The notes: a model not told the origin generated them from the sequence alone. Positions 1 to 64,000 are shown, counted from the stretch's first letter. The stretch is DNA of 64,000 nt from Rufibacter roseolus (GCF_017916365.1 NZ_JAFMSU010000003.1:744001-808000); one strand, 5' to 3'. Program-made: numbers and translations.

Positions 1-307
1 GCGACACCAGTGAGGGCAGCCAGGATGTGGCCCCAAACTCAGCCAGCGAGGGCCGGGACTGGTTCATGAACACGATGCCTATGATAAAGCCGGTGAGCGA
101 AATGAGCGGCAAGGACTTCACCCCTATCTCAAAACATTGCCGGATAATCTCTTTGAACTCATAAGGCGGCAGAAATACCTCCTTGAAAAAGCGGCCGATA
201 AACGAAGCGATATTGGCCAGCTCCATGAAAATGCGGTCAAATCTGCGGGAGATTACCTGCGCACGGGGCCGTCTTACCGGTCTTTCGTCATCATTATGAA
301 ATTTCAT
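1..307 (-). CDS. MlaE-family ABC transporter permease (N-terminal part, cut by window edge)
   Basis: Reading leftward from the ATG at 307 gives 102 codons with no stop before the window edge. A basic N-terminus (RPVRRPRAQ) is followed by an amphipathic stretch (FKEVFLPPYEFKE) and a first membrane segment, PLISLTGFIIGIVFMNQ, running into SRPSLAEFG. This matches the start of MlaE/YrbE permeases, which work with an MlaF-type ATPase in phospholipid traffic between outer and inner membrane. The partner ATPase would lie beyond position 1. A minus-strand TAatTTTG box at 560-567 is the best promoter candidate and would give a long (about 250 nt) leader that includes one copy of the intergenic dyad. 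The family call is firm; the exact substrate is not known. Confidence 0.85.
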   Translation of the reverse strand, partial: MKFHNDDERPVRRPRAQVISRRFDRIFMELANIASFIGRFFKEVFLPPYEFKEIIRQCFEIGVKSLPLISLTGFIIGIVFMNQSRPSLAEFGATSWLPSLVS

Positions 308-446
308 CTACTGTCTTTGTTTTTCATCTTCGGCCTCCCTTTACTCTGGGGTGCCTGTCCAGCACTGGCTATTATGCGCCATGCAGCAATTCAAGGTCAG
401 GGGTAACGAGCCTGTTTCTGATATCAGACATTTCTCACATGTACCC

Positions 447-482
447 GTTTCAGGCCTGATTTCCTGGAAACAAGGCTAAAAC
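447..482. repeat. Intergenic dyad, copy 1
   Basis: GTTTCAGGCCTGATTT, then a short centre, then GGAAACAAGGCTAAAAC. The two halves are inverted, imperfect copies. It lies in the leader of the mlaE-like gene. Confidence 0.7.
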
Positions 483-559
483 TGCGAACCGATCCGCAAA
501 AGCGGGAACGTCCTTGCGGCGTATACGGCTATCGCTTTCCTTAACTCAAAAAGTTCGGG

Positions 560-567
560 CAAAATTA
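560..567 (-). promoter_or_regulatory. Bacteroidota -7 box TAatTTTG
   Basis: Exact match to TAnnTTTG on the minus strand, upstream of the mlaE-like gene. No good TTG -33 box is visible at 19-21 nt, so the call rests on the -7 box alone. Confidence 0.45.
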
Positions 568-794
568 CATCAAAAAGCCTGATGACCTATTAAAAAGGTT
601 GAGAGTTCTGGGCAAGAGCCAGATGCGTGTGAAATCTGGAAGTTATTTCTGGGCCACGGCCTAGAAAACTCTGCGTTCTGGCTATTCTGGGGCGGTTACC
701 ACATCCTGCCTCCCCATTCTAACGTTCTTTGAACTACCAGCTGCACCTAGTATCATTGCCGCACTTACTAACTTACGTTATACCAAAACGCAGT

Positions 795-1391
795 ATGAAA
801 ATCTGTTTTGCCTCAAACAATGCCCATAAACTAAAGGAAATCCAGCAGTTGCTGGGACCTCCCTTTGAACTCGTGAGCCTGGAAGACCTAGGCTGCACCC
901 AGGAACTGGCCGAGGACCAGGACACCCTGGAAGGCAATGCCCTGCAGAAAGCGTCTTACGTTTGGGAGCGGTACCATGTGATCTGTTTCGCGGATGATAC
1001 CGGGCTAGAGGTAGAGGCGCTCAACAACGAACCGGGGGTGTACTCGGCGCGGTACGCCGGCCCGGAGCGGGATAACCAGTCCAACATGCAAAAAGTGCTG
1101 GAGAACCTAAAAGGCCGAAGCAACCGCAAGGCCCGGTTCAGGACGTCCATCGCGCTTTTTTTGGAAGAAGGCGAACAGCACCTGTTCAACGGCATTGTTG
1201 AAGGACATATCAATGAAGAGCCCCGCGGCGAGCAGGGCTTTGGCTACGACCCCATCTTCGTGCCCGAGGGGCATGACCGCACCTTCGCCCAGATGAATAG
1301 TCAGGAGAAAAACCAGATCAGCCACCGGGGCCGGGCTGTGCAGCAATTGGTGTCCTTTCTGCAGCACCGCTATGTACAAACCGGTACCTAA
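795..1391 (+). CDS. rdgB: Non-canonical purine NTP pyrophosphatase (RdgB/HAM1)
   Basis: 198-residue cytosolic enzyme of the HAM1 family, which hydrolyses dITP, XTP and ITP to monophosphates and keeps deaminated purines out of nucleic acids. Visible signatures: SNNAHKLKE near residues 7-15 (NTP binding), FADDTGLEVEAL, NEPGVYSARYAG and GFGYDPIFVPEG near the C-terminus. The start at 795 is chosen because MKICFASNN matches the family N-terminus; an in-frame upstream extension from 729 adds 22 residues unlike the family. It is followed after 77 bp by the uridine kinase gene on the same strand, but that gene has its own -7 box, so co-transcription is uncertain. Confidence 0.95.
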   Translation: MKICFASNNAHKLKEIQQLLGPPFELVSLEDLGCTQELAEDQDTLEGNALQKASYVWERYHVICFADDTGLEVEALNNEPGVYSARYAGPERDNQSNMQKVLENLKGRSNRKARFRTSIALFLEEGEQHLFNGIVEGHINEEPRGEQGFGYDPIFVPEGHDRTFAQMNSQEKNQISHRGRAVQQLVSFLQHRYVQTGT

Positions 1392-1436
1392 AGAAATTCT
1401 TTTGAACATGCGTTAGGCTGCATGCACACAAATGGT

Positions 1437-1444
1437 TAATTTTG
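1437..1444 (+). promoter_or_regulatory. -7 box TAatTTTG upstream of udk
   Basis: Exact TAnnTTTG match, 24 nt before the udk ATG. The expected TTG -33 box is weak (TTA at 1413-1415, 21-nt spacing). Confidence 0.6.
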
Positions 1445-1468
1445 CACCCCGTAAACCCATACTTATTT

Positions 1469-2092
1469 ATGCATCAAAAGCCGTTCATTGTAGGAATTAC
1501 GGGAGGAAGCGCGTCAGGAAAAACCACATTCCTGAGCAGACTACTGGCTTCGTATGCACCTGAGGACATTTGCCTGGTGTCTCAGGACAATTACTATCAC
1601 GACCGCGACAAACAGTTCATAGACGAGAACGGCTTTCATAACTTTGATTTGCCCAGCTCTATTGACAGCGCCGCGTACGCCCATGACATCCTCCAACTAA
1701 GTAAAGGAGAGACCGTTTACCGCAAAGAGTACACTTTCAATAATCCAAACGTGGTACCCCGCCAACTGGAGTTCAAGCCGGCTCCCATTGTGGTGGTGGA
1801 AGGCATCTTTGTGTTCTACTTTGAGGAGGTAGCCAAACTCCTGGACATGAAGGTGTACATAGACGCCAAGGAGTACATCAAGCTACAGCGCCGCATCATC
1901 CGTGACAAGGTGGAACGCGGTTATGACTTGGACGATGTGCTTTACCGTTACACGAACCACGTGGCCCCTACCTATGAGAAATACATCAAGCCGTTTAAGA
2001 ACGATGCCGATGTGATCATCCCTAACAACCGCCATTTTGATGTAGGGCTGGATGTTCTGGTAACCTACCTGAACTCCAAGATTAAAAAATAA
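1469..2092 (+). CDS. udk: Uridine kinase
   Basis: 207 residues. Phosphorylates uridine and cytidine to UMP and CMP in pyrimidine salvage. The P-loop GGSASGKT is at residues 12-19, followed by SQDNYYHDRDK, the NFDLPSSID segment typical of uridine kinases, and VVVEGIFVFY as the Walker-B-like strand; the RRIIRDKVERGYDLDDVL helix and DVIIPNN near the end also match. The start at 1469 is preferred over the in-frame TTG at 1442, because that TTG is part of the -7 promoter box. A strong hairpin terminator follows at 2120. Confidence 0.95.
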   Translation: MHQKPFIVGITGGSASGKTTFLSRLLASYAPEDICLVSQDNYYHDRDKQFIDENGFHNFDLPSSIDSAAYAHDILQLSKGETVYRKEYTFNNPNVVPRQLEFKPAPIVVVEGIFVFYFEEVAKLLDMKVYIDAKEYIKLQRRIIRDKVERGYDLDDVLYRYTNHVAPTYEKYIKPFKNDADVIIPNNRHFDVGLDVLVTYLNSKIKK

Positions 2093-2119
2093 CCTTTTTC
2101 AAGCCCAAGGGCACTTATC

Positions 2120-2160
2120 AAAAGCCTCTGCTGTTCCACCACCAGCAGAGGCTTTTGTTT
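2120..2160 (+). terminator. Intrinsic terminator of udk
   Basis: Perfect 14-bp stem AAAAGCCTCTGCTG (2120-2133) with CAGCAGAGGCTTTT (2143-2156), followed by GTTTTATTT. The T-rich tail contains the TTG -33 box of the next gene. Confidence 0.9.
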
Positions 2161-2184
2161 TATTTCAAGAATCCTCTACCTTTG
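2155..2184 (+). promoter_or_regulatory. Promoter TTG-N19-TAccTTTG
   Basis: TTG at 2155-2157, 19 nt, then TAccTTTG at 2177-2184: a complete match to the Bacteroidota sigma-A consensus. It lies 10 nt before the ATG at 2194, so the leader is very short. Confidence 0.8.
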
Positions 2185-2193
2185 CTTATAGAG

Positions 2194-2559
2194 ATGAAAC
2201 CTGGGCACTACATACAACGTAATTGGCGGCTGCTTTGCACAAGCATGGCCTTGCTGTTGGTGCTTACTGTGAACTACAGGACTCTCCCGGCATACGCCTA
2301 TAAAACGGCCTCCCCGGCTGAGCAAACGGCGGTGAACAACCAGGGCCGAGACCAGCAATCATCGGTGGTGAAACAGAAAGTTTCCTTTGAGGCCACCACT
2401 TCCTTTATTGCCTTACAGATTGCCGAGCCGGCCACCTTCCTGCGCCTCACCTTCACGGCGCCGGTGCAGACTCTGGTGAAAACCGCTCTGGGAACACCCT
2501 ACTGGACATTTCTTTTGCAGCAACTGACCACGTTGCCCATCTCACCCAACGCACCCTAA
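2194..2559 (+). CDS. Small exported protein of unknown function
   Basis: 121 residues, not recognised. The N-terminus (MKPGHYIQRNWRLL) is basic and is followed by a hydrophobic run (CTSMALLLVLTVNY) that looks like a signal peptide or a single membrane anchor. The rest is rich in Thr, Ala and Gln with no motif I can name. The start at 2194 is chosen because a complete promoter (2155-2184) ends 10 nt upstream; an in-frame upstream start at 2155 would overlap the -33 box. That promoter and the terminator before it argue that this is a separately transcribed real gene. Confidence 0.6.
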   Translation: MKPGHYIQRNWRLLCTSMALLLVLTVNYRTLPAYAYKTASPAEQTAVNNQGRDQQSSVVKQKVSFEATTSFIALQIAEPATFLRLTFTAPVQTLVKTALGTPYWTFLLQQLTTLPISPNAP

Positions 2560-2734
2560 CTTCCTGTTTTCCGGAACTTTACGCCTCACAAGGGCATTTA
2601 CCGGGTAAACTCCGCATTCTCTTTTTGGGTTATGCCTTGTGTTTTCTGATTCCTTTCTGGTTTTCAGGCCCTAAACGGCATTCCCAGCTGCTTATACTAT
2701 TATCATTCATTTTTATTTATCCATCTATTCACCA

Positions 2735-5725
2735 ATGCGTAACAAAGGTTTTATCCTGGTTTTGACGGTTATCGTATCGGCGTTGTGCCTGTACTATCTG
2801 TCGTTCTCTTTGGTCTCCAAAGGCGTTGAAGAAGACGCTACGCGGTTTGCCACCACTAAAACTGGCACCGTAGACCACTACAAAAAACAATCTTACCTTG
2901 ACTCTGTCTGGAAAGCCCCGGTTTTCAACTTCTTGGGAGCTGAGTACACTTACCAGCAGGTAAAAGAAAGTGAGCTTGGCCTTGGTCTTGACCTGAAAGG
3001 CGGTATGCACGTAACGCTGGAGGTTTCTCCGGTGGAAATCATCAGAGCCATGGCCGGAAGTCGCAGAGATGCCGCTTTTGAGCAAGCCATTGCCCGCGCC
3101 CAGAAACTGCAGGCCACCAGCCAGAAGAACTTTGTAGACCTCTTCTACCAGTCTTACCGTGAGCTGCAGCCAAACGGCAAACTGGCTTCTATCTTCGCTA
3201 ACAGCACCACCCGTTCTCTTAGCTACAACTCTACAGACAAGGAAGTACTGAACGTGATCAACAAAGAGGTTGATGATGCGGTAGCCCGTTCTTTCAACAT
3301 TCTGCGTACCCGTATTGATAAATTCGGGGTAAACCAGCCTAACATCCAGCACCTGAAAGGCACTAACCGTATCCAGATTGAGTTGCCAGGCGTTGACAAC
3401 CCAGAGCGTGTTCGTAAACTGTTGCAAGGAACCGCTAACCTGGAATTCTGGGAAGTATGGAGCGTGCAGGAGTTTGGTCCTTATTTCACTCAGTTGAACG
3501 ATTACCTGGTGAAAGAGGAAGCTGCCAACAAACTGAAAGGCGCTGCTGCCCCTTCTTCTACCCTGGCCTCTGCTGCTGACACCTCTAAATCTTTGACTGC
3601 CGCCGCCGGTGCTGATACTTCAGCCTTGGCTGCCCAGTTAAGCAAACCCGCTGACAGCGCTGCTGCCAAGAAAGACTCTATCAACCCTAACCAAAGCTCT
3701 CTGCTGGCGCGTCTTTTCACTACCCTGCCAGGTGGTTTAGGTACCAACGTGCGGGACACCGCCAAGGTAAACGCGCTGTTCGCGAAGCAGGAAGTGAAAG
3801 CTCTGTTCCCGCAGAACATGAAGTTCCTGTGGGGCGTGAAGCCAATCGTTTCTAATGACGGTGCTGAGTTCCTGGAACTTTACGCAGTGAAGAAAGGCCG
3901 CGAAGGCAAAGCTCCTTTGACTGGTGAGTACATTTCAGATGCCCGCCAGGACTATGACCAGCAAGGTCGCCCAGAAATCAACATGAGCATGAACGCCGCC
4001 GGTTCTAAGAAATGGCAGCGTCTGACTGGTGACAACATCGGTCGTCAGGTAGCTATTGTGTTGGATGACTATGTGTACTCTGCCCCAGTGGTACAGAGCG
4101 AGATTGCCGGTGGTAACTCTTCTATCTCTGGTTCTTTCACCATTGAAGAGGCGCAAGACTTAGCCAACATTCTGAAAGCCGGTAAAATGCCAGCTCCTAC
4201 CCGTATTGTGGAAGAAGCCATTGTAGGTCCTTCTTTGGGTCAGGAAGCCATCAACCAAGGTTTGCTTTCTTCTTTGGCCGGTATGGGTCTGGTGGTTCTG
4301 TTCATGTTTGCCTACTACAGCAAAGGTGGCCTGATCGCTAACATCGCCCTGTTCTTCAACATCTTCTTCATTATTGGTATCCTGGCGCAGTTTGGTACTG
4401 CCCTTACCCTGCCTGGTATTGCCGGTATGGTATTGACCATGGGTATGTCTGTGGATGCGAACGTACTGATCTTTGAGCGTATCAAAGAGGAATTGCACGG
4501 CGGCATGAGCATGGGCGAAGCCATCAGAAGAGGTTACAGCAAAGCGTTCAGCTCTATCTTTGACTCCAACGTGACCACGTTATTGGCGGGTATCATCCTG
4601 TACTTCTTCGGTTCCGGTCCGGTGAAAGGATTCGCCATCACGTTGATGATTGGTATTGCTACCTCTTTCTTCACCGCGGTATACATTTCCCGCCTGCTGA
4701 TTGAGTGGATGACCAAAGGCAAAGACAGCAGCCAAATCTCCCTGGAGACGCCGCTTTCCAGAAACTGGTTCAAAAACATCAAGTTTGATATCCTGGGCAA
4801 CCGTAAGAAAGCCTATATCTTGTCTGCTATCTTTATCCTGTTCGGTATTGTGGCCGTGTTCATTAAAGGCGACCTGCCATTGGGCGTTGACTTCAAAGGC
4901 GGTCGTTCTTACGTGGTAGACTTCAAGAGCGCAGTTCCTGCCTCCGATGTAAGATCTGCCCTGGATGACGAGTTCAAAGGCGCTGGTACTGAGGTAAAAA
5001 CCTACGGTGCTCCTAACCGCTTGAAAGTCACCACCAGCTACATCGCTGAGAATGAGTCTACCCAAGCCGATGAGACCGTAAGAACTGCCCTGGTACAAGG
5101 TCTGAAAGAATACCAGAACCTGAACCCGCAGATTGTCAGCTCTTCTAAAGTGGGCGCCACCATGGCCGATGACATTCAGAAGACAGCCATCATTGCGGTA
5201 TTACTTGCCTTTGCGGGTATCTTCATTTACCTGGCCTTCCGTTTCAGCCGCTGGCAGTTCAGTTTGGGCGGGGTAATCGCCTTGATCCACGACGTGTTGG
5301 TGGTATTCTCCGCCTTCACCATCGCTAACCTGTTCGGGGTTTCCTTCGAGATGGACCAGGTATTTATCGCGTCTATCCTGACCATCATTGGTTACTCCAT
5401 CAACGATACCGTGGTAGTGTTTGACCGTATCCGGGAGTTCTCCCATGAGAACCCACGCATGAAGTTCCGTGACATTGTGAACCCAGCCTTGAACAGCACC
5501 TTCAGCCGTACCATCATCACCAACTTAACTGTATTGCTGGTGGTTATCATCCTGTTCATATTTGGTGGTGAGACCCTGAGAGGCTTCTCCTTCGCAATGT
5601 TGATCGGTTCCTTGACCGGTACTTACTCTACCTTGTTCATCGCCGCGCCAATTGTGGTGGATACTACCAACGTAGATAGAGAGAAACTGGTAGCTGTGAA
5701 ACCAACTGTGGTTGCCGCGAAATAA
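2735..5725 (+). CDS. secDF: Fused protein translocase subunit SecDF
   Basis: 996-residue inner-membrane protein in which SecD and SecF are one chain, as is usual in Bacteroidota; it uses the proton-motive force to help SecYEG export proteins. The SecD half has TM1 at about residues 5-25, LDLKGGMHVTLEV near residue 90, and a membrane block with GMSVDANVLIFERIKEEL (Asp574). The SecF half starts near residue 688 with NRKKAYILSA, then LGVDFKGGRSYVV and GYSINDTVVVFDRIRE (Asp891). An Ala/Ser/Asp-rich low-complexity stretch (about residues 268-315) interrupts the SecD periplasmic domain. It is monocistronic, closed by a GC-rich terminator. Confidence 0.97.
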   Translation: MRNKGFILVLTVIVSALCLYYLSFSLVSKGVEEDATRFATTKTGTVDHYKKQSYLDSVWKAPVFNFLGAEYTYQQVKESELGLGLDLKGGMHVTLEVSPVEIIRAMAGSRRDAAFEQAIARAQKLQATSQKNFVDLFYQSYRELQPNGKLASIFANSTTRSLSYNSTDKEVLNVINKEVDDAVARSFNILRTRIDKFGVNQPNIQHLKGTNRIQIELPGVDNPERVRKLLQGTANLEFWEVWSVQEFGPYFTQLNDYLVKEEAANKLKGAAAPSSTLASAADTSKSLTAAAGADTSALAAQLSKPADSAAAKKDSINPNQSSLLARLFTTLPGGLGTNVRDTAKVNALFAKQEVKALFPQNMKFLWGVKPIVSNDGAEFLELYAVKKGREGKAPLTGEYISDARQDYDQQGRPEINMSMNAAGSKKWQRLTGDNIGRQVAIVLDDYVYSAPVVQSEIAGGNSSISGSFTIEEAQDLANILKAGKMPAPTRIVEEAIVGPSLGQEAINQGLLSSLAGMGLVVLFMFAYYSKGGLIANIALFFNIFFIIGILAQFGTALTLPGIAGMVLTMGMSVDANVLIFERIKEELHGGMSMGEAIRRGYSKAFSSIFDSNVTTLLAGIILYFFGSGPVKGFAITLMIGIATSFFTAVYISRLLIEWMTKGKDSSQISLETPLSRNWFKNIKFDILGNRKKAYILSAIFILFGIVAVFIKGDLPLGVDFKGGRSYVVDFKSAVPASDVRSALDDEFKGAGTEVKTYGAPNRLKVTTSYIAENESTQADETVRTALVQGLKEYQNLNPQIVSSSKVGATMADDIQKTAIIAVLLAFAGIFIYLAFRFSRWQFSLGGVIALIHDVLVVFSAFTIANLFGVSFEMDQVFIASILTIIGYSINDTVVVFDRIREFSHENPRMKFRDIVNPALNSTFSRTIITNLTVLLVVIILFIFGGETLRGFSFAMLIGSLTGTYSTLFIAAPIVVDTTNVDREKLVAVKPTVVAAK

Positions 5726-5748
5726 CATTTGCATTCACCTATCCATAG

Positions 5749-5777
5749 AAAAGCCGGGCGTTTGCCCGGCTTTTTTT
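5749..5777 (+). terminator. Intrinsic terminator of secDF
   Basis: AAAGCCGGGC, short loop, GCCCGGCTTT, then T7: a classic GC stem with a T tract. Confidence 0.9.
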
Positions 5778-5837
5778 ATGCCTATAGTTTTACCATTCCA
5801 AAGCCGAGACGATATGTTAATCTTAGAAGTTTAAACC

Positions 5838-5857
5838 TTCCCCTCCGAGGAGGGGAA
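5838..5857. repeat. CCCCTCC/GGAGGGG palindrome, copy 1
   Basis: TTCCCCTCC, 2 nt, GGAGGGGAA: a 9-bp perfect inverted repeat. Related palindromes are at 10628, 29559 and 46761. The rest of 5780-6178 shows only this element and one dyad copy. Confidence 0.7.
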
Positions 5858-5965
5858 TCCCTGTCTCGGCTACTTTAGTCAAGATCCAGGGATTGGTTGA
5901 AAGGTTCTTTAAAGGCTATTTCACCTTCGATAGAAATGGAGTGTACGGCACCTTACTTTTGCCCT

Positions 5966-6001
5966 TGTTTTTAGCCCGACTCGAGGAAAACAGCCCTAAT
6001 A
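5966..6001. repeat. Intergenic dyad, copy 2
   Basis: TGTTTTTAGCCCGA, centre CTCGAGG, AAAACAGCCCTAATAG. It fits the shared pattern TTTTAGxCC ... GAAAxCAGxCCTA. Confidence 0.65.
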
Positions 6002-6178
6002 GGGATAAAGCGTGCTTGCCTCATCTGCTTCCATTTTCCAGGAAACCATGGGCAAAGGGAGGCTTGTTTTAGGGGATTGGGGCAGGAATTGGGAACTGAG
6101 CCCGGACTTGTGGCCGGTTTTTATTAAATTGCTTTTTTGCCATCTTCTGGTTCTTCCAGACTTACCCCTTTTAGGCTT

Positions 6179-7060
6179 ATGCTCCCCTCCTCTAACCGCG
6201 ACTTTGACATCAGGTCTGAGTTCAAAAACTTTTGTTTGATTCTTTGTGGTATTCTATCGGCAGGCATGGGCCTGAAAGGATTCCTGCTTTCCAGCCATTT
6301 CATTGACGGCGGCGTGACCGGTATCTCCATGCTGCTGACGCATATTTTCGGGATTCCGCTTTCTTTGCTCATTGTGCTGTTGAACCTGCCGTTCATCTTT
6401 ATGGGCTTCCGGTACGTGGGCAAATTGTTTGCCATCAAAAGCGCCCTGGCCATTGTAGGGCTCTCGCTCTGTATTGTGTTTGTGACCTATCCAGACGTGA
6501 CGGCAGACAAAATGCTGACCGCCATCTTTGGGGGAGTGTTCATTGGGTTGGGCATAGGATTGGCCATGCGCGGTGGGGCGGTTTTGGACGGTACTGAGGT
6601 AGCGGCGGTTCTGGTGAGTAAAATCTACCCGCTGGTGAAGGTGAGTGACGTGATTCTGATGCTCAATATCGTCATTTTCTGCACCGCGGCCTTCTTCCTA
6701 GGCGTGGATGTGGCGCTCTACTCTATCCTGACCTATTTCTCGGCCTCCAAGATGATTGACTTCCTGCTGCATGGTATTGAGCAGTACACGGGTGTAACCA
6801 TTGTCTCCAGGCTGAGCGAGCAGATACGGGTAGCCATCACTGAAAAGCTAGGCCGCGGGGTCACCATTTACCAAGGCAAGAGAGGCTTCGGGAAGCGGGG
6901 TGACAACCTGGAGATTGACATCATCTTCACGGTAGTGACCAGGCTGGAGATCCCGGCCCTCCGCAAAGAAGTAAAGTCCATTGACCCTGATGCCTTCCTG
7001 ATCCAGCAAAGCATTGACGATACTGACGGCGGCATGGTCAAAAGAAGAGCTCTGCATTAA
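6179..7060 (+). CDS. YitT-family membrane protein (DUF2179 C-terminus)
   Basis: 293 residues. Five to six hydrophobic segments occupy the first ~200 residues, with the family's GGVTGISMLL motif after the first segment and a second similar GGAVLDGTEV block; the soluble C-terminal DUF2179-like domain contains VTIYQGKRGFGK and DAFLIQQ. YitT proteins are widespread inner-membrane proteins; their transport role is not established. The start at 6179 (MLPSSNRDFD) is preferred over an in-frame codon at 6137. It converges with the APC permease gene and shares a bidirectional 24-bp hairpin with it. Confidence 0.88.
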   Translation: MLPSSNRDFDIRSEFKNFCLILCGILSAGMGLKGFLLSSHFIDGGVTGISMLLTHIFGIPLSLLIVLLNLPFIFMGFRYVGKLFAIKSALAIVGLSLCIVFVTYPDVTADKMLTAIFGGVFIGLGIGLAMRGGAVLDGTEVAAVLVSKIYPLVKVSDVILMLNIVIFCTAAFFLGVDVALYSILTYFSASKMIDFLLHGIEQYTGVTIVSRLSEQIRVAITEKLGRGVTIYQGKRGFGKRGDNLEIDIIFTVVTRLEIPALRKEVKSIDPDAFLIQQSIDDTDGGMVKRRALH

Positions 7061-7090
7061 ATTCTCTTCAAACCACATTGTTATTAAATG

Positions 7091-7151
7091 AATCGCCCTT
7101 CTGGTTTCAGGCCTGTTTTGACAAAAAAGGCCTGAAACCAGAAGGGCGATT
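7091..7151. terminator. Bidirectional terminator with perfect 24-bp stem
   Basis: The arms at 7091-7114 and 7128-7151 are perfectly complementary and the ends read AATCGCC/GGCGATT, so the hairpin serves both converging genes. The inner part (7103-7139) is a perfectly paired copy of the intergenic dyad (GGTTTCAGGCCTGTTTT ... AAAAGGCCTGAAACC). Confidence 0.85.
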
Positions 7152-7164
7152 TGCTATGATGAAC

Positions 7165-8589
7165 CTAGGCGTGCTTCTCTATTTCGGCAGGCTCCTGGTT
7201 GAGGATGTTTTTCTTCATAAACCACCAGTACATGGGAATACCGGTGAGCATCAAGATCATGCCAATGCCTGCTTCCCGGGGACGTACGATGATGGTGTTG
7301 AAGAACAGGGCCACGCAGAAGATCACCATGATGGCTGGCACCACAGGGTAGCCCCAGGCTTTGTAAGGGCGGGGCGCATCGGGCATCTTGCGGCGAAGGA
7401 TGAATACGCCAAGGGTAGTTGCTCCGTAATAGATGAACACCGCGAAGATGATCATGTCGGTGAGTTGGTCAAAGGTACCGGATAGTACCAGCACGCAGGC
7501 CCACACGCACTGGAACAAAAGCGAATTAGCGGGTACCTGGGCCTGATTCAGGTTGGCGGCTTTCCGGAAGAACAATCCCTCCCGCGCCATGGCAAAGTAG
7601 GTGCGGCAACTGGCCAGGATGGTGGCGTTGGTACAGCCCAAAGTAGTCACCAGAATCAGGATGGAAATGAAAAAGCCACCGCCGCTGCCCCAGAAGCTTT
7701 TCACCGCCTCAATGGCCGCAATCTGGTTTCCGGCTTTGAAAATACCCTCAAGTTCCTGAATGGGCAGCAGCGCCAGATAAGTGGCGTTGACCAACAGGTA
7801 AATGGTGATGACGGTGAACACGCCAATGGTGATGCCGCGCGGAATGTTCACGTGCGGATCTTTGATTTCGCCGCCCACAAAACCCACTGAGGCCCAACCC
7901 TGGTACGCCCAGAATGCCGAGAGCATGGCCGCAAACACGGCACTGAACGAAACCGGCTGATTGTTGGAGGTCTGCAGGTCAAAGCTGCGGCTAAGGTCGG
8001 CATTTCCACTGCCCAACCCGAAGAGGATGATGAGACCAATCCCGATGAACACCAAAACGAGGATAGCGGTGCTCAGCCCGGCTCCTGCCTTCACGCCACG
8101 ACTGTTAATCCAGGTCAGGAAAATGATGAGCAGAATGGCCGTCAGCTTCACGTTAAAATCGGCGAAGGGATAGAAAATGCCCGCGATGCTCACATCGGCT
8201 AACTCCGGGAGCAGCGGTGGCACCGCAGCCAGGCTGTGCAAAGACTGCGCAAACACGTATGCCAGCGAAGAAATACCCGCCGTCTGGATCACCGAGAACA
8301 GCGACCAGCCGTAGATGAAAGCGAAGAAGCGGTTGTAGATGCGCTTGTAATAGGCGTATTCCCCGCCCGTATCGGCGAGCAGACCGGCAACCTCGGCATT
8401 GCTCAGCGCCCCGAACAAGGTGATGATTCCCCCTAAAATCCAGCAGATGAGCACCCACCCCGGCGAATGCAACTCTGCGGCCATGGGCGCCACTTTCTTG
8501 TACACCCCAGACCCTATGATGTTGCCAATCACCACCACCACTACCAGCTTAAGGCCCAATGTGCGGTGCAATTGCTTTGTATTATCCAT
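7165..8589 (-). CDS. APC-superfamily amino acid permease
   Basis: 474 residues with about 12 predicted membrane segments. The N-terminal VVVIGNIIGSGVYKKV block is the APC/LAT substrate-site motif of TM1, followed by GGIITLFGALSNAEVAGLL and TGGEYAYYKRIYNRFFAF, both typical of amino acid permeases. FWAYQGWASVGFVGGEIKDP matches the central TM6-7 region. It probably imports or exchanges neutral amino acids across the inner membrane; the exact substrate cannot be read from sequence. It converges with the YitT gene at a shared terminator. No clear -7 box is visible in front of it. Confidence 0.9.
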   Translation of the reverse strand: MDNTKQLHRTLGLKLVVVVVIGNIIGSGVYKKVAPMAAELHSPGWVLICWILGGIITLFGALSNAEVAGLLADTGGEYAYYKRIYNRFFAFIYGWSLFSVIQTAGISSLAYVFAQSLHSLAAVPPLLPELADVSIAGIFYPFADFNVKLTAILLIIFLTWINSRGVKAGAGLSTAILVLVFIGIGLIILFGLGSGNADLSRSFDLQTSNNQPVSFSAVFAAMLSAFWAYQGWASVGFVGGEIKDPHVNIPRGITIGVFTVITIYLLVNATYLALLPIQELEGIFKAGNQIAAIEAVKSFWGSGGGFFISILILVTTLGCTNATILASCRTYFAMAREGLFFRKAANLNQAQVPANSLLFQCVWACVLVLSGTFDQLTDMIIFAVFIYYGATTLGVFILRRKMPDAPRPYKAWGYPVVPAIMVIFCVALFFNTIIVRPREAGIGMILMLTGIPMYWWFMKKNILNQEPAEIEKHA

Positions 8590-8773
8590 ATTTATGACTT
8601 ATTTCTTACAAGAAACGAATAATCTCAGAAACCATCCTCATTTAGGGCCTCAGAGGTAGTTTCCCTAGGTCCATTCCCGCTCTAAACAAACTAAAAGTCA
8701 AAGACTTATTCCTAAAAGCCAGCTCGGGTAAACTTTCCCAATTCCGAAAACTGTTCCCGCTGGCTCTCGCTCG

Positions 8774-8810
8774 GCTTTTAGAACCATTTATTGAAAAATC
8801 GGCCCAAAAC
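8774..8810. repeat. Intergenic dyad, copy 3
   Basis: GCTTTTAGAACCATTTATTG then AAAAATCGGCCCAAAAC; the right half is closest to the consensus. Confidence 0.65.
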
Positions 8811-8974
8811 AAACTTAAAACCCAGATCTTTCCTGATGCTTCTAGACCCAGGATGTAGGACCCACTTTCATGGAAAAAGAACAATTCACTGGCAATCAGA
8901 AAAAGGGCCAACCTTCTGCGCCGAAGGTGAACAGATAAAATTTTAGGGGCTAAGGTTTTACAGGTAAATATCTG

Positions 8975-8982
8975 TATTTTTG
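8975..8982 (+). promoter_or_regulatory. -7 box TAttTTTG in nupC leader region
   Basis: Exact TAnnTTTG match. If used, it gives a leader of about 210 nt before the nupC ATG. Confidence 0.45.
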
Positions 8983-9198
8983 TCACCATGTTTTTTAACA
9001 TACCCTACATGACGTCTTCCAGGACCGTTTTCGCCGTGGCGACGTTGCTGCATTTGCCTGTTCCTTTTCACTTCCTTTCCTTTTTGGGCAGGCCTGGTAG
9101 TCAACTTAAATACCTGAGACGTTCACAATGATCCATACAAATTCCTGGTCATTGGTAGCCCCAAACCCAACTAACATCAAAAAACCTTTCAATTTTAT

Positions 9199-10473
9199 AT
9201 GAACCGATTTACCGGCCTGATTGGCATTGTTCTAATCTTAGGTATTGCATTCTTACTTTCCAATAATCGGAAAGCCATCAACGTGAGGCTGGTGGTGGTG
9301 GGCCTTGCGCTCCAACTTGGACTGGCTTTCTTTATCCTGAAAGTGCCTTTCGGGCAGATGATTTTCCAGAAACTGGGGCACTACATCACCCAAATTCTGA
9401 GTTTCTCTGACCGCGGCGCGGAGTTCGTGTTCGGGGCACTGGTGAACAAAGAGAAAATGGACCGGGCTTTCGGGGTGGGTAATGACGTGATCTTCTTCTT
9501 CAAGATTGTGCCTACTATTATTTTCGTGGCCGTGTTGGTGAGCATCGCCTATCACATTGGATTGATGCAGCGCATTGTGTCTGTAGTGGCGCGAGGCGTG
9601 CACAAACTTATGGGGGTAAGCGGTAGCGAGGCGGTTTCCAACGTGGCCAGTGTGTTTGTGGGCCAGGTAGAAGCCCAGATCATGATCAAGCCTTATCTGC
9701 CTACTATGACTAACTCTGAGCTTTTGGCATCCATGGCCGGAAGTATGGCTTGTATTGCGGGTGGTGTGATGGCGGTGTACATCGCGCTTGGCGTTCCCGC
9801 TGAGTACCTTATTGCCGCCAGTATTATGGCTGCTCCCGGCGCCCTGGTGATCTCCAAGATTGTTTTCCCTGAGACCGAGGTTTCCGAGACTAAAGGGAAA
9901 GTAGGCATTGAGGTGAAAAAACAAGACGCAAACCTGGTAGATGCCATCTCCCACGGTGCTTCAGACGGACTTCGCGTAGGTTTGAACGTGGTAGCCATGC
10001 TTGTAGGCTTCATCGCCCTGATTGCGTTATTAGACTATTTCCTGGGCTTTATAGGTAGATCTCTGGCGGGTATGGGAATGTCTCTGGATGCCGTGGGAAT
10101 TCCGTTGGAAAACCTGAGCATGAAGAGCCTGTTGGGCAGCGTATTCTCCCTTTTCGCTCTGGCCATGGGTGTTCCTTCCCAGGATATGTTTACCGCCGGC
10201 TCCCTGATGGGTACCAAGATCGTGATTAACGAGTTTGTGGCTTATCTTGACCTAGCCGCCATCAAAGCCAACCTGCATCCCAAGACTTTGCTTATCACCT
10301 CTTTTGCTCTTTGCGGTTTCGCCAATTTCAGCTCTATCGCTATTCAGGTAGGTGGTATCGGGCAGTTGGTACCAGAACGGAGAAAAGACCTGGCCGCCCT
10401 CGGCCTAAAAGCCTTGATCTGTGGTACGCTGGCCTCTTACATGTCAGCTGCATTGGCTGGTATCTTGTTGTAA
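9199..10473 (+). CDS. nupC: Concentrative nucleoside transporter (NupC/CNT family)
   Basis: 424 residues. CNT proteins import nucleosides with Na+ or H+ across the inner membrane. The three CNT blocks appear in order: an N-terminal membrane pair (about 1-50), a gate region with FFKIVPTIIFVAVLVSIAYH, and a C-terminal block with the signatures GQVEAQIMIKPYL and FALCGFANFSSIAIQVGG. The start ATG at 9199 is preceded by AATTTTAT and no ribosome site, as is normal for this phylum. A 24-bp perfect hairpin follows the stop. The long leader could carry a control element, but I recognise no riboswitch class in it. Confidence 0.93.
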   Translation: MNRFTGLIGIVLILGIAFLLSNNRKAINVRLVVVGLALQLGLAFFILKVPFGQMIFQKLGHYITQILSFSDRGAEFVFGALVNKEKMDRAFGVGNDVIFFFKIVPTIIFVAVLVSIAYHIGLMQRIVSVVARGVHKLMGVSGSEAVSNVASVFVGQVEAQIMIKPYLPTMTNSELLASMAGSMACIAGGVMAVYIALGVPAEYLIAASIMAAPGALVISKIVFPETEVSETKGKVGIEVKKQDANLVDAISHGASDGLRVGLNVVAMLVGFIALIALLDYFLGFIGRSLAGMGMSLDAVGIPLENLSMKSLLGSVFSLFALAMGVPSQDMFTAGSLMGTKIVINEFVAYLDLAAIKANLHPKTLLITSFALCGFANFSSIAIQVGGIGQLVPERRKDLAALGLKALICGTLASYMSAALAGILL

Positions 10474-10491
10474 AAGATCTCCTCTTTGGAT

Positions 10492-10550
10492 TAAAATGCC
10501 ATCGGCGGCTATCCAGCTTTAAGGGTTGGATAGCCGCCGATGGCATTTTA
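10492..10550 (+). terminator. Terminator of nupC with perfect 24-bp stem
   Basis: TAAAATGCCATCGGCGG... (10492-10515) pairs perfectly with 10527-10550, which ends in ATTTTA. The stem is unusually long, with only a weak T tail. Confidence 0.8.
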
Positions 10551-10579
10551 GGGCAGTTTTGGGTAAAAAGGCTTCAAAC
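10545..10579. repeat. Intergenic dyad, copy 4
   Basis: ATTTTAGGGCAGTTTT, GGGT, AAAAAGGCTTCAAAC; overlaps the last bases of the nupC terminator. Confidence 0.65.
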
Positions 10580-10627
10580 CAGAAAACAGCCTGATCCCTT
10601 TTTTGGATTATCTGGAAAAGAGGAACC

Positions 10628-10647
10628 CACCCCTCCAAGGAGGGGAA
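10628..10647. repeat. CCCCTCC/GGAGGGG palindrome, copy 2
   Basis: CCCCTCC, AA, GGAGGGG, preceded by GAACCCACC, a flank almost shared with the copy at 29559. Confidence 0.7.
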
Positions 10648-10677
10648 TCACATGTTTTGGAAGCGGCTCTTCCTCGA

Positions 10678-10750
10678 TCTGTCACCTGACAGACCGAAAG
10701 ATCAAGCTCAAAACCTCTCGTCATGAGATTGGTCTGTCAGGGGACAGACC
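10678..10750. repeat. Two TCTGTC/GACAGA palindromes
   Basis: TCTGTCA-CC-TGACAGA at 10678-10693 and GGTCTGTC-AGGG-GACAGACC at 10731-10750. A third relative is at 46853. There is no coding signal in 10551-10807 apart from chance frames. Confidence 0.65.
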
Positions 10751-10807
10751 AAGGAAACGAAAGTGGGACTGGTTAGGACTACTCTACTGGTTAGGACTTC
10801 TCAAGAT

Positions 10808-10855
10808 AAAACGAAAGGCCGCATGAATTATTAATTCCATGCGGCCTTTCGTTTT
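10808..10855 (-). terminator. Terminator of POT transporter gene
   Basis: AAAACGAAAGGCCGCATG (10808-10825) pairs perfectly with 10838-10855. On the minus strand the stem ends in CGTTTTATC. Confidence 0.85.
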
Positions 10856-10888
10856 CTTTATCGGGCAATTACCCGATTTGCACTCAGA

Positions 10889-12535
10889 TTAGATAGCTGG
10901 CTTTTCCATAATTCGGCGGAGCCACTTGAGCATGAGCACGAGGGCTAGAGCCGCGGAGACGGTTACCGCGAAGTTCACCCAGAAAAAATACTGTTTGTCA
11001 TCGTAGGTGTCCCAGAGGCTGGCCAGAATACCGGATAGTTTGTTCCCGATAGAGGTAGCGATGAACCAGCCGCCCATCATGAGGGCCGTCAGACGCGGCG
11101 GACTAACTTTGGAGACCAGAGACAAGCCCATCGGGCTGAGGCAGAGTTCACCCAGGGTGACTACGAAATAAGTCCCCACGAGCCACAGGCTGGATACTTT
11201 GAATTGGCCGTTATCGCCGGCCCATACAGCGCCTACCATTACCAGGGTAGAAAGGCCGGTAATGAACAAGCCCAAAGCCATCTTAGCCGGTGTGCTGGGC
11301 TCTTTTCCGTTCCGGCGCAGTAACCCGAAGAAGCCTACCACCAATGGCGTTAAGGCAATTACGAAGAACGGGTTGATGGATTGGAACAGCTCGGTAGATA
11401 TAAGCGAGAGGGAATTTCCTTCCTGTGGCCATTCTTCTTTGGGCAGGTTGTTCAGGTAAGGGGCCACGCCTTCTTTGGTGATTACCTTGCCATCGGCATC
11501 GGTGCGGGTACGGAAAGCGGCGTCAAAATCTGGAACGGTGGTGGTTTTGGCATCCACTTGCTGCACCATCCCCAAAGAGGCGGCTGGTTTCTCCAGCACT
11601 TCGGGCAGGCTGCGGTCGGTGTAATACTCTGCCCAGGTAGTGAGGGCGGTACCGTTCTGCTTGAATACGCCCCAGAACACCACCACTACCGCAAAGATGG
11701 AGAGCAGCGCCGCAATAGGGTTCTTGTCCTCCTTTGAGGCACGCGCCCAGAGACTCACGTAAAACAGGATAATGGGAATAGAACCAAAGATGAAAGCATC
11801 AGTAGAGTCTGACCCGAACACATCGCCTGGGATTAAGACCCAGCTCAACACACCAACAATGATCGCCGGCAGAATAACTAACCCGAAAACCTTCCAAAGG
11901 GGCATGTCATGGGGTTGGGCGGGTTTCCGGATGTCGTAGTCGCGGTGGGTTTTATTTCCGGCCCAGAAGATGATGAGGCCTATGAACATACCAATACCGG
12001 CCGCCAGAAACGCGAAGCCCCAGCCGTATTTGTTGCGCAGGTAAGCCGCCACGAAGTTGCAGATAAAGGCCCCCACATTAATGCCCATGTAAAAGATGTT
12101 GTACCCGGTGTCTTTCTTGGGCAGGTATTGCGGCTCTGAGTACAAGTTACCCAGCAGCGTAGAGATATTGGCTTTGAAGAACCCGTTCCCGATCACAATC
12201 AGCGCCAAGGACAGGTAGAAAAATGCATCGCCGGGCATGGCCAGGCCGCAGTAGCCCAGTCCCATGAGCACCCCGCCAATGGTGATGGACAGGCGGTAAC
12301 CCAAGAGTCTATCGGCCAGGAGGCCGCCGATGAAAGGCGTTAAGAACACCAGGGCAATGAAGGTTCCGTAGATATCGGAGCCCTGGTCTTTGGGCAACCC
12401 CATTCCGCCGCTCTGGGTATCGGTCATGTACAGGAAGAAAATACCTATCATGAGGTAATAGCCGAAGCGTTCCCACATTTCCGCCAGGAACAGATAATAC
12501 AAGCCTTTGGGGTGCTTAGAAGCAGTTGTTGACAT
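10889..12535 (-). CDS. POT-family proton-coupled oligopeptide transporter
   Basis: 548 residues, MFS fold. It imports di- and tripeptides with protons. The ExxERFxYY proton-coupling motif is at residues 19-27 (EMWERFGYY), and the PTR2 signature region is FYMGINVGAFICNF. A long periplasmic insertion between the two bundles (about residues 335-390) contains charged, non-membrane sequence, as in other Bacteroidota POT proteins. The start at 12535 (MSTTASKHPKGLYYLF) is chosen because the motif then sits at the usual distance; the in-frame upstream extension to 12610 adds a run with no homologous look. A terminator follows at 10808-10855. Confidence 0.93.
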   Translation of the reverse strand: MSTTASKHPKGLYYLFLAEMWERFGYYLMIGIFFLYMTDTQSGGMGLPKDQGSDIYGTFIALVFLTPFIGGLLADRLLGYRLSITIGGVLMGLGYCGLAMPGDAFFYLSLALIVIGNGFFKANISTLLGNLYSEPQYLPKKDTGYNIFYMGINVGAFICNFVAAYLRNKYGWGFAFLAAGIGMFIGLIIFWAGNKTHRDYDIRKPAQPHDMPLWKVFGLVILPAIIVGVLSWVLIPGDVFGSDSTDAFIFGSIPIILFYVSLWARASKEDKNPIAALLSIFAVVVVFWGVFKQNGTALTTWAEYYTDRSLPEVLEKPAASLGMVQQVDAKTTTVPDFDAAFRTRTDADGKVITKEGVAPYLNNLPKEEWPQEGNSLSLISTELFQSINPFFVIALTPLVVGFFGLLRRNGKEPSTPAKMALGLFITGLSTLVMVGAVWAGDNGQFKVSSLWLVGTYFVVTLGELCLSPMGLSLVSKVSPPRLTALMMGGWFIATSIGNKLSGILASLWDTYDDKQYFFWVNFAVTVSAALALVLMLKWLRRIMEKPAI

Positions 12536-12677
12536 TAGGGTATATTTTGGAATCTGCTTTGAAAATAGGCAAAAGAAATGGAAATATACCGTAGCCGGAA
12601 TATAGAACAAGCCTAAAAGCCCAAAATCGGCCTAAAAACTCAACTCTTTCTCTCTGAAACAGAAAAGCCCATGAATG

Positions 12678-12708
12678 AAAAAGGCCCTGACAGAGCAGGG
12701 CCTTTTTC
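12678..12708 (-). terminator. Terminator of nfu-type gene
   Basis: AAAAAGGCCCTG / CAGGGCCTTTTT, 12-bp stem with a 5-7 nt loop; downstream of the minus-strand gene ending at 12727. Confidence 0.9.
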
Positions 12709-12726
12709 ATGTAGTTAGATTATTTC

Positions 12727-13344
12727 TTAGAGCACAACGCCTTCAGCAACCACTTCGGTTACTTCTGGTACCATGCGCTTCAGCAGGTTCTCAATACCGG
12801 CTTTGAGGGTAACGGTGGCAGACGGGCAGCCGCTGCACGAACCTTGCAGGTTCACCGTTACTACGCCTTCTTTGTAAGAACGGAAAGTGATGTTTCCACC
12901 ATCCTGCTCCACGGCCGGGCGTACGTAGTTTTCCAGCAGGTCAATCACTTTCTGCGAGATTTCAGTGTCCTCAGCAGAAAGGTCAGCAGGAACCTCGGCA
13001 GCAGCCGATGCCGCGCTGGTAGTTACCGGGTTGCCCAGGAAAATAGGTCCGCCAGCCTCTACGTATGATTTGATGAACGTTCTCAGCTCAGGGATCAAAT
13101 GCGGCCACTGCACCGGAGAGTTCTTGGTTACGGTGACAAAGTTGCTCGCGATGAACACGCGGGAAACGTAGTCAAAGTTGAACAGCTCCTGCGCGAAAGG
13201 AGAATCTGCGGCACTTTCCACGGTTGGATAGTCCACGCTTCCGCCCTCTCCCAACAAGGTTGAGTTCAGGACAAATTTCATTGACTCCGGGTTAGGGTTC
13301 GCCTCGGCGTACACAGAAACCGGTTTGGTTGTATTTTCAGTCAT
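12727..13344 (-). CDS. Nfu/NifU-type iron-sulfur cluster carrier
   Basis: 205 residues. The N-terminal half (about 10-100) is the Nfu N-terminal domain, with NPNPESMKFVLN as its start; the C-terminal NifU domain (about 130-200) has the cluster-binding motif GSCSGCPSATVTL with Cys170 and Cys173. Such proteins hold a 4Fe-4S cluster and pass it to client enzymes in the cytosol. An Ala-rich linker joins the two domains. It is transcribed alone, from a minus-strand -7 box at 13396-13403, and ends at a strong terminator. Confidence 0.93.
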   Translation of the reverse strand: MTENTTKPVSVYAEANPNPESMKFVLNSTLLGEGGSVDYPTVESAADSPFAQELFNFDYVSRVFIASNFVTVTKNSPVQWPHLIPELRTFIKSYVEAGGPIFLGNPVTTSAASAAAEVPADLSAEDTEISQKVIDLLENYVRPAVEQDGGNITFRSYKEGVVTVNLQGSCSGCPSATVTLKAGIENLLKRMVPEVTEVVAEGVVL

Positions 13345-13395
13345 GGCTGTCTTCTTTATATAAAGTAAAAACTTACGCTCAGGTATTTAAGTTTC

Positions 13396-13403
13396 CAAAA
13401 TTA
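13396..13403 (-). promoter_or_regulatory. -7 box TAatTTTG upstream of nfu-type gene
   Basis: Exact TAnnTTTG on the minus strand, 52 nt before the ATG. No TTG is visible at the -33 position. Confidence 0.5.
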
Positions 13404-13454
13404 GTGAGAATTTCCGATACCTGTTAGTTACTTCTTGGGTACCGCCCATTCTGT

Positions 13455-13490
13455 GTTTTAAGCCGGTTTTACTTAAACCAGGCCCTAAAC
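13455..13490. repeat. Intergenic dyad, copy 5
   Basis: GTTTTAAGCCGGTTTTACTT then AAACCAGGCCCTAAAC. Lies between divergent nfu and antiporter genes. Confidence 0.7.
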
Positions 13491-13553
13491 GCCCACCCTT
13501 TCCCGGATAAACCTTAACTTTATCCGGATTGCTCCTTCCTTCATCACGCGCCT

Positions 13554-14930
13554 ATGCTTTTTGACACCGTTCTGTTGGCGGCCACCGCACCAGATGTACC
13601 TGGTTTCCTTATCGCTCCCTTCGCCTTGTTGATTGGCCTCATTGCCACAGGCCCTATTTTCTTCCCGGTTTTCTGGCACCATCAATTCAAGAAAATATCT
13701 GTTGGACTGGGTTTGCTGGTGCTGGCCTATTACCTTTTTGTGCTGCATGACACGCACCTGCCGGTAGAGACCTTGGCCGAGTATGCCTCTTTCGCCATTC
13801 TGCTGAGTTCTCTGTACATCGCCGCAGGCGGTATCTACATCAACGCCAACGCCAATGCCACGCCGCTCATCAACGTAGGGATTCTGCTCTTCGGCGCCAT
13901 TATCGCCAACCTGATAGGCACCACAGGGGCCTCGCTCCTACTTATCAGGCCATTCATTAGGCTGAACAACCACCGCATCAAGCCTTACCAGATCGTATTC
14001 TTCATCTTTATCGTGAGCAACGCCGGAGGCTTGTTGACTCCGCTGGGCGATCCTCCGCTGTTTATCGGTTTCCTCAAAGGCGTGCCTTTTTTCTGGACAC
14101 TGCAGCACCTTTTCACGCCCTGGGTTATTGCCGTGGCCGCCTTATGCCTGATTTTCTTTATTCTGGATAGCCGCAACAAAGAAACCTTTACGCCTAAACC
14201 AGAGGTGCAGGCCCGCAATGAAGCCAGAACCGAGTTCTTCTTTACCGGTAAGCGCAACCTGCTCTGGCTGGGCTTCATCATTGGTGCTACCTTCCTGAAC
14301 CCTGCCTCCTATGATTGGTTGCCGTACATTCCGCTGGAAGGCGGCGTCAAAGTCTCTTTTGTGCGGGAACTGGTGCAATTGGCGGTTGCCCTGCTGTGTT
14401 TCAAATTTGCCAGCCGAACCGCCCTTAACGGGAACCACTTCACCTTTGACCCCATTCTGGAAGTGGTATTTTTGTTCTTCGGGATTTTCTTCACCATGAT
14501 GCCTGCCCTGCAACTTTCCGCGGAACTGGCCTCGTCTCCCGAGTTTGCCGCCAAACTGACCCCTTCAGTCTTCTACTGGGTAGCGGGCTCTTTATCCGGC
14601 GTGCTGGACAACGCCCCCACCTACGCCAACTTTCTGTCTTTGGGCATGGCCAAATACCACCTCAACTATGCCAGCACCACCCAAGTCTATAACTTCGCCT
14701 ACGGCCTGGGCCAAACCCCTGAGACCCTGCTGGTGCTGGAAGCCATCTCCATCGGATCAGTACTATTCGGCGCGATGACCTACATTGGCAACGGTCCCAA
14801 CTTCATGGTGAAATCCATCGCCGAGCAAGCCGGCGTCAACATGCCCCCCTTCTTCCAATACATGTTCAAGTACTCCATCGTCTACCTGTTGCCGGTACTA
14901 GCTTTAATTTGGCTGCTGGTGATTTTGTAA
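13554..14930 (+). CDS. Na+/H+ antiporter of the NhaD/ArsB-CitM (ion transporter) superfamily
   Basis: 458 residues with about 12 membrane segments. IGTTGASLLLIRPFIRLN and SNAGGLLTPLGDPPLFIGF are the NhaD-type ion-site motifs; a second repeat has GVLDNAPTYANF and TYIGNGPNFMVKSIAE. The protein probably exchanges Na+ for protons in the inner membrane. The start at 13554 leaves a short hydrophobic N-terminus (MLFDTVLLAATAPDVPGF), which fits the family. Upstream, TAacTTTA (13515-13522) is a -7 box with one mismatch. No terminator is seen after the stop. Confidence 0.85.
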   Translation: MLFDTVLLAATAPDVPGFLIAPFALLIGLIATGPIFFPVFWHHQFKKISVGLGLLVLAYYLFVLHDTHLPVETLAEYASFAILLSSLYIAAGGIYINANANATPLINVGILLFGAIIANLIGTTGASLLLIRPFIRLNNHRIKPYQIVFFIFIVSNAGGLLTPLGDPPLFIGFLKGVPFFWTLQHLFTPWVIAVAALCLIFFILDSRNKETFTPKPEVQARNEARTEFFFTGKRNLLWLGFIIGATFLNPASYDWLPYIPLEGGVKVSFVRELVQLAVALLCFKFASRTALNGNHFTFDPILEVVFLFFGIFFTMMPALQLSAELASSPEFAAKLTPSVFYWVAGSLSGVLDNAPTYANFLSLGMAKYHLNYASTTQVYNFAYGLGQTPETLLVLEAISIGSVLFGAMTYIGNGPNFMVKSIAEQAGVNMPPFFQYMFKYSIVYLLPVLALIWLLVIL

Positions 14931-15181
14931 GGATTTTGGATGTTATTTGGGGTTTGTTTAGCGGCTGATTTATGGAAATCGGCCTCCAAATTGATCTTGT
15001 TTTATAGGGACGGGTATGATTGATAGGTTCTTTGTAGGTACCTCCCGGTTGTTGCGGAGGAGCCGTTGGAGACAAGGCGGTGCCTGGTCTCTACAATCTG
15101 CAAATGTCAGAATGCGTGGACTGAGTGGTGTAAACCTACCCCTCCCAATAGAGGAATTCGGGAATGCGAGCCTCTTTCCCG

Positions 15182-15221
15182 TCTGCAATACCGTCTGCTC
15201 ATCTGCAATACCGTCTGCTCA
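15182..15221. repeat. 20-bp perfect tandem duplication
   Basis: TCTGCAATACCGTCTGCTCA occurs twice head to tail (15182-15201 and 15202-15221). Confidence 0.9.
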
Positions 15222-15308
15222 AAAGACCTCGTAGGGTCCGAAGGTCCCGCGATTATCTGTGCCAATTGCCGGCCCAGAAGACACAAGGCATTGCATTTCT
15301 ACAAAGGA

Positions 15309-15341
15309 AGACCTCACAGGTTTTCAAAACCTGTGAGGTCT
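15309..15341. repeat. CCTCACAGG palindrome, copy 1
   Basis: AGACCTCACAGGTTTT, one base, AAAACCTGTGAGGTCT: 16-bp perfect arms. Same design as the copy at 22100-22132. Confidence 0.85.
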
Positions 15342-15395
15342 GGGGCGTTCCTGCAAACTCATTTCCTTTTCCAGCCTTTCGGTGGAGCGCCTTTG

Positions 15396-15477
15396 TTTTA
15401 GACCTGGTGCCGCAGGCAGGCCAACCTGCCAAGGCTAAAACAGCAGCGCGAGGCCGGAAGGCGGGGCCTCGCGGCTG
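15396..15477. repeat. GC-rich double hairpin
   Basis: First hairpin: TTTTAG (15396) ... GGCAGG-CCAA-CCTGCC ... CTAAAA (15435-15440). Second: CAGC..CGCGAGGCC pairing with GGCCTCGCG.GCTG (15441-15477). The outer TTTTAG/CTAAAA ends recall the intergenic dyad. Function unknown. Confidence 0.6.
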
Positions 15478-15620
15478 TGAGCGCACGGAGCCCAGCTATG
15501 AAACAATTCAGCTTATGCACCAACGCAAACTGCCGCGCCACGCCAGCAAAAGCGGACTACGTAACCAGTGAAGCGGCTCCAGAAGATAGCTAACACGCTC
15601 AAAAACAAACTTTTGAAAAC

Positions 15621-15652
15621 AAAAAGGCCTGTCTTTCACAAAACAGGCCTTA
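15621..15652 (-). terminator. Terminator of aroC (dyad-related)
   Basis: On the minus strand AAGGCCTGT pairs with ACAGGCCTT and is followed by TTTGTTTTC. Sequence and size also fit the intergenic dyad family. Confidence 0.8.
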
Positions 15653-15658
15653 AACATA

Positions 15659-16738
15659 TCAAACTTTATTCGTTCGTTGCCGCAACACAAAATCGGCGAG
15701 CACCAGCGCTGCCATGGCATCTACAATGGGCACGGCGCGGGGCAACACGCAGGGGTCATGCCGGCCTTTGCCTTGCAGGGTGATTTCCTGTCCGCTCTGG
15801 TCAATGGTAGTCTGTGGTTGTAGAATGGTGGCCACCGGCTTGAAGGCAACTTTGAAATAGATGTCTTGTCCGTTGGAGATACCGCCCTGGATACCGCCAG
15901 AATGGTTGGTGCGGGTTTTCACCTGGCCGTCGTCATCGGTGTAGAAGACATCATTGTGCTGGGAGCCGTACATGCTTACGCCTTCGAAGCCGCTGCCGTA
16001 CTCAAAGCCTTTCACGGCGTTGATGCTCAGCATGGCCTTGCCTAACTCGGCGTGCAGTTTGTCAAACACCGGTTCTCCCAGGCCAGCCGGAACGCCGGTG
16101 ATCACGCAGGAGACCACACCGCCTACTGTATCCAGTCGGTCGCGAGTTTCCTCGATGAGCTGGATCATGGTTTGGGCCGTCTCAGGGTGGGGACAACGCA
16201 CGATATTGCTGTCCACTTGGCTCAGATCAAGTTTGGTGTAATCAGCGGGGGCGTGGACAGGACCTACCTGTGAGACATACGCGGTGATCTGGATGCCTTG
16301 CTGCGCCAGGAATTTTTGGGCCAGCACCCCGGCGGCTACGCGGGCCAAAGTTTCCCTAGCAGAGCTCCGGCCGCCGCCGCGGTGATCGCGGGAGCCGTAC
16401 TTGGCGGTATAGGTGTAGTCTGCGTGCGAGGGCCTGAAAGCGTTTTCTATGTGGGAGTAATCGTGGCTCGCCTGGTCCTTGTTGAAAACTGCCAGCGCGA
16501 TGGGCGTCCCCTGGGTCTGGCCGTTGAAGATACCGGAGAGGATCTGCACCTGGTCTTTCTCGTCGCGGGGCGTGGTGATCTTGGATTGTCCCGGGCGACG
16601 GCGGTCCAGGGCGGCCTGGATTTCCTCAATGGTGATGGGCAAGCCGGCGGGGCAGCCATCCACAATCACGCCAACGGCCGTCCCGTGCGATTCCCCAAAG
16701 GTGGTGATCCGGAAAATGGATCCGTAGGTATTACTCAT
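15659..16738 (-). CDS. aroC: Chorismate synthase
   Basis: 359 residues, normal length. It makes chorismate from 5-enolpyruvylshikimate 3-phosphate using reduced FMN: the last step of the shikimate pathway. FGESHG (residues 14-19, His18) and [24 protein letters not shown] and [12 protein letters not shown] are the family signatures. Its ATG overlaps the stop of batD by four bases (ATGA at 16735-16738), so the two genes are translationally coupled. No other aro genes are nearby, so the link to batD is the only operon context. A dyad-type terminator follows at once. Confidence 0.97.
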
Positions 16739-18168
16739 TTCCTCTTTAGTATGAAAATAAACGAAGCCACTCCCAGCAGCAGACCCAACACCACATTGGT
16801 GTAAAGGCGCACTTCCTTGAACTGGTCTATGCTGATGAGCTCATTGCTTTCTGTGGCGGCAATATTGTAAAAATCGCCCACATCTTGCGCCCTGATAAAA
16901 CTATTTTGGTCTTCCTGACCCCGTACCTGCACCGTAAGCGCCGGCCTTAGTGTATCATAACGGGCGGTGACGGGGTTGAAAAACACCCACTGGAACAACT
17001 CCTTCAAGGGGAACTCGCCCGCCTGGCGGCCCACAATGAAATACCGGAATGTCTTGTTTCCCACCAACCGGCCTTGGACCACTTGTTGGCTTTGCCGTAT
17101 CTCGGGGGAATAGATTTCCAGCTCGCTGGAGATACCCATGCTCTGCGGGGCCGGCAGGGTCCTGATGTTGCCTTCACCTTTGATGTTGAAATGGTACACC
17201 AGGTTCTGGTTAAGGGAAATGGTTTTGCGGGAAACCTGCTCTTCCAGGCGGAAAACGCCTACGGCCACTTGGTCCCGTAGCGGGTGCGGCGGCAATCCGC
17301 GTACGGTCACTTCTTTGCTCTGCGCCGAGTAGGTTTTGTTTTCCGGCAGCCGGTTCTGGGTGAGCAGCGAGGGATTTTTCGCGATCTTGTATTTGATCAT
17401 GCGCAGGCTCACCACCGGAAAGCGGAGCGACTGCGGTGTGATGGGAAACAGGATGGCCTCATACAGTTTGTAGCGGGTGAACGGCTTCTCCCCTATCTTG
17501 ATTTTCTCCGGGAGGATTTCCTCCTGCTGCACCACTTCCTCCAGGGTGCTCCGCTGTTTCAGTTGCCGCACAATGGTGCCTATCTGCGACTCAAACTCAA
17601 AGAAATCCAGCAGGCCCAGGTCGGCATCTGCTACGTAGAACCATAGCGAGACCGGTACCGCTTCCCCCACAAACACCTTTTCTTTGGGCACGTGCAGGGT
17701 AAGGAAGGCATTCTCTTTCACGTCTACAAACTCGGGCGCAGCCGCGCTGATAGGTACAGGAGCGGCCGAACTATCTTTCGGAACCGGACCCGCAGGCGCC
17801 GATGGTCCCACCTTCACCTTAACACCCGGTACCGGCACGTTTTTACCGTCTACCACCAGCGTGAAGGGCTTCACGGTGACCTCTCCTTCCTTGAGCGGGG
17901 CATATTGCTGGGTAAGCGTGTAGACCATAGAGGTCTTGGTGCCTCTGGTTATGGTGGTGGTAAAGGATTTCTGGGTGCTTTTTTGCAAGCCTTCAATCTC
18001 TGGGAATCCTTCAACTTTGGCCGGCCGTACGCCAGGCGACTTTAAAGAAATAGTGAAATATTGGTCAATGGGGATAGCGGTAGGGCCAAATTCTACGGTA
18101 TGGCCCTGCGCGCTGCACCAGGCAGCCCAGGCCATAAACCATAGAAAGAAGATAACCGCCTTTTTCAT
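16735..18168 (-). CDS. batD: BatD-family protein
   Basis: 477 residues. Signal peptide [21 protein letters not shown] (about 1-21); a large periplasmic region of beta-rich segments ([56 protein letters not shown]); and one C-terminal membrane anchor [17 protein letters not shown] followed by KRK. This matches BatD, usually part of the Bat (aerotolerance) operon of Bacteroidota, where it works with the VWA-domain proteins BatA and BatB. Here BatA/B/C/E are not adjacent and the gene runs into aroC. A minus-strand TActTTTG box lies at 18214-18221. The exact role is not settled. Confidence 0.88.
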
Positions 18169-18213
18169 CTGTTTTCTTTAAAACGGCCCTAAAAAGCCGT
18201 CTTTTAATTTTTA

Positions 18214-18221
18214 CAAAAGTA
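18214..18221 (-). promoter_or_regulatory. -7 box TActTTTG upstream of batD-aroC
   Basis: Exact TAnnTTTG on the minus strand, 46 nt before the batD ATG; the -33 box is not clear. A degenerate dyad (about 18150-18196) overlaps the leader and the batD start. Confidence 0.5.
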
Positions 18222-18445
18222 CGAATAACCGCTCAGCCTCCCTATCTATCTGGCGCATAGTTCAGAAACCTGCTAAAAGAAATACCTCAATTCTCAAATT
18301 TTTTCTTGGGCATGAAATCCGGGGCTACAACTCTCCTCGTAGGTCTCGCAAATTCCGCCGGTGAAAGGAGCCGGGCCAGGGCATGGCCTAAGGATGGGTA
18401 AGCCTTAGGCTATTGAAATTATTTCATCTTCAATTATTTAAAACT

Positions 18446-19201
18446 ATGGCAAAAAACACAAATTCAGTTCCAGAGCAGGGCATCCTGCAGGGATTGAAAA
18501 ACCCTCTTAACAGACGTTCTTTCCTTCAGTACACTGGGGCAGGCGTAGCGGCATCGGCACTTTTATTGGCAGGCTGCGATGACGATGATGACATGACCAA
18601 CACCAACATGTCTGGTACCGTAAACTTGGGCTCCGGCGATGTGGGTATCCTGAACTACGCCTATGCCCTGGAGCAATTGGAGGCGGCGTTCTATACCGCG
18701 GTGGTAGCGTTGCCGAACTTCTCCACCCTGTTCACCAGCGCCACAGAAAGACAGGTGCTCACTGACATCCGTAACCACGAGGTAGCGCACCGCGAGTTCT
18801 TCAAAGCCGCCATCACCGCCAATGCCGCCAGTCAAATCATCCCAAGTCTGACTCCTAACCTTCCTTCCAGTGCTTTGGCCAGCCGTGCCTCTATTCTGGC
18901 AACCGCCAAAACGTTTGAAGACTTGGGGGTAGCCGCTTACAATGGCGCGGGCAAACTGCTTACCAACTCGGCATTCCTGAGCATTGCCGGTAAAATTGTT
19001 TCCGTGGAAGCCAGACACGCCGCCGAGATCAGAGACATGATTGAGAACGGCACCTTCGCCAGCGGCGCCGCCGGCATTACCGCAGGCAACATTGTAGACG
19101 CCAACGGCCTGGATGTAGCCCTTACGCCAGCCCAGGTATTGGCCGCCGCCCAGCCTTTCATCAAGGAAACCATTAACGCAAGCAGTTTACCAACCACCTA
19201 A
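18446..19201 (+). CDS. Exported ferritin-like domain lipoprotein (Ferritin_2 type)
   Basis: 251 residues. The N-terminus carries twin arginines (NRRSFLQYTGAG, Arg23-Arg24), a hydrophobic run and a lipobox ending LLLAGC (Cys44), so it reads as a Tat-exported lipoprotein. Five aspartates directly follow the Cys, which resembles Bacteroidota surface-export signals. The four-helix domain has EQLEAAFYTAVV, HEVAHREFFKAAI and VEARHAAEIRDM, giving the Glu/His ligands of a di-iron ferritin-like fold (desiccation-protein type). The start at 18446 is chosen because MAKNTNSVPEQ leads well into the RR motif. The next gene is a paralog 13 bp downstream, likely the same operon. Confidence 0.85.
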   Translation: MAKNTNSVPEQGILQGLKNPLNRRSFLQYTGAGVAASALLLAGCDDDDDMTNTNMSGTVNLGSGDVGILNYAYALEQLEAAFYTAVVALPNFSTLFTSATERQVLTDIRNHEVAHREFFKAAITANAASQIIPSLTPNLPSSALASRASILATAKTFEDLGVAAYNGAGKLLTNSAFLSIAGKIVSVEARHAAEIRDMIENGTFASGAAGITAGNIVDANGLDVALTPAQVLAAAQPFIKETINASSLPTT

Positions 19202-19214
19202 TCATCAGAAAGCC

Positions 19215-20063
19215 ATGAATATCTTCAATATACTAAAAGAGGTAGAGAAAGTAGATCCGGAAATATTTGACCGCATTGATCCGCGCCGCGAAGTCTTCAA
19301 ACACTTCGGTGGGTTCGGGAAGAAACTGGCTGCTGCCGCTATTCCTATCGCCTTCGGATCTATGCTGAACAAAGCCTACGGACAGACAGCCGCCAACCCA
19401 TCGGTGAGAGAGGTACTTGAGTTTGCGCTGTTGCTGGAAAACCTGGAATACCACTTCTACCTTAGAGCCGCTGCCACAGACATTTTCCCAAGTGCCGCCG
19501 GGAAAACCGCTTTCGGGGTCATCCGCGACCATGAAAAAGCGCACGTAGACTTCTTGCGGGCCGCTATCTCAGGCATGGGCGGCGCTGCCCCCACCACCTA
19601 CACCGATGCCAGCTTTGACTGGACCGCCAATGGCTTGTTGGGTAATGCCACCTTCACCAGCTATCCAACCATGCTGGCAGTAGCCCAGGCCTTTGAAGAC
19701 ACCGGGGTAAGAGCCTACAAAGGAGCCGCTCCGGCCCTTATGAGCAACGACACCGTTTTGCAGGCTGCCCTGCAGATCCACTCGGTAGAGGCGAGACATG
19801 CCGCGCACCTGCGCCGTATGCGCCGCGACATGACCAATGGCGTGGCTGGCCTCAAACCATGGATTACCATGAAGGACAGAGGCGGACTTCCGGCCGAGTT
19901 CCAGGGAATCTATGACGGTGAGGAAAACACTACCCAGGCCACCGTGAACATCACCGGTACCTTCGGCGGGATCACGATTGATGCCAATGCTGCTTCAGAG
20001 GCCTTTGATGAGCCATTGACTGTGGCCCAGGTGAATGCAATTGTAATGCCTTTTATTGCTTAA
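19215..20063 (+). CDS. Second exported ferritin-like domain protein
   Basis: 282 residues, paralogous to the gene just upstream. An unusual N-terminus (DPRREVFKHFGGFGKK) is followed by a hydrophobic segment AAAAIPIAFGSML and KAYGQTA, which may be a variant Tat signal without a lipobox. ENLEYHFYLRAA, HEKAHVDFLRAAI and VEARHAAHLRRM supply the same ligand pattern as the first protein. In the C-terminal third both proteins share an LTPAQV/LTVAQV motif. The two are expected to be co-transcribed and exported. A terminator follows at 20079. The role, perhaps metal or redox stress, is inference. Confidence 0.85.
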   Translation: MNIFNILKEVEKVDPEIFDRIDPRREVFKHFGGFGKKLAAAAIPIAFGSMLNKAYGQTAANPSVREVLEFALLLENLEYHFYLRAAATDIFPSAAGKTAFGVIRDHEKAHVDFLRAAISGMGGAAPTTYTDASFDWTANGLLGNATFTSYPTMLAVAQAFEDTGVRAYKGAAPALMSNDTVLQAALQIHSVEARHAAHLRRMRRDMTNGVAGLKPWITMKDRGGLPAEFQGIYDGEENTTQATVNITGTFGGITIDANAASEAFDEPLTVAQVNAIVMPFIA

Positions 20064-20078
20064 TTTATTTAAATTATA

Positions 20079-20118
20079 CAAAAACAGGCCGGGCTTGTAC
20101 AAGTTCGGCCAGTTTTTG
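20079..20118 (+). terminator. Terminator of the ferritin-like operon
   Basis: CAAAAACAGGCCG pairs with CGGCCAGTTTTTG (one mismatch), with an inner GCTTGTACAAG stem. Confidence 0.85.
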
Positions 20119-20186
20119 TATAAATACGAACCTAAATCAGTATAAATATTTCCACAAAAACTTTTAATATATGGAATTAAAAGATG

Positions 20187-20194
20187 CATATTTG
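20187..20194 (+). promoter_or_regulatory. Near-consensus -7 box CAtaTTTG
   Basis: One mismatch to TAnnTTTG; 53 nt before the small gene at 20248. Confidence 0.35.
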
Positions 20195-20247
20195 CGTCTG
20201 CATAATACCTAATCCATCATAAATTAAATTACATCTTACTTAAAGAC

Positions 20248-20442
20248 ATGTTAGAGTACGTGAAATTGATTTTAGACAAAGTAAGCTTTGACTCCAGTTT
20301 GTTTGAAAAAGAACTGCGGAAAAGTATGCGGATGCTAATGCACAAAGAGTTGGAAACCTTGCGCGATTGGTGCTACAATCACTTCTCAGGCACTTATAAC
20401 ACTATTTTAGATAAGGTCTTCGGCAACGTCCTCACTGCCTAG
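20248..20442 (+). CDS. Small cytosolic protein of unknown function
   Basis: 64 residues, predicted largely helical, mixed charge ([23 protein letters not shown]), no signal peptide or membrane segment. I do not recognise a named family. It is preceded by an AT-rich leader with a near-consensus -7 box and has codon use like its neighbours. Its last 36 bases overlap the end of queG on the other strand, so the two genes converge without space for a terminator. The promoter and coherent amphipathic sequence make it likely real, but without comparison this stays moderate. Confidence 0.6.
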
Positions 20443-21381
20443 GAAAGGCGCGGGCTCAGTGGCCACAAAGTGCAGGTTGCGGGTAAGCCCGTCAAACCCT
20501 GTCCGTTTCACCGCCGATTTTCTGAAAACATCCTTAAACACCTCCTGGGTTAGCTCCAGCCAATCGGTTTTGGAAAGGTGGAGCAACTCTGGATGGGGCG
20601 CGAAGGCCGGCTCACGGTGCGCTTTGCTGAAACGGTTCCAGGGGCAGACATCCTGGCAGATGTCGCAGCCAAATACCCAATTCCCAAATTTCCCCTCCAC
20701 TTCCTGCGGAATCTGGTCTTTCAGCTCAATGGTGAAATAAGAGATGCACTTGCTGCCGTCTACTACGTACGGCTGTGAGATAGCATCTGTGGGGCATGCA
20801 TCCATGCATTTGGTACAGGTACCGCAATAGTCTTTGATGGGCCCATCAGGTTCCAGTTCCAGGTCCAGGATGAGCTCCGCGATGAAAAAGAAACTGCCCA
20901 CCCCTGGCCGGATGAGGTTGCTGTTCTTGCCTACCCAGCCCAGCCCGCTCTTCTTCGCCCAGACCTTGTCCATAACCGGCGCAGAGTCCACAAACACGCG
21001 TCCGCCCACCTCGCCAATCTCCTCCTGAATGTAATTGAACAGCGTTTTAAGCTTGTCTTTGATCACGAAGTGGTAATCCTGGCCGTAGGCGTACTTGGAA
21101 ATCTGGAATGTTTCCTGAGACTGGGTTTCCTCAGGGTAATAATTCAGCAGGAGGCTCACCACCGATTTGGCACCCTCCACCAATAAGCGCGGGTCCAGAC
21201 GCTTTTCAAAATGGTTGGCCATGTAGTGCATCTGGCCGTGCATGTTCTGGTTGAGCCAATTCTCCAGCCGGGGCGCCTCCTCCTCCAAAAAATCAGCCTT
21301 AGACACACCACAGTACATAAAACCCAGTTCCTGGGCTTTCTGCTTGATGAGTAGGGTATGCTTTGGGGCAAGATTGAACAT
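20407..21381 (-). CDS. queG: Epoxyqueuosine reductase
   Basis: 324 residues. It reduces epoxyqueuosine to queuosine in the wobble base of certain tRNAs, using a cobalamin and two 4Fe-4S clusters. The cluster motifs are [16 protein letters not shown] and [13 protein letters not shown]. The N-terminal half has [17 protein letters not shown] and the [13 protein letters not shown] block of QueG, and the middle has [20 protein letters not shown], where the Asp is the family's proposed proton donor. Length is normal. The gene overlaps the small plus-strand gene at its 3' end. A CAatTTTG box at 21411-21418 is the nearest promoter-like site. Confidence 0.95.
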
Positions 21382-21450
21382 GGGTGTTGGGGTAAGCTGT
21401 TAGGACAGAACAAAATTGGGGGAAAAGAATTTCACTTACATCGTTTTTCT

Positions 21451-21488
21451 GCGTTAAGGGTGCGTTTCTGGGAAAATAGGCGCAAAAC
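21451..21488. repeat. Intergenic dyad, copy 6
   Basis: GCGTTAAGGGTGCGTTTC, TGG, GAAAATAGGCGCAAAAC. Lies between divergent queG and the RidA-like gene. Confidence 0.65.
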
Positions 21489-21650
21489 ACCTCCTGGTTG
21501 GCAGACAAATCCTTCCACTCCGTTGCGGAGGATAAACCCTGAGGTTTCCTTCCAAGTGGCTTTCCTCCCTAGCAGATGGCCCCTTCCTAAACAGGCGAGT
21601 AGGGATGTTTTTGGTTTCGGCTGTCAGTATGAAAACCTTTTGCCTGCACT

Positions 21651-22079
21651 ATGACCAAATCAATCTTTACCCTCCTTCTTATTTTGCTGGCGTACACGTC
21701 ACAAGCCCAGGAACAAACCGGGGCTACGCCAAAACTGTACCGTCCTAACCAGGAATGGAATTACGCCCAAGCCTACCGCAGCGGCAATCTCCTGTATATC
21801 TCCGGCACCGTGGCAAGCGGCCCCATGGACAAAGCCATTGATCAGGTGTACCGCACCCTGCAAGCCACTCTGAAGCAGTATAACCTCGATTTTACCCATG
21901 TGGTCAAAGAGAACCTCTACACCACCAACATGGAGGAAACCTCTAAGCACCACCTGGTCCGGAAGAATTACTACGGCACCCACACCCCAGCCGCCACCTG
22001 GGTACAGGTAGTTCGCTTGCTGGAGCCCAATGTGGTCTTGGAAGTGGAGTTGATTGCCGAGATCAAGAAAACAGAATAG
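21651..22079 (+). CDS. Exported RidA-like protein lacking the usual catalytic arginine
   Basis: 142 residues. A signal peptide (SIFTLLLILLAYTSQAQ, about residues 4-20) precedes a complete RidA/YjgF fold: YAQAYRSGNLLYISGTVA, VYRTLQATLKQYNLDFTHVVKENLYT and LEVELIAEI. RidA enzymes hydrolyse reactive enamine/imine intermediates in the cytosol. Here the position that is Arg in the PARS motif of active RidA reads PAATW, so imine deaminase activity is doubtful. Export to the periplasm is also unlike canonical RidA. A weak promoter is possible (TTG at 21611, poor -7 box before the ATG). It converges with ruvB at a shared palindromic terminator. Confidence 0.85.
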   Translation: MTKSIFTLLLILLAYTSQAQEQTGATPKLYRPNQEWNYAQAYRSGNLLYISGTVASGPMDKAIDQVYRTLQATLKQYNLDFTHVVKENLYTTNMEETSKHHLVRKNYYGTHTPAATWVQVVRLLEPNVVLEVELIAEIKKTE

Positions 22080-22099
22080 AGACAGGCAGGAGAAACAAA

Positions 22100-22132
22100 A
22101 AACCTCACAGGTTTTTAAAACCTGTGAGGTTT
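22100..22132. terminator. Bidirectional terminator; CCTCACAGG palindrome, copy 2
   Basis: AAACCTCACAGGTTTT, one base, AAAACCTGTGAGGTTT: 16-bp perfect arms between converging ridA-like and ruvB genes. Preceded by A-rich and followed by T-rich ends. Confidence 0.8.
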
Positions 22133-22233
22133 GCACATACATTTTCAAGTACTATTACCTCATAGTGAGCGCAGCTCCTACGAGTAGTGTCTTCCGTTTC
22201 TAGCCTGTTATCACCTAAATAGCCTAATAACGG

Positions 22234-23277
22234 CTACTCAGCGTTGTCAAACAAGGTACCGCTGCGTACGTGGTTAGGCGGAATTTTGCCCAGGTGACGG
22301 TACGCGGCCTCGGTGGCTTCGCGGCCCCGGCTGGTGCGCTTGATGTAACCTTCCTGGATCAGGAATGGCTCGTACACTTCTTCAATGGTCTCGGCTTCTT
22401 CGCCGCAGGCCGTGGCAATAGTGGAAAGACCCACCGGACCACCTTTGAACTTGTCAATGATGGTGCTCAGGATACGTTTGTCCATCTCGTCCAGACCATT
22501 GTGGTCCACGTCCAGGGCGTTCAGGGCAAACTGTGCAATCTCCACCGTAATGGTACCATCTCCCTTGATCTGGGCAAAATCGCGGGTACGGCGCAGCAGG
22601 TTGTTAGCGATACGCGGTGTACCCCGGCTACGGCGGGCAATCTCAAAGGCAGCATCCTCATAGATAGGCGAACCCAGGATCTCAGCAGAGCGCTGCACAA
22701 TAGAAGTCAACAGCTTAGAGTCATAGTACTCCAGGCGAGAGTTGATCCCGAAACGGGCCCGCAACGGCGACGTCAAAAGACCAGAACGCGTGGTAGCGCC
22801 AATCAAGGTAAACGGATTCAAAGAAATCTGCACGGAACGGGCATTAGGACCCGAGTCCAGCATGATATCTATCTTATAGTCCTCCATGGCTGAGTACAGG
22901 TACTCCTCCACAATGGGGTTAAGGCGGTGAATCTCGTCAATGAACAGCACATCGTTGCGCTCCAGATTCGTGAGCAAGCCTGCCAGGTCACTAGGCTTAT
23001 CCAGCACCGGACCAGACGTGATCTTGATATTGGAACCCAGGGAGTTGGCGATGATGTGCGACAGCGTGGTTTTACCCAGGCCGGGAGGTCCGTGCAGCAG
23101 CACGTGGTCTAGTGCCTCGCCCCGCATGATGGCAGCCCCCACAAATACTTTCAGGTTCTCCACCACCTTGGCCTGGCCGGTAAAGTCGCTGAAATCCAGA
23201 GGCCGGAGGGCCTTGTCAAACTCCTTCTCGGCGGGCGAAAAGTTATCGGCAGAGCCGCTTAAATAGTCTTCTCTCAT
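22234..23277 (-). CDS. ruvB: Holliday junction branch migration ATPase RuvB
   Basis: 347 residues. Hexameric AAA+ motor that drives branch migration of Holliday junctions with RuvA. Walker [11 protein letters not shown], Walker [12 protein letters not shown], sensor-1 region [19 protein letters not shown], arginine-finger and sensor-2 stretch [16 protein letters not shown], then the C-terminal winged-helix domain ([34 protein letters not shown]). Length is normal. RuvA and RuvC are not adjacent. It is transcribed alone; a CAAAGATT stretch upstream (minus AAtcTTTG) is at best a weak -7 box. Confidence 0.98.
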
Positions 23278-23565
23278 GTGTAAAATCTCTTAGCAGTCTA
23301 AGCAAAGATTCAGATGTAAAGATAACAGCTATCTGCCTAAAAACGCTCCATTGTTGGTGTAAAAAGCCATCTTTTTGCTACTATTTTTACCAAGCCCAAT
23401 CAACTAATCTAATTATTTTAGCAAAAACGTTTCTTCCTTACTTTCTCATATTTAGACTAAAAACAGAAAAGGCAGCCACGTTCCCGCAACTACCTTCTCT
23501 AAGATTTTTAATGCTGGTTTGTTAATAGATGAAACCAACACATTAGCATGGCTTTGCTCCTCAAC

Positions 23566-24063
23566 CTATCTGAGGTCTGCTTCCCAATAGGGCTTTATTT
23601 TTTGGAGCTTCCACAGATATAGACCCAATAAGAGCGGATTTAGTTTAAAGTTAAGAATAAGTCCCTCTGATCTATCCACTAATGGAAGCACAAACATAGC
23701 TGCAATACTGGCCGCTAAGCCGATACTTGCATCAACCATTCCTAGCCTAATAGCCCAATGCTTCTCCGTCCATAAGCCGTAAGCAGAAACACCTTTAAAC
23801 AAATACAAGATCATCAGGGAGAGACCTAGAAGTGAAAACGGATCAGTGGGCCCAAAACCGTATAGAGAGACCGAAAAACTATATCCCAATAAGCCCAGTA
23901 CTAATCCAATGGGGATCAGAAATCCAGATAACAGGAAAATCCAAGTAAAGATCTTCATCCACCAGGGCAACACATCCCGCCTTCTGCCTTTTACTTCTTC
24001 TAAGCTTTTGGTATCTACTAAATCCTCAAATCCAAAGTAGGCGTCTTTCTGACTTTCTTCCAT
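23566..24063 (-). CDS. Predicted membrane protein of unknown function
   Basis: 165 residues, not recognised. A charged N-terminus (MEESQKDAYFGFEDLVD) of about 35 residues is followed by four hydrophobic segments: WIFLLSGFLIPIGLVLGL, LLGLSLMILYLF, DASIGLAASIAAMFVLP and the weak LNPLLLGLYLWKL. Base composition is more AT-rich than the surrounding genes, which may indicate a different origin or weaker codon selection. It lies 19 bp upstream of the dehydrogenase stop... that is, it is read from the same strand and follows nothing recognisable; any link to the neighbouring dehydrogenase is unproven. Confidence 0.65.
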   Translation of the reverse strand: MEESQKDAYFGFEDLVDTKSLEEVKGRRRDVLPWWMKIFTWIFLLSGFLIPIGLVLGLLGYSFSVSLYGFGPTDPFSLLGLSLMILYLFKGVSAYGLWTEKHWAIRLGMVDASIGLAASIAAMFVLPLVDRSEGLILNFKLNPLLLGLYLWKLQKIKPYWEADLR

Positions 24064-24082
24064 TTTTTCTCTCTACTAAAGC

Positions 24083-25261
24083 CTATTTGAAAGCCTGAAT
24101 ACCGGTGATGTCTGCGCCAGTAATTAGCAGGTGGATGTCATGGGTACCCTCGTAGGTGATCACGCTTTCAAGGTTCATCATGTGGCGCATGATGGGGTAC
24201 TCGCCGGTGATGCCCATACCACCATGTATCTGGCGCGCCTCGCGGGCTACGTGCAGGGCCATGTCTACGCTGTTGCGCTTGGCCATGGAAATCTGTTGGG
24301 TGGTAGCTTTACCTTCGTTTTTGAGTACGCCCAGGCGCCACACCATGAGTTGGGCTTTGGTGATCTCCGTCACCATCTCGGCCAGTTTCTTCTGTATGAG
24401 TTGGAAAGAGGCGATGGGTTTATCAAACTGGATGCGCTGCTTAGCATAGTTCAAGGCGCTTTCATAGCAGTCAATGGCGGCTCCGATGGCACCCCAAGAG
24501 ATACCGTAGCGGGCAGAGTCCAGACAGCCCAGCGGACCTTTGAGACCGTCTATGTTGGGCAGCAGATTCTCTTTGGGCACTTTCACGTTATCAAACACCA
24601 GCTCACCGGTGGTAGAGGCACGCAGACTCCATTTGTTGTGGATCTCGGGGGTGGTGAAACCTTCCATGCCGCGCTCCACAATGAGGCCTTTGATGCGGCC
24701 CTGCTCGTTTTTGGCCCACACCACGGCAACCTGACTCTCGGGGGAGTTGGAAATCCAGAGCTTGGCGCCGTTGAGCAGGTAATGGTCGCCCATGTCTTTG
24801 ATGTTGGTGACCATACCGCCCGGGTTAGACCCAAAATCTGGCTCTGTTAACCCGAAACAGCCCAGCCACTCACCGGAGGCCAGCTTGGGCAGGTATTTCC
24901 GGCGCTGCTCCTCAGAACCGTAGGCGTAGATGGGGTACATGACTAAAGAACCCTGCACCGAGGCCGTGGACCGCATTCCGGAGTCGCCACGCTCAATCTC
25001 CTGCATGATGATGCCGTAACTGATGTAGTCCAGCCCGCCGCCGCCGTACTCCGTGGGGATGGTTGGCCCGAAGGCTCCTATCTCACCGAACTTGGGCACA
25101 ATCTCAGACGGGAAGTGCGCGTCCTGCGCCCATTTCTCAATGTTGGGGGAGATTTCGCGCTTCACGAAGTCGCGCATGGTCTGCCGGATAAGCTTGTGCT
25201 CATCGGTGAGCAGGTCGTCTACGTTGAAATAGTCTGGGGCGCCGGAGTTGTCTGAAGCCAT
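24083..25261 (-). CDS. Acyl-CoA dehydrogenase, glutaryl-CoA dehydrogenase type
   Basis: 392 residues, FAD flavoprotein. MRSTASVQGSLVMYPI and the catalytic-base region YEGTHDIHLLITG, together with RARE-like HVAREARQIHGGMGITGEYPIMRHMMNLE, match glutaryl-CoA dehydrogenase, which oxidises and decarboxylates glutaryl-CoA to crotonyl-CoA in lysine and tryptophan breakdown. CFGLTEPDFGSNPGGM is the flavin-site loop. A complete promoter TTG-N20-TAagTTTG (25293-25323) lies 32 nt upstream. The hypothetical membrane gene ending at 23566 lies 19 bp downstream and may be co-transcribed. The substrate is inferred from motif similarity, not proved. Confidence 0.9.
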   Translation of the reverse strand: MASDNSGAPDYFNVDDLLTDEHKLIRQTMRDFVKREISPNIEKWAQDAHFPSEIVPKFGEIGAFGPTIPTEYGGGGLDYISYGIIMQEIERGDSGMRSTASVQGSLVMYPIYAYGSEEQRRKYLPKLASGEWLGCFGLTEPDFGSNPGGMVTNIKDMGDHYLLNGAKLWISNSPESQVAVVWAKNEQGRIKGLIVERGMEGFTTPEIHNKWSLRASTTGELVFDNVKVPKENLLPNIDGLKGPLGCLDSARYGISWGAIGAAIDCYESALNYAKQRIQFDKPIASFQLIQKKLAEMVTEITKAQLMVWRLGVLKNEGKATTQQISMAKRNSVDMALHVAREARQIHGGMGITGEYPIMRHMMNLESVITYEGTHDIHLLITGADITGIQAFK

Positions 25262-25292
25262 AGTTTTTGGGGTTAACTTCGATGTCTGTTTC

Positions 25293-25323
25293 CAAACTTA
25301 GCAAGAAACCGCACCTCTGCCAA
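25293..25323 (-). promoter_or_regulatory. Promoter TTG-N20-TAagTTTG
   Basis: Minus strand: TTG at 25321-25323, 20 nt, TAagTTTG at 25293-25300. Full consensus; drives the acyl-CoA dehydrogenase gene. Confidence 0.8.
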
Positions 25324-25364
25324 CACTTGTTAGCAAAACCTTTCACGCCGCTGGTTTGGCTCTT

Positions 25365-25401
25365 CGTTTTAGGGCTCTTTTCAGGAAATCAGGGCAGAAA
25401 C
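25365..25401. repeat. Intergenic dyad, copy 7
   Basis: CGTTTTAGGGCTCTTTTC, AG, GAAATCAGGGCAGAAAC. Between two minus-strand genes; no other terminator candidate is visible after the transglutaminase gene. Confidence 0.75.
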
Positions 25402-25414
25402 AAACCCCGGCCAC

Positions 25415-26278
25415 CTACTTCGCGGAGTTATAGCTGACTTTCAGCTTTTGATAGACTTGCCCTAATTGGGCAATCTCCTGACCGTACTGGTGCAAGTTGG
25501 TCTTCCCGGTAAACGCCTGGTAGCACTTCGGGCCCAGGGTAGCAAGGCTAGATTGCCAGGCTGCCCAGTCCGGTAAAGTTTGCAGCCGCTGGCCGTAGTA
25601 TTGATTGAAGGCCTGCACCAGGTAGTGCTGGGTACGGTCTTCCAGCAGCTCTCCGCCAGGGCCCAACACAAAGATGGCCATGGGCACAATCATGTCATGG
25701 CCGGTGGGGTCCAGCAGCTGCCGTTCCTCAAAAAGGACGCGGCTCTTGAGCCAATCCTGCAGCCCCACAAGGCCCAGCGAGGGATCTACCGGTTGCCACT
25801 GTTTGGTGGCGACATCGTACACTTCCAACCAGACATGGTCATTGTGCTGCCGACCGAAGACTGATCCTTTGTTTCCTTTTTCCTTCACCAACTGCCGGGC
25901 ATTCTCCTGCCGTTGCTCACTTTCCTTGTGGAGGTTGATTTCCTGTACCGTGCGCTGCTGCACCTGCAGTTCTTTCAGCATGGCTTTAGTGATGGAGGCT
26001 AATTCAGCGCAGTTCCCTCCGCCCCGGGCGATGATCTGTTCCACCGTGCGTTTCTGGTAATCAGTGGCTTCCCACTCAAAATGCTGCACCAGCCAATGCA
26101 CCACTTTCTGGGTCTTGGCAAAATCGGTGGGTGAATCGGCGGTGAATTCCCGGGCAAACTGCCGGTAGTCTTTCTTAATCAGTTGCAGCCAGTCAGCGTC
26201 CGTTCTGCGCTGCGCCGCAGCCTGAGAAACAACACAGAAGAGTGCCGCAAGAAGTAGTAATGGGAAAAGCTTTTTCAT
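25415..26278 (-). CDS. Exported transglutaminase-fold protein
   Basis: 287 residues. Signal peptide MKKLFPLLLLAALFCVVSQA (about 1-22). The middle contains a transglutaminase-like Cys-His-Asp arrangement: GGGNCAELASITKAML (Cys), NDHVWLEVY (His) and WQPVDPSLGLVG (Asp). Such domains in bacteria act as cysteine peptidases or amidases in the periplasm. The C-terminal third (about 200-287) is Gln/Tyr-rich without a known motif. It follows the TonB receptor on the same strand, but a strong terminator lies between, so it should have its own promoter; I see no clear one. The fold is fairly sure; substrate unknown. Confidence 0.75.
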   Translation of the reverse strand: MKKLFPLLLLAALFCVVSQAAAQRRTDADWLQLIKKDYRQFAREFTADSPTDFAKTQKVVHWLVQHFEWEATDYQKRTVEQIIARGGGNCAELASITKAMLKELQVQQRTVQEINLHKESEQRQENARQLVKEKGNKGSVFGRQHNDHVWLEVYDVATKQWQPVDPSLGLVGLQDWLKSRVLFEERQLLDPTGHDMIVPMAIFVLGPGGELLEDRTQHYLVQAFNQYYGQRLQTLPDWAAWQSSLATLGPKCYQAFTGKTNLHQYGQEIAQLGQVYQKLKVSYNSAK

Positions 26279-26342
26279 AGATATTGAGGTATTGGGGTTT
26301 AGTTATGGGTTTGATGAGTGACCGTTTGTAGGGCATGGACCC

Positions 26343-26391
26343 AAAAAAAATCGCCGAAGTTGCATCTGATGTGCAACTCCGGCGATTTTTG
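26343..26391 (-). terminator. Terminator of the TonB receptor gene
   Basis: AAAAATCGCCG.AGTTGCA pairs with TGCAACT..CGGCGATTTTT around a short loop (stem about 19-20 bp, minor mismatch). Confidence 0.85.
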
Positions 26392-26430
26392 TTTCAGGTA
26401 AAGGTGAAAACCTAACTTAGACCAATTTCA

Positions 26431-26465
26431 ATTTTAGGTCGATTTTTATGAAAAGGGCTTAGAAG
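26431..26465. repeat. Intergenic dyad, copy 8
   Basis: ATTTTAGGTCGATTTTTATG, AAAAGGGCTTAGAAG; its right end overlaps the stop codon of the TonB receptor gene. Confidence 0.65.
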
Positions 26466-28894
26466 CGCAGGCTGATCTGGGCCATGAAGTTGCGGGGTGC
26501 CTGCGGGAAATAGTAGTTATAGTCATAACGGTTGGTGTCTCCGGCGTACAGCTCGGTGAAGGTGTAGCCATTGGCTTCATACTCTTCGTTGAAGACGTTG
26601 TTCACCAATAGGCCCAGTTCCACTTCTTTCATCCAGTTCACCGGTCTGAAACGGTAGAACACGCGGGCATCGCCTACTTCGTAAGGACGGATGCGGCGGT
26701 TCTGGCTGGCGGTGTTGTCCAGGAACTGCTCACTCACGGTCTTGAACTGAAATGCGAACCGAAGGCCAGTCAAAGGCTGCACCTCCAGCTGGGTGGAAGT
26801 CACAAAACTGGGCGAGTAGGCGATGGTGGTCTCGTCATACTGATTTACCACCACATCCTCGGGGTTGTAGTCAATGGGCAGGGTCTCGGTGAACTGCTTG
26901 ATGCGGTTGCGGCTCAGGGAGAAGTTGGTAGACAGACGGGCCAAATCACCCAGACCCACGCCGGCGGCCAACTCTGCACCGGTGCGATAGCTTTCCGGAA
27001 TGTTCGTTCTGAGCGCCGTTCCTACGTTGTTCACCTGACCGGTCAGCACCAACTGGTCTTTATAGTCCATGTAGAAGTAGGTAAGATCGGTGGTAAAGCG
27101 CAGCGGCAGGCCGTTCAGCTCTCCCAGGGGGTAGTTCAGGCGGTAACCGGCCTCGTAGTCGATCATGCGCTCTGCCTTGGCTCTATCGTTGGCCGGACGG
27201 TCCACAAAGTCTGAGCGGGTGGGCTCACGGTGACCTACCGCTACCGAGGCATACAGGCTGTTCTGGTCTGAAAAGGCGTAAGTGATGCCCGCTTTGGGGT
27301 TGAAGAACCGGTAATCGGCACGGGTGGTGACGTCGCGCTGGTCATCATCAATGCCGTTCACCTTGTAATCTACTCTGCGGAGCTGCAGATCCCCGAAGAG
27401 GCTGAGTTTCTCGGTGGCTTGGAGCGTGGCCTTGCCATACACGTTGAAATCAGTTTTCTGGGCATCGCCCTCATAGTAGCGGTGGCGTGGCCGGATGGTG
27501 GAAGCGTACTGCGCCCAGATCACTTCCCCGAAGTGGTCTCCGGTATAGCGGTTCCAACCTCCGCCCAGCACCGCCGAGAGTTTGCCCTGCCCGTTGTACT
27601 GCAAGGAGAAAGTGCTGCCGTAGAAATCGTTGTCCAACCATTTGCGGCTTACTAGGTCGGTGCGAGTGATAGCTACTCCACCTGCCGTCACCGGCGGAAT
27701 GTTGTAGTTGGTGAGGCGTTCGTTCACCTTGAACTGCTCATAGAACCCGAAGCCACGGGTATAGTGCAGGGCAGCGTTCAGGGTAAGGGCCCGGCTGAAC
27801 TCGTGGGCGTAGTGTAGTTGGTAATGGTACTGCTGGTAGTCGTCTACCTCGTTGTCATACGGGATATCGGTGCTGCCGTAATCGGTACCGGCGGAGTTGA
27901 AGGTGCGGTCAGTTTTCAGGGTCTCCTCGTCTACCCCGTTCCAGGCCTGGTAGGTGACTTCATGGCCGCCAAACACCACCAGTTTAAGCAAGTCCTTGGC
28001 TCCATAGTAGCCCCCAGACAGGTAGAAGGACTTCAGGTTAGAGGAAGCCCGGTCAATGTAGCCATCTGAGGTGATTCTTGATAAGCGCCCGTCCACGGCG
28101 AATTTGCCGCCCAGCAGGCCGGTTCCAAACTGCACGTTGTTTTTCCAGGTGTTGTAAGAACCATAGGCGTTGTCGGTGCGGGCGTAGGCTTCGGGGCTGG
28201 CATCCTGGGTCTGAAGGTTCAGGCTGGCGCCGAAGGCTCCCGGTCCGTTAGACGAGGTACCCACGCCGCGCTGAATCTGCACATCCTGCAGAGAAGAGGC
28301 GAAATCTGGCATGTTCACGAAGAAAACGCCGTGGCTTTCGGCATCATTCACCGGAATACCGTTCACCGTCACGTTGATGCGGGTGATGTCTGAGCCCCTG
28401 ATGCGCATGCTGGTGTAGCCCACGCCGGCGCCGGCATCTGAGTTGGTCACCAGCGAAGGCGTGTTTTCCAGCAGATAAGGCAGATCCTGCCCAAAATTGC
28501 GGCTCTCTAGTTCCTGTTTGCCCACGTTGGTGTAGGTGGTTCCGGTTTTCTCATTGGCGCGGGTGGCAGTCACCAGTACTTCTTTGGTAGCCACGCTGGT
28601 GCGGGTAAGGCTGAAGTCCAGCGGCTGGGACGCGGGTACGGTGACTGCCTGGGTGGCACTGGCGTAGCCCAGGTAGCTGATCTGCAGGTTGTAATCGCCG
28701 GCGGGCAGGTTGGAGAAGTTGAATCGGCCGGAGGCATCTGTGAGGGTGGCGCGGTTGCCGGTACCCAATGTGACGGTGCTACCGGTAAGCGGAGCCTGGG
28801 TGGCAGCATCTACTACGCGGCCAGACAAAGTGTTCTGTGCCATGGCAAACCAAGGCAGCAGGCAGCCCAAGAGCAGGGCTAAAGCTTTTTTCAT
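26459..28894 (-). CDS. TonB-dependent outer-membrane receptor, likely for thiamin
   Basis: 811 residues. Signal peptide MKKALALLLGCLLPWFAMAQ; an N-terminal carboxypeptidase-regulatory-like beta domain (LSGRVVDAATQAPLTGSTV through GDYNLQISYLGYASA, about 22-100); a plug domain (TNVGKQELESRNFGQDLPYLL, RGSDITRINVTVNGIPVND); then a 22-strand-type barrel ending in FMAQISLRF with the terminal Phe. It imports a ligand through the outer membrane using TonB energy. The TPP riboswitch in its leader (28972-29048) makes thiamin or a precursor the likely ligand. No inner-membrane thiamin transporter gene follows. The start at 28894 is chosen for the signal peptide. Confidence 0.93.
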   Translation of the reverse strand: MKKALALLLGCLLPWFAMAQNTLSGRVVDAATQAPLTGSTVTLGTGNRATLTDASGRFNFSNLPAGDYNLQISYLGYASATQAVTVPASQPLDFSLTRTSVATKEVLVTATRANEKTGTTYTNVGKQELESRNFGQDLPYLLENTPSLVTNSDAGAGVGYTSMRIRGSDITRINVTVNGIPVNDAESHGVFFVNMPDFASSLQDVQIQRGVGTSSNGPGAFGASLNLQTQDASPEAYARTDNAYGSYNTWKNNVQFGTGLLGGKFAVDGRLSRITSDGYIDRASSNLKSFYLSGGYYGAKDLLKLVVFGGHEVTYQAWNGVDEETLKTDRTFNSAGTDYGSTDIPYDNEVDDYQQYHYQLHYAHEFSRALTLNAALHYTRGFGFYEQFKVNERLTNYNIPPVTAGGVAITRTDLVSRKWLDNDFYGSTFSLQYNGQGKLSAVLGGGWNRYTGDHFGEVIWAQYASTIRPRHRYYEGDAQKTDFNVYGKATLQATEKLSLFGDLQLRRVDYKVNGIDDDQRDVTTRADYRFFNPKAGITYAFSDQNSLYASVAVGHREPTRSDFVDRPANDRAKAERMIDYEAGYRLNYPLGELNGLPLRFTTDLTYFYMDYKDQLVLTGQVNNVGTALRTNIPESYRTGAELAAGVGLGDLARLSTNFSLSRNRIKQFTETLPIDYNPEDVVVNQYDETTIAYSPSFVTSTQLEVQPLTGLRFAFQFKTVSEQFLDNTASQNRRIRPYEVGDARVFYRFRPVNWMKEVELGLLVNNVFNEEYEANGYTFTELYAGDTNRYDYNYYFPQAPRNFMAQISLRF

Positions 28895-28971
28895 GTGAAA
28901 ATTGAAAAAATAGATAAAACAACCAGGAGCCACCAGGGGCCGGTGCTCCCACTCTGTTTTGTTCCCTTGTT

Positions 28972-29048
28972 TTTCCCTTCGCCGGCATTACCCGGATCAG
29001 GTTCAATGGGTATGATCTCAGCCCGTTATATTAAGGCACCCCTAAACT
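28972..29048 (-). ncRNA. TPP riboswitch (THI element)
   Basis: Read on the minus strand: AGGGGTGCC, CGGGCTGAGATCATACCC, then TGAACCTGATCCGGGTAAT and GCCGGCGAAGGGAA. These are the conserved blocks of the thiamin pyrophosphate aptamer (GGGGTGC, CUGAGA, ACCC, GAACCUGAU, GUAAUGCCnGCGAAGGGA). A GC-rich hairpin (GGAGCACC ... GGTGGCTCC, about 28929-28953) followed by TTGTTTT sits between aptamer and ATG and could be the terminator half of the switch. A complete promoter is just upstream. Confidence 0.95.
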
Positions 29049-29052
29049 GAGG

Positions 29053-29083
29053 CAAAGCTACGCCCGCCTTCCTGGAAAACCAA
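29053..29083 (-). promoter_or_regulatory. Promoter TTG-N20-TAgcTTTG of the riboswitch transcript
   Basis: Minus strand: TTG at 29081-29083, 20 nt, TAgcTTTG at 29053-29060; start site would fall at about 29047, the first base of the aptamer. Confidence 0.85.
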
Positions 29084-29214
29084 TTAGGACCGGCATAACT
29101 TCAAATATTTTTTTGCCGATGCGGTCAACATAGCAAGGCCCCCATACGTTGAACAAAAAAGAGTCGCCTACTAGGCTGTGGATGTGATGTGAGACTTTTA
29201 ACTCATCGGATTTT

Positions 29215-29436
29215 ATGATGATCGTATACTCTTTGGCCATGTTTGCCCTGATTGCCTTTTTGGCGCTGGCCCCACGTAAAAGAATGAGCGTACCGCCGCA
29301 AGATGACAACGATGATGACGGGGGCGAACCAATCAATGATGGTTTACCCGATCTGGACCTCCCACCAGGCATCTGCCTGCCCATCAATGACTGGGAACCT
29401 GACTATAACCGGTCTTTGGTAAAGAACACCCTTTGA
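29215..29436 (+). CDS. Small single-span membrane protein with acidic, proline-rich tail
   Basis: 73 residues, unrecognised. MMIVYSLAMFALIAFLALAP is one membrane segment, followed by a basic turn (RKRM) and a tail rich in Asp, Pro and Gly (DDNDDDGGEPINDGLPDLDL, then LPPGICLP). By the positive-inside rule the tail should face the cytosol. A good intrinsic terminator begins 28 bp after the stop, which supports a transcribed unit. No promoter with a clear -7 box was found; TTTTTTG at about 29110 is the nearest. Two ATG codons are adjacent; the first is used here. Confidence 0.5.
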   Translation: MMIVYSLAMFALIAFLALAPRKRMSVPPQDDNDDDGGEPINDGLPDLDLPPGICLPINDWEPDYNRSLVKNTL

Positions 29437-29463
29437 CATAACCAGTTTTTTGCCCCAATTACC

Positions 29464-29506
29464 AAAACCCGGAAGCATGGCCCTGAAGGCTAAGCTTCCG
29501 GGTTTT
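29464..29506 (+). terminator. Terminator of the small membrane protein gene
   Basis: AAAACCCGGAAGC (29464-29476) pairs with GCTTCCGGGTTTT (29494-29506), then CGTTTTC. Confidence 0.85.
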
Positions 29507-29541
29507 CGTTTTCGGGTTGATTTTATTGAAATGGGCTCAAA
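29507..29541. repeat. Intergenic dyad, copy 9
   Basis: CGTTTTCGGGTTGATTTTAT, TGAAATGGGCTCAAA; starts directly after the terminator. Confidence 0.65.
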
Positions 29542-29558
29542 GAGGGAACCCACCTCTG

Positions 29559-29575
29559 ACCCTCCCAGGAGGGGA
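29559..29575. repeat. CCCTCC/GGAGGG palindrome, copy 3
   Basis: CCCTCC, CA, GGAGGG, with GAACCCACC just upstream, as at 10628. Confidence 0.65.
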
Positions 29576-29675
29576 AACATCAACTATTAACCGGAAAACC
29601 GATTTTCGGGATACTTGCTTTTGGGCAGTGCTGCCATTCTTCAGGTTCAAGCATATTTTGAAAAAAAGGGCACAA

Positions 29676-29716
29676 AAAAGCGGCTAGGACCTTACAGGAA
29701 GATCCTAGCCGCTTTT
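29676..29716 (-). terminator. Terminator of yceI gene
   Basis: AAAAGCGGCTAGGA (29676-29689) pairs with TCCTAGCCGCTTTT (29703-29716): 14-bp perfect stem. Confidence 0.9.
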
Positions 29717-29733
29717 AGTATGTTTTGGTCTGC

Positions 29734-30408
29734 TTATTTCTTGGCTACTGCCTCTTGTCTGGCTACCAGCTCAATGTTCAGTTCCACATCATCCATGATG
29801 GCTTTGTCGCCCAGGTTCTCAAAGAAGTTGCCGGAGCGGAATTTGATATCCCACTTGGTACGGTCAAATTTGAGGTTGGCTTTAGCGGTGGCCACGCCTT
29901 TTTTCACGGTTACCAGCGCCGGGAAGGAGATCTGGTTTGTGATGCCTTTGATGGTAAGATCGCCGGTGATGGTGTAGTTGGCAGCATCGCCTTTGGCATT
30001 CTGCTTAGGTGTCAGGTTGGTGATGGCGAACTTGGCCGTAGGGTTTTTCTCCACTGAGAAGAAATCATCAGACTTAAGGTGGTCTACGAGTCTTTTGTTT
30101 GAGCCGCCCTGCAGGTCAGTATTGGTGATGGAGGTCATGTCCATGATGAAGGTTCCGCCGCGCAGGTTCGCTTTCTCCAGGAGAATGGTACCGCTGGCCA
30201 GCGTGATGTTGCCGGTGTGCTCGCCGGTTACCTTGCGGCCAACCCAGGTGATTTTGCTTTCAGCGGGGACTACTTTGTAGTTCTGAACGGCGGGCGCCAC
30301 CACGGTTGCAGCGGGTTTTGCCTTGCCAGGCGTGCCTGGTGCCACCATTTTAAAGGCAGAAACCCCTACAGCGGCCGCTACCATAACAGAGAGTAAAACT
30401 TTTTTCAT
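29734..30408 (-). CDS. YceI-family exported protein
   Basis: 224 residues. A signal peptide (MKKVLLSVMVAAAVGVSAF) and an Ala/Pro-rich linker precede the YceI lipocalin-like barrel (KVVPAESKITWVGRKVTGEHTGNI through WDIKFRSGNFFENLGDKAIMDDVEL). YceI proteins bind isoprenoid-type lipids in the periplasm; a precise role here is unknown. A MarR-family regulator lies 60 bp upstream on the same strand and probably shares the transcript or controls it, a common pairing in Bacteroidota. The gene ends at a perfect 14-bp hairpin. Confidence 0.93.
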   Translation of the reverse strand: MKKVLLSVMVAAAVGVSAFKMVAPGTPGKAKPAATVVAPAVQNYKVVPAESKITWVGRKVTGEHTGNITLASGTILLEKANLRGGTFIMDMTSITNTDLQGGSNKRLVDHLKSDDFFSVEKNPTAKFAITNLTPKQNAKGDAANYTITGDLTIKGITNQISFPALVTVKKGVATAKANLKFDRTKWDIKFRSGNFFENLGDKAIMDDVELNIELVARQEAVAKK

Positions 30409-30468
30409 GGAGATAACTGGTAAGTGGTTTAGTAGAAAATGCTTTTAAGGGTATAAGGTATAAAAATT

Positions 30469-30918
30469 TCAGCTTCTGACTTTATCCAGGAGATTATTTA
30501 AAACCTCGGCTTCTTCCTCAGTCAGGTTGTTAAGGCCGGTGAAACCCGCGTTGCCCAGGCCATCCATCTCGGTGAGCAGATCCAGTCCTTTCTGGGTGAT
30601 GAGGATGTCCACGGTGCGGCGGTCAGTGGGGCACTGCTCACGGGTAACCAGTTCCTTGGCTTCCAGTTTGTCTACAATGCGCGAGGCGTTGGAGGTTTTG
30701 TCCAGCATGCGATCTATGAGCAGGTTCACCGTGGCCGGCTTGGGAAACTGCCCCCGCAGGATGCGCAGCACATTGTACTGCGGCAGCGTGACCCCGTAAG
30801 ACTTGAACATAGCCGACTGCCTTTGCTCCAACCAGTTAGAAGTGTACACCACGTTGATGTACGCTTTCTGGTAAACGTCCTTGAAAACACTCTGCTTTAT
30901 TTCTTCTTCTATTTTCAT
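30469..30918 (-). CDS. MarR-family transcriptional regulator
   Basis: 149 residues. Winged-helix regulator: the recognition region SYGVTLPQYNVLRILRGQ-like sequence (KSYGVTLPQYNVL), MLDKTSNASRIVDKLEAKELV and the wing REQCPTDRRTVDILITQKG all match the MarR DNA-binding domain; flanking helices form the dimer. It probably responds to small phenolic or oxidising ligands. A complete promoter TTG-N20-TAtaTTTG (30946-30976) lies 28 nt upstream. The yceI gene follows by 60 bp, so it is the likely target. I could not identify a clear operator. Confidence 0.92.
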   Translation of the reverse strand: MKIEEEIKQSVFKDVYQKAYINVVYTSNWLEQRQSAMFKSYGVTLPQYNVLRILRGQFPKPATVNLLIDRMLDKTSNASRIVDKLEAKELVTREQCPTDRRTVDILITQKGLDLLTEMDGLGNAGFTGLNNLTEEEAEVLNNLLDKVRS

Positions 30919-30945
30919 CTTAACCTCCAGTCTTCAGGCGATACT

Positions 30946-30976
30946 CAAATATATGTTCCTACCGCAAAATCAGCAA
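30946..30976 (-). promoter_or_regulatory. Promoter TTG-N20-TAtaTTTG
   Basis: Minus strand: TTG at 30974-30976, 20 nt, TAtaTTTG at 30946-30953; full consensus, upstream of marR-yceI. Confidence 0.8.
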
Positions 30977-31070
30977 CTTAGCGGGGCTTTTTCTGCGGCG
31001 GGCGCAAAGATACTACCAACATCCGGCATCCATCGTGCGTATTTCCCGTGAATCTATCTCTATTAACCGC

Positions 31071-31715
31071 ATGGCAGACATTTTTTTGGTTTCCTGGGCA
31101 GATCTGTTCTCCAGCCCCGAGAACATGATCCGGTACGGCGGCCTCACCCTTATACTGGCCATCGTGTTCCTGGAAACCGGGCTGCTCATTGGGCTGGTCA
31201 TTCCCGGGGGCGATTCCCTTTTGCTGGCCACCGGATTATTGGCGGGCGCCGATGTGCTCACCGTGCCGCTGGCCGTACTGCTGGTCAGCATGACCGCGGC
31301 AGGCATTGCCGGCGATTTGCTGGGCTTTACCATAGGCCGCCGCATGGGCAAAAAACTCTACCGGAAGCAGGACACCTGGTATTTCAAGCGCAAGAACCTG
31401 GAGCGCGCTGAGAAGTTCTACCGTGATAAAGGCAAAATGGCCATTGTGCTAGGCAAGTTTGTGCCGGTGGTGCGCACCTTCAACCCACTGCTGGCTGGGG
31501 TTACCGGCATGGAAATGGGCAGGTTCCTGCTCCTGAGCAGCTTGGGCACCGCCCTCTGGATCTGCTCCCTGGTATTGGCCAGTTATTACCTGGGCCAGCA
31601 GTTTCCGCAGCTGAAAGACTATCTGCACTACGCTATTCCGGTCATTATCCTGCTGTCTATCCTTCCAGGTATCTTCCAGTACTGGCAGGAGCGCCGGAAA
31701 AGCGCCAATGCCTAA
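31071..31715 (+). CDS. DedA-family membrane protein
   Basis: 214 residues. The DedA/VTT signatures are present: ILAIVFLETGLLIGLVIPGGDSLLLATGLL with the family's ExG-P-GxxLL pattern, AAGIAGDLLGFTIGRRMGKKL, and GKFVPVVRTFNPLLAGVTGMEMGRF. DedA proteins are inner-membrane carriers, implicated in undecaprenyl phosphate or phospholipid flipping and in membrane homeostasis. Four to five hydrophobic segments are visible. The start at 31071 (MADIFLVSW) is preferred to the in-frame GTG at 31035. A half-preserved dyad (31724-31750) and the DUF6799-like gene follow. Confidence 0.92.
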   Translation: MADIFLVSWADLFSSPENMIRYGGLTLILAIVFLETGLLIGLVIPGGDSLLLATGLLAGADVLTVPLAVLLVSMTAAGIAGDLLGFTIGRRMGKKLYRKQDTWYFKRKNLERAEKFYRDKGKMAIVLGKFVPVVRTFNPLLAGVTGMEMGRFLLLSSLGTALWICSLVLASYYLGQQFPQLKDYLHYAIPVIILLSILPGIFQYWQERRKSANA

Positions 31716-31723
31716 GCTAGCCC

Positions 31724-31750
31724 CGTTTTCGGGCTGTTTTAGAGAAATCA
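31724..31750. repeat. Intergenic dyad, degenerate copy
   Basis: CGTTTTCGGGCTGTTTTAGA, GAAATCA; the left half and centre are good, the right end is lost. Confidence 0.45.
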
Positions 31751-31783
31751 TCGTATAAATACTCAAAACCACTATTGACCTCT

Positions 31784-32365
31784 ATGATCCAACGTTACCT
31801 TTTAGCCGGTGGCCTTTTTCTGGGCATTACCCTTGCCCCGGAAATGGTTCAGGCCCAGAATGCCTCTATTGGAAAAAGTGAGCGCGGCCGCACCACCACT
31901 ACCAGCGTTGCCCCTTTGCGGCAAGGCATTATCATGCGCAACGGCAAGATGATGGAAATAAACGGCCAGCAATTCACCCCCTTGACCAAGGCCCGGACTT
32001 TCACCAACGGTGCCACCCTGCAACCCAACGGCGCCCTGACGGCATCGGGTGGAGAGGCCATCCAGTTGAATGAAGGTGACCATGTAGACCTCAAAGGCAA
32101 CATACACCGTACCACCGTGATCACGCACAGGAGCACCACCATCACCGGCGATACCACCGGCATAGGCAAACAGCTGCTGCAGGCCCAACAGATGAACGAC
32201 CGCCTCAGGCTTCTACAGGAAAAACAGCGGGTGTTACAGCAAAAGGGCGAGCTCCTGCAGAAAACCGTCCAGAACAAGCCCAGCCAAACTGAGCTGAAGA
32301 AACTGGACGCCGACTTAGCCAAACTCCAAGGCCAACTGGCCACCGAAGAAAAGAAAAAGAAGTAG
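31784..32365 (+). CDS. Exported protein with DUF6799-like repeats
   Basis: 193 residues. A signal peptide (MIQRYLLAGGLFLGITLAP, cleavage near VQAQ) is followed by two related segments, GIIMRNGKMMEINGQQFTPL with FTNGATLQPNGALTASGGE and the LNEGDHVDLKGNIHRT motif, which resemble the DUF6799 glycine-turn repeat of Bacteroidota. The C-terminal half is a coiled coil rich in Gln, Lys and Leu (from about residue 125, LQAQQMNDRLRLLQEKQ) ending in poly-Lys. The start at 31784 is used instead of the TTG at 31775. Function unknown. A terminator follows. Confidence 0.75.
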   Translation: MIQRYLLAGGLFLGITLAPEMVQAQNASIGKSERGRTTTTSVAPLRQGIIMRNGKMMEINGQQFTPLTKARTFTNGATLQPNGALTASGGEAIQLNEGDHVDLKGNIHRTTVITHRSTTITGDTTGIGKQLLQAQQMNDRLRLLQEKQRVLQQKGELLQKTVQNKPSQTELKKLDADLAKLQGQLATEEKKKK

Positions 32366-32388
32366 CCGCTTCTCTCACGTAAAAACAG

Positions 32389-32419
32389 AACGCCTCCCAA
32401 TGATCTGGGAGGCGTTTTG
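32389..32419 (+). terminator. Terminator after the DUF6799-like gene
   Basis: AACGCCTCCCA pairs with TGGGAGGCGTT around ATGATC, followed by TTGTTT. A degenerate dyad continues to 32453. Confidence 0.88.
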
Positions 32420-32466
32420 TTTATATGGCGTTTTCCAGAAATCAGCCTTAAATCAATTTTTCAGAA

Positions 32467-33465
32467 TTATGGCTGTTCCACGGGGTACAGGCGGCCGGCT
32501 TCTTCTTTTACCAGTTTGAATGGCTCATCTTTCACCACCAGCATGCCGTCCAGATCCAGCAGGTGCACGCCGTGGGCCAGTTGCAGCGCCGACCAGATGG
32601 CCATGGACGTTTCCATCATGCACCCTATCATGGTTTTCAGGCCCAGGCTTCTGGTCTTTTGCAGAATAGCCAGTCCGTTGAGGTAACCGCCGGCTTTCAT
32701 GAGTTTCATGTTCACCCCATGGAACTGTTGCTGCAGCAGTTCCCAGTCGGCGTGGTCGGTGACGGATTCATCAGCGAAGAGGTCATAGGGCGAGCGTTTC
32801 TTCAGGTACAGGTACTCGTCCTGCAGGTCTGAAGGCATTGGCTGCTCAATCATGAGCACGGGGTATCTTTTCAGCCCCTCAAAGAAGCGCATAAGGGAAT
32901 CTGGGTCCTGCCAGGCCTCGTTGGCGTCAATGATCAGGCCTTGGTTTGTGGCTTTGGTCACCTCAGAAAGCATGTCAAGGCCACTTTCCTGGTTTACTTT
33001 CACTTTGAGGTACTCAAACCGGTGCAGGCCGTGCTCTTTGGTGAAGTCCGCGATCTTACCGGGATCCATAATGGGGTAGGAATACGCCGTAGGGGCTGAG
33101 GCCACGGGTTGTACGCCTAAAAACTCAGTCACCGTCTGACCGTTTTTCCGGCAGAGGTAGTGAATAAAAGCTGATTCTATGGCAAACCTGAGCGCCGGCA
33201 GCACTGGGTGCAGGCTCATGAGGTGCTGCAGTTCTTCCACTGAACCTACGTGGGACAGGCCGTTGGCCTGCAGGGTCTGAAACTGCTCCTGCAGCAGTGC
33301 GGGAGTTTCGCCGTAGCGGGTGTTGGGGGCGGCTTCTCCCCTTCCCTGAAATCTCTCGTCACCAACGGTCACAAACAGATTAGTTTTCACATCTGAGGCA
33401 TTGCGGGAGATTTTCCAGGTATAGCGCAAGGTGAGGTCCCGAGCCTCCAAATTCCAAAGTAGCAT
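32467..33465 (-). CDS. Dipeptide epimerase (enolase superfamily)
   Basis: 332 residues. Muconate-cycloisomerase-type barrel: catalytic KVKVN (KxK), metal ligands in LIIDANEAW, LMIEQPM and LFADESV, and the second catalytic Lys in MKLMKAGG. The C-terminal LLDLDGMLVVKDEP carries the Asp-x-Asp motif that binds the dipeptide amino group in Ala-Glu epimerases. The enzyme probably epimerises L-Ala-D-Glu from recycled peptidoglycan to L-Ala-L-Glu, or a related dipeptide. The start at 33465 (MLLWNLEARDLTL) is preferred to the in-frame TTG at 33486. No linked recycling genes are seen in the window. Confidence 0.88.
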   Translation of the reverse strand: MLLWNLEARDLTLRYTWKISRNASDVKTNLFVTVGDERFQGRGEAAPNTRYGETPALLQEQFQTLQANGLSHVGSVEELQHLMSLHPVLPALRFAIESAFIHYLCRKNGQTVTEFLGVQPVASAPTAYSYPIMDPGKIADFTKEHGLHRFEYLKVKVNQESGLDMLSEVTKATNQGLIIDANEAWQDPDSLMRFFEGLKRYPVLMIEQPMPSDLQDEYLYLKKRSPYDLFADESVTDHADWELLQQQFHGVNMKLMKAGGYLNGLAILQKTRSLGLKTMIGCMMETSMAIWSALQLAHGVHLLDLDGMLVVKDEPFKLVKEEAGRLYPVEQP

Positions 33466-33530
33466 AGTAAATAGTAGGGGTTGCAAGCCTCAAGTGTAGT
33501 AAAAAAGACGCAAAGGCCAATAAAATTCGT

Positions 33531-33566
33531 GCTTTTGCCCGCATCTTTCAAAAACGGCCCCAGAAC
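33531..33566. repeat. Intergenic dyad, copy 10
   Basis: GCTTTTGCCCGCATCTTTC, AAAAACGGCCCCAGAAC. It ends 32 bp before the -7 box of the symporter gene. Confidence 0.65.
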
Positions 33567-33598
33567 GCCTTGCCTCTTTAGGAACCGGAAGAAAAAAG

Positions 33599-33606
33599 TA
33601 TATTTG
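33599..33606 (+). promoter_or_regulatory. -7 box TAtaTTTG upstream of symporter
   Basis: Exact TAnnTTTG match, about 100 nt before the ATG; -33 only partial (TTT at 33577-33579, 19-nt spacing). Confidence 0.55.
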
Positions 33607-33706
33607 TAGGTTCCAAGACCTTAGCCGCCTCTTTTGAGCCGGCGAACAAACTAAACCAAAACCTCCGCTCTTCCTTTTTCCTGAAGGAAGGGAGCTTAAT
33701 TCATTT

Positions 33707-35086
33707 ATGAAAAAATCCACGCTCGCCATCTCGGCTTTTGTGATTCTCACGGTGGCTGTTGTGCTCACGTTGTGCCAGAACTACGGCCTTCTCTCTCTCC
33801 CCGAAGTAGCCCTGACCGGTATCCGCTGGGTGGGTATTGCAGTGCTCCTGCTGTTTGCCCGCCAGAAGAAATCCCTCACTACCTGGATTCTGGTGAGCAT
33901 GGTGGTAGGCGCTGAGATAGGCTACTCTTTCCCTGATTTCGCACAGGGCCTGAATGTTTTAAGCAAGATTTTCCTGAAGATGGTGAAAACCATCATCGCG
34001 CCGCTCATTTTCGCTACGCTGGTGGTGGGCATTGCCGGTCACTCTAACCTGAAACAGGTGGGCAAGATGGGCGTGAAGGCCCTGGTCTACTTTGAGATTG
34101 TGACCACCATTGCCCTTTTCATTGGGTTGGCCGCTATTAACCTGAGCCGCGCCGGCGATGGTATCCAGCTAAAAGGCCAGACCAGCAGCGAGATCACCGC
34201 GCCGCCCGCCCAGACCTGGCAAGACATCATTCTGCACATCTTCCCGGAGAACATCGCCAAATCGGTGGCCGAGGGGCAGGTATTGCAGATTGTGGTGTTC
34301 AGCGTGCTCTTCGGGATTGCTCTGGCTATGCTGAATGAGCGTAAGCGCCGCCCGTTGCTGGAAGTAACCGAGAGCCTCGCGGAGACCATGTTCAAGTTCA
34401 CCAACATCATCATGTTCTTCGCGCCTATTGCGGTGGGTGCTGCCATCGCCTACACCGTGGGCCACATGGGCTTCGGGATTCTGGTGAACCTCTTCAAACT
34501 GCTGGCTACGCTGTACGTGGCGCTCATCGCGTTCCTGCTTTTAGTATTACTGCCTGTAGCGTTGATCTTTAGAATTCCGGTGAAAATGTTTGTGCAGGCC
34601 ATCGCTGAGCCGGTGTCCATTGCCTTCGCTACCACCAGTTCTGAGGCCGCTCTGCCGCGCGCCATGGAAGCAATGGAATCTATTGGCGTACCGCGCAAGA
34701 TTGTGGCGTTTGTGATGCCCATGGGCTACAGCTTCAACCTGGACGGTTCTACCCTGTACCTGTCACTGGCGTCTATCTTCGTGGCGCAGGCCGCCGGTAT
34801 TGAGATGCCTTGGGAGCAGCAGTTGTTGATGGTTTTCACCCTGATGTTGACGAGTAAAGGGATTGCTGGGGTGCCGCGTGCCTCTTTGGTGATTCTTTTG
34901 GGTACAGCAGCGTCTTTCAACCTGCCGGTAGAGCCTATCTTCATCATCCTGGGCATTGACGAACTCATGGACATGGCCCGGACCTCGGTAAACGTGATCG
35001 GGAACTGTCTGGCCACCGCTGTCATCGCCCGCTGGGAAGGTGAGTTCGTGGACCTGGAGGCACCAAGAGCGCTGGAGACTGTCTAA
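33707..35086 (+). CDS. Dicarboxylate/amino acid:cation symporter (DAACS family)
   Basis: 459 residues. FLKMVKTIIAPLIFATLVVGIAG and the two hairpin-loop signatures, TTSSEAALPRAMEAMESIG (serine-rich HP1) and FNLDGSTLYLSLASIFVAQAAG (TM7 motif), place it with the GltP/DctA sodium- or proton-coupled importers of glutamate, aspartate or C4-dicarboxylates. LTSKGIAGVPRASLVIL is the HP2 loop. Two extra N-terminal hydrophobic segments (MKKSTLAISAFVILTVAVV and GIAVLLLFA) precede the core. It is probably monocistronic; the substrate cannot be assigned more precisely. Confidence 0.92.
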   Translation: MKKSTLAISAFVILTVAVVLTLCQNYGLLSLPEVALTGIRWVGIAVLLLFARQKKSLTTWILVSMVVGAEIGYSFPDFAQGLNVLSKIFLKMVKTIIAPLIFATLVVGIAGHSNLKQVGKMGVKALVYFEIVTTIALFIGLAAINLSRAGDGIQLKGQTSSEITAPPAQTWQDIILHIFPENIAKSVAEGQVLQIVVFSVLFGIALAMLNERKRRPLLEVTESLAETMFKFTNIIMFFAPIAVGAAIAYTVGHMGFGILVNLFKLLATLYVALIAFLLLVLLPVALIFRIPVKMFVQAIAEPVSIAFATTSSEAALPRAMEAMESIGVPRKIVAFVMPMGYSFNLDGSTLYLSLASIFVAQAAGIEMPWEQQLLMVFTLMLTSKGIAGVPRASLVILLGTAASFNLPVEPIFIILGIDELMDMARTSVNVIGNCLATAVIARWEGEFVDLEAPRALETV

Positions 35087-35175
35087 AACAGAATCTGGCC
35101 AGAGGATATCTTTTGCGGAGGAAAATTCGTTTCTCCATCATCCCCGTGTCTTAACTTCTTTAAAATACTTTGCAG

Positions 35176-35760
35176 ATGCATTTCCGTTTGTGTTTTGTTC
35201 CTTTCCTGGCCCTGGGGGTTGTTGCTTGCTCCCGCCCTGCCGCTAATTCTTCCGTTGAACAGTCTGGGTACTCTGCCGCCGGGCAAACGGGCCTGGACGC
35301 GAACAAGAACCGGGAGGAGAAAAACAAAGCTGGCAACGAGAACATCCTTATTGGGGCCGTGGACCGCGCTGCTTTTGAGAATGCGCCTTACAGCACCTGG
35401 TTCCACCCGGCCTACCAGCGCTATACGCCCAACCAGAAGATCATGGAAGAACTGGCGCCTTTGCTGGAGAACATCACCGTGAAAGCCTATATGGGCAGCT
35501 GGTGTGAGGACAGCCAGCGCGATGTGCCCCGCTTCTACAAGCTACTGGATCAAGCCCATTTCCCGCATTCCCGCCTGCACCTGATAAGCCTGCGCGAAGA
35601 CAAAACCGGCCCCAATGGTGAGGAGAAACTGGACAATATCACGGCCGTGCCCACTTTTATTCTGTACCGCGAGGGCAAAGAACTGGGTCGCATTGTGGAG
35701 ACCGCCTACCCTACCCTTGAAATGAACATGCTCACCATCATTAAAGGCACGGGCAAATAA
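35176..35760 (+). CDS. Thioredoxin-fold lipoprotein with CxxS active site
   Basis: 194 residues. The lipobox ALGVVAC gives Cys18; a Ser/Asn/Lys-rich linker (about 19-55) follows, then a thioredoxin fold. The active-site segment is AYMGSWCEDSQRDVPRFY, i.e. Cys-Glu-Asp-Ser instead of CxxC, and the cis-Pro loop is ITAVPTFILY. A monothiol CxxS site cannot do normal disulfide transfer but can act in mixed disulfides or peroxide reduction. It is presumably anchored to a membrane facing the periplasm. The start at 35176 (MHFRLCF) is preferred to the TTG at 35170. A dyad copy and a long terminator follow. Confidence 0.85.
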   Translation: MHFRLCFVPFLALGVVACSRPAANSSVEQSGYSAAGQTGLDANKNREEKNKAGNENILIGAVDRAAFENAPYSTWFHPAYQRYTPNQKIMEELAPLLENITVKAYMGSWCEDSQRDVPRFYKLLDQAHFPHSRLHLISLREDKTGPNGEEKLDNITAVPTFILYREGKELGRIVETAYPTLEMNMLTIIKGTGK

Positions 35761-35761
35761 G

Positions 35762-35797
35762 CGTTTCAGGCCTGTTTAAGCCAAAAAGCCCTGAAAC
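35762..35797. repeat. Intergenic dyad, copy 11
   Basis: CGTTTCAGGCCTGTTTAAGCC, AAAAAGCCCTGAAAC; both arms nearly complementary. Starts 2 bp after the preceding stop codon. Confidence 0.75.
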
Positions 35798-35814
35798 ACC
35801 TGCAATACCATCAA

Positions 35815-35871
35815 AAAAAGAGAATCCGGATTCTTCCTGAGCACATCAGAAGGAATCCGGATTCTCTTTTT
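35815..35871 (+). terminator. Long-stem terminator after the thioredoxin-fold gene
   Basis: AAAAAGAGAATCCGGATTC (35815-35833) pairs perfectly with 35853-35871, with a further TTC.TGA/TCAGAAG extension into the loop; ends in TTTTT. Confidence 0.88.
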
Positions 35872-35880
35872 ATTCAGCCT

Positions 35881-35915
35881 GTTTTATGGCCATTTAATGA
35901 AATGGAGCGCAAAAG
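35881..35915. repeat. Intergenic dyad, copy 12
   Basis: GTTTTATGGCCATTTAAT, GAAATGGAGCGCAAAAG. Confidence 0.65.
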
Positions 35916-36040
35916 CCTGGTGAATGCCTTGTCTTTTTAAGCATGATTTTTTAAAAGGACCTTAAAATGGAAATTCTGCCTCTCCGCACCAGGTCAGTAC
36001 CTGGGTTCCCAGATAAGCGAAAATTAAGCTTAACGGTGCC

Positions 36041-36496
36041 TTATCGGCTCTTTTTCAGGCATTGGGTAAGCCAGGCCTCGGCGGCGGCACGGTCTTCAAA
36101 GAGTTTTACTTCAAATTTGCCTTTGATGCGGGCCTGCAGCTGATCTGCAGACTGCGCCGAGAAAGTGCTGAGGTTATCCAGGTGGGCCCAGTATTTCAGG
36201 CCGGATTTTACGGCATAAGGAATCCAGTTCTGCTCCAGCCAATCCATTGACCCATCCCAACGGCCTACCAGGTTCCGGTTATCGTTTAGTACGGCGGAGC
36301 AGCCTTTGGCCTGCATCCAGTCTAAATATTTGAAGGCCCCTTTGGCCACGTTGTCATGGGTGGGGTACCCAATCCAGTTGTTATAGATCCATGGTCCTTG
36401 GGGCTGAAGATCAATCTGCAGGAAAATTTTTCCGGTAGAAGAGAGCATTTCTTCCAGGCGCGTAGAGGTTTTTTCCTCTGATAGCGGTTTGTACAT
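36041..36496 (-). CDS. Small soluble protein, STAS/SpoIIAA-like (tentative)
   Basis: 151 residues, no signal peptide. Trp-rich and acidic: QGPWIYNNWIGYPTHDNVAKGAFKYL is not a motif I know, while the end (KGKFEVKLFEDRAAAEAWLTQ) resembles the last strand and helix of SpoIIAA/STAS-like proteins. A second gene of similar size and ending (FADLESAVAWLK) lies at 50218-50637. The gene stands alone between the thioredoxin-fold gene and the MFS transporter, divergent from the latter. The family assignment is weak; treat as a conserved-looking hypothetical. Confidence 0.6.
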   Translation of the reverse strand: MYKPLSEEKTSTRLEEMLSSTGKIFLQIDLQPQGPWIYNNWIGYPTHDNVAKGAFKYLDWMQAKGCSAVLNDNRNLVGRWDGSMDWLEQNWIPYAVKSGLKYWAHLDNLSTFSAQSADQLQARIKGKFEVKLFEDRAAAEAWLTQCLKKSR

Positions 36497-36654
36497 TAAA
36501 TGTATAAAAAGACAGGTAGGAGTTGTTTTGCGGGATTAATCGCCTTCTGCCGGGCTGGTGCGCACAGGCCACTAGTGCTTGGTTTACAGGCGAAACCATG
36601 GTTATAGCCATGTACAGAAACCGCCCTTGTTTAGTTCCTTCCCGTAGAAAGATG

Positions 36655-36662
36655 TATTTTTG
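36655..36662 (+). promoter_or_regulatory. -7 box TAttTTTG upstream of MFS gene
   Basis: Exact TAnnTTTG match, 19 nt before the ATG at 36681; the TTG at 36627 is a little too far (25 nt). Confidence 0.6.
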
Positions 36663-36680
36663 CCCGAATTTTATTCGCTC

Positions 36681-37835
36681 ATGCTTACTTCCGCTTCTCT
36701 CCCCCTCTCCAGAAAAACCCATAGAATAGCCGTTGGCACCCTGTTTTTCATGCTGGGCCTGTGCTTTTCCAGCTGGGGTTCCCGCATACCTTCCATCCAG
36801 CAAAAACTGCATCTCTCCGAGGCTGAGTTAGGCGCCGTGCTCTTCGCGCTGCCGGTAGGGCTCATGCTGTCTTTGCCGTTCACGGGCTGGCTGACGTCTA
36901 AAATAGGTAGCCGCAAGGTGGTCACCATTGCCCTGCTTTTATACAGTTCCACCCTGGTGCTCATTGGCATGAGCCAGAGCGTGCTGCATCTTACGTTGGT
37001 GCTGTTCCTCTTTGGCTTTGGGAGCAACATGGCCAATATCTCGGTGAATACGCAGGCCGTGGGTGTGGAAAGCCTTTACAATAAATCCATCATGGCTTCT
37101 TTCCACGGTTTGTGGAGCCTGGCCGGTTTTGTGGGCGCGGCCATTGGTACGCTCATGATCGGTGCCGATGTGGAGCCGCTGCAGCATTTCTTTATCATCA
37201 TGGCGGTGATCATTGCGGGTTTGGCCATTGCCTACCAGTACCTCTGGCCCAAAGATGCCCCCGCCCCCGCAGATCAGCCGCTATTTGTCATGCCAGACAA
37301 GTCGCTCATGGGTTTGGGCTTGATTGCGTTCTGCTCCCTTATCTGCGAAGGCGCCATGTTTGACTGGAGCGGCGTGTATTTCCAGAAAGTGGTGGGGGCC
37401 CAGAAAGCCTGGATTGCTGCCGGCTATACCGCTTTCATGAGCACCATGGCCTTTACCCGCTTCATCGCCGATTGGCTCACCACCAAACTGGGCCTGAAAA
37501 AAGTGCTACAGCTCAGCGGCACGCTTACGGCGGTTGGGCTGGCCATCTCGGTGATTTTTCCGCATATGGTCACGGCTATCATTGGTTTTCTGCTGGTGGG
37601 AGCCGGGGTATCGGCGGTGGTGCCGCTGGTGTACGGCGTGGCCGGTAAAAGCAAAACCATGGCGCCCAGCATGGCCCTGGCGGCGGTGTCTACCATCGGC
37701 TTTGCCGGATTTTTGGTGGGTCCTCCCCTTATTGGCATGCTGGCGGGCCTGAGCAGTCTGCGCCTGTCCTTTGCCATTATCGCGCTCATGGGCGTGAGCG
37801 TGGCATTGCTTTCGCGCCGCGTCAAGGCGGAGTAG
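36681..37835 (+). CDS. MFS transporter (YbjJ-like)
   Basis: 384 residues, 12 membrane segments. RIAVGTLFFMLGLCFSSWGSRIPSIQ is a typical first segment, with WLTSKIGSRKVVTIALLLYS as the MFS A-motif loop and FGFGSNMANISVNTQAVGVE in the family of sugar- or drug-like MFS carriers; RFIADWLTTKLGLKKVLQL is the second-half counterpart. The start at 36681 lies just downstream of a -7 box, and the in-frame TTG at 36660 overlaps that box. The substrate cannot be predicted. A dyad copy and a 23-bp hairpin close the gene. Confidence 0.85.
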   Translation: MLTSASLPLSRKTHRIAVGTLFFMLGLCFSSWGSRIPSIQQKLHLSEAELGAVLFALPVGLMLSLPFTGWLTSKIGSRKVVTIALLLYSSTLVLIGMSQSVLHLTLVLFLFGFGSNMANISVNTQAVGVESLYNKSIMASFHGLWSLAGFVGAAIGTLMIGADVEPLQHFFIIMAVIIAGLAIAYQYLWPKDAPAPADQPLFVMPDKSLMGLGLIAFCSLICEGAMFDWSGVYFQKVVGAQKAWIAAGYTAFMSTMAFTRFIADWLTTKLGLKKVLQLSGTLTAVGLAISVIFPHMVTAIIGFLLVGAGVSAVVPLVYGVAGKSKTMAPSMALAAVSTIGFAGFLVGPPLIGMLAGLSSLRLSFAIIALMGVSVALLSRRVKAE

Positions 37836-37846
37836 GCGCGCAGCTC

Positions 37847-37883
37847 CGTTTTACCTCTGATTTTAACAAAGCGGCCTTAAATC
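37847..37883. repeat. Intergenic dyad, copy 13
   Basis: CGTTTTACCTCTGATTTTA, ACAAAGCGGCCTTAAATC; its right half forms the left arm of the following terminator. Confidence 0.65.
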
Positions 37884-37920
37884 ACGCTACAGGTGGGGTG
37901 ATTTAAGGCCGCTTTGTTAA
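37863..37920 (+). terminator. Terminator of MFS gene with 23-bp stem
   Basis: TTAACAAAGCGGCC... (37863-37885) pairs perfectly with 37898-37920, followed by TTTTACC. Confidence 0.88.
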
Positions 37921-37956
37921 TTTTACCTCAAATTCCACCGCTTTTCACCTAAATCA

Positions 37957-39948
37957 ATGAAACGACGTAAGTCTTTTTCAGCACTCCTAATCTTCCTGTA
38001 CCTGATGAGTTCTTCCGGCGTTTGGGCCCAGTCCCATAAGTTTGACCAGTACCCTACCCCTGTAGAGGCGGACCTCTGGACGACGTATTCCCCGAAGGCT
38101 ACTACCTTCAAGCTTTGGTCTCCGGTGGCGGAAGAAGTGGTGGTGAAACTCTTTAACCAGGGCAACGGCGGCTCGGCGCGGGAAAAACTGTCTATGGTGA
38201 AAGGCGAGAAAGGCCTGTGGTCACTCACCGTGAAGCGGGACCTGAAGGGTGTGTACTATACCTTCCACGTGAAAACCGGCGGCCACTGGCTGGACGAGAC
38301 ACCCGGCATCTACGCCACGGCAGTGGGTGTGAACGGCCAACGGGCCATGGTGCTTGATTTAGCCTCAACTAACCCCGCCGGTTGGGCGCAGGACAAAGGA
38401 CCTACCGTGAAAACGCCTAATGAAGTGGTTCTATGGGAAGCCCACGTGCGCGACATCACCACGCACTCTTCCTCGGGCAGTAAGAATGTGGGTAAGTTCC
38501 TGGGCCTGGTAGAGCCCGGCACCAAAAACAAAGCAGGACAGGCTACCGGCATTGACCACATGAAGGATTTGGGGGTAACGCACATTCACCTGCTGCCCTC
38601 CTTTGACCACCGCTCCATTGATGAATCTGCCTTAAGCAAACCGCAGTTCAACTGGGGTTATGATCCGCAGAACTACAACGTGCCTGAGGGCTCCTACTCT
38701 ACTGACCCTTTCCACGCCGAGGTCCGTATCAAGGAATTCAAGCAGATGGTAAAGGGTTTCCATGACCAAGGGTTGGGCGTGGTGCTGGACGTGGTTTATA
38801 ACCATACGGGCCTCACTAAAGGCTCCAACTTCAACCTGGAGTTCCCAGATTATTATTACCGCCAGACCCCCGAGGGCAAATACTCAGACGCCTCGGCCTG
38901 CGGAAACGAGACTGCCAGCGAGCGGGCTATGGTGCGCAAATACATCATAGAGTCCTGTAAGTACTGGGCCCGGGAATACCACCTGGACGGTTTCCGGTTC
39001 GATCTCATGGCCATCCATGACCTGGAGACCATGAACCAACTTACCGCCGAGCTGAAGAAGATCAACCCCAACATCATTATCTACGGCGAGGGCTGGACCG
39101 CCGGCCAAAGCCCCCTGCCCGACAATGCCAAGGCTCTTAAAGCCAATACGCACCTCCTGCAGCACACTGCCGCCTTCTCAGATGACATCCGGGATGCCAT
39201 CAAAGGATCGGTCTTCGATGAAAAATCTAAAGGCTTTGTGAGCGGCGCACCTAACACCGAGGAATCCATCAAGTTTGGCGTGGTGGGCAGCATCGCGCAT
39301 CCGCAGGTGGAGATCAAGAAGGTAAATTACTCAAAAGCACCTTGGGCCCGTGAACCTTGGCAGGCAGTTTCCTACGTGTCTTGCCACGATAACCTGACCC
39401 TGTTTGACAAGCTGAAAGCCTCTAATCCTAAAGCCTCCGCGGATCAGCTCAAAAGAATGCACCTGCTCTCCAATGCCATTGTGCTCACTAGCCAGGGAAC
39501 GGCTTTTCTGCACGCGGGCGTGGAACTGATGCGCACTAAAAACGGCGAGCACAACAGCTACAACCTCCCCGATGCCGTGAACCAAATCAACTGGGACTGG
39601 AAAACCGCCCATCAGGATGTCTTCACCTACTACAAAAACCTCATTGCCCTGCGCAAGGCGCACCCGGCCTTCTGGATGCCCTCTGCCCAGATGGTGAACA
39701 AGCACCTGGAGTTCAAAACCACTTTCCCGGGTTTGGTAGGTTACCAACTTAAAGACCACGCGCACGGTGATTCCTGGAAGAACATCCTGGTCTATTACAA
39801 TGGCCGCGAAACTGCCGCCGACATCCGCCTGAACGGAGAATGGACCGTAGCCGCCGAGGGCGAAACCCTCCAGCTGCAGGGCGGTCGCAAGGTAAAGGAC
39901 AAAATAGCCGTTCCGCCGGTGTCTATGCTTATCCTGTACCAGGAGTAG
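37957..39948 (+). CDS. pulA: Type I pullulanase
   Basis: 663 residues. Signal peptide MKRRKSFSALLIFLYLMSSS... (about 1-24), a CBM48-type starch-binding domain (about 40-130), then a GH13 barrel. FNWGYDPQNYNVPEGSYS carries the type I pullulanase signature NWGYDP; the catalytic residues are Asp349 (DGFRFDLM), Glu378 (YGEGW) and Asp478 (SCHDN). The enzyme cleaves alpha-1,6 links in pullulan, glycogen or starch branch points and should be exported. A TAatTTTA box (37918-37925) is a one-mismatch -7 candidate. No other starch genes are next to it. It is followed by two dyad copies. Confidence 0.93.
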   Translation: MKRRKSFSALLIFLYLMSSSGVWAQSHKFDQYPTPVEADLWTTYSPKATTFKLWSPVAEEVVVKLFNQGNGGSAREKLSMVKGEKGLWSLTVKRDLKGVYYTFHVKTGGHWLDETPGIYATAVGVNGQRAMVLDLASTNPAGWAQDKGPTVKTPNEVVLWEAHVRDITTHSSSGSKNVGKFLGLVEPGTKNKAGQATGIDHMKDLGVTHIHLLPSFDHRSIDESALSKPQFNWGYDPQNYNVPEGSYSTDPFHAEVRIKEFKQMVKGFHDQGLGVVLDVVYNHTGLTKGSNFNLEFPDYYYRQTPEGKYSDASACGNETASERAMVRKYIIESCKYWAREYHLDGFRFDLMAIHDLETMNQLTAELKKINPNIIIYGEGWTAGQSPLPDNAKALKANTHLLQHTAAFSDDIRDAIKGSVFDEKSKGFVSGAPNTEESIKFGVVGSIAHPQVEIKKVNYSKAPWAREPWQAVSYVSCHDNLTLFDKLKASNPKASADQLKRMHLLSNAIVLTSQGTAFLHAGVELMRTKNGEHNSYNLPDAVNQINWDWKTAHQDVFTYYKNLIALRKAHPAFWMPSAQMVNKHLEFKTTFPGLVGYQLKDHAHGDSWKNILVYYNGRETAADIRLNGEWTVAAEGETLQLQGGRKVKDKIAVPPVSMLILYQE

Positions 39949-39985
39949 TTTTCGACTTGGTTTAAATCAAGAATATCCTTTATGC

Positions 39986-40022
39986 GGTTTCGGGGCTGAT
40001 TTTCAAAAATCAGCCCCGAAAT
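39986..40022 (+). terminator. Hairpin after pulA, perfect copy of the intergenic dyad (copy 14)
   Basis: GGTTTCGGGGCTGATTTT, CA, AAAATCAGCCCCGAAAT: fully paired arms although the sequence differs from other copies, i.e. compensatory changes. It probably ends the pulA transcript. Confidence 0.75.
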
Positions 40023-40140
40023 AGTTTTAGGCCAACAAGTACCTGAGCCGTCTCAGTTGTTTCCTCTGGTTAGACCCATTCCCAAAATCTCCCTAAGGCC
40101 ATCGGTTTGAGTTCCGGCTTTCAGGGTCAGAGCTGATCCC

Positions 40141-40177
40141 GTTTTCAGGCCGATTTATAGGAAACTGGCTTAAAATG
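40141..40177. repeat. Intergenic dyad, copy 15
   Basis: GTTTTCAGGCCGATTTATAG, GAAACTGGCTTAAAATG; 72 bp before the M16 peptidase gene. Confidence 0.75.
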
Positions 40178-40248
40178 GCGTTCCTTTCGTAAATTGGCAC
40201 TTTCTTTGGCCGTTAGTTGCCATACCATTAATTAACCTTATTCTTTAT

Positions 40249-41607
40249 ATGAACAAAACAAAGCTGTTCTCTCTTTTGGTGCTTTGCTGCACGCTGGTTT
40301 CCGGGGTGTGGGCACAGGGCCAAAGCGGAGACAAGATTCTGCCGTACCCTATCCAGCAGAAGAAGCTGGCCAACGGACTGAACGTGGTCACGGTGCCGTT
40401 CAACAGCCCGGGACTGGCGGCCTTTTACATTGTGGTGCGGGCGGGCTCGCGCGAGGAAGTTGAGCCGGGCAAGACCGGGTTCGCGCACTTCTTTGAGCAC
40501 ATGATGTTCCGGGGCACCGAGAAATACAATACTAAGGAGTACGAGGCCGTCCTGAAATCCATCGGGGCATCGGCGAACGCCAACACGTCTACTGACCGTA
40601 CCGTCTACCACATGACCGGCAACGCCAATATGCTGGAGAAGATGTTTGAGATGGAGGGCGACCGTTTTCAGAACCTCAAATACTCGGTACATGACTTCAA
40701 GACCGAGGCCGGTGCCGTGAAGGGCGAGTACACCAAGAACTCGGCTAGCCCGTACTCGCAGCTCAATGAGCTGGTGTACAGCACGGCTTTCAAGAAACAC
40801 ACCTACTCGCATACCACCATGGGCTTCTTCAAAGACGTAGTGGACATGCCCAACCAGTACGAGTACTCCAAGGTGTTCTTCAACCGGTTCTACCGTCCGG
40901 AATACGCCACCATTGTGGTGGTGGGCGACGTGAAGCAGGAAGAAGTGAACCGATTGGCGCAGAAATACTTCGGGAACTGGAAGCGCGGCAATTACCAGCC
41001 TAAGATTGAGACCGAGGCCCCGCAGAAAGAAACCCGTTTTGCCCACGTAAAACAGGCTGGTTTCCCGCCGTACCTCATGCTGGGCTACAAAGGCCCGGCT
41101 TTCTCAGACAAAAGCAAGGAGTTGCCGGCCCTGGACCTGATGACCAGCATTCTGTTCGCGCCTACTTCTGAGCTGTACAAGAAACTGGTGCTGCAGGAGC
41201 AGAAAGTGCGCTTTGTGGGCGGTGGCCCCAGCTTCTCCCGTGACCCCAACCTGATCAGCGTATCGGCATCGGTGGTGAAGGCTGAGGATTTGCAGTACGT
41301 GAAAGACGAGATTGTGAAGGCCATTGAAGAGATGAAAACCAAACCGGTAGATGCCCAGAAACTCGCCGACACCAAGTCTAACAACCGCTATAGCTTTGCC
41401 ATGGGCATGGACAGCCCAGATGCCATTGCCAATTCGCTGGCCCGTTTCATCTGGCTTAACGGCGACCCAGAGTCCATTAACCGCATCTACGCGCTGTATG
41501 ACCAGGTAACGCCGCAGGACATCATGGCCGTGGCCAAGAAATACTTTGTAAACACCGGCCTCACCATTGCCACCATTTCCCCTAACGACCAAGGAGGCGT
41601 GAAATAA
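40249..41607 (+). CDS. M16-family zinc metallopeptidase (active subunit)
   Basis: 452 residues. A signal peptide (MNKTKLFSLLVLCCTLVSGVWA) precedes the M16 domain. The inverted zinc motif is HFFEH (His80, Glu83, His84), with Glu153/Glu160 in KTEAGAVKGEY as the downstream ligand region; HTYSHTTMGFFKDV and the inactive C-terminal M16 half complete the fold. It should be a periplasmic peptidase. Its stop overlaps the start of the next M16 gene by one base (TAATG), so the two are coupled, as is usual for heterodimeric M16 pairs with one active and one inactive subunit. Confidence 0.93.
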   Translation: MNKTKLFSLLVLCCTLVSGVWAQGQSGDKILPYPIQQKKLANGLNVVTVPFNSPGLAAFYIVVRAGSREEVEPGKTGFAHFFEHMMFRGTEKYNTKEYEAVLKSIGASANANTSTDRTVYHMTGNANMLEKMFEMEGDRFQNLKYSVHDFKTEAGAVKGEYTKNSASPYSQLNELVYSTAFKKHTYSHTTMGFFKDVVDMPNQYEYSKVFFNRFYRPEYATIVVVGDVKQEEVNRLAQKYFGNWKRGNYQPKIETEAPQKETRFAHVKQAGFPPYLMLGYKGPAFSDKSKELPALDLMTSILFAPTSELYKKLVLQEQKVRFVGGGPSFSRDPNLISVSASVVKAEDLQYVKDEIVKAIEEMKTKPVDAQKLADTKSNNRYSFAMGMDSPDAIANSLARFIWLNGDPESINRIYALYDQVTPQDIMAVAKKYFVNTGLTIATISPNDQGGVK

Positions 41608-43226
41608 TGAAAAAGATACTCACCTATATACTGCCGCTGGCTTTATCGCTATCGGCTTGCCAGAAACAACCGCAGACCTCCGCATCAGACACCTCGGCCC
41701 AGGCCGCCCCAACGGAGAAAAAGCTAGAGTTCATCAAACCCATTGAGGTGGTGGAACTGGCCCTGCCCGAGTCTGACAAAGTGATTGTGAAACTAATGTT
41801 CCGCAACGGTTCCGTGACAGACCCGGCCGGGAAGCAGGGCCTCACCTACGCTACCGCCAACACCATTATGTCGGGCGGAACGCAGGAACTGACCAACCCG
41901 CAGATCCAGGAGAAAATCTATCCCATGGCAGCTCGCTACGGCGCCACGGTAGACAAAGAAGCCACCGTGTTCACCTTCGCGGTGCACAAAGATTTCCTCA
42001 CGCAGTTCTACCCTATCCTGAAAGGCTTGGTGCTCACGCCCCGCTTTGAGGCCGCTGATTTCAATCGCGTGAAGTCTAACCAGCAAAACTATGTGGACCA
42101 GGTCATCAGGACTTCTTCTGACGAGGACTACAGCAAGAAAGCGCTGGAAGACCTTATGTTCAGGGGCACCAATTACCAGCACACCGCGCAGGGCACCAGC
42201 GCCGGCGTAAAGGCCATTACCCTGGAAGACGTGAAAAACCACTACCGGAATTTCTTCATGCAGGGCAACGTGACCATTGGCATTGCCGGCAGCTACTCGC
42301 CGGAATTCCTGCGCCAGTTGAAGAATGACCTCAAAGGCCTTTCCGCGGCGCCGGCCGCCTTGCCACAGGTGGCTCAGCCTCGCAAGCCAAACGGGGTGGA
42401 AGTGGAGATCATCAGCAAACCCAGCGCGCTGGGCTCGGCCATTTTCACCGGTTCGCCGCTGACCATCACCCGTTCCTCAGATGATTTCGCGGCTTTGATG
42501 ATAGCTAACTCTTACCTGGGTGAGCACCGAAAAAGCTATGGGCAGCTGTATGACAAAATCCGGAGCACCCGCTCCATGAACTACGGCGATTACTCTTACA
42601 TTGAGTGGTACGAGAACGGGGGCGGCAACATGCTGCCGGTAGCCGGGGTGCCGCGTACCGCTAACTACCATGCGCTCTGGATCAGGCCGGTGCAGACCGC
42701 CGAGGGGCTTAAAGGCCAGTATAAGGAGCTCAGCAACATCAACGTGGGGCACGCGCATTTCGCGCTGCGCCTGGCTCTGCGCGAGGTAGACAAGATGGTG
42801 AAGGAAGGCATCAGCAAAGAGAACTTTGAGCTCACCCGCCAGTTCCTGCGTTCCTACAACAAGCTCTACATCCAGACGCCTGAGAAACGCCTGGGCTTTT
42901 TGCTGGACTCGCACTTCTACGGTCGCAAAGACTACATTGAGGAGATGGATGCCCTGCTGGCCAAACTCACCGTGGACGATGTGAACCGCGCCATCAAGAA
43001 GTACTGGACCGCCGATAACGTGTTTGTGACCATCGTGACGGATGACAGCGAAGCCCAGCCCTTAGCGGATGCCTTGAAAAACAACACGCCTTCGCCTATG
43101 AGTTACTCCAACGTGGTGAAAGAAGGCCTGCCGCAAGCCGTGAAAGACGAAGACGCGCAGATCGCCAACTTCAAACTGAACGTGACCAACGTGCGCGTGG
43201 TGAACACCAACGACACTTTTAAATAA
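41607..43226 (+). CDS. M16-family protein (inactive partner subunit), lipoprotein
   Basis: 539 residues. A lipoprotein signal (MKKILTYILPLALSLSAC, Cys18) is followed by an M16 fold that lacks the HxxEH zinc site: the equivalent region reads GLTYATANTIMSGG. The second half carries the substrate-binding R/Y region (GQLYDKIRSTRSMNYGDYSYIEW), typical of the non-catalytic subunit. It probably pairs with the upstream protein to make the working protease. Both share one transcript; a terminator follows at 43250. Confidence 0.92.
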   Translation: MKKILTYILPLALSLSACQKQPQTSASDTSAQAAPTEKKLEFIKPIEVVELALPESDKVIVKLMFRNGSVTDPAGKQGLTYATANTIMSGGTQELTNPQIQEKIYPMAARYGATVDKEATVFTFAVHKDFLTQFYPILKGLVLTPRFEAADFNRVKSNQQNYVDQVIRTSSDEDYSKKALEDLMFRGTNYQHTAQGTSAGVKAITLEDVKNHYRNFFMQGNVTIGIAGSYSPEFLRQLKNDLKGLSAAPAALPQVAQPRKPNGVEVEIISKPSALGSAIFTGSPLTITRSSDDFAALMIANSYLGEHRKSYGQLYDKIRSTRSMNYGDYSYIEWYENGGGNMLPVAGVPRTANYHALWIRPVQTAEGLKGQYKELSNINVGHAHFALRLALREVDKMVKEGISKENFELTRQFLRSYNKLYIQTPEKRLGFLLDSHFYGRKDYIEEMDALLAKLTVDDVNRAIKKYWTADNVFVTIVTDDSEAQPLADALKNNTPSPMSYSNVVKEGLPQAVKDEDAQIANFKLNVTNVRVVNTNDTFK

Positions 43227-43249
43227 CCTTCCTCTTATCACCCATTTAT

Positions 43250-43280
43250 GGAAAGCCGGTGCCCAAGCATCGGCTTTTCT
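43250..43280 (+). terminator. Terminator of M16 operon
   Basis: GGAAAGCCG.tGC pairs with GC..CGGCTTTTC, then TTTTTAGG. Confidence 0.8.
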
Positions 43281-43313
43281 TTTTAGGTCTCAGCTGTTCC
43301 GGGTACGTTTTCC

Positions 43314-43351
43314 GGTTTTAGGTCCGTTTCCAAGATTTCGGCCCCAAAACC
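43314..43351. repeat. Intergenic dyad, copy 16
   Basis: GGTTTTAGGTCCGTTTCCAA, GATTTCGGCCCCAAAACC. Confidence 0.65.
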
Positions 43352-43513
43352 CTTCTGGGCTTGGGTTTTCGTTGCCTTTACAGGTTTGGTTTAAGCCGGT
43401 AGACAGGGCCCCGCACTCCCAATTCAGTGTCTGTTTTCCCTTGAAAAGCCAGGCTGTTTAATAGAAAGGCTTTTTATGTATCTGCCCTCCTGTTTTTGCG
43501 TTAAAAGCCCTGT

Positions 43514-45850
43514 ATGCAATCCAACGATTATCAGATAAGTGTCTCTACTTTTCCGTTCAAGGCCAGTTTAAGCCTAAAGCCTATTATTACTTATTGGAAA
43601 CAGTTTCAGGATGACTGCAAGAGCAGTTTTACGCTAAGCGCCCAGGAGATAAGCCGGCAACTGCAGGAGGTACCGGAGCTGTTAGACCCCATCACCGATG
43701 TCACCACGCTGAACGATGAGCACCATTGCCTCATTGACCTGCTCATGACGGCCATTTTCCCGCCTGCCACCCATGAGTCTGAGGCCAGTGGCGCGGTAAG
43801 TCCCCGCTACGATGCCAGCTTCTACTACACCCGGCCTTTCAAGCAGATCATCCTCAACGACCATAACCAACTCAAGCGTCCACTCAACATAGACGAGCAC
43901 CGCATGCTCTTTAACCGCGTACGCATGGTGTACCTGCTTATTCTGGAGAAATTCTACCAGGTGCAGGTGCCGCATGAGGAGTTCCTGATCTATACCGTGC
44001 CAGACTACCAACTGGGGCTCTACCGCCATTACAACGTGGTCTTGAACACCCAATTCCTGGACATTACGGTAACCCAGACCCTGCCCGAGCTCAGTGAGGA
44101 AGATATCCAAACCATGCTGGACAACATCCGCGACATGGACATCTGGATGGAGCTGTTGCCGCCCCAGAACTTTGAGATCAGCGGTTTCTACATCATGAAC
44201 CTGCTGGACGTCACCGACCAGGAAGTACTGTCATCGCTCAAGAACGATTTGCTGGAGCGCGACGTGATGCTGGCCCCCGACCGGTTTGAGCAACTGCAGG
44301 AAAAAATAAGGGTGCTGTTCAAACGGCCGCACCTGCAATTGGGCGTGGCGGCCTTCCATAAAAACAAGAGCGCGTTCGTCAACTTCGGGAACAAGATCAA
44401 CCACAGCTTTCTGCTGCAGAGTGAAATCACCAGTTCCAGCTACGCCGGTTTCAAGGCCATTTATGACGAATTGGTACGGGAGGGGGAGCCGCTGGTGATC
44501 AAGAACGTGGAAAATACCGTGCAGCTGCCAGAAGGCGTACGCGAGGAGATGCTGACCATGGGCATAAAGAATATTGTGCTGGCCCTGCTGCGCTACGGCA
44601 ATGACCCCATTGGTATTCTAGAACTGGGTTCGCCTAACCCCGGTGACCTGGACAATTTCTCCATTGCCAAGGTGGAGCAGTTTCTGCCGCTGTTCTCAGT
44701 AGCCGTGAACCGCAACTCAGAAGAGATTGAGGCCCGCGTGCAGTCCGTGATCCGGGAGAAGTTCACCGCCATTCACCCAGTGCTGGAATGGCGTTTCCGG
44801 GAAGCAGCCATGAACCTGCTGGACAAGATCAACGCCTCGCCCATTGCACCCAACCCCGAGATGGAGGCCATCATTTTCCCCGATGTATACCCGCTCTACG
44901 CCGTGGCCGATGTGCGCAGTTCCAGCACCGAGCGTAACACCGCCATCCTGGGCGACCTGGTAGAACACCTGGAACTGGCCGAGGCGGTGCTGAGGAAAGC
45001 CGTGGAGGTGCATTCGCTGCCCATTCTGGACGAGCTGCGGTTCTCCGTCTCCAAGCACCTGCGCCAGCTTAAAACGGGCGTGCTGGTGCAGGACGGCATC
45101 ACCATCTTTGAGACCCTGCGCACCCAGGTAGAGCCCATGTTCCAGTTCCTGGAAGTCACCCACCCCGAGCTGATGGAAACCATTAACCTCTACCGCGAGG
45201 CCATGGACCCCAGCCTGGGCATCCTGTACAAACGCCGGAAAGCCTTTGAGGAAAGCCTCACGCTCATCAACGAGACCATTTCTGAGTACGTGGAGCAGGA
45301 AGAGCTCAATGCCCAGCAGATGTACCCGCATTACTTTGAGCGCTTCGTCACCGATGGCGTGGAGTTCAACATCTACGTGGGCCAGTCACTGGTGGAAAAT
45401 CTGCCTTTTGACATCATGTTCCTGCGCAACTTGCGGCTCTGGCAATTGATGGTGATCTGCGAGGTGGCCCGCCGTACGCAGGCCCTCAAACCAAAGCTGA
45501 AAGTGCCCCTGGAAACTACCCAACTTATTCTCATCCACAGCCAGCCGTTAGCCATCAGGTTCCGGCAAGACGAGCGCAAGTTTGACGTGGACGGCGCCTA
45601 CAACATCCGCTACGAGATAGTGAAAAAACGCATTGACAAAGCCCTGGTGCGCGACACCGAGGAACGCCTCACCCAACCCGGCAAAATCGCGATTGTCTAC
45701 TCCCAGGCCCGCGAAGCCAACGAGTACCTGGAGTACATTGAATACCTGCAGAACAAAGGCATTTTAACCGAAAACGTAGAACAGCTGGAGGTGGAAGACC
45801 TGCAAGGCGTCAGCGGCCTCAAAGCCCTTCGGATAGAGGTCAAGTGCTGA
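43514..45850 (+). CDS. Large GAF-domain protein, otherwise unrecognised
   Basis: 778 residues, soluble. The N-terminal ~270 residues have no motif I know (FKQIILNDHNQLKRPLNIDEHRM). A GAF-like domain (about 290-420: GEPLVIKNVENTVQLPE, MGIKNIVLALLRYGNDPIGILELG) is followed by a helical region with REKFTAIHPVLEWRFREAA and a third domain (about 600-778). Bacteroidota genomes often carry such GAF proteins of unknown role; a sensory or signalling function is likely but not shown. TGttTTTG (43491-43498) is a near -7 box before the ATG. Its stop codon opens a TGAG tandem repeat, and the macro-domain gene follows after 69 bp. Confidence 0.75.
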   Translation: MQSNDYQISVSTFPFKASLSLKPIITYWKQFQDDCKSSFTLSAQEISRQLQEVPELLDPITDVTTLNDEHHCLIDLLMTAIFPPATHESEASGAVSPRYDASFYYTRPFKQIILNDHNQLKRPLNIDEHRMLFNRVRMVYLLILEKFYQVQVPHEEFLIYTVPDYQLGLYRHYNVVLNTQFLDITVTQTLPELSEEDIQTMLDNIRDMDIWMELLPPQNFEISGFYIMNLLDVTDQEVLSSLKNDLLERDVMLAPDRFEQLQEKIRVLFKRPHLQLGVAAFHKNKSAFVNFGNKINHSFLLQSEITSSSYAGFKAIYDELVREGEPLVIKNVENTVQLPEGVREEMLTMGIKNIVLALLRYGNDPIGILELGSPNPGDLDNFSIAKVEQFLPLFSVAVNRNSEEIEARVQSVIREKFTAIHPVLEWRFREAAMNLLDKINASPIAPNPEMEAIIFPDVYPLYAVADVRSSSTERNTAILGDLVEHLELAEAVLRKAVEVHSLPILDELRFSVSKHLRQLKTGVLVQDGITIFETLRTQVEPMFQFLEVTHPELMETINLYREAMDPSLGILYKRRKAFEESLTLINETISEYVEQEELNAQQMYPHYFERFVTDGVEFNIYVGQSLVENLPFDIMFLRNLRLWQLMVICEVARRTQALKPKLKVPLETTQLILIHSQPLAIRFRQDERKFDVDGAYNIRYEIVKKRIDKALVRDTEERLTQPGKIAIVYSQAREANEYLEYIEYLQNKGILTENVEQLEVEDLQGVSGLKALRIEVKC

Positions 45851-45867
45851 GTGAGTGAGTGAGTGAG
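45848..45867 (+). repeat. TGAG x5 tandem repeat at stop codon
   Basis: Five exact TGAG units start at the TGA stop of the GAF gene. Slippage would not change the GAF protein but would change spacing to the next gene. Confidence 0.9.
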
Positions 45868-45881
45868 TGTATGCAGGTTGA

Positions 45882-45916
45882 TTCTCAGCCCGATTTTCTA
45901 AAAACAGCCTTAAAAC
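45882..45916. repeat. Intergenic dyad, copy 17
   Basis: TTCTCAGCCCGATTTTCTA, AAAACAGCCTTAAAAC; ends only 3 bp before the ATG at 45920. Confidence 0.7.
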
Positions 45917-45919
45917 CAT

Positions 45920-46462
45920 ATGCAAGACTCTACAACGCACCGCATCCAGCTTTTGCAGGGAGACATCACCAAAGTAAAGGTAGACGCCATTGTGAATGCG
46001 GCCAATTCAAGTCTGCTGGGCGGCGGTGGCGTAGACGGGGCCATTCACCGGGCGGGCGGACCTGCTATTCTGGAAGATTGCCGGAAGATTGTGGCTCGTC
46101 AAGGTGGCTGCAAAACCGGCGAGGCGGTGATCACCACGGGCGGCAGGCTACCAGCCAAGTACGTCATCCACACCGTAGGACCGGTTTGGAACGGAGGCCA
46201 CAAAAATGAACCCACCTTGCTGGCCAACTGCTACCGCAACTCCTTGGAACTGGCCCGGGAACACCGCCTCGAAACCATCGCTTTCCCCAACATCAGCACG
46301 GGCATTTACGGTTATCCCAAAGACAAAGCCGCCGAGGTAGCGGTACAAACCGTGCAAACTTACCTGGGGCAACATGACCTGCCAAAGCAAGTAATGTTTG
46401 TCGTCTTTGACCCCGATAACCTGCGTTTGTACGAGGAGCAGTTAGCCCATCTGAAGTCCTAG
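45920..46462 (+). CDS. Macro-domain protein, O-acetyl-ADP-ribose deacetylase type
   Basis: 180 residues, single macro domain. [34 protein letters not shown] is the ADP-ribose binding and catalytic block ([19 protein letters not shown]), followed by [10 protein letters not shown] and the loop [13 protein letters not shown]. It matches the YmdB type, which hydrolyses O-acetyl-ADP-ribose or mono-ADP-ribose from proteins in the cytosol. The ATG at 45920 follows a dyad copy almost directly. The gene's stop codon starts an 8-bp tandem repeat. Confidence 0.95.
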
Positions 46463-46480
46463 TTAACTAGTTAACTAGTT
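46460..46480 (+). repeat. 8-bp tandem repeat TAGTTAAC x2.6 at stop codon
   Basis: TAGTTAAC TAGTTAAC TAGTT starts at the TAG stop of the macro-domain gene. Confidence 0.9.
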
Positions 46481-46495
46481 GGATACCTACTCTTC

Positions 46496-46532
46496 CGTTT
46501 GAGGTCTCAAAATCAGAAAAGAGCTTAAAACG
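46496..46532. repeat. Intergenic dyad, copy 18
   Basis: CGTTTGAGGTCTCAAAATCA, GAAAAGAGCTTAAAACG. Confidence 0.6.
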
Positions 46533-46760
46533 ATAAGAAGTCACTTCGCCACTTGAGTTACTAGTAGCCTTGCAGGCTTGGTGGTTCCAATGGAATCTCC
46601 ATCTCCTTTGAAGTTTGGGATGTTGACTACTCGTGCTGATCAAGGCATTGCTGAAATGTAGGGGCAATCCCTTGTGGTTGCCCTTGGTTGAGGTGTCATT
46701 AGACGTTTACGCTCTGTAACAAAGCAGTTTGGTTTCTTAGACGGCCTTATCATCCCCCTA

Positions 46761-46776
46761 CCCCCTTCAAAGGGGG
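46761..46776. repeat. CCCCCTT/AAGGGGG palindrome, copy 4
   Basis: CCCCCTT, CA, AAGGGGG. Followed 77 bp on by the GACAGACC-type palindrome, the same order as at 10628-10750. Confidence 0.6.
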
Positions 46777-46852
46777 ACGGAATGCGTGCATTCTAGGGAG
46801 AATCAGCGTGTAAGATGGAGACGAATATCATTTTGATTTTGGGTACATCTTT

Positions 46853-46874
46853 CGGTTTATCAGGGGACAGACCG
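46853..46874. repeat. GACAGACC-type palindrome, copy 3
   Basis: CGGTTTATC, AGGG, GACAGACCG; the TCAGGGGACAGACC core is shared with 10737-10750. Confidence 0.6.
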
Positions 46875-46904
46875 AGGAAGGGTTTAAGCACAGACTAATC
46901 ATCC

Positions 46905-46941
46905 CGTTTTAAGCCTAAAAATCAGAAAGGACCTTGAAAAT
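46905..46941. repeat. Intergenic dyad, copy 19
   Basis: CGTTTTAAGCCTAAAAATCA, GAAAGGACCTTGAAAAT. Confidence 0.6.
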
Positions 46942-47005
46942 AAACCAGAAGGCCTCCATAATTGAGGTGCTCCAATTCATTTACAAGGTCCTTTCTAGAA
47001 AAAAT

Positions 47006-47031
47006 AAGTAAAGCTTCTTACGCTTTTACTT
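47006..47031 (-). terminator. Probable fabV terminator
   Basis: AAGTAAAGC / GCTTTTACTT (one bulge), A-rich on the left, i.e. T-rich on the minus strand. Confidence 0.55.
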
Positions 47032-47050
47032 TTTCATCCTGTTTTTCAGG

Positions 47051-48241
47051 TTATACCAGCCCAGGTACTTCCACTACTTCGTTTACATCGGTGCCGTACT
47101 CCACGCCTTCTACTTCAAACCCGAATAGGTTGAAGAAGTCGGTGCGGTAGCCTTGGAGGTCGCCAATTTCAGGAAGGGTTTCAGTGGTGGCTTGCTCCCA
47201 TAGGGTGGCAACTTCGGCCTGCACGTCATCACGCATCTCCCAATCATCAATCCGGATACGACCTTTCTCGTCTACCGGCACGTCTGCCCCGGTGAAAAGT
47301 CTGTCCTGGAACAGGCGCTGGATCTGCTCAATGGTACCCTCGTGGATGCCTTTGGCTTTCATCACTTTGTAGAGCAAGGAAATGTACAGCGGAATTACCG
47401 GAATAGCCGAGCTGGCCTGGGTCACCAAGGCCTTGTTCACAGACACAAAGGCTTTTCCGTTCAGGTCTTTAAGAGAATCGGTGATGGTGAAGGCGGTGGC
47501 TTCCAGGTGATCTTTGGCCCGCCCGATGGTGCCTTTGCGGTACACGGCCTCGGTCAGAGCCGGCCCGATGTACGAGTACGCCACGGTGGTAGCACCCGGT
47601 GCCAGCAGATCAGCGGCCTTCAGGGCATCCATCCACATAGCCCAGTCTTCTCCGCCCATTACGGCCACGGTGTTTTCAATATCTTCCTCAGAAGCAGGTG
47701 TGATGCTCACCTCAGACACGTTGCCGGTATGGAAATCTACGGTTTTGTTGGAGAACGTCTGCCCGATAGGCTTCAGCACGGAGTTGTGGGTAACGCCGGT
47801 TTTGGGGTGCACGCGGCGCGGAGAGGCCAGGCTATAGATCACCAGGTCTACCTGGCCCAGATCGGTTTTGATGAGGTCCAGCGTTTTCTCCTTGATCTCG
47901 TCAGAGAAGGCATCGCCGTTGATGCTTTTGGCGTAAAGGCCGGCCTCATGCGCATGTTTTTCAAAGGCGGCAGTGTTGTACCAGCCTGGTGAACCCGGTT
48001 TTCCCTCGGCCGAAGGCTTCTCAAAATACACCCCAATGGTAGCCGCGTTGGCTCCGAAGGCGCTGGTGATTCTGGACGCCAGCCCGAAACCGGTGGAGGC
48101 ACCAATGACCAAAACTTTTTTAGGGCCTTCCACAGAACCCTTGGATTTCACATAGTTGATCTGGTTCACTACATTCTGCTCGCATCCTTTAGGATGGGCG
48201 GTGAGGCAGATAAAGCCACGTACTCTGGGCGTAATAATCAT
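47051..48241 (-). CDS. fabV: trans-2-enoyl-CoA / enoyl-ACP reductase FabV
   Basis: 396 residues, normal for FabV. It is the last reductase of the fatty-acid elongation cycle, NADH-dependent and known in other species for low sensitivity to triclosan. Signatures: N-terminal IITPRVRGFICLTAHPKGCE, dinucleotide site VLVIGASTGFGLASR, and the extended YxxxxxxxxK site in YSYIGPALTEAVYRKGTIGRAK. VDLVIYSLASPRRVHPKTG is also typical. The start at 48241 (MIITPRV) matches the family; an upstream in-frame extension covers the palindromic operator candidate at 48299. No other fab genes are near. Confidence 0.96.
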   Translation of the reverse strand: MIITPRVRGFICLTAHPKGCEQNVVNQINYVKSKGSVEGPKKVLVIGASTGFGLASRITSAFGANAATIGVYFEKPSAEGKPGSPGWYNTAAFEKHAHEAGLYAKSINGDAFSDEIKEKTLDLIKTDLGQVDLVIYSLASPRRVHPKTGVTHNSVLKPIGQTFSNKTVDFHTGNVSEVSITPASEEDIENTVAVMGGEDWAMWMDALKAADLLAPGATTVAYSYIGPALTEAVYRKGTIGRAKDHLEATAFTITDSLKDLNGKAFVSVNKALVTQASSAIPVIPLYISLLYKVMKAKGIHEGTIEQIQRLFQDRLFTGADVPVDEKGRIRIDDWEMRDDVQAEVATLWEQATTETLPEIGDLQGYRTDFFNLFGFEVEGVEYGTDVNEVVEVPGLV

Positions 48242-48298
48242 ATAATGCTGGTTTAACAGACGGGTCTGTACGTATGGGATGTCGTTTGCTGGCGTAAA

Positions 48299-48319
48299 TT
48301 TGTCAATTTTATTGACAAA
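48299..48319. promoter_or_regulatory. Operator-like perfect inverted repeat upstream of fabV
   Basis: TTTGTCAAT, TTT, ATTGACAAA: 9-bp perfect arms, centred about 68 bp before the fabV ATG. It looks like a site for a dimeric regulator; next to it is TATTTTG (minus strand), a -7 box one base short. Confidence 0.6.
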
Positions 48320-48346
48320 ATACACCAGCATCAGCGCTTTGCTACC

Positions 48347-48383
48347 GGGTTTAGAGGCTAGTTTTTAGAAAACGAGCTCTAAC
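48347..48383. repeat. Intergenic dyad, copy 20
   Basis: GGGTTTAGAGGCTAGTTTTTA, GAAAACGAGCTCTAAC. Confidence 0.65.
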
Positions 48384-48395
48384 AGAGTATTTCAG

Positions 48396-49142
48396 TTATC
48401 TCTGCTGCATCTCTTTGTCTACCTGCCGGCCAAATCTCCGCTGCAGTTTATTGAGAAGGAAAATAGCGATGATGAGCCAGAAAATGCCCGCGGCCCAACC
48501 CGCCAGCACATCAGAGGCATAATGCACATTGAAGTACACCCGGCTAAAGCCGATGAGCAGAATCCAGATGGACAACAAGATGCTGAGAACCCACTTGAGC
48601 CAGACCTGCCGCACATTGGTCCAGACCAGGTACACGAGCAATCCCCAGAACGCGCCGCCAATCATGGCGTGCCCGCTGGGAAAACTGTTGCCGCTCACGT
48701 GGAAAAGGGCGCTGGAAGGCCTGGGCCGGTCAAAGAAGACTTTCATGCTCTGGTTGAACAGCGTAGTGGTGGCCGAGATGGCAATGATCTTGAGCGAATA
48801 GAATCGCCATTTCTTAAAGACCAGGAAAAGCAACGCCAATCCCAGTGAACCGAAGATGAGGAAATTTTTGGACCCGAAAAAGGTGATGAAGTACATGGCA
48901 TCTGTGGTCTCGGGATCTTTGAGATCGCCGGCGAAGGCAAAAGCCGCCTGATCCAGGGCCTTCTCCTGCTCAATGAACACTACAGTGGCCATCCAGAAAA
49001 ACAACAGTGCGCAGCCCACAAACACCAGCCACGCCACCACCATCTGCAGCGTTACCACCGCCAGAAACGTCCCTGCTTTCTTTCCTTTCTGTTCCACTTC
49101 CTCCTGCATAGGCAAGTCAATCTTTTCCCCGCTTGTACGCAA
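48396..49142 (-). CDS. PAP2-family membrane phosphatase (paralog 1)
   Basis: 248 residues, about six membrane segments. The three PAP2 motifs are KVFFDRPRP (KxxxxxxRP), SFPSGHAM (PSGH) and SRVYFNVHYASD (SRxxxxxHxxxD). Such proteins dephosphorylate lipid phosphates such as phosphatidic acid or undecaprenyl pyrophosphate on the periplasmic face. A charged N-terminal tail (MRTSGEKIDLPMQEEVEQKGKK) precedes the first segment. It is clearly related to the gene at 51282-52001, same strand, 2.1 kb away. Internal Met13 could also be the start. Confidence 0.9.
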   Translation of the reverse strand: MRTSGEKIDLPMQEEVEQKGKKAGTFLAVVTLQMVVAWLVFVGCALLFFWMATVVFIEQEKALDQAAFAFAGDLKDPETTDAMYFITFFGSKNFLIFGSLGLALLFLVFKKWRFYSLKIIAISATTTLFNQSMKVFFDRPRPSSALFHVSGNSFPSGHAMIGGAFWGLLVYLVWTNVRQVWLKWVLSILLSIWILLIGFSRVYFNVHYASDVLAGWAAGIFWLIIAIFLLNKLQRRFGRQVDKEMQQR

Positions 49143-49230
49143 GAGAGCCCCCAGATAGATACACCATCAGCCTTCTTCCTAGCCGGGCCCGCCTAAAATC
49201 CGGGGCCCGCGCCTACTGCGTATATGGGGT

Positions 49231-49485
49231 ATGTTGTACCTCTTAGGCTTTCTCTACCTTGATTTCGCCGGCCGCGCCGACTATCTGTTGACGCACGGTC
49301 GCCACCTGGCCAGTCGTACCGAGGGCAACTATGAGATACAGCTATACTGGACCAAAAACTTCTTTGCCGAGGTCTATTTCTCCCGCCTCAGCGGCCGCAA
49401 TGAGCAGATCAATGCGCTCACCGAGGAACCGGATTTCACCGCCTACCTGGACGGAATAAGCCTGAACAATTTACAAATACAGTGA
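49231..49485 (+). CDS. Small conserved-looking protein of unknown function
   Basis: 84 residues. After a hydrophobic start (MLYLLGFLYLDF) comes FAGRADYLLTHGRHLASR, then YEIQLYWTKNFFAEVYFSR and a final YLDGISLNNLQIQ. The amphipathic, aromatic-rich pattern and codon use look like a real protein; I recall similar short proteins in Hymenobacteraceae but cannot name the family. It is divergent from the PAP2 gene. The start at 49231 is the first ATG in frame; no -7 box is clear. Confidence 0.55.
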   Translation: MLYLLGFLYLDFAGRADYLLTHGRHLASRTEGNYEIQLYWTKNFFAEVYFSRLSGRNEQINALTEEPDFTAYLDGISLNNLQIQ

Positions 49486-49665
49486 GGGTTGCCTTATCCA
49501 AAAAAAGACGCACAGGCTAAAGCGTGTCTAAGTCTTCCTGGGCAACCATCCTTAGGTGGCTACATAAATTTACCAGACCAGGGGCTAAGCTATAGGAAGA
49601 AATTCACAAGGCTTTGAAAGAGAGTTCTTAACAAAGGATTGCTATCTTAGAAGAAACAAAGGACT

Positions 49666-50148
49666 ATGAGAAAAATTATACTTGTTTTATTAGCCCTCAC
49701 CGTTTCATTTGGGGGTATGGCCCAAACCACTTTGGCGCTTGCCACAAGACCTAAAGCAGGGGCTGCCATCAACCTGTCTTTGCCTTCTTCAGCAGAGGAA
49801 ACCTACCCGTACGTTTACACCAAAAGAGCAGACCGCTTTTTGTTAGTAGGCTTGGCCTTGAATATTGTCAGCGCGGGTTACTACATGATGGCACCGGGCT
49901 TATACAAGAAACCATATGATCCCACACTGGAATACAGCTATGCCTTGGCAGAAGCAGCCAAAAGCAACCCTGCGGCCTATCAACAGCTAACTAATGAATA
50001 CAACCAGGCCATCCAGGTCTACCAACAACAAGCCAGTGAACGCAATAAGAAAGTCAGGAATACCCGGGCGGCTTTCGCGGCGGCTTTCACCGTAGGTATG
50101 GCGTTTGATTTGGCGGCTATCTTAACTTTTAAAAAGGGGAGGCAGTAG
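49666..50148 (+). CDS. Exported protein with two hydrophobic segments, unknown function
   Basis: 160 residues. A signal peptide (MRKIILVLLALTVSFGGMAQ) is followed by a Thr/Ala-rich stretch, a hydrophobic segment (RFLLVGLALNIVSAGYYMM), a Gln/Tyr-rich helical region (YQQLTNEYNQAIQVYQQQ) and a second hydrophobic segment (AAFAAAFTVGMAFDLAAILTF) with a basic end. It is not recognised. TAtcTTAG (49643-49650) before the ATG is a one-mismatch -7 box. It stands alone, converging with the gene at 50218. Confidence 0.65.
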   Translation: MRKIILVLLALTVSFGGMAQTTLALATRPKAGAAINLSLPSSAEETYPYVYTKRADRFLLVGLALNIVSAGYYMMAPGLYKKPYDPTLEYSYALAEAAKSNPAAYQQLTNEYNQAIQVYQQQASERNKKVRNTRAAFAAAFTVGMAFDLAAILTFKKGRQ

Positions 50149-50217
50149 ATTTTGAATTAGGAATATGGGGCTTTTTGATGTTATTGTCCGCATGAAAGCC
50201 ATTAGTCAGGCACTAGT

Positions 50218-50637
50218 CTATTGTGCCGGCGCCTTCAACCATGCTACTGCAGATTCCAAATCCGCGAAAACCCTGAAACTTATAGTTGAGCCTACTTTTT
50301 GAAAAATCTCGTTTACGGCTGATATAGCTCGGGTTTCCAGGTTTAGAATAGAACTGTTAAGCCTGGCAAACCTTTCAAGGCGAGTCAAGGTTAGTTTAAA
50401 AAGAAAGTCATTTATTGTAGCCCTATAATCCCTATCCTCCATCTTCTCCACTGAAACATTCGTTGAATCCAGAATCAGATTTTTCACAACGTAGTTAAGA
50501 ACATTGTCAGAAACTATCTCCAGGGCATGCTTCAGTTCATTTGCACCAAACTCCTCTACACTGGGCAGCTTGGCCAACATTATATCCTCAGCCGGTTCGT
50601 AGTTAATAGTGATTAACCAATTTTGGAGTATAAGCAT
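50218..50637 (-). CDS. Small soluble protein, STAS/SpoIIAA-like (tentative)
   Basis: 139 residues, AT-richer than its neighbours. The sequence ITINYEPAEDIMLAKLPSVEEF at the start and FRVFADLESAVAWLK at the end give the strand-helix pattern of SpoIIAA/STAS-like proteins. The size and end resemble the gene at 36041-36496, so the two may belong to one family. No signal peptide or membrane segment. The start at 50637 is used, but Met20 is an alternative. Function unknown. Confidence 0.6.
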   Translation of the reverse strand: MLILQNWLITINYEPAEDIMLAKLPSVEEFGANELKHALEIVSDNVLNYVVKNLILDSTNVSVEKMEDRDYRATINDFLFKLTLTRLERFARLNSSILNLETRAISAVNEIFQKVGSTISFRVFADLESAVAWLKAPAQ

Positions 50638-51026
50638 TATCGTACTTTTTCCTAAAATTATTTTAAAGAACCCAAAAAAAGCATAAAAGCACGTTGAACC
50701 CTTCTATTTTCCCGTTGAAATGGCCATGATGATCGTTGAAATTTTAAGATGTTTTAGGTGGTAAGACTTTCACCAATATTGAAGGAAGGTGGAAACAAAA
50801 TAGGTAGGGCTTCAACTGCTTACAGTGCCCAAAAGGCTATTCAGTGCTTTGCTAGTGAGAGGCTATACCATTTGTTTATTAGCTGTGAATCCAGGAACGT
50901 GGTGATTTCGTCATCGTCAATCAGCAGAACCTTTTAAATTCCTTCATAAGAAATTCAAGGTTGATAGGATTGGTGAGAAGCATTGAGCCACAAAGATGCT
51001 CATACTTTTACATCCACCTCAAAACA
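50638..51026. other. Intergenic region without recognised content
   Basis: About 390 AT-rich bases; I see no CDS, RNA or repeat that I can support. Confidence 0.5.
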
Positions 51027-51061
51027 AAAAAGCCTTGCAACTTTTCAGTTACAAGGCTTTT
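51027..51061 (-). terminator. Terminator of tRNA-Leu
   Basis: AAAAGCCTTG / CAAGGCTTTT with a T-rich end on the minus strand, 7 bp after the tRNA. Confidence 0.85.
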
Positions 51062-51067
51062 CTTTTG

Positions 51068-51149
51068 TGCGCAGGGGGAGATTCGAACTCCCACACCCGA
51101 AGGCGCTGCCGCCTGAAGACAGTGCGTCTACCAATTTCGCCACCTGCGC
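51068..51149 (-). tRNA. tRNA-Leu (anticodon CAG)
   Basis: 82 nt on the minus strand. Acceptor stem GCGCAGG / CCTGCGC with discriminator A; D-arm TGGCGAAATTGGTAGACGC; anticodon loop TTCAGGC giving CAG between stem strands CTGTC and GGCAG; a long variable arm (CGCCTTCGGGTG) as expected for a class II tRNA; T-arm GGGAGTTCGAATCTCCC. CCA is not encoded. Confidence 0.97.
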
Positions 51150-51281
51150 ATCAATGTCCCTTAATTGCTTTAGGGAGCACAAAACTACCTACTTTTTCTT
51201 TATCCGCAATAGCTGTGCCTACTTTTTTGCGCAAAATTTTTCCTGTTTTTCATTTCGCCCACGCGCTCAGGCACTTATTTT

Positions 51282-52001
51282 TCAGGACACCACCTGCCCC
51301 TCGCCTTTCACCACCGGGTTAAGGTTGCGCTTGGAGAATTTCTCCATTCGGTTCAGCAGAAAAATGGCCAGAATAACCCAACCCAGGCCCGCGGCCAATC
51401 CGGCCAGCACATCGGTGGCGTAGTGCACATGCAGGTACACCCGGCTAAACCCGATAAACAAGATCAGCAAGGAGAGCAACGTGATCAGCAGAAAGCGCCA
51501 GGCAGGCTCCTCCACGCTTTTGTAGACCAGGTAAATGAGCAGGCCGTAGAAGGAGGCGCTGATCATGGCGTGCCCGCTGGGGAAACTGAGTCCGTAAGAC
51601 TCCACCAGGTGCGGCACCAGCGGCCTTGGGCGGTTGAACAGGTACTTGAGCAGCAGGTTCAGGGAAATACTGCCCACCGCAATCACCGGCACTTTCACAG
51701 AGTACCATTTGTGTTTCTTCACAAACAGGAAATACCCGATGAGCATAAGCCCGGCTCCCGAGATGAAATTGCGCGAAGCCAGAAACGTAATGCCCTTGAT
51801 AAACTCGGTCAGGCTAGGGTTGGCCCGTTCATCGGCCCAGGCGAAGGCCTTACTGTCAAACTTAAGTTCCTGGCCCGGCAGCACTTCTTTGGCCAGCCAG
51901 AAAAACACCACCAAACATAGAATAAACACCGTCCAGATCACTACCAACTCCACGGTGAACAACGCGGTACTGGCCACAAATTTCCGAAATCTTTTTTTCA
52001 T
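51282..52001 (-). CDS. PAP2-family membrane phosphatase (paralog 2)
   Basis: 239 residues, about six membrane segments. Motifs KYLFNRPRP, SFPSGHAM and SRVYLHVHYATD match the PAP2 phosphatase site and align closely with the paralog at 48396-49142; the C-terminal LAGLAAGLGWVILAIFLLNRM matches LAGWAAGIFWLIIAIFLLNKL there. It probably dephosphorylates a lipid phosphate at the membrane surface. The N-terminus is short and basic (MKKRFRKFVAS). The tRNA-Leu gene lies just downstream. A dyad copy (52025) is in its upstream region. Confidence 0.9.
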   Translation of the reverse strand: MKKRFRKFVASTALFTVELVVIWTVFILCLVVFFWLAKEVLPGQELKFDSKAFAWADERANPSLTEFIKGITFLASRNFISGAGLMLIGYFLFVKKHKWYSVKVPVIAVGSISLNLLLKYLFNRPRPLVPHLVESYGLSFPSGHAMISASFYGLLIYLVYKSVEEPAWRFLLITLLSLLILFIGFSRVYLHVHYATDVLAGLAAGLGWVILAIFLLNRMEKFSKRNLNPVVKGEGQVVS

Positions 52002-52024
52002 AGTCTCAAGTCAAGGCGACGGCC

Positions 52025-52061
52025 ATTTAAAGGCTGTTTTCAGAAAACAAGGCCCAAAACG
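52025..52061. repeat. Intergenic dyad, copy 21
   Basis: ATTTAAAGGCTGTTTTCA, GAAAACAAGGCCCAAAACG. Confidence 0.7.
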
Positions 52062-52171
52062 GCAAGATTCTTAAAATACGTAACCAGTCAAGTCCATGTT
52101 TGGCTAGGCTGTTTGGGCAACCTGCGCCCCAAAAAACAGTATCAAGCCTCATAGGCCAAACAGGAAACCGT

Positions 52172-52669
52172 ATGAAACCAGAAGAACTGACCCAGCTCAT
52201 GATGAAATTGAAAGACAAGGATCTCTCCCTGGCTTTTGCCGAAAGCTGCACCGGCGGCAGCCTGGCAGCGGCGCTAAGTGAGGCCACCGGCACCACCGAT
52301 GTCTTTCTGGGCAGCATGGTTACCTACAGCGCCGAGGCCAAAAACAAGGTTCTGGGCGTGAAAAACGAAACTCTCAAGCTCTACACCGCCGAGAGCCAGC
52401 AGGTCACCAACGAGATGGTGCAGGGTCTCTACAAACTCCTGAAGGCCGATGTCTGCGTGGCCGTGACCGGGCTCTTCGGGCAGGGCGGATCCGAGACCGC
52501 CGAGAAACCCATCGGGACCACGTTCATCTCCATCCTCTTCAAAGAAAAAGTGGAAGAGTACCGCCAGGTTTTCAAAGGCGATGCCCAAAAGATGCGCGAC
52601 CAGGCCCAGGACTTTATCTTCAACAAACTCAGCGATACCGTTGACCGGCACTATCAGCATGCCGTGTAA
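52172..52669 (+). CDS. CinA-family protein (nicotinamide-nucleotide amidase type)
   Basis: 165 residues, the C-terminal CinA/PncC domain alone. LAFAESCTGGSLAAALSEATG is the family signature, followed by SAEAKNKVLGV and CVAVTGLFGQGGSETAEKPIGT. PncC-type proteins deamidate nicotinamide mononucleotide in NAD salvage. The start at 52172 (MKPEELTQL) is preferred; the in-frame upstream extension from 52100 is unlike the family. It is not linked to recA or other competence genes here. No terminator is visible downstream. Confidence 0.9.
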   Translation: MKPEELTQLMMKLKDKDLSLAFAESCTGGSLAAALSEATGTTDVFLGSMVTYSAEAKNKVLGVKNETLKLYTAESQQVTNEMVQGLYKLLKADVCVAVTGLFGQGGSETAEKPIGTTFISILFKEKVEEYRQVFKGDAQKMRDQAQDFIFNKLSDTVDRHYQHAV

Positions 52670-52981
52670 GGTATCCTCTGGCTCATACCGCCCTATCAGA
52701 ATCCATTTTTTGCCAAAGCTGTTTTCATAGTTTTTTCAGATAACTGAGCCTGAAACAGGATTGGATTGCCACGGCTGTAAAACAGGTCAACTTTGTTGGC
52801 CAGGGTTGGAGTTCAAAAATCCCACATCCGTCCTTATCAACGAGTGGCCAGTTACCGCTCCAAAAGGCAAGGAAATGCTAAGCCTGTTTACTGCCCTTTC
52901 TGATTTCCCTGACCGGCGGATATATGTTTTTGGGCTACTTTTGGGAAAGCGGCTCTATAACAGCTCAGCTTGTTTCCCCAG
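52670..52981. other. Intergenic region upstream of the methyltransferase
   Basis: About 310 bp. It contains a degenerate dyad (about 52707-52756) and a -7 box (52936-52943); nothing else is clear. Confidence 0.5.
52936..52943 (+). promoter_or_regulatory. -7 box TActTTTG upstream of methyltransferase
   Basis: Exact TAnnTTTG match, 38 nt before the ATG; the -33 box is not visible. Confidence 0.5.
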
Positions 52982-53653
52982 ATGCAGCCAAGCCCAACTC
53001 CAGACTTCAACTTTATCGCGCCGGTGTATGATGCCCTGGCGCAGCTGGTCTATGGCAAAGCGCAGAAGCAGGCGCAAGCGCATTTCCTTCCCTTGATTCC
53101 GGAGGGGGGGCGGGTGCTGGTTCTGGGCGGTGGCAGCGGCTGGATTCTACCCGAACTCCTGCGCCAAAGCCAACCCAGCCAGGTGCTGTTCCTTGAGTCC
53201 TCTGCCAGAATGCTACAGCAGGCCAAAAAAAGATTCCCCCAAACATCGGTTCAGGACAAGGTGGAATTCCGGCTAGGCACCGAGGCTGACCTTCGGCCCG
53301 AGGAGAGATTCCAGGCGGTGCTCACGCCTTTCGTGCTGGACCTTTTCCCTCCCGAGACAGCCCTTACCATGATGCAGCGGCTGGACCAGGCCCTGCTCCC
53401 TGCCGGCCTCTGGCTCCACACCGATTTCCGGTTAAGCATCTCCCCTACCCAGAGACTCTGGCAGAAACCCATGCTGTGGGCCATGTACCGGTTCTTCAGG
53501 GCAGTCAGTGACATCCCGGCCAAAGGCTTGCCGCCGTTTGAGGCGCTTTTCGCAAAACTGGGCTATAAACCCTGGCAGCAGGCCTTCTTCTTCCAAAACT
53601 TCATCTGCGCCCAGGTTTACCAGAAGCCAGGCTCCCCTGCCCAAGACAACTAA
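52982..53653 (+). CDS. Class I SAM-dependent methyltransferase
   Basis: 223 residues. The SAM-binding motif I is RVLVLGGGSGWILPELL, with the acidic residue of motif II in VLFLESSARMLQQAKKR; the remainder (LTPFVLDLFPPETALTMM) follows the Rossmann pattern. The substrate is unknown. The start at 52982 (MQPSPTPDFNF) is preferred to the TTG at 52970. The C-terminal third is helical and Phe-rich (LFAKLGYKPWQQAFFFQNF). It is followed after 63 bp by the M61 peptidase gene. Confidence 0.87.
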   Translation: MQPSPTPDFNFIAPVYDALAQLVYGKAQKQAQAHFLPLIPEGGRVLVLGGGSGWILPELLRQSQPSQVLFLESSARMLQQAKKRFPQTSVQDKVEFRLGTEADLRPEERFQAVLTPFVLDLFPPETALTMMQRLDQALLPAGLWLHTDFRLSISPTQRLWQKPMLWAMYRFFRAVSDIPAKGLPPFEALFAKLGYKPWQQAFFFQNFICAQVYQKPGSPAQDN

Positions 53654-53716
53654 ATAGGCCCTGAGTGGAAGATTCTAGGATTGATGTGTATCTTGGGGGT
53701 TGAAACATTCTCCTCC

Positions 53717-55549
53717 ATGAAGAAAACACTCTTCACTGCCTTGGCCGCCGCGGCCCTGGCGTTTGCTACTCCCGCAATGGCGCAACAGAGCGTCAACTAC
53801 CAGGTATCCTTTGAGAACGCGGTTCACCGCGAAGCCACCATCATTGCAACCTTCAAAGGCGTGACCGCGCCGATGTTGGAAGTGAGAATGGCCCGCTCCT
53901 CGCCGGGGCGCTATGCTCTGCATGAATTTGCCAAGAACGTGTACAACGTGCAAGTCACCGATGGGCAGGGCAGGACCTTGCAAGTGAACCGCCCCAACCT
54001 GCACCAGTGGAACGTATCGGACCACGATGGCACCGTAACGGTGAAATACACTCTCTTCGCTGACCACCCGGATGGCACTTACGCGGGAGTAAATACCACC
54101 CACGCCCACCTGAACGCCCCGGCCACTTTCATGTACGCCAACGGCCTGGAGAAAGCCCCAATACAGGTGACGTTCACGCCGCCGGCCGGCCAGAACTGGA
54201 CCGCCGCCACCCAGCTCAAGCGCGAAGCCGCCCCGCTCACCTTCTCGGCCCCAGATTTTCAGTATTTCATGGACAGCCCTACCGAGCTGGCTAACCTGCA
54301 GTGGCGCGAGTGGACCGTGCAAGAGAAAGGCCGAACCCAGAAAATAAAGATAGGCCTGCACCACAACGGCACCCAGGAGCAACTGGACGAATACACCAAC
54401 CGGGCCAAGCGCATCGTGGCCGAGGCACAGGCAGTGTTCGGCGAATTACCGACCTTTGACTTTGGCGAATACACCTTCATTGCCTGTTATTTGCCCGGTA
54501 CCCCGGGCGATGGCATGGAGCACCGCAACTCTACGGTGATCACTAGTTCCCGTTCGCTGGAGGCTGGCATGAACCCCAACCTGAGCACCCTGTCGCATGA
54601 GTTTTTCCATGCCTGGAATGTGGAGCGCATCCGGCCCAAGAGCCTGGAGCCTTTCAACTTCGCGGATGCCAACATGAGCGGTGAACTGTGGCTCGCCGAG
54701 GGCTTCACCAGCTATTACGGTACCTTGCTCATGGAACGGGCCGGGGTCTCCCCGCAAGCCGACTACCTGCAGAATGCCGCCTATCCTATAACTGCGGTAA
54801 AAGTGTCACCGGGAAAAGATTATTTCTCGCCGGTGGAGATGAGCCAGCAGGCGCCGTTTGTGGATGCTTCCCGCTCCGTGGACCCTACCAACCGCACCAA
54901 CACTTACATCTCCTACTACACCTACGGCAACGCCATCGCCATGGGGCTGGACTTCACCCTGCGCACCAGATTCAAGAACCTGTCTCTGGATGACTACATG
55001 CGCCTGCTCTGGCAGCGCCACGGCAAACCCGAGAAACCTTACACCCTGCCTGACCTGGAGCGCGCCCTGGGTGATCTGACCAAAGACCCGGCTTTCGCCC
55101 AGGATTTCTTTAAACGGCACATTTCCGGCAAGGAGACCATCCCTTACGAAGCCTTAGCCCGCGAAATGGGATTTGCCTTACAGGCTTCAAAAAATGCAGT
55201 GCTGGGCTGGGAAGGACTTAAGTTCCAGAACGACCAGGCCACCATTGCCCAGGGCACCTTCTCTAACAGCCCGCTCTACAAAGTAGGCCTGGACCGCGAC
55301 GATGTCCTTTTAACCCTGAATGGCCAGAAGCTGACCTCGGAGAAAACCCTTGACAGCCTCCTGACCAAATTCCAACCCGGTGATCAGGTGCAACTGGAGG
55401 TAATACAACAGGGTACAAAGAAAACGGTGCCGCTTACGTTGGCGCAAGATCCTGGATTGGCCCTGGTACCGCTGGAAAAAGTAAACCAAACTGTCTCCAA
55501 AGCCGCCAAAGCCCGAAGAGAAGCTTGGTTGGCTAAGAAAAGCAAGTAG
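53717..55549 (+). CDS. M61-family metallopeptidase with PDZ domain
   Basis: 610 residues. A signal peptide (MKKTLFTALAAAALAFATPAMA) is followed by an N-terminal beta domain and the M61 catalytic domain. The zinc site is HEFFH, with the downstream Glu in WLAEGFTSYYG; GDGMEHRNST is the substrate-binding GxMEx motif. A PDZ domain occupies the C-terminal ~100 residues (LYKVGLDRDDVLLTLNGQKL). M61 enzymes are glycyl-type aminopeptidases; here it acts in the periplasm. The start at 53717 follows the signal peptide; an in-frame codon at 53681 adds 12 residues unlike a signal. Confidence 0.93.
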   Translation: MKKTLFTALAAAALAFATPAMAQQSVNYQVSFENAVHREATIIATFKGVTAPMLEVRMARSSPGRYALHEFAKNVYNVQVTDGQGRTLQVNRPNLHQWNVSDHDGTVTVKYTLFADHPDGTYAGVNTTHAHLNAPATFMYANGLEKAPIQVTFTPPAGQNWTAATQLKREAAPLTFSAPDFQYFMDSPTELANLQWREWTVQEKGRTQKIKIGLHHNGTQEQLDEYTNRAKRIVAEAQAVFGELPTFDFGEYTFIACYLPGTPGDGMEHRNSTVITSSRSLEAGMNPNLSTLSHEFFHAWNVERIRPKSLEPFNFADANMSGELWLAEGFTSYYGTLLMERAGVSPQADYLQNAAYPITAVKVSPGKDYFSPVEMSQQAPFVDASRSVDPTNRTNTYISYYTYGNAIAMGLDFTLRTRFKNLSLDDYMRLLWQRHGKPEKPYTLPDLERALGDLTKDPAFAQDFFKRHISGKETIPYEALAREMGFALQASKNAVLGWEGLKFQNDQATIAQGTFSNSPLYKVGLDRDDVLLTLNGQKLTSEKTLDSLLTKFQPGDQVQLEVIQQGTKKTVPLTLAQDPGLALVPLEKVNQTVSKAAKARREAWLAKKSK

Positions 55550-55601
55550 CATAATACATAAAATGCTTAGACCTCCTTTAAGGAGAATAGCTTGAATGAT
55601 T

Positions 55602-55646
55602 TAAACCTCCTTTGCAGAGCTTCCCATTCTCTGCAAAGGAGGTTTA
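55602..55646 (+). terminator. 18-bp hairpin after the M61 gene
   Basis: TAAACCTCCTTTGCAGAG (55602-55619) pairs perfectly with 55629-55646; a smaller palindrome CTCCTTTAAGGAG (55573) lies just before. The T tract is weak, so termination is probable rather than sure. Confidence 0.55.
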
Positions 55647-55684
55647 TGCGTTATAAGGGCAACCCTTTTTGAGAGGCATTTTTT

Positions 55685-55837
55685 TTGCCATCCTTATGCT
55701 GGTCATCCTGCACCTCTCCTATTTGTCATCCTGAAAGGATCTTGTGGGCGAACTGCAATATCGCCTGGGTAAACGCCTTCCTAGTTCGCAACCAAGATCC
55801 TTTCAGGATGACAATGGAGAGAGAATTTGGATGGCAA
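55685..55837. repeat. Nested long hairpin with GATCCTTTCAGGATGAC arms
   Basis: Outer arms TTGCCATCC / GGATGGCAA (55685-55693, 55829-55837); inner arms GTCATCCTGAAAGGATCTTG (55725-55744) and CAAGATCCTTTCAGGATGAC (55793-55812) are perfectly complementary, with CTCTCC / GGAGAG further out. The loop also has GGCGAACT ... AGTTCGC. It looks like a mobile-type palindromic repeat without coding capacity. Confidence 0.8.
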
Positions 55838-55986
55838 TAACAGAGGAGAGTGAGGAAAAAATCAGGGCATAACCAATGGAGTATAACCAATAATGTTGAA
55901 GGACAACAAGGAACAGAAACAGAACCACTTCCCTTTCACTTTCCGACTCATTGCCGTTCAATCTTTCCACCGTTTGAGAATTACCT

Positions 55987-56022
55987 GTTTCAGCCCCGCT
56001 TTTCAGAAATCAGGCTTGAAAC
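55987..56022. repeat. Intergenic dyad, copy 22
   Basis: GTTTCAGCCCCGCTTTTCA, GAAATCAGGCTTGAAAC. Confidence 0.75.
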
Positions 56023-56142
56023 GGAAAAGGGTAAACTATTGAGGGGAGTTCTTGCGTTAGAGGCTTAAATACCTTTATCTTAGCAGGGTAGCGACCCACC
56101 AAGTCATGCAGGCTTTCTGGCAGCGCTCATTCAAAATCCAAG

Positions 56143-56772
56143 ATGTCAAACAAACTCATACATACCTTCATTGCCTTGCTGGTCTGGGTGGCAGGCGTGC
56201 TTCCAATTCAGGCGCAGGATGTCACCACCCGCACTTCTTCTCTGGATTCACTCAAAGCATCGGCTCCGTTTGTTCCTCGGGTGAGCTATGGCCTAAATGC
56301 GGGTGCAGCGTTCAGTAATTTCGGGTCGGTTTCTTATGTAGAGCCCCGGTTGCAGTACCAGGTATCACCCAAGTTCCACGTGTTCAGCAGCCTTACCATG
56401 CTACAGACCTGGGGAGGGCCTACTTTCAGAACCACTACCGGCGAGGGCACTTCTACGTTGATGACTTCCGCTCCCAGCCGCCAGTACTTGTTACACGTGG
56501 GCGGTACGTACGCCATGACCGACCGGCTTTTGCTCAGCGGCAGCGTCTGGAAAGACCTTAACCCATCGGCGGCCAACCGCTGGAACAACAGCAATCCTTT
56601 CACTTACGGCCGACTGCCTAACCAGGGCTTTCATTTTCAGGCCCAGTACCAGGTAGCGCCTAACTTCACCGTTTCGGGTGGGGTGCGTTACAGCAACGGC
56701 GGCAATGCAGGTTATGGCTACGGTTACGGCGGCGGATATCCGGGCGGGTTCAACTCTCCCTGGGGCTTCTAA
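56143..56772 (+). CDS. Predicted outer-membrane beta-barrel-like protein
   Basis: 209 residues. A signal peptide (MSNKLIHTFIALLVWVAGVLP, cleavage near IQAQ) is followed by alternating beta segments with aromatic ends (YGLNAGAAFSNFGSVSYVEP, LLHVGGTYAMTDRLLLSGSV, FHFQAQYQVAPNFTVSGGV) and a Gly/Tyr-rich tail (GYGYGYGGGYPGG) ending in Phe. This pattern suggests a small outer-membrane barrel or surface protein; I cannot name a family. A one-mismatch -7 box (56070-56077) precedes it. A terminator follows at 56803. Confidence 0.65.
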   Translation: MSNKLIHTFIALLVWVAGVLPIQAQDVTTRTSSLDSLKASAPFVPRVSYGLNAGAAFSNFGSVSYVEPRLQYQVSPKFHVFSSLTMLQTWGGPTFRTTTGEGTSTLMTSAPSRQYLLHVGGTYAMTDRLLLSGSVWKDLNPSAANRWNNSNPFTYGRLPNQGFHFQAQYQVAPNFTVSGGVRYSNGGNAGYGYGYGGGYPGGFNSPWGF

Positions 56773-56802
56773 GAAAACCAGCCGTTTTTAAGATATTGCA
56801 TC

Positions 56803-56840
56803 AAAAGCCTTCCCTATATAAGTGGGGAAGGCTTCTTTTT
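56803..56840 (+). terminator. Terminator of the barrel-like gene
   Basis: AAAAGCCTTCCC (56803-56814) with GGGAAGGCTTcTTTTT (56825-56840). Confidence 0.88.
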
Positions 56841-56897
56841 GTCCTTCGGCTCCGGTTTTGCCCTCATTCTTTCAATTACGCCCTATTCTTTTTTGGT

Positions 56898-56905
56898 TAT
56901 ATTTG
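56898..56905 (+). promoter_or_regulatory. -7 box TAtaTTTG upstream of first SSS gene
   Basis: Exact TAnnTTTG match, 47 nt before the ATG; no TTG at the ideal -33 distance. Confidence 0.6.
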
Positions 56906-56951
56906 CCTTTGCACCAAAAACTAAAACGCACAAAACCCTACCTCCCCGCAC

Positions 56952-58424
56952 ATGTCGTCAACGCTTATCCTGGGTATCATTGCCGCTTATTTCTGTATCC
57001 TTATCCTCATCTCTTTTCTCACAAGTAAAAAAGGAGAATCCACCGATAGCTTCTTCCTGGCCAACCGCCAGTCTCCGTGGTACGTGGTGGCCTTCGGGAT
57101 GATCGGAACCTCGCTTTCCGGGGTGACCTTTATCTCGGTACCGGGCATGGTAGAGAAGGCGCAGTTTTCTTACCTGCAGCTCATTCTGGGTAACATGCTG
57201 GGATATTTTGTGGTGGCGCTGGTGCTCATGCCTTTGTATTACCGGCTTAACCTGGTGTCTATCTACACCTACCTGGAGCAACGCTTCGGGTATTGGTCTT
57301 ATAAAACGGGCGCCGGGTTCTTCCTGCTGTCCAGAACCCTGGGCGCTGCCCTGCGCCTGTACCTGGTAACCGGGGTCTTGCAACTAGCCGTTTTTGACAA
57401 TCTGGGCGTGCCTTTTGAGGTGACCGTGATCATCACCATCGGGTTGATCTGGGTATATACCTTCCGGGGCGGGATGAAAACCATTATCTGGACCGATACT
57501 TTCCAAACCCTGGCCATGCTCATCTGCGTGGGCATCACCATCATAACCATCTCGCAGGACCTCAACCTTTCTTTCAACGGCATGGTGAACACCATCAGTG
57601 AGAGCAAGTTCTCGCAGGTGTTTTTCTGGGACGTGAAAGACTCCAAATACTTTTTCAAGCAGTTCTTCTCCGGGTTCTTCATCTCCATTGTGATGGTAGG
57701 TCTGGACCAGGACATGATGCAGAAAAACCTGAGCTGCAAGAACCTGAAGGAGGCGCAGAAAAACATGTTCTCCTTCACCCTGATCATCCTGTTTGTGAAC
57801 ATCCTGTTCCTGAGCCTGGGCGCGCTGCTGTACCTGTACGCGCAGTCAAAAGGCCTTACCCTGCCTGAAAAAGGCGATAACGTGTTCCCGTTCCTGGCTC
57901 TGAACTACTTCTCGGCTTTCATGGGCATTGTGTTCATCCTGGGCATCACGGCCATTACCTACGCTTCGGCAGACTCGGCACTCACGGCTTTGACCACCTC
58001 TTTCTGCGTGGATTTCCTTGACTTCAAGAATCGCCCCGAGGCGCAGCGCATTAAACTGAAGAACTGGGTGCACCTTGGCTTCTCGGTGACCATGGCCGTG
58101 GTGATTGTGATCTTCAAGATTGTGAACGATGAGAGCGTGGTGCAGGCGGTGTTTAAAGTAGCGGGCTATACTTACGGACCGTTGCTGGGCCTCTACTCAT
58201 TTGGGGTGTTTACCAACCGTCCCGTGCGCGACAGCCTGGTGCCTTTGATCTGCGTGTTGGCGCCTATCTTAACCTACATTATCAGCTTGAACTCCGTGAA
58301 TTGGTTCTGGGGCTACGAGTTCGGGTTTGAGGTGTTGATCCTGAACGGCTTCCTCACGTTTATGGGCCTTTACTCCATCTCCCGGAAAAGGTCTGAGTTT
58401 GTGGATGTAACCCAAGCCTATTAA
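56952..58424 (+). CDS. Sodium:solute symporter (SSS family), paralog 1
   Basis: 490 residues, about 13 membrane segments. The SSS core is visible: SKKGESTDSFFLANRQSPWYVVAFGMIGTSLSGVTF, LVSIYTYLEQRFGYWSYKTG, WVYTFRGGMKTIIWTDTFQT and GITAITYASADSALTALTTSF, the last with the Ser residues of the sodium site. It imports an organic solute with Na+; the substrate cannot be read. It is followed at 58642 by a close paralog, with 24-bp and dyad palindromes between. It has its own -7 box at 56898. Confidence 0.92.
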   Translation: MSSTLILGIIAAYFCILILISFLTSKKGESTDSFFLANRQSPWYVVAFGMIGTSLSGVTFISVPGMVEKAQFSYLQLILGNMLGYFVVALVLMPLYYRLNLVSIYTYLEQRFGYWSYKTGAGFFLLSRTLGAALRLYLVTGVLQLAVFDNLGVPFEVTVIITIGLIWVYTFRGGMKTIIWTDTFQTLAMLICVGITIITISQDLNLSFNGMVNTISESKFSQVFFWDVKDSKYFFKQFFSGFFISIVMVGLDQDMMQKNLSCKNLKEAQKNMFSFTLIILFVNILFLSLGALLYLYAQSKGLTLPEKGDNVFPFLALNYFSAFMGIVFILGITAITYASADSALTALTTSFCVDFLDFKNRPEAQRIKLKNWVHLGFSVTMAVVIVIFKIVNDESVVQAVFKVAGYTYGPLLGLYSFGVFTNRPVRDSLVPLICVLAPILTYIISLNSVNWFWGYEFGFEVLILNGFLTFMGLYSISRKRSEFVDVTQAY

Positions 58425-58440
58425 CAACATCTTTTTGCGA

Positions 58441-58492
58441 GCCCCTGCGCTTTGGGCCTGTTTTACAGAAAACAGGCCCAAAGCGCAGGGGC
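58441..58492 (+). terminator. Terminator with perfect 24-bp stem (dyad copy 23 at its core)
   Basis: GCCCCTGCGCTTTGGGCC... (58441-58464) pairs perfectly with 58469-58492 around ACAG, followed by TTGTTGTTTG. The inner TTTGGGCCTGTTTT ... AAAACAGGCCCAAA is the dyad with fully paired arms. Confidence 0.88.
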
Positions 58493-58512
58493 TTGTTGTT
58501 TGTCCCGGAACT

Positions 58513-58549
58513 GGTTTTGCGGCTCTTTTCCCGAAAGCAGGCCTAAAAC
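58513..58549. repeat. Intergenic dyad, copy 24
   Basis: GGTTTTGCGGCTCTTTTCCC, GAAAGCAGGCCTAAAAC; ends 14 bp before the -7 box at 58564. Confidence 0.75.
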
Positions 58550-58563
58550 AGCTTTCTTCCGTG

Positions 58564-58571
58564 TACTTTTG
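58564..58571 (+). promoter_or_regulatory. -7 box TActTTTG upstream of second SSS gene
   Basis: Exact TAnnTTTG match, 70 nt before the GTG start; no TTG at the ideal -33 distance. The leader holds a 14-bp-period repeat of ATTCTTAATTCC (58605-58630). Confidence 0.6.
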
Positions 58572-58641
58572 CGCAGGCAATTCCCCACGGTATAGCCTCA
58601 TGTAATTCTTAATTCCCGATTCTTAATTCCTAATTCTCCCA

Positions 58642-60102
58642 GTGTCTCCTCTGCTTATCCTCGGCATCATTGTCGCTTATTTCTGCTTGTTGCTGGCCGT
58701 TTCCTTTATAACCAGTAAGAAAGGCGAGTCAACGACCGCTTTCTTTTTAGCCAACCGTGAGTCGCCGTGGTACGTGGTGGCGTTTGGCATGATCGGGACT
58801 ACGCTCTCGGGCATCACGTTTGTGTCCATTCCTGGTATGGTGGAAAAATCGGGGTTCACGTACCTGCAGATGGTGCTGGGCTATGCGCTAGGGTACCTGG
58901 TAATTGGGCTGGTGCTGCTGCCGCTGTATTATCGGCTGCAATTGGTTTCCATCTACACGTACCTGGAGCAACGGCTGGGATTCTGGTCTTACAAAACCGG
59001 CAGCGCCTTCTTCCTGCTCTCGCGTACCATGAGCGCGGCATTGCGGCTGTACCTGGTGGCCGGCGTGCTGCAGTTGGCGGTATTTGGGCCGCTGGGCATT
59101 CCGTTTGCGGGCACAGTGGGCATTACCATCGCGTTCATATGGGTGTACACGTTCAGGGGCGGCATGAAAACCATCATCTGGACCGATACCTTTCAGACCC
59201 TGGCCATGCTCCTGTGCCTGGGCATCTGCATCTGGGTTGTTTCTGAGGAACTGCAACTTTCCTTTACCGGTATGACCGAGGCCATAGGGCAGAGCAAATA
59301 TGCCCAGGTATGGGTTTGGGACGCCAAAGCGCCTAATTTCCTCCTGAAGCAGTTAGTGGCCGGAGCTTTCATCACCATTGCCATGACGGGGCTAGACCAG
59401 GACATGATGCAGAAGAACCTGAGTTGCCGCAACCTGCCCGAGGCCCAGAAGAACATGTTCTGGTTCACGGTGATTCTACTGGTGGTGAACCTTCTGTTCC
59501 TGATCCTGGGTGCCCTTCTCTACTTCTACGCAACCAAAAAAGGAATCCTGCTGCCCAGCAAAGGAGACGATGTCTTCCCTGAGCTGGCCCTGCGTCATTT
59601 CCCGGTTGTAGCTGGGATAGCCTTCATTCTAGGCATCACGGCCATCACCTACGCCTCGGCAGACTCGGCGCTCACCTCACTCACTACCGCTTTCTGCGTG
59701 GATTTCCTTCATTTCCAGCATCGGCCGGAGGCCCAACGCATCCGCTATAAAAACTGGGTGCACCTGGCTTTCTCGGGATTGCTGATGGTGGTGATCCTGC
59801 TCTTCAGGCTGTACAACGACGAAAGCATCATCGCCACGCTTTTCACGCTGGTGGGCTACACCTATGGCCCCTTGCTGGGCATGTACAGTTTCGGGCTGCT
59901 GACCAAGCGTACGGTGCAAGACAGGTTGGTGCCGGTGTTTGGCGTGTTGTCTCCGGTGCTCACTTATGTGATCAGCGCGAACTCGCAGGAGTGGTTTTGG
60001 GGCTACCAGTTTGGCTTTGAGGTGCTGCTTTTGAACGGCCTGCTCATGTTTTTGGGCCTATGGTTGGTATCTGCCCGTAAAACTGCTCAGAAAGGCCTTT
60101 AA
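58642..60102 (+). CDS. Sodium:solute symporter (SSS family), paralog 2
   Basis: 486 residues, starting at GTG. It aligns along its length with the upstream paralog: SKKGESTTAFFLANRESPWY, LVSIYTYLEQRLGFWSYKTG, FRGGMKTIIWTDTFQTLAML and GITAITYASADSALTSLTTAF. Both probably carry related solutes with Na+ and arose by tandem duplication. The N-terminus (MSPLLILGIIVAYFCLLLAV) matches the paralog's (MSSTLILGIIAAYFCILILI), which supports the GTG start. Separate -7 boxes suggest separate expression. Confidence 0.92.
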   Translation: MSPLLILGIIVAYFCLLLAVSFITSKKGESTTAFFLANRESPWYVVAFGMIGTTLSGITFVSIPGMVEKSGFTYLQMVLGYALGYLVIGLVLLPLYYRLQLVSIYTYLEQRLGFWSYKTGSAFFLLSRTMSAALRLYLVAGVLQLAVFGPLGIPFAGTVGITIAFIWVYTFRGGMKTIIWTDTFQTLAMLLCLGICIWVVSEELQLSFTGMTEAIGQSKYAQVWVWDAKAPNFLLKQLVAGAFITIAMTGLDQDMMQKNLSCRNLPEAQKNMFWFTVILLVVNLLFLILGALLYFYATKKGILLPSKGDDVFPELALRHFPVVAGIAFILGITAITYASADSALTSLTTAFCVDFLHFQHRPEAQRIRYKNWVHLAFSGLLMVVILLFRLYNDESIIATLFTLVGYTYGPLLGMYSFGLLTKRTVQDRLVPVFGVLSPVLTYVISANSQEWFWGYQFGFEVLLLNGLLMFLGLWLVSARKTAQKGL

Positions 60103-60182
60103 CCCCATTTCATTAAGCTGCGGAAGTCAGGAGTATTGGCTACCTTTGCAGGTTGCTTTCCAAGATTAAGCAGATTTGTTCC

Positions 60183-60220
60183 AGTTTTAGCCCTACTTTC
60201 TTCAAAACCGGCGTAAAACG
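60183..60220. repeat. Intergenic dyad, copy 25
   Basis: AGTTTTAGCCCTACTTTCTT, CAAAACCGGCGTAAAACG. Confidence 0.65.
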
Positions 60221-60295
60221 GATTTGATAGTCTCAGAAAGCTTTTCTGGTGCTGCTTCCTTGCGGCCCAATTTAAATTTAACTATTAAATAGTAC

Positions 60296-62119
60296 ATGGC
60301 AAAACGAGGATTCGGGCCGGGAGCGGCTTCCGAACTTGAGACAGAAGGCAAACCCAAGCTGAACAAAGAGAGCTTGCGGCGTGGCCTTCAGATATTTAGA
60401 TTTCTGCTTCCCTACAAAGCCAAGTTCTACACGGGCCTGGTGTTTCTGCTTTTCTCCAGCCTTACGTTCATGGCTTTCCCGGCCGTGACGGGTATGCTGT
60501 TAGATGCGGCCGTGGGCAAACCTACCGCTTTCTTCCAAGACATTGACCTTATCGCGTTGCTGCTTTTCGGGGTGATTGCCTTGCAGGGAATCTTCTCTTT
60601 CTTCCGGGTCTATTTCTTTGCCCAGGTAAGTGAAAACGCCATCGCCGACATCCGCCAGAGCCTATACACCCAGTTCATGGGCCTGCCGCTCACATTCTTT
60701 GAACAACGCCGTGTGGGTGAGATCACCAGCCGCATCACCTCAGACGTGAGTTACATACAGGATGGTTTTTCCATTACCCTGGCCGAGCTATTCCGCCAGG
60801 TGACTACTCTGGTGGTGGGCATCGGGTTTATCATGTTTATTTCCGTGAAGCTTTCACTCTTCATGCTGGCCACTTTTCCGGTGCTAGTTATTTTGGCCAT
60901 GGTTTTCGGGAAAAGGCTTAAAAAGCTATCGCGCAAAACGCAGGATGAACTGGCTATCACCAATGTGATTGTGGAGGAAACTTTGCAGGCCATCCAGGTG
61001 GTGAAAGCCTTCACCAATGAGCTATTTGAGATCAACCGCTACAAGCAGGCTTTGGGCCGATCGGTGAAAACGGCCATCACCACCTCATTCTACCGGGGCG
61101 CTTTCATTTCCTTTATCATCATCGGGCTCTTTGGGGGTATTATTCTGGTGATCTGGTACGGCGCTACCCTGGTACAGCGTGGCGAGCTAACCTTTGGTGA
61201 GTTGACTTCCTTTATCCTGTACACGACCTTTATCGGGGCTTCAGTGGCCGGTCTGGGTGATTTGTACGCCAAGATCCAGGTGTCCATTGGTGCTTCTGAC
61301 CGTATTCTGGAGATTTTGGACCAACCGGTAGAGCAACCTAATGTGGGCCTTCCGGCAGCCACGCCGGTGAGATTGAACGGGAACGTACGTTATAACCATG
61401 TGGGCTTCTCCTACCCTACCCGCCCGGACTTGCCGGTACTGCAGAACATTGACTTTGATATTAAGGCCGGGGAGAAAATTGCCTTGGTGGGCTCCAGCGG
61501 CGCCGGAAAATCTACCATTGCGCAGTTACTCATGAAGTTCTACAAAGTAGAGCAGGGCACCATCTCTATTGACGGCCAGAACATCAATAACCTGCACCTC
61601 CATGACCTGCGCGGCAACATTGGTATTGTGCCGCAGGAGGTATTGCTCTTTGGCGGAACCATCAGGGAGAACATTGCCTACGGCCGTCCGGATGCCACCG
61701 ATGAAGAAGTGCTGATAGCTGCCCAAAAAGCCAATGCCCTGCAGTTTATCCAGTCTTTCCCCGAGGCATTCAACACGGTGGTGGGTGAGCGCGGTATTAA
61801 GCTCTCCGGAGGACAGCGTCAGCGCATCGCCATTGCCCGTGCCATCCTCAAAGACCCTGCAATTTTGATTCTGGATGAGGCCACCAGTTCCCTTGACTCT
61901 GAGTCTGAAATGCTGGTTCAGGAAGCCATGGATGAATTGATGAAAAACCGGACCACTATCATCATCGCTCACCGTCTGGCCACCATCAGAAAAGTAGACA
62001 AAATCCTGGTGATTGACAAAGGGCAGATTGTGGAGGAAGGCTCACATGAAGTACTGGCCAACAACCCAGATGGGATTTACGCGAACCTTCTGCGACTACA
62101 GTTTGACGTACATTCTTAA
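60296..62119 (+). CDS. ABC exporter, fused permease-ATPase (MsbA/ABCB type)
   Basis: 607 residues. Six membrane segments (about 35-330) form the type I exporter domain (LPYKAKFYTGLVFLLFSSLT, GEITSRITSDVSYIQDG), followed by the nucleotide-binding domain: Walker A GSSGAGKST, Q-loop IGIVPQEVLLF, signature LSGGQRQR, Walker B ILILDEATSSLDSES and the H-loop AHRLAT. It acts as a homodimer exporting a lipid or drug-like substrate. The N-terminus before TM1 is soluble and Gly/Glu-rich. The start at 60296 follows an AT-rich run without a clear -7 box. A 20-bp hairpin ends the gene. Confidence 0.94.
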   Translation: MAKRGFGPGAASELETEGKPKLNKESLRRGLQIFRFLLPYKAKFYTGLVFLLFSSLTFMAFPAVTGMLLDAAVGKPTAFFQDIDLIALLLFGVIALQGIFSFFRVYFFAQVSENAIADIRQSLYTQFMGLPLTFFEQRRVGEITSRITSDVSYIQDGFSITLAELFRQVTTLVVGIGFIMFISVKLSLFMLATFPVLVILAMVFGKRLKKLSRKTQDELAITNVIVEETLQAIQVVKAFTNELFEINRYKQALGRSVKTAITTSFYRGAFISFIIIGLFGGIILVIWYGATLVQRGELTFGELTSFILYTTFIGASVAGLGDLYAKIQVSIGASDRILEILDQPVEQPNVGLPAATPVRLNGNVRYNHVGFSYPTRPDLPVLQNIDFDIKAGEKIALVGSSGAGKSTIAQLLMKFYKVEQGTISIDGQNINNLHLHDLRGNIGIVPQEVLLFGGTIRENIAYGRPDATDEEVLIAAQKANALQFIQSFPEAFNTVVGERGIKLSGGQRQRIAIARAILKDPAILILDEATSSLDSESEMLVQEAMDELMKNRTTIIIAHRLATIRKVDKILVIDKGQIVEEGSHEVLANNPDGIYANLLRLQFDVHS

Positions 62120-62187
62120 GAAGCTCTTACAAGAAGGTAAGAATGCGGCTCTTAGGCGATGTTCCGGATCTATTTACGTAATAGTAA

Positions 62188-62230
62188 AACAAAGAGAGTT
62201 TGCTCCTGCGGGAGCAAACTCTCTTTGTTT
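62188..62230 (+). terminator. Terminator of the ABC exporter gene
   Basis: AAACAAAGAGAGTTTGCTCC (62188-62207) pairs perfectly with 62211-62230 (3-nt loop), followed by TTTACAG. Confidence 0.92.
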
Positions 62231-62456
62231 TTACAGCCATTGCTTGGAAAGAATTTGATATGATGATGGGCATTTGACCTTATTGGAAATTCAGCAGCGC
62301 TGACCAGGATTTGTTATTGCAGCTCATTATTTCCAACTTAATAATATATCCATAGGGTCAAAATGGCATCCGCTGATTTATGCCTCAATTCATTTATGGC
62401 CTATGGAAAACATTGAACATAGAGTTATGGAATGAATACAGAAAAGAAGGAAATAA
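62231..62456. other. AT-rich intergenic stretch
   Basis: No gene, RNA or repeat recognised between the converging ABC exporter and SusD genes, apart from their terminators. Confidence 0.5.
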
Positions 62457-62487
62457 AAAAGCCCTGGCAGATCCTACCAGGGCTTTT
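62457..62487 (-). terminator. Terminator of the susCD-like operon
   Basis: AAAAGCCCTGG / CCAGGGCTTTT; on the minus strand it ends in TTTTTTATT. Confidence 0.88.
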
Positions 62488-62518
62488 GACTAATCAGGCT
62501 TTAGACCTGAAATAATTC

Positions 62519-63946
62519 TTAGAATTTATCCCAGAAAACTTTTGAGGTAACGGTATTACCACCAATGGCAGCTGAAGCAGCTTCGGCGTTATCACCATTA
62601 CTGTTAAACTCCGTAGTTGGGTAAGTTAACCGAAGTGGAATCTCACTGATACCCAAAGCTGGTTTCACCAGGTTTGGAGCATCTAATCTTCTCCACTCTT
62701 TCCAACCTTCAACTGGGTTGTTGTAAAGGGCTAACCATTTTTGGGTACCAATTTTCTGCTTGTAATCTCCAGGAGCAGTCAGGTAGTTAACGCTTGGTTG
62801 CAGAATGTAAGCAGTTGCTTCGGCTTCAGTTCCACCCCACTCAGTGATAGAGGCAGTGATACCAGCATTGTAGTGACCCATTGCGGTTCCGCCTACAGCA
62901 AATCCTCTTTCAACTGCTTCGGCCAGCAAGAACTCAACTTCTGAGTATGACAACAGCATACCTGGGTTAGTAGGGCTCTCAAGGATAGTACCAGGAGCAG
63001 AGTTCGCAGAGTAAGAGTTTGGCGCACCGTAAGTACCACCTTTAAAGGTACCATTCTCCAATGGTTTGAAGTACTCATTTCTTCTTGGGTCATTCAACGC
63101 GTTCATTCTATCAATGATCGTGTTTGCTCCCACGAAGTCAGCTCTACCACTTTGTACTAGATCTGTCCAAACAGGGTTAGTGTTGGGGGTAGTAGCCAGG
63201 TAAGTGATATCTGCACTTTCTGTGTTAGATTTAATTACGTTAGGGGCTGCAGCCTCTACCATTGCTTTAGCTTTGGCAGGGTCCACATCTGCTAACGTCA
63301 TGCCCAGTCTCAATTTCAGAGAGTTGGCAAACTTAATCCAGTTAGGAACATTGCCATTGTAGATCAAATCAGCGGTACCTAATCCGGTAGCTGTAGCGTC
63401 AAACATACCAATCGCTTTGTCCAGACGAACAGTTAAATCAGCATAGATGGCAGCATCATCATCGTACTTAGGCAATACATTAGCAATGTCTAAGGCCTCT
63501 GAGTAAGGAACATCTCCAAAGGTATTTACCAATACAGACCAGGCATATACTTCCAGAACTTCAATAGAAGCTAACTGGTTTGCTTTAATCTTTGCATCTA
63601 AAAGATTATTCGCCGTGATAATGGTCTTGGCCTCTTTTAAATCACGCAGAACGTCACGGTAAAAAGGATCCCAGAAGTTTCTATCCACTTGTCTGGTAGC
63701 AATCACAAACTGGCTCTCATCTGGATACGTAGTAGCCGCCCAGTACTGTGCATAAAACCGGAAAGGGTTATTATTCACACTGGAACTGGTGATGATATTA
63801 GACAAGCTGCGCTCAGCACTAGTTACCAGAGTAGCACCCGGTACTTGAGTGGCGGCTTTCGTGTTGATATTATAATCATCTAAGCTATCTACACACGAAG
63901 TAGTGAATAGCAAAGCTGGAATGCAGAAATATAGTATTCTCTTCAT
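62519..63946 (-). CDS. SusD/RagB-family outer-membrane lipoprotein
   Basis: 475 residues. The lipoprotein signal is MKRILYFCIPALLFTTSC (Cys18), followed by DSLDDYNINTKAATQVPG, the start typical of the SusD_2 (RagB-like) group, then TPR-like helices (EVYAWSVLVNTFGDVPYSEAL) and PNWIKFANSLKLRLGMTLAD. SusD proteins cap a SusC TonB-dependent barrel and capture nutrients at the cell surface. The SusC gene ends 9 bp upstream, so both share one operon. The gene is more AT-rich in codon choice than most of the window. The ligand, glycan or other, is unknown because the rest of the locus lies outside. Confidence 0.93.
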   Translation of the reverse strand: MKRILYFCIPALLFTTSCVDSLDDYNINTKAATQVPGATLVTSAERSLSNIITSSSVNNNPFRFYAQYWAATTYPDESQFVIATRQVDRNFWDPFYRDVLRDLKEAKTIITANNLLDAKIKANQLASIEVLEVYAWSVLVNTFGDVPYSEALDIANVLPKYDDDAAIYADLTVRLDKAIGMFDATATGLGTADLIYNGNVPNWIKFANSLKLRLGMTLADVDPAKAKAMVEAAAPNVIKSNTESADITYLATTPNTNPVWTDLVQSGRADFVGANTIIDRMNALNDPRRNEYFKPLENGTFKGGTYGAPNSYSANSAPGTILESPTNPGMLLSYSEVEFLLAEAVERGFAVGGTAMGHYNAGITASITEWGGTEAEATAYILQPSVNYLTAPGDYKQKIGTQKWLALYNNPVEGWKEWRRLDAPNLVKPALGISEIPLRLTYPTTEFNSNGDNAEAASAAIGGNTVTSKVFWDKF

Positions 63947-63955
63947 TGTTCTTAA

Positions 63956-64000
63956 TTAAAATTTGAATCTAAGGTTAAATCCAATATTACGGGTAGTTGG
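63956..64000 (-). CDS. SusC-family TonB-dependent transporter (last 14 codons)
   Basis: Reading in from the right edge on the minus strand gives PTTRNIGFNLRFKF and a stop. This is the usual last beta-strand of SusC/RagA barrels, ending in Phe, directly upstream of the susD-like gene. The main part lies outside the window. Confidence 0.85.
   Translation of the reverse strand, partial: PTTRNIGFNLRFKF

Follow-up and report, generated by a model that had tools for sequence, protein, structure and literature searches.

The chromosomes of Rufibacter carry, at about one copy per promoter-free intergenic region with room for it, a 36-bp dyad that is probably the duplex recognition site of a putative two-fold symmetric protein, which would act as a boundary or architectural element specific to the chromosome. 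The dyad has the form GTTT-N9-TTT-N4-AAA-N9-AAAC; each arm includes an RGSC-type block, and folding both ends together gives a TTYC-like flank consensus. A symmetric consensus, GTTTTAGGCCTGTTTT-N2..6-AAAACAGGCCTAAAAC, was derived from the text of the original prediction, which concerned a 64-kb stretch of R. roseolus DNA (the window), and from exact copies in relatives. At a threshold of 20 matching positions out of 32, this consensus is found 46 times in the window, whereas 20 first-order Markov shuffles average 3.65 occurrences; at a threshold of 22 the counts are 30 and 0.1. A matrix built from 400 kb of G000, the genome to which the window belongs (window included), recovered 266 dyads of at least 12 bits in those 400 kb, against a mean of 6.3 in three shuffles. 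The recurring imperfect dyad that had been predicted is thus real, and was understated. Direct reading of the window finds a dyad or a degenerate version of it at each of the 32 predicted coordinates, with matrix scores of at least 14 bits at 30 of them (the copies at 46496 and 39948 score 11.5 and 10.4 bits), and the matrix scan adds 13 further copies, several of them weak (Table 1). The density is about 65 per 100 kb in this genome, i.e. nearer one copy per 1.5 kb than the one per ~2.4 kb first estimated.

The geometry of the dyad is strongly constrained. Its predicted form stands, and the centre, which had been given as 2-5 nt, measures 4 nt in most copies (in G000, 243 of 271 when gap weights are learned). 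Among strong inverted half-site pairs in four genomes with tight dialects, the spacer is exactly 4 nt in 42/45, 37/40, 53/53 and 135/139 cases, and in these same genomes everted pairs number at most three and direct pairs at most one per genome. Spacing varies more among the 260 strong pairs of G000, of which 162 have a 4-nt, 51 a 3-nt and 24 a 5-nt spacer; this may reflect register slip in the T-runs. Lone half-sites are not clearly enriched, lying near the shuffled level in five genomes, and the largest excess of such half-sites is that of G000 (22 vs 13 at 14 bits). Each half-site contains 12-21 bits of information; values of up to ~20 bits are far beyond the need of a nucleoid protein, an observation that counts against the reading favored here.

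The dyad was predicted to belong to a genome-wide system, and scans of relatives and shuffled sequence extend its enrichment beyond the window to the whole genus. Samples from all 16 Rufibacter genomes have 37-76 dyads per 100 kb, and by extrapolation from these the chromosome total would appear to be two to four thousand copies. Exact matches to the architecture number 186-1561 in each of the 16 genomes and 0-3 per genome in 84 genomes from other genera of the family; the dyad is restricted to Rufibacter, with sister genera not above the chance level. Two plasmids have 3.9 and 3.0 dyads per 100 kb, against 58 and 60 for the chromosomes. A single phage-like contig piece bears a strong copy, and a 20-kb stretch of G006 is devoid of dyads. 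Inheritance is largely vertical: 31 of the 33 alignable dyads of the window are common to the closest relative (G004), with indels of at most 1 nt and no insertion. The TTT/AAA positions are under purifying selection, being 92.4% identical between these two genomes against 77.3% in the noncoding flank (22 dyads; p 1.5e-9), with positions 5-6, 7-10 and the centre changing at about the flank rate. Across the genus conservation is uneven, the presence of dyads varying among the more distant species, and the dyads follow species dialects, such that copies from a syntenic block best fit the matrix of their own species in 6 of 10 species.

Positions relative to genes, which were called with a simple custom script rather than a standard gene finder, broadly agree with the prediction that dyads lie almost only between genes. 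At 14 bits or more, 186 of 243 dyads in G000 are intergenic (intergenic sequence being 22% of the DNA), as are 45/48, 146/161, 37/44 and 58/60 in four species with tighter dialects, where coding DNA is avoided; the coding dyads of G000, 57 in number, still outnumber the 3 dyads produced by shuffling the full 400 kb once. The intergenic copies are spread evenly. With promoter regions excluded, region length capped at 600 and 500 resamplings, 139 of 196 regions in G000 were occupied against 95.8 expected (the largest resampled value being 110), and in four other genomes the occupancy (35/47 vs 22.3, 112/187 vs 81.5, 29/41 vs 19.1 and 43/51 vs 28.5) exceeded every resampling. A search for a kilobase-scale spacing rule found none.

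The options originally offered were a binding site, a REP-like element and an RNA hairpin; a duplex binding site is the best supported of these, the REP-like option disagrees with several of the features tested, and the hairpin applies to a minority of perfect palindromes. It is very unlikely that a transcribed stem-loop, acting as a hairpin or intrinsic terminator, is the functional form of the dyad in general. The majority of copies are imperfect, and over 266 copies the core arm positions pair no more frequently than under independence, with some excess at outer positions 5-6. Mean pairing is not above that of permuted arms in three of five genomes and is above it in G006 (12.24 vs 11.84, sd 0.08) and G000 (9.33 vs 9.10, sd 0.09); this excess, and that at positions 5-6, are ascribed to the perfect-palindrome minority. 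On the coding strand of 271 oriented sites G-U and A-C combinations are similarly frequent (306 vs 285, p 0.41), even in copies with at least 13 pairs (44 vs 34, p 0.31), and the surroundings of imperfect dyads lack terminator asymmetry. Thus, most dyads are not RNA hairpins. The minority does have hairpin-like features: 16-pair palindromes exceed permutation in four genomes (24 vs 2.5 in G006, 9 vs 3.0 in G021, 5 vs 2.3 in G005 and 2 vs 0.4 in G007), as do G000 copies with at least 15 pairs (12 vs 0.4), perfect palindromes have complementary flanks, and TTTT occurs within 25 nt downstream of 25 of 60 copies with at least 14 pairs against 24 of 130 others. A fold-based terminator test hardly distinguished the gene direction from the reverse, with 35 vs 26 of the 60 well-paired copies and 49 vs 45 of the 130 others. 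Intrinsic terminators built from repeats are known, e.g. USS pairs (PMC5217627); the extended stems and more frequent T-runs of the perfect palindromes are reminiscent of these, whereas most dyads have neither a good hairpin nor T-run asymmetry. A stem followed by a T-run is found in part of the well-paired minority, which seems to have been co-opted as terminators. An origin as REP-like or MITE-like mobile repeats, spread by a RAYT or other transposase, is hardly credible. E. coli REPs are less dense than the Rufibacter dyad. REP/BIME elements, which are tagged by GTAG or CGTC and associated with RAYTs, are described in PMC3733652 as palindromic units of 20-40 bp, extragenic, high in copy number and mostly between same-strand or convergent genes, all of which the dyad matches. 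A search of 14 Rufibacter genomes for Y1_Tnp also gave matches in 13, but none in G007, despite its 607 architecture matches, and such a match occurs in 38 of 46 genomes from sister genera, which lack the dyad array, so that the occurrence of these transposases does not track the dyad. Further differences from REPs are the evenly spread single units, common orthologous positions, species dialects and the lack of G-U bias, and mobility is disfavored by the absence of insertions between G000 and G004 and by the two scarcely invaded plasmids. Neither tag, nor any one-sided tag, is seen in the folded flank consensus; this alone is not decisive, because atypical structures that lack a tag occur in TnpA_REP subclasses of Bacteroidetes (PMC6006769).

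Two other explanations would involve proteins acting on the dyad or on DNA bearing it. DNA uptake sequences (DUS) are short, asymmetric words, which are also found singly. The dyad might be a comparable self-recognition site under molecular drive, with biased uptake and recombination maintaining thousands of copies in the dialect of each species and leaving foreign DNA unmarked, although we consider this improbable. PMC3630211 and PMC7371117 describe, for DUS of Neisseriaceae, thousands of copies, species-specific dialects and an atypical distribution in mobile elements, which the copy number, dialects and plasmid depletion of the dyad parallel; a ComEC-type competence protein is moreover present in all 31 family genomes searched, Rufibacter among them. 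Against this, the unit is the full 36-bp two-fold dyad rather than the half-site, coding DNA is avoided, and no type IV pilus ATPase (PF00437) scored above the cut-off in any of six Rufibacter genomes searched. Less improbable, but still unlikely, is a roadblock terminator, in which a dyad-bound protein would halt RNA polymerase from either direction at the ends of transcription units. One symmetric dyad could serve two converging genes, and among gaps of 120-200 bp a dyad is present in 25 of 28 between convergent genes, in 72 of 114 between same-strand genes and in 5 of 31 between divergent genes, with convergent copies close to the nearer stop codon (median 24.5-42.5 bp in five genomes). However, avoidance of promoters by itself largely accounts for where dyads lie in long gaps; in those between same-strand genes their distribution is close to uniform after allowing for it, and so lends no support to a 3'-end role. 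Divergent gaps above 400 bp likewise hold a dyad in 16 of 28 cases, plasmid genes do without it, and gene ends with a dyad are no poorer in predicted intrinsic terminators than other ends (0.43 vs 0.31, a test weakened by reversed controls of 0.38 and 0.24).

A duplex recognition site accords with the largely independent arms, the absence of strand asymmetry, the rigid spacer and the selected TTT/AAA positions, which together with symmetric half-sites are general properties of operators; the exceptions are the G000 spacing, the pairing excess and the positions changing at the flank rate. We infer that a putative sequence-specific Rufibacter protein, a dimer or tetramer, recognizes the dyad as double-stranded DNA, each protomer contacting the grooves at the central T-tract, at the RGSC-type block one helical turn away, at the outer T-tract and at a less pronounced YC flank. 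Since about one dyad is kept per chromosomal intergenic region with room away from promoters, the bound protein might separate adjacent transcription units and organize the nucleoid; some dyads, turned into perfect palindromes with extended stems and often a T-run after them, would also act as intrinsic terminators. Known chromosome-organizing sites include matS, parS and the RIB repeats, the last reportedly bound by IHF at 3' ends. Like these, the dyad is a chromosomal, sequence-specific and symmetric or architectural site; it differs in its thousands of copies, its information content, and in having neither a known binder nor an extra HU-family member. HU, the sole candidate class tested as the binder, has one full-length member in each of the eight Rufibacter genomes that were searched, and sister genera are alike in this; G007 has one additional weak partial match. 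Literature searches, like the original prediction, came upon no description of such a dyad. It is plausible, as a more tentative proposal, that the genus marks its chromosome by a system not described before, in which a dedicated putative DNA-binding protein, acquired or respecialized in the ancestor of the genus, acts on thousands of two-fold sites of 36-42 bp, about one per roomy intergenic region and hardly any on plasmids, its changing specificity having driven thousands of sites to shift dialect in place.

Table 1. Dyad copies in the window (all unstranded). Shared, common to the closest relative (G004), to which the last column refers unless other species are named; unlisted, absent from the original list.
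Position	Feature	Bits	Context	Comparison
447..482	Dyad	34.5	Intergenic	Shared
2641..2676	Weak dyad, possibly chance	15.5	Intergenic	Only 12.3 bits
5967..6002	Dyad	24.6	Intergenic	No alignment
7104..7138	Near-perfect palindromic dyad; 15/16 pairs, 3-nt centre, +13 flank pairs		Convergent genes	Shared
8775..8810	Dyad	25.0	Divergent genes	Shared
10545..10580	Dyad	28.4	Convergent genes	Shared
13455..13490	Dyad	36.0	Divergent genes	Shared
14956..14991	Dyad, unlisted	29.7	Intergenic	Outside alignment
15620..15655	Dyad, left arm degenerate	18.8		Ortholog 41.8 bits
18160..18195	Dyad	30.8	Divergent intergenic	Shared
20051..20086	Weak dyad, possibly chance	15.1		Only 13.2 bits
20505..20540	Dyad	25.9	Within called gene	Shared
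21453..21488	Dyad	25.0	Divergent intergenic	Outside alignment
22196..22231	Dyad, unlisted	27.6	Convergent intergenic	Outside alignment
23429..23464	Dyad	18.7	Intergenic	Shared
25366..25401	Dyad	37.1	Intergenic	Outside alignment
26431..26466	Dyad	25.2	Intergenic	Shared
29508..29543	Dyad	27.7	Intergenic	Shared
29644..29679	Dyad, unlisted	24.9	Intergenic	Shared
31725..31760	Dyad	31.6	Intergenic	Shared
32419..32454	Dyad	30.2	Convergent intergenic	Outside alignment
33531..33566	Dyad	19.6	Divergent intergenic	Shared
33956..33991	Weak dyad, possibly chance	15.8	Within called gene	
35763..35797	Dyad, 3-nt centre; 13/16 pairs			Shared
35881..35916	Dyad	20.7	Intergenic	Shared
35934..35968	Dyad, unlisted	25.3	Intergenic	Shared
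37848..37883	Dyad	29.4	Intergenic	Shared; gap has dyad in 8/11 compared species
37900..37934	Weak dyad, possibly chance	14.8		
39987..40022	Near-perfect palindromic dyad; 15/16 pairs, GGGGC/GCCCC variant			
40141..40176	Dyad	31.8	Intergenic	No alignment
43315..43350	Dyad	28.5	Intergenic	Gap has dyad in 4/4 compared species
45881..45916	Dyad		Immediately before start of gene 45920-46462	Gap has dyad in 12/12 compared species
46906..46941	Weak dyad	16.6		
48349..48384	Dyad	25.7	Intergenic	Only 3/13 scanned species (G000, G004, G001)
52025..52060	Dyad	33.9	Divergent genes	19-27 nt from same gene in 14/15 compared species
52721..52756	Dyad	18.1		Ortholog 31.9 bits
52926..52961	Dyad, left arm includes TACTTTTG			Gap has at least one dyad in 14/14 compared species
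53535..53570	Dyad	23.6	Within called gene	Shared
55987..56022	Dyad	34.0	In short doubtful ORF	Shared
58449..58484	Perfect palindromic dyad; 16/16 pairs, +9 flank pairs, then TTGTTGTTTG			Shared
58514..58549	Dyad	37.4	Second in gap of 58449..58484	Shared
60184..60219	Dyad	32.9	Intergenic	Shared
60890..60925	Dyad	19.4	Within called gene	Shared

Certain individual copies have features of their own. The perfect palindrome at 58449..58484 possibly doubles as an intrinsic terminator, and the sequence TACTTTTG in the left arm of the dyad at 52926..52961 matches TAnnTTTG, the -7 promoter element of Bacteroidetes. The dyad ahead of gene 45920-46462 has its left edge at a distance of 31-45 nt from the gene start in 11 species and of 99 nt in G006.

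At the 32 coordinates where the original prediction had placed a ~37-bp imperfect dyad, the sequence is indeed as described or a degenerate form of it, and 30 of these places score at least 14 bits against a matrix trained on dyad copies. Using a symmetric consensus drawn from the original prediction and from exact copies in relatives, at least 20 of 32 consensus matches were recovered at 46 places in the window as against 3.65 in shuffled sequence, and at least 22 of 32 at 30 places as against 0.1. An iterated matrix recovered 266 dyads in 400 kb of the 5.5-Mb R. roseolus genome as against 6.3 in shuffles (n=3); the dyad matrices were trained on the same genomes that were later scanned, making the shuffled controls somewhat favourable, and the fixed-pattern controls of the family-wide counts are free of this bias. 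Samples of 55-454 kb from each of the 16 Rufibacter genomes hold 37-76 dyads per 100 kb as against 0-2.5 in shuffled sequence, from which we extrapolate roughly 1,800-4,200 copies per chromosome. No description of this element was found in the literature searched, with subscription journals mostly outside reach.

As a fixed pattern, the exact architecture has 186-1561 matches in each of the 16 Rufibacter genomes and 0-3 matches in 84 genomes from other genera of the family (any match at all in 14/84; reversed control 0-2). A stricter pattern is present in 16/16 Rufibacter genomes, occurs with one match each in 4/134 genomes from the rest of the family, and had a match in 0/287 non-Rufibacter genomes sampled across the order. 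When named genomes were scanned for the dyad pattern, 94 stretches matched, all from Rufibacter. Gapped inverted words were also sought de novo, with 80 kb taken from each of five sister genera. Top scores there were 3.5-7.0, as against 14-29 in four Rufibacter genomes with tight sites (G005, G006, G007 and G021), but R. roseolus itself reached just 6.6. Hence, a dyad of loose consensus in those genera could escape this search, and the genus restriction rests on the pattern counts.

Each arm of the dyad conforms to GTTT(T)nRGSCYRTTTT, with a YNNR-like centre and a TTYC-like flank favoured in several species, and the two-fold symmetry extends over about 40-42 bp. In the four tight genomes the spacer is exactly 4 nt in 42/45, 37/40, 53/53 and 135/139 strong inverted half-site pairs, and everted or direct pairs hardly occur. 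The spacers of R. roseolus are more variable (of 260 pairs, 162 have a 4-nt spacer, 51 a 3-nt one and 24 a 5-nt one), which perhaps reflects register slip in the T-runs. Lone half-sites occur at about the shuffled frequency in five genomes, the largest excess being 22 versus 13 in R. roseolus at 14 bits. Given the fixed spacer and this near-shuffled level of half-sites outside dyads, the functional unit is most likely the complete dyad. Measured from the axis, the T-tracts lie at ~3.5 and ~15.5 bp and the RGSC block at ~10 bp; by this geometry, the minor groove at each T-tract and the major groove at the RGSC block would lie on the same side of the helix.

Several lines of evidence bear on whether the symmetry is that of a duplex site or of a transcribed hairpin. 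Over the 266 copies, the core arm positions show no pairing above independence, with some excess at positions 5-6 and in the flank bases nearest the arm. When right arms were permuted among copies, pairing was equal to or better than that observed in G005, G007 and G021, and slightly below it in G006 (11.84 versus 12.24) and R. roseolus (9.10 versus 9.33); once copies with at least 14 of 16 complementary arm positions were removed no genome exceeded permutation, a step that itself lowers the observed value. A study of REPs (PMC3733652) reads G-T pairing as a sign of transcription, whereas on the coding strand of 271 oriented Rufibacter sites G-U mismatches are as frequent as A-C ones (306 versus 285, p 0.41), with 203 versus 184 near stop codons. 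Most copies lack at least one defining feature of RNA hairpins, and for them membership in that class was rejected. A minority of perfect palindromes is nevertheless real (24 versus 2.5 expected in G006, 9 versus 3.0 in G021, and in R. roseolus 12 dyads with at least 15 pairs versus 0.4), many of them being extended by complementary flanks whose sequence varies from copy to copy. Among same-strand cases, a TTTT lies at most 25 nt downstream of 25/60 copies with at least 14 pairs versus 24/130 others (upstream, 20/60 and 39/130), and copies with at least 15 pairs make up 70/380 of those between same-strand or convergent genes versus 3/53 between divergent ones (p 0.018). We read this minority as dyads co-opted into intrinsic terminators, for which a fold-based terminator test gave weak support.

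With genes called by our own codon-usage script, dyads avoid coding DNA and roughly 100 bp before start codons. Within the remaining space their spread is more even than expected at random. When the 100 bp upstream of every start were left out and no region was counted as longer than 600, a dyad occupied 139 of the 196 eligible R. roseolus regions versus 95.8 expected (maximum of 500 resamplings, 110), and occupancy was likewise higher than in every resampling in G005 (35/47 versus 22.3), G006 (112/187 versus 81.5), G007 (29/41 versus 19.1) and G021 (43/51 versus 28.5). An earlier resampling had ignored promoters, and the evenness persists with promoter regions excluded. Only 33 pairs of R. 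roseolus dyads lie less than 300 bp apart versus 67.5 expected. When every region of 40 bp or more is counted, 47-70% hold a dyad. Among gaps of 120-200 bp a dyad is present in 25/28 convergent, 72/114 same-strand and 5/31 divergent cases. In same-strand gaps longer than 300 bp placement is near-uniform after promoter avoidance, with a modest excess at most 50 bp from the stop (19 versus 9.7); an initial preference for 3' ends became smaller once promoter avoidance was modelled. There was no sign of a kilobase spacing rule, region occupancy being not lower beside an occupied neighbour; eligible regions at most 600 bp apart show lower occupancy overall (39/75).

Comparison with the closest relative (G004) indicates that the dyad is under selection and inherited vertically. 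Of 43 dyads in the window, eight were not covered, two had no match and 33 gave an alignment spanning the dyad. In 31 of these 33 cases the relative carries a dyad scoring 14 bits or more, ~60 bp or less from the aligned position; none of the alignments has an indel longer than 1 nt inside the dyad. Identity at the TTT/AAA positions is 92.4% across the 22 intergenic copies that align without gaps versus 77.3% for noncoding flank (p 1.5e-9), and positions 7-10 (78.4%) and positions 5-6 with the centre (74.4%) change at about the flank rate. Across the genus, a dyad is kept before gene 52172 in 14/15 species compared, before 45920 in 12/12, before 52982 in 14/14, before 37957 in 8/11 and in the gap 48332-48395 in 3/13, and several other gaps have one in none of the species compared or in one weak case. 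From this uneven presence it follows that, on longer timescales, dyads also come and go.

The consensus itself has diverged into species-specific dialects, the arm being GTTTAGGGGCTGTTTT in G005, GTTTTTGGCCTGTTTT in G007 and G020, and GTTTTCGGGCTCATTT in G021, with 12.2-21.5 bits of information per half-site across the 16 genomes. When syntenic-block copies (3-8 sites per species, in 10 of 16 Rufibacter species) were scored with matrices built from other parts of each genome, the own-species matrix fitted best in 6/10; copies of G020 fitted that of its sister G007 best, and those of three further genomes (G001, G010 and G002) that of another species. In an 8-gene tree of the 16 Rufibacter, midpoint-rooted with no outgroup, genomes with relaxed dialects (12-16 bits per half-site) cluster apart from tight ones (18-22 bits), and the code may have loosened once in the genus.

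The dyad is concentrated on chromosomes, as judged from two plasmids identified as such by their Rep_3 initiators and ParA-like ATPases. One carries 6 dyads over 155 kb and the other 7 over 235 kb, whereas the chromosomes of these two species have 58 and 60 per 100 kb; the density on the second plasmid (3.0 per 100 kb) is near the shuffled level (2.7). The 155-kb plasmid (G021:C2; stretches L182 and L228-L234), with Rep and ParA identified by Pfam, also has conjugation-type genes and an RND metal-efflux-like cluster, as named from reading translations. One IMG/VR contig piece, phage-like by its translations, contains a strong dyad. A 20-kb stretch of G006 (L171) has zero dyads; read by eye, its translations seem to hold many PAS sensor kinases, together with a serine-recombinase-like gene, and it is possibly an acquired island. 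A small separate contig of another Rufibacter genome (L181, G009:C3; 7.5 kb), of lower GC (0.44), has three dyads and genes that by eye look chromosomal (dihydroorotase-like and glycosyltransferase-like).

The simplest account is that the dyad is a duplex recognition site of a putative dimeric or tetrameric protein, occurring about once per usable chromosomal intergenic region. The one-per-region placement, promoter avoidance and chromosome restriction together suggest a boundary or architectural role. Its main rivals are that the dyad acts as a protein roadblock terminator, or that it has an uptake-like, self-marking role; for the latter, a ComEC-type protein is present in Rufibacter, but no type IV pilus ATPase scored above the cut-off in the six Rufibacter genomes searched. 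Membership among REP/RAYT elements, uptake sequences, MITEs and HU/IHF sites was rejected, at least one defining feature of each being absent; Y1 transposases do not track the dyad, and HU-family counts in eight Rufibacter genomes gave no genus-specific candidate binder. Few known bacteria have a single sequence element that punctuates the majority of their intergenic regions. Being genus-restricted, chromosome-concentrated, selected and split into dialects, the dyad makes the genus a natural experiment in the origin and drift of a genome-wide protein-DNA code. If a boundary or architectural role were confirmed, the dyads would amount to a punctuation system in bacteria, on a par in scope with uptake sequences, and their absence could mark foreign DNA in Rufibacter genomes.

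Other repeats and features in the window
Feature	Coordinates	Strand	Remarks
CCCCTCC...GGAGGGG-type repeat	5834-5859, 10624-10649, 15133-15158, 29553-29578		four copies
Nearly perfect 29-bp palindrome ACCTCACAGGTTTT/AAAACCTGTGAGGT	15311-15339, 22102-22130		two copies
41-bp inverted repeat with GTCATCCTGAAAGGATCTTG	55714-55823
TPP riboswitch	28956-29053	minus
Tandem duplicated genes	56952-58424, 58642-60102		69-73% identity over reported stretches

Two dyads lie between the tandem duplicates. A second, longer interspersed repeat of ~165 bp is present at 46603-46790; it recurs at more than 10 other places in R. roseolus and several times in other Rufibacter (e.g. G003, G004, G005 and G010) at ~70-83% identity.
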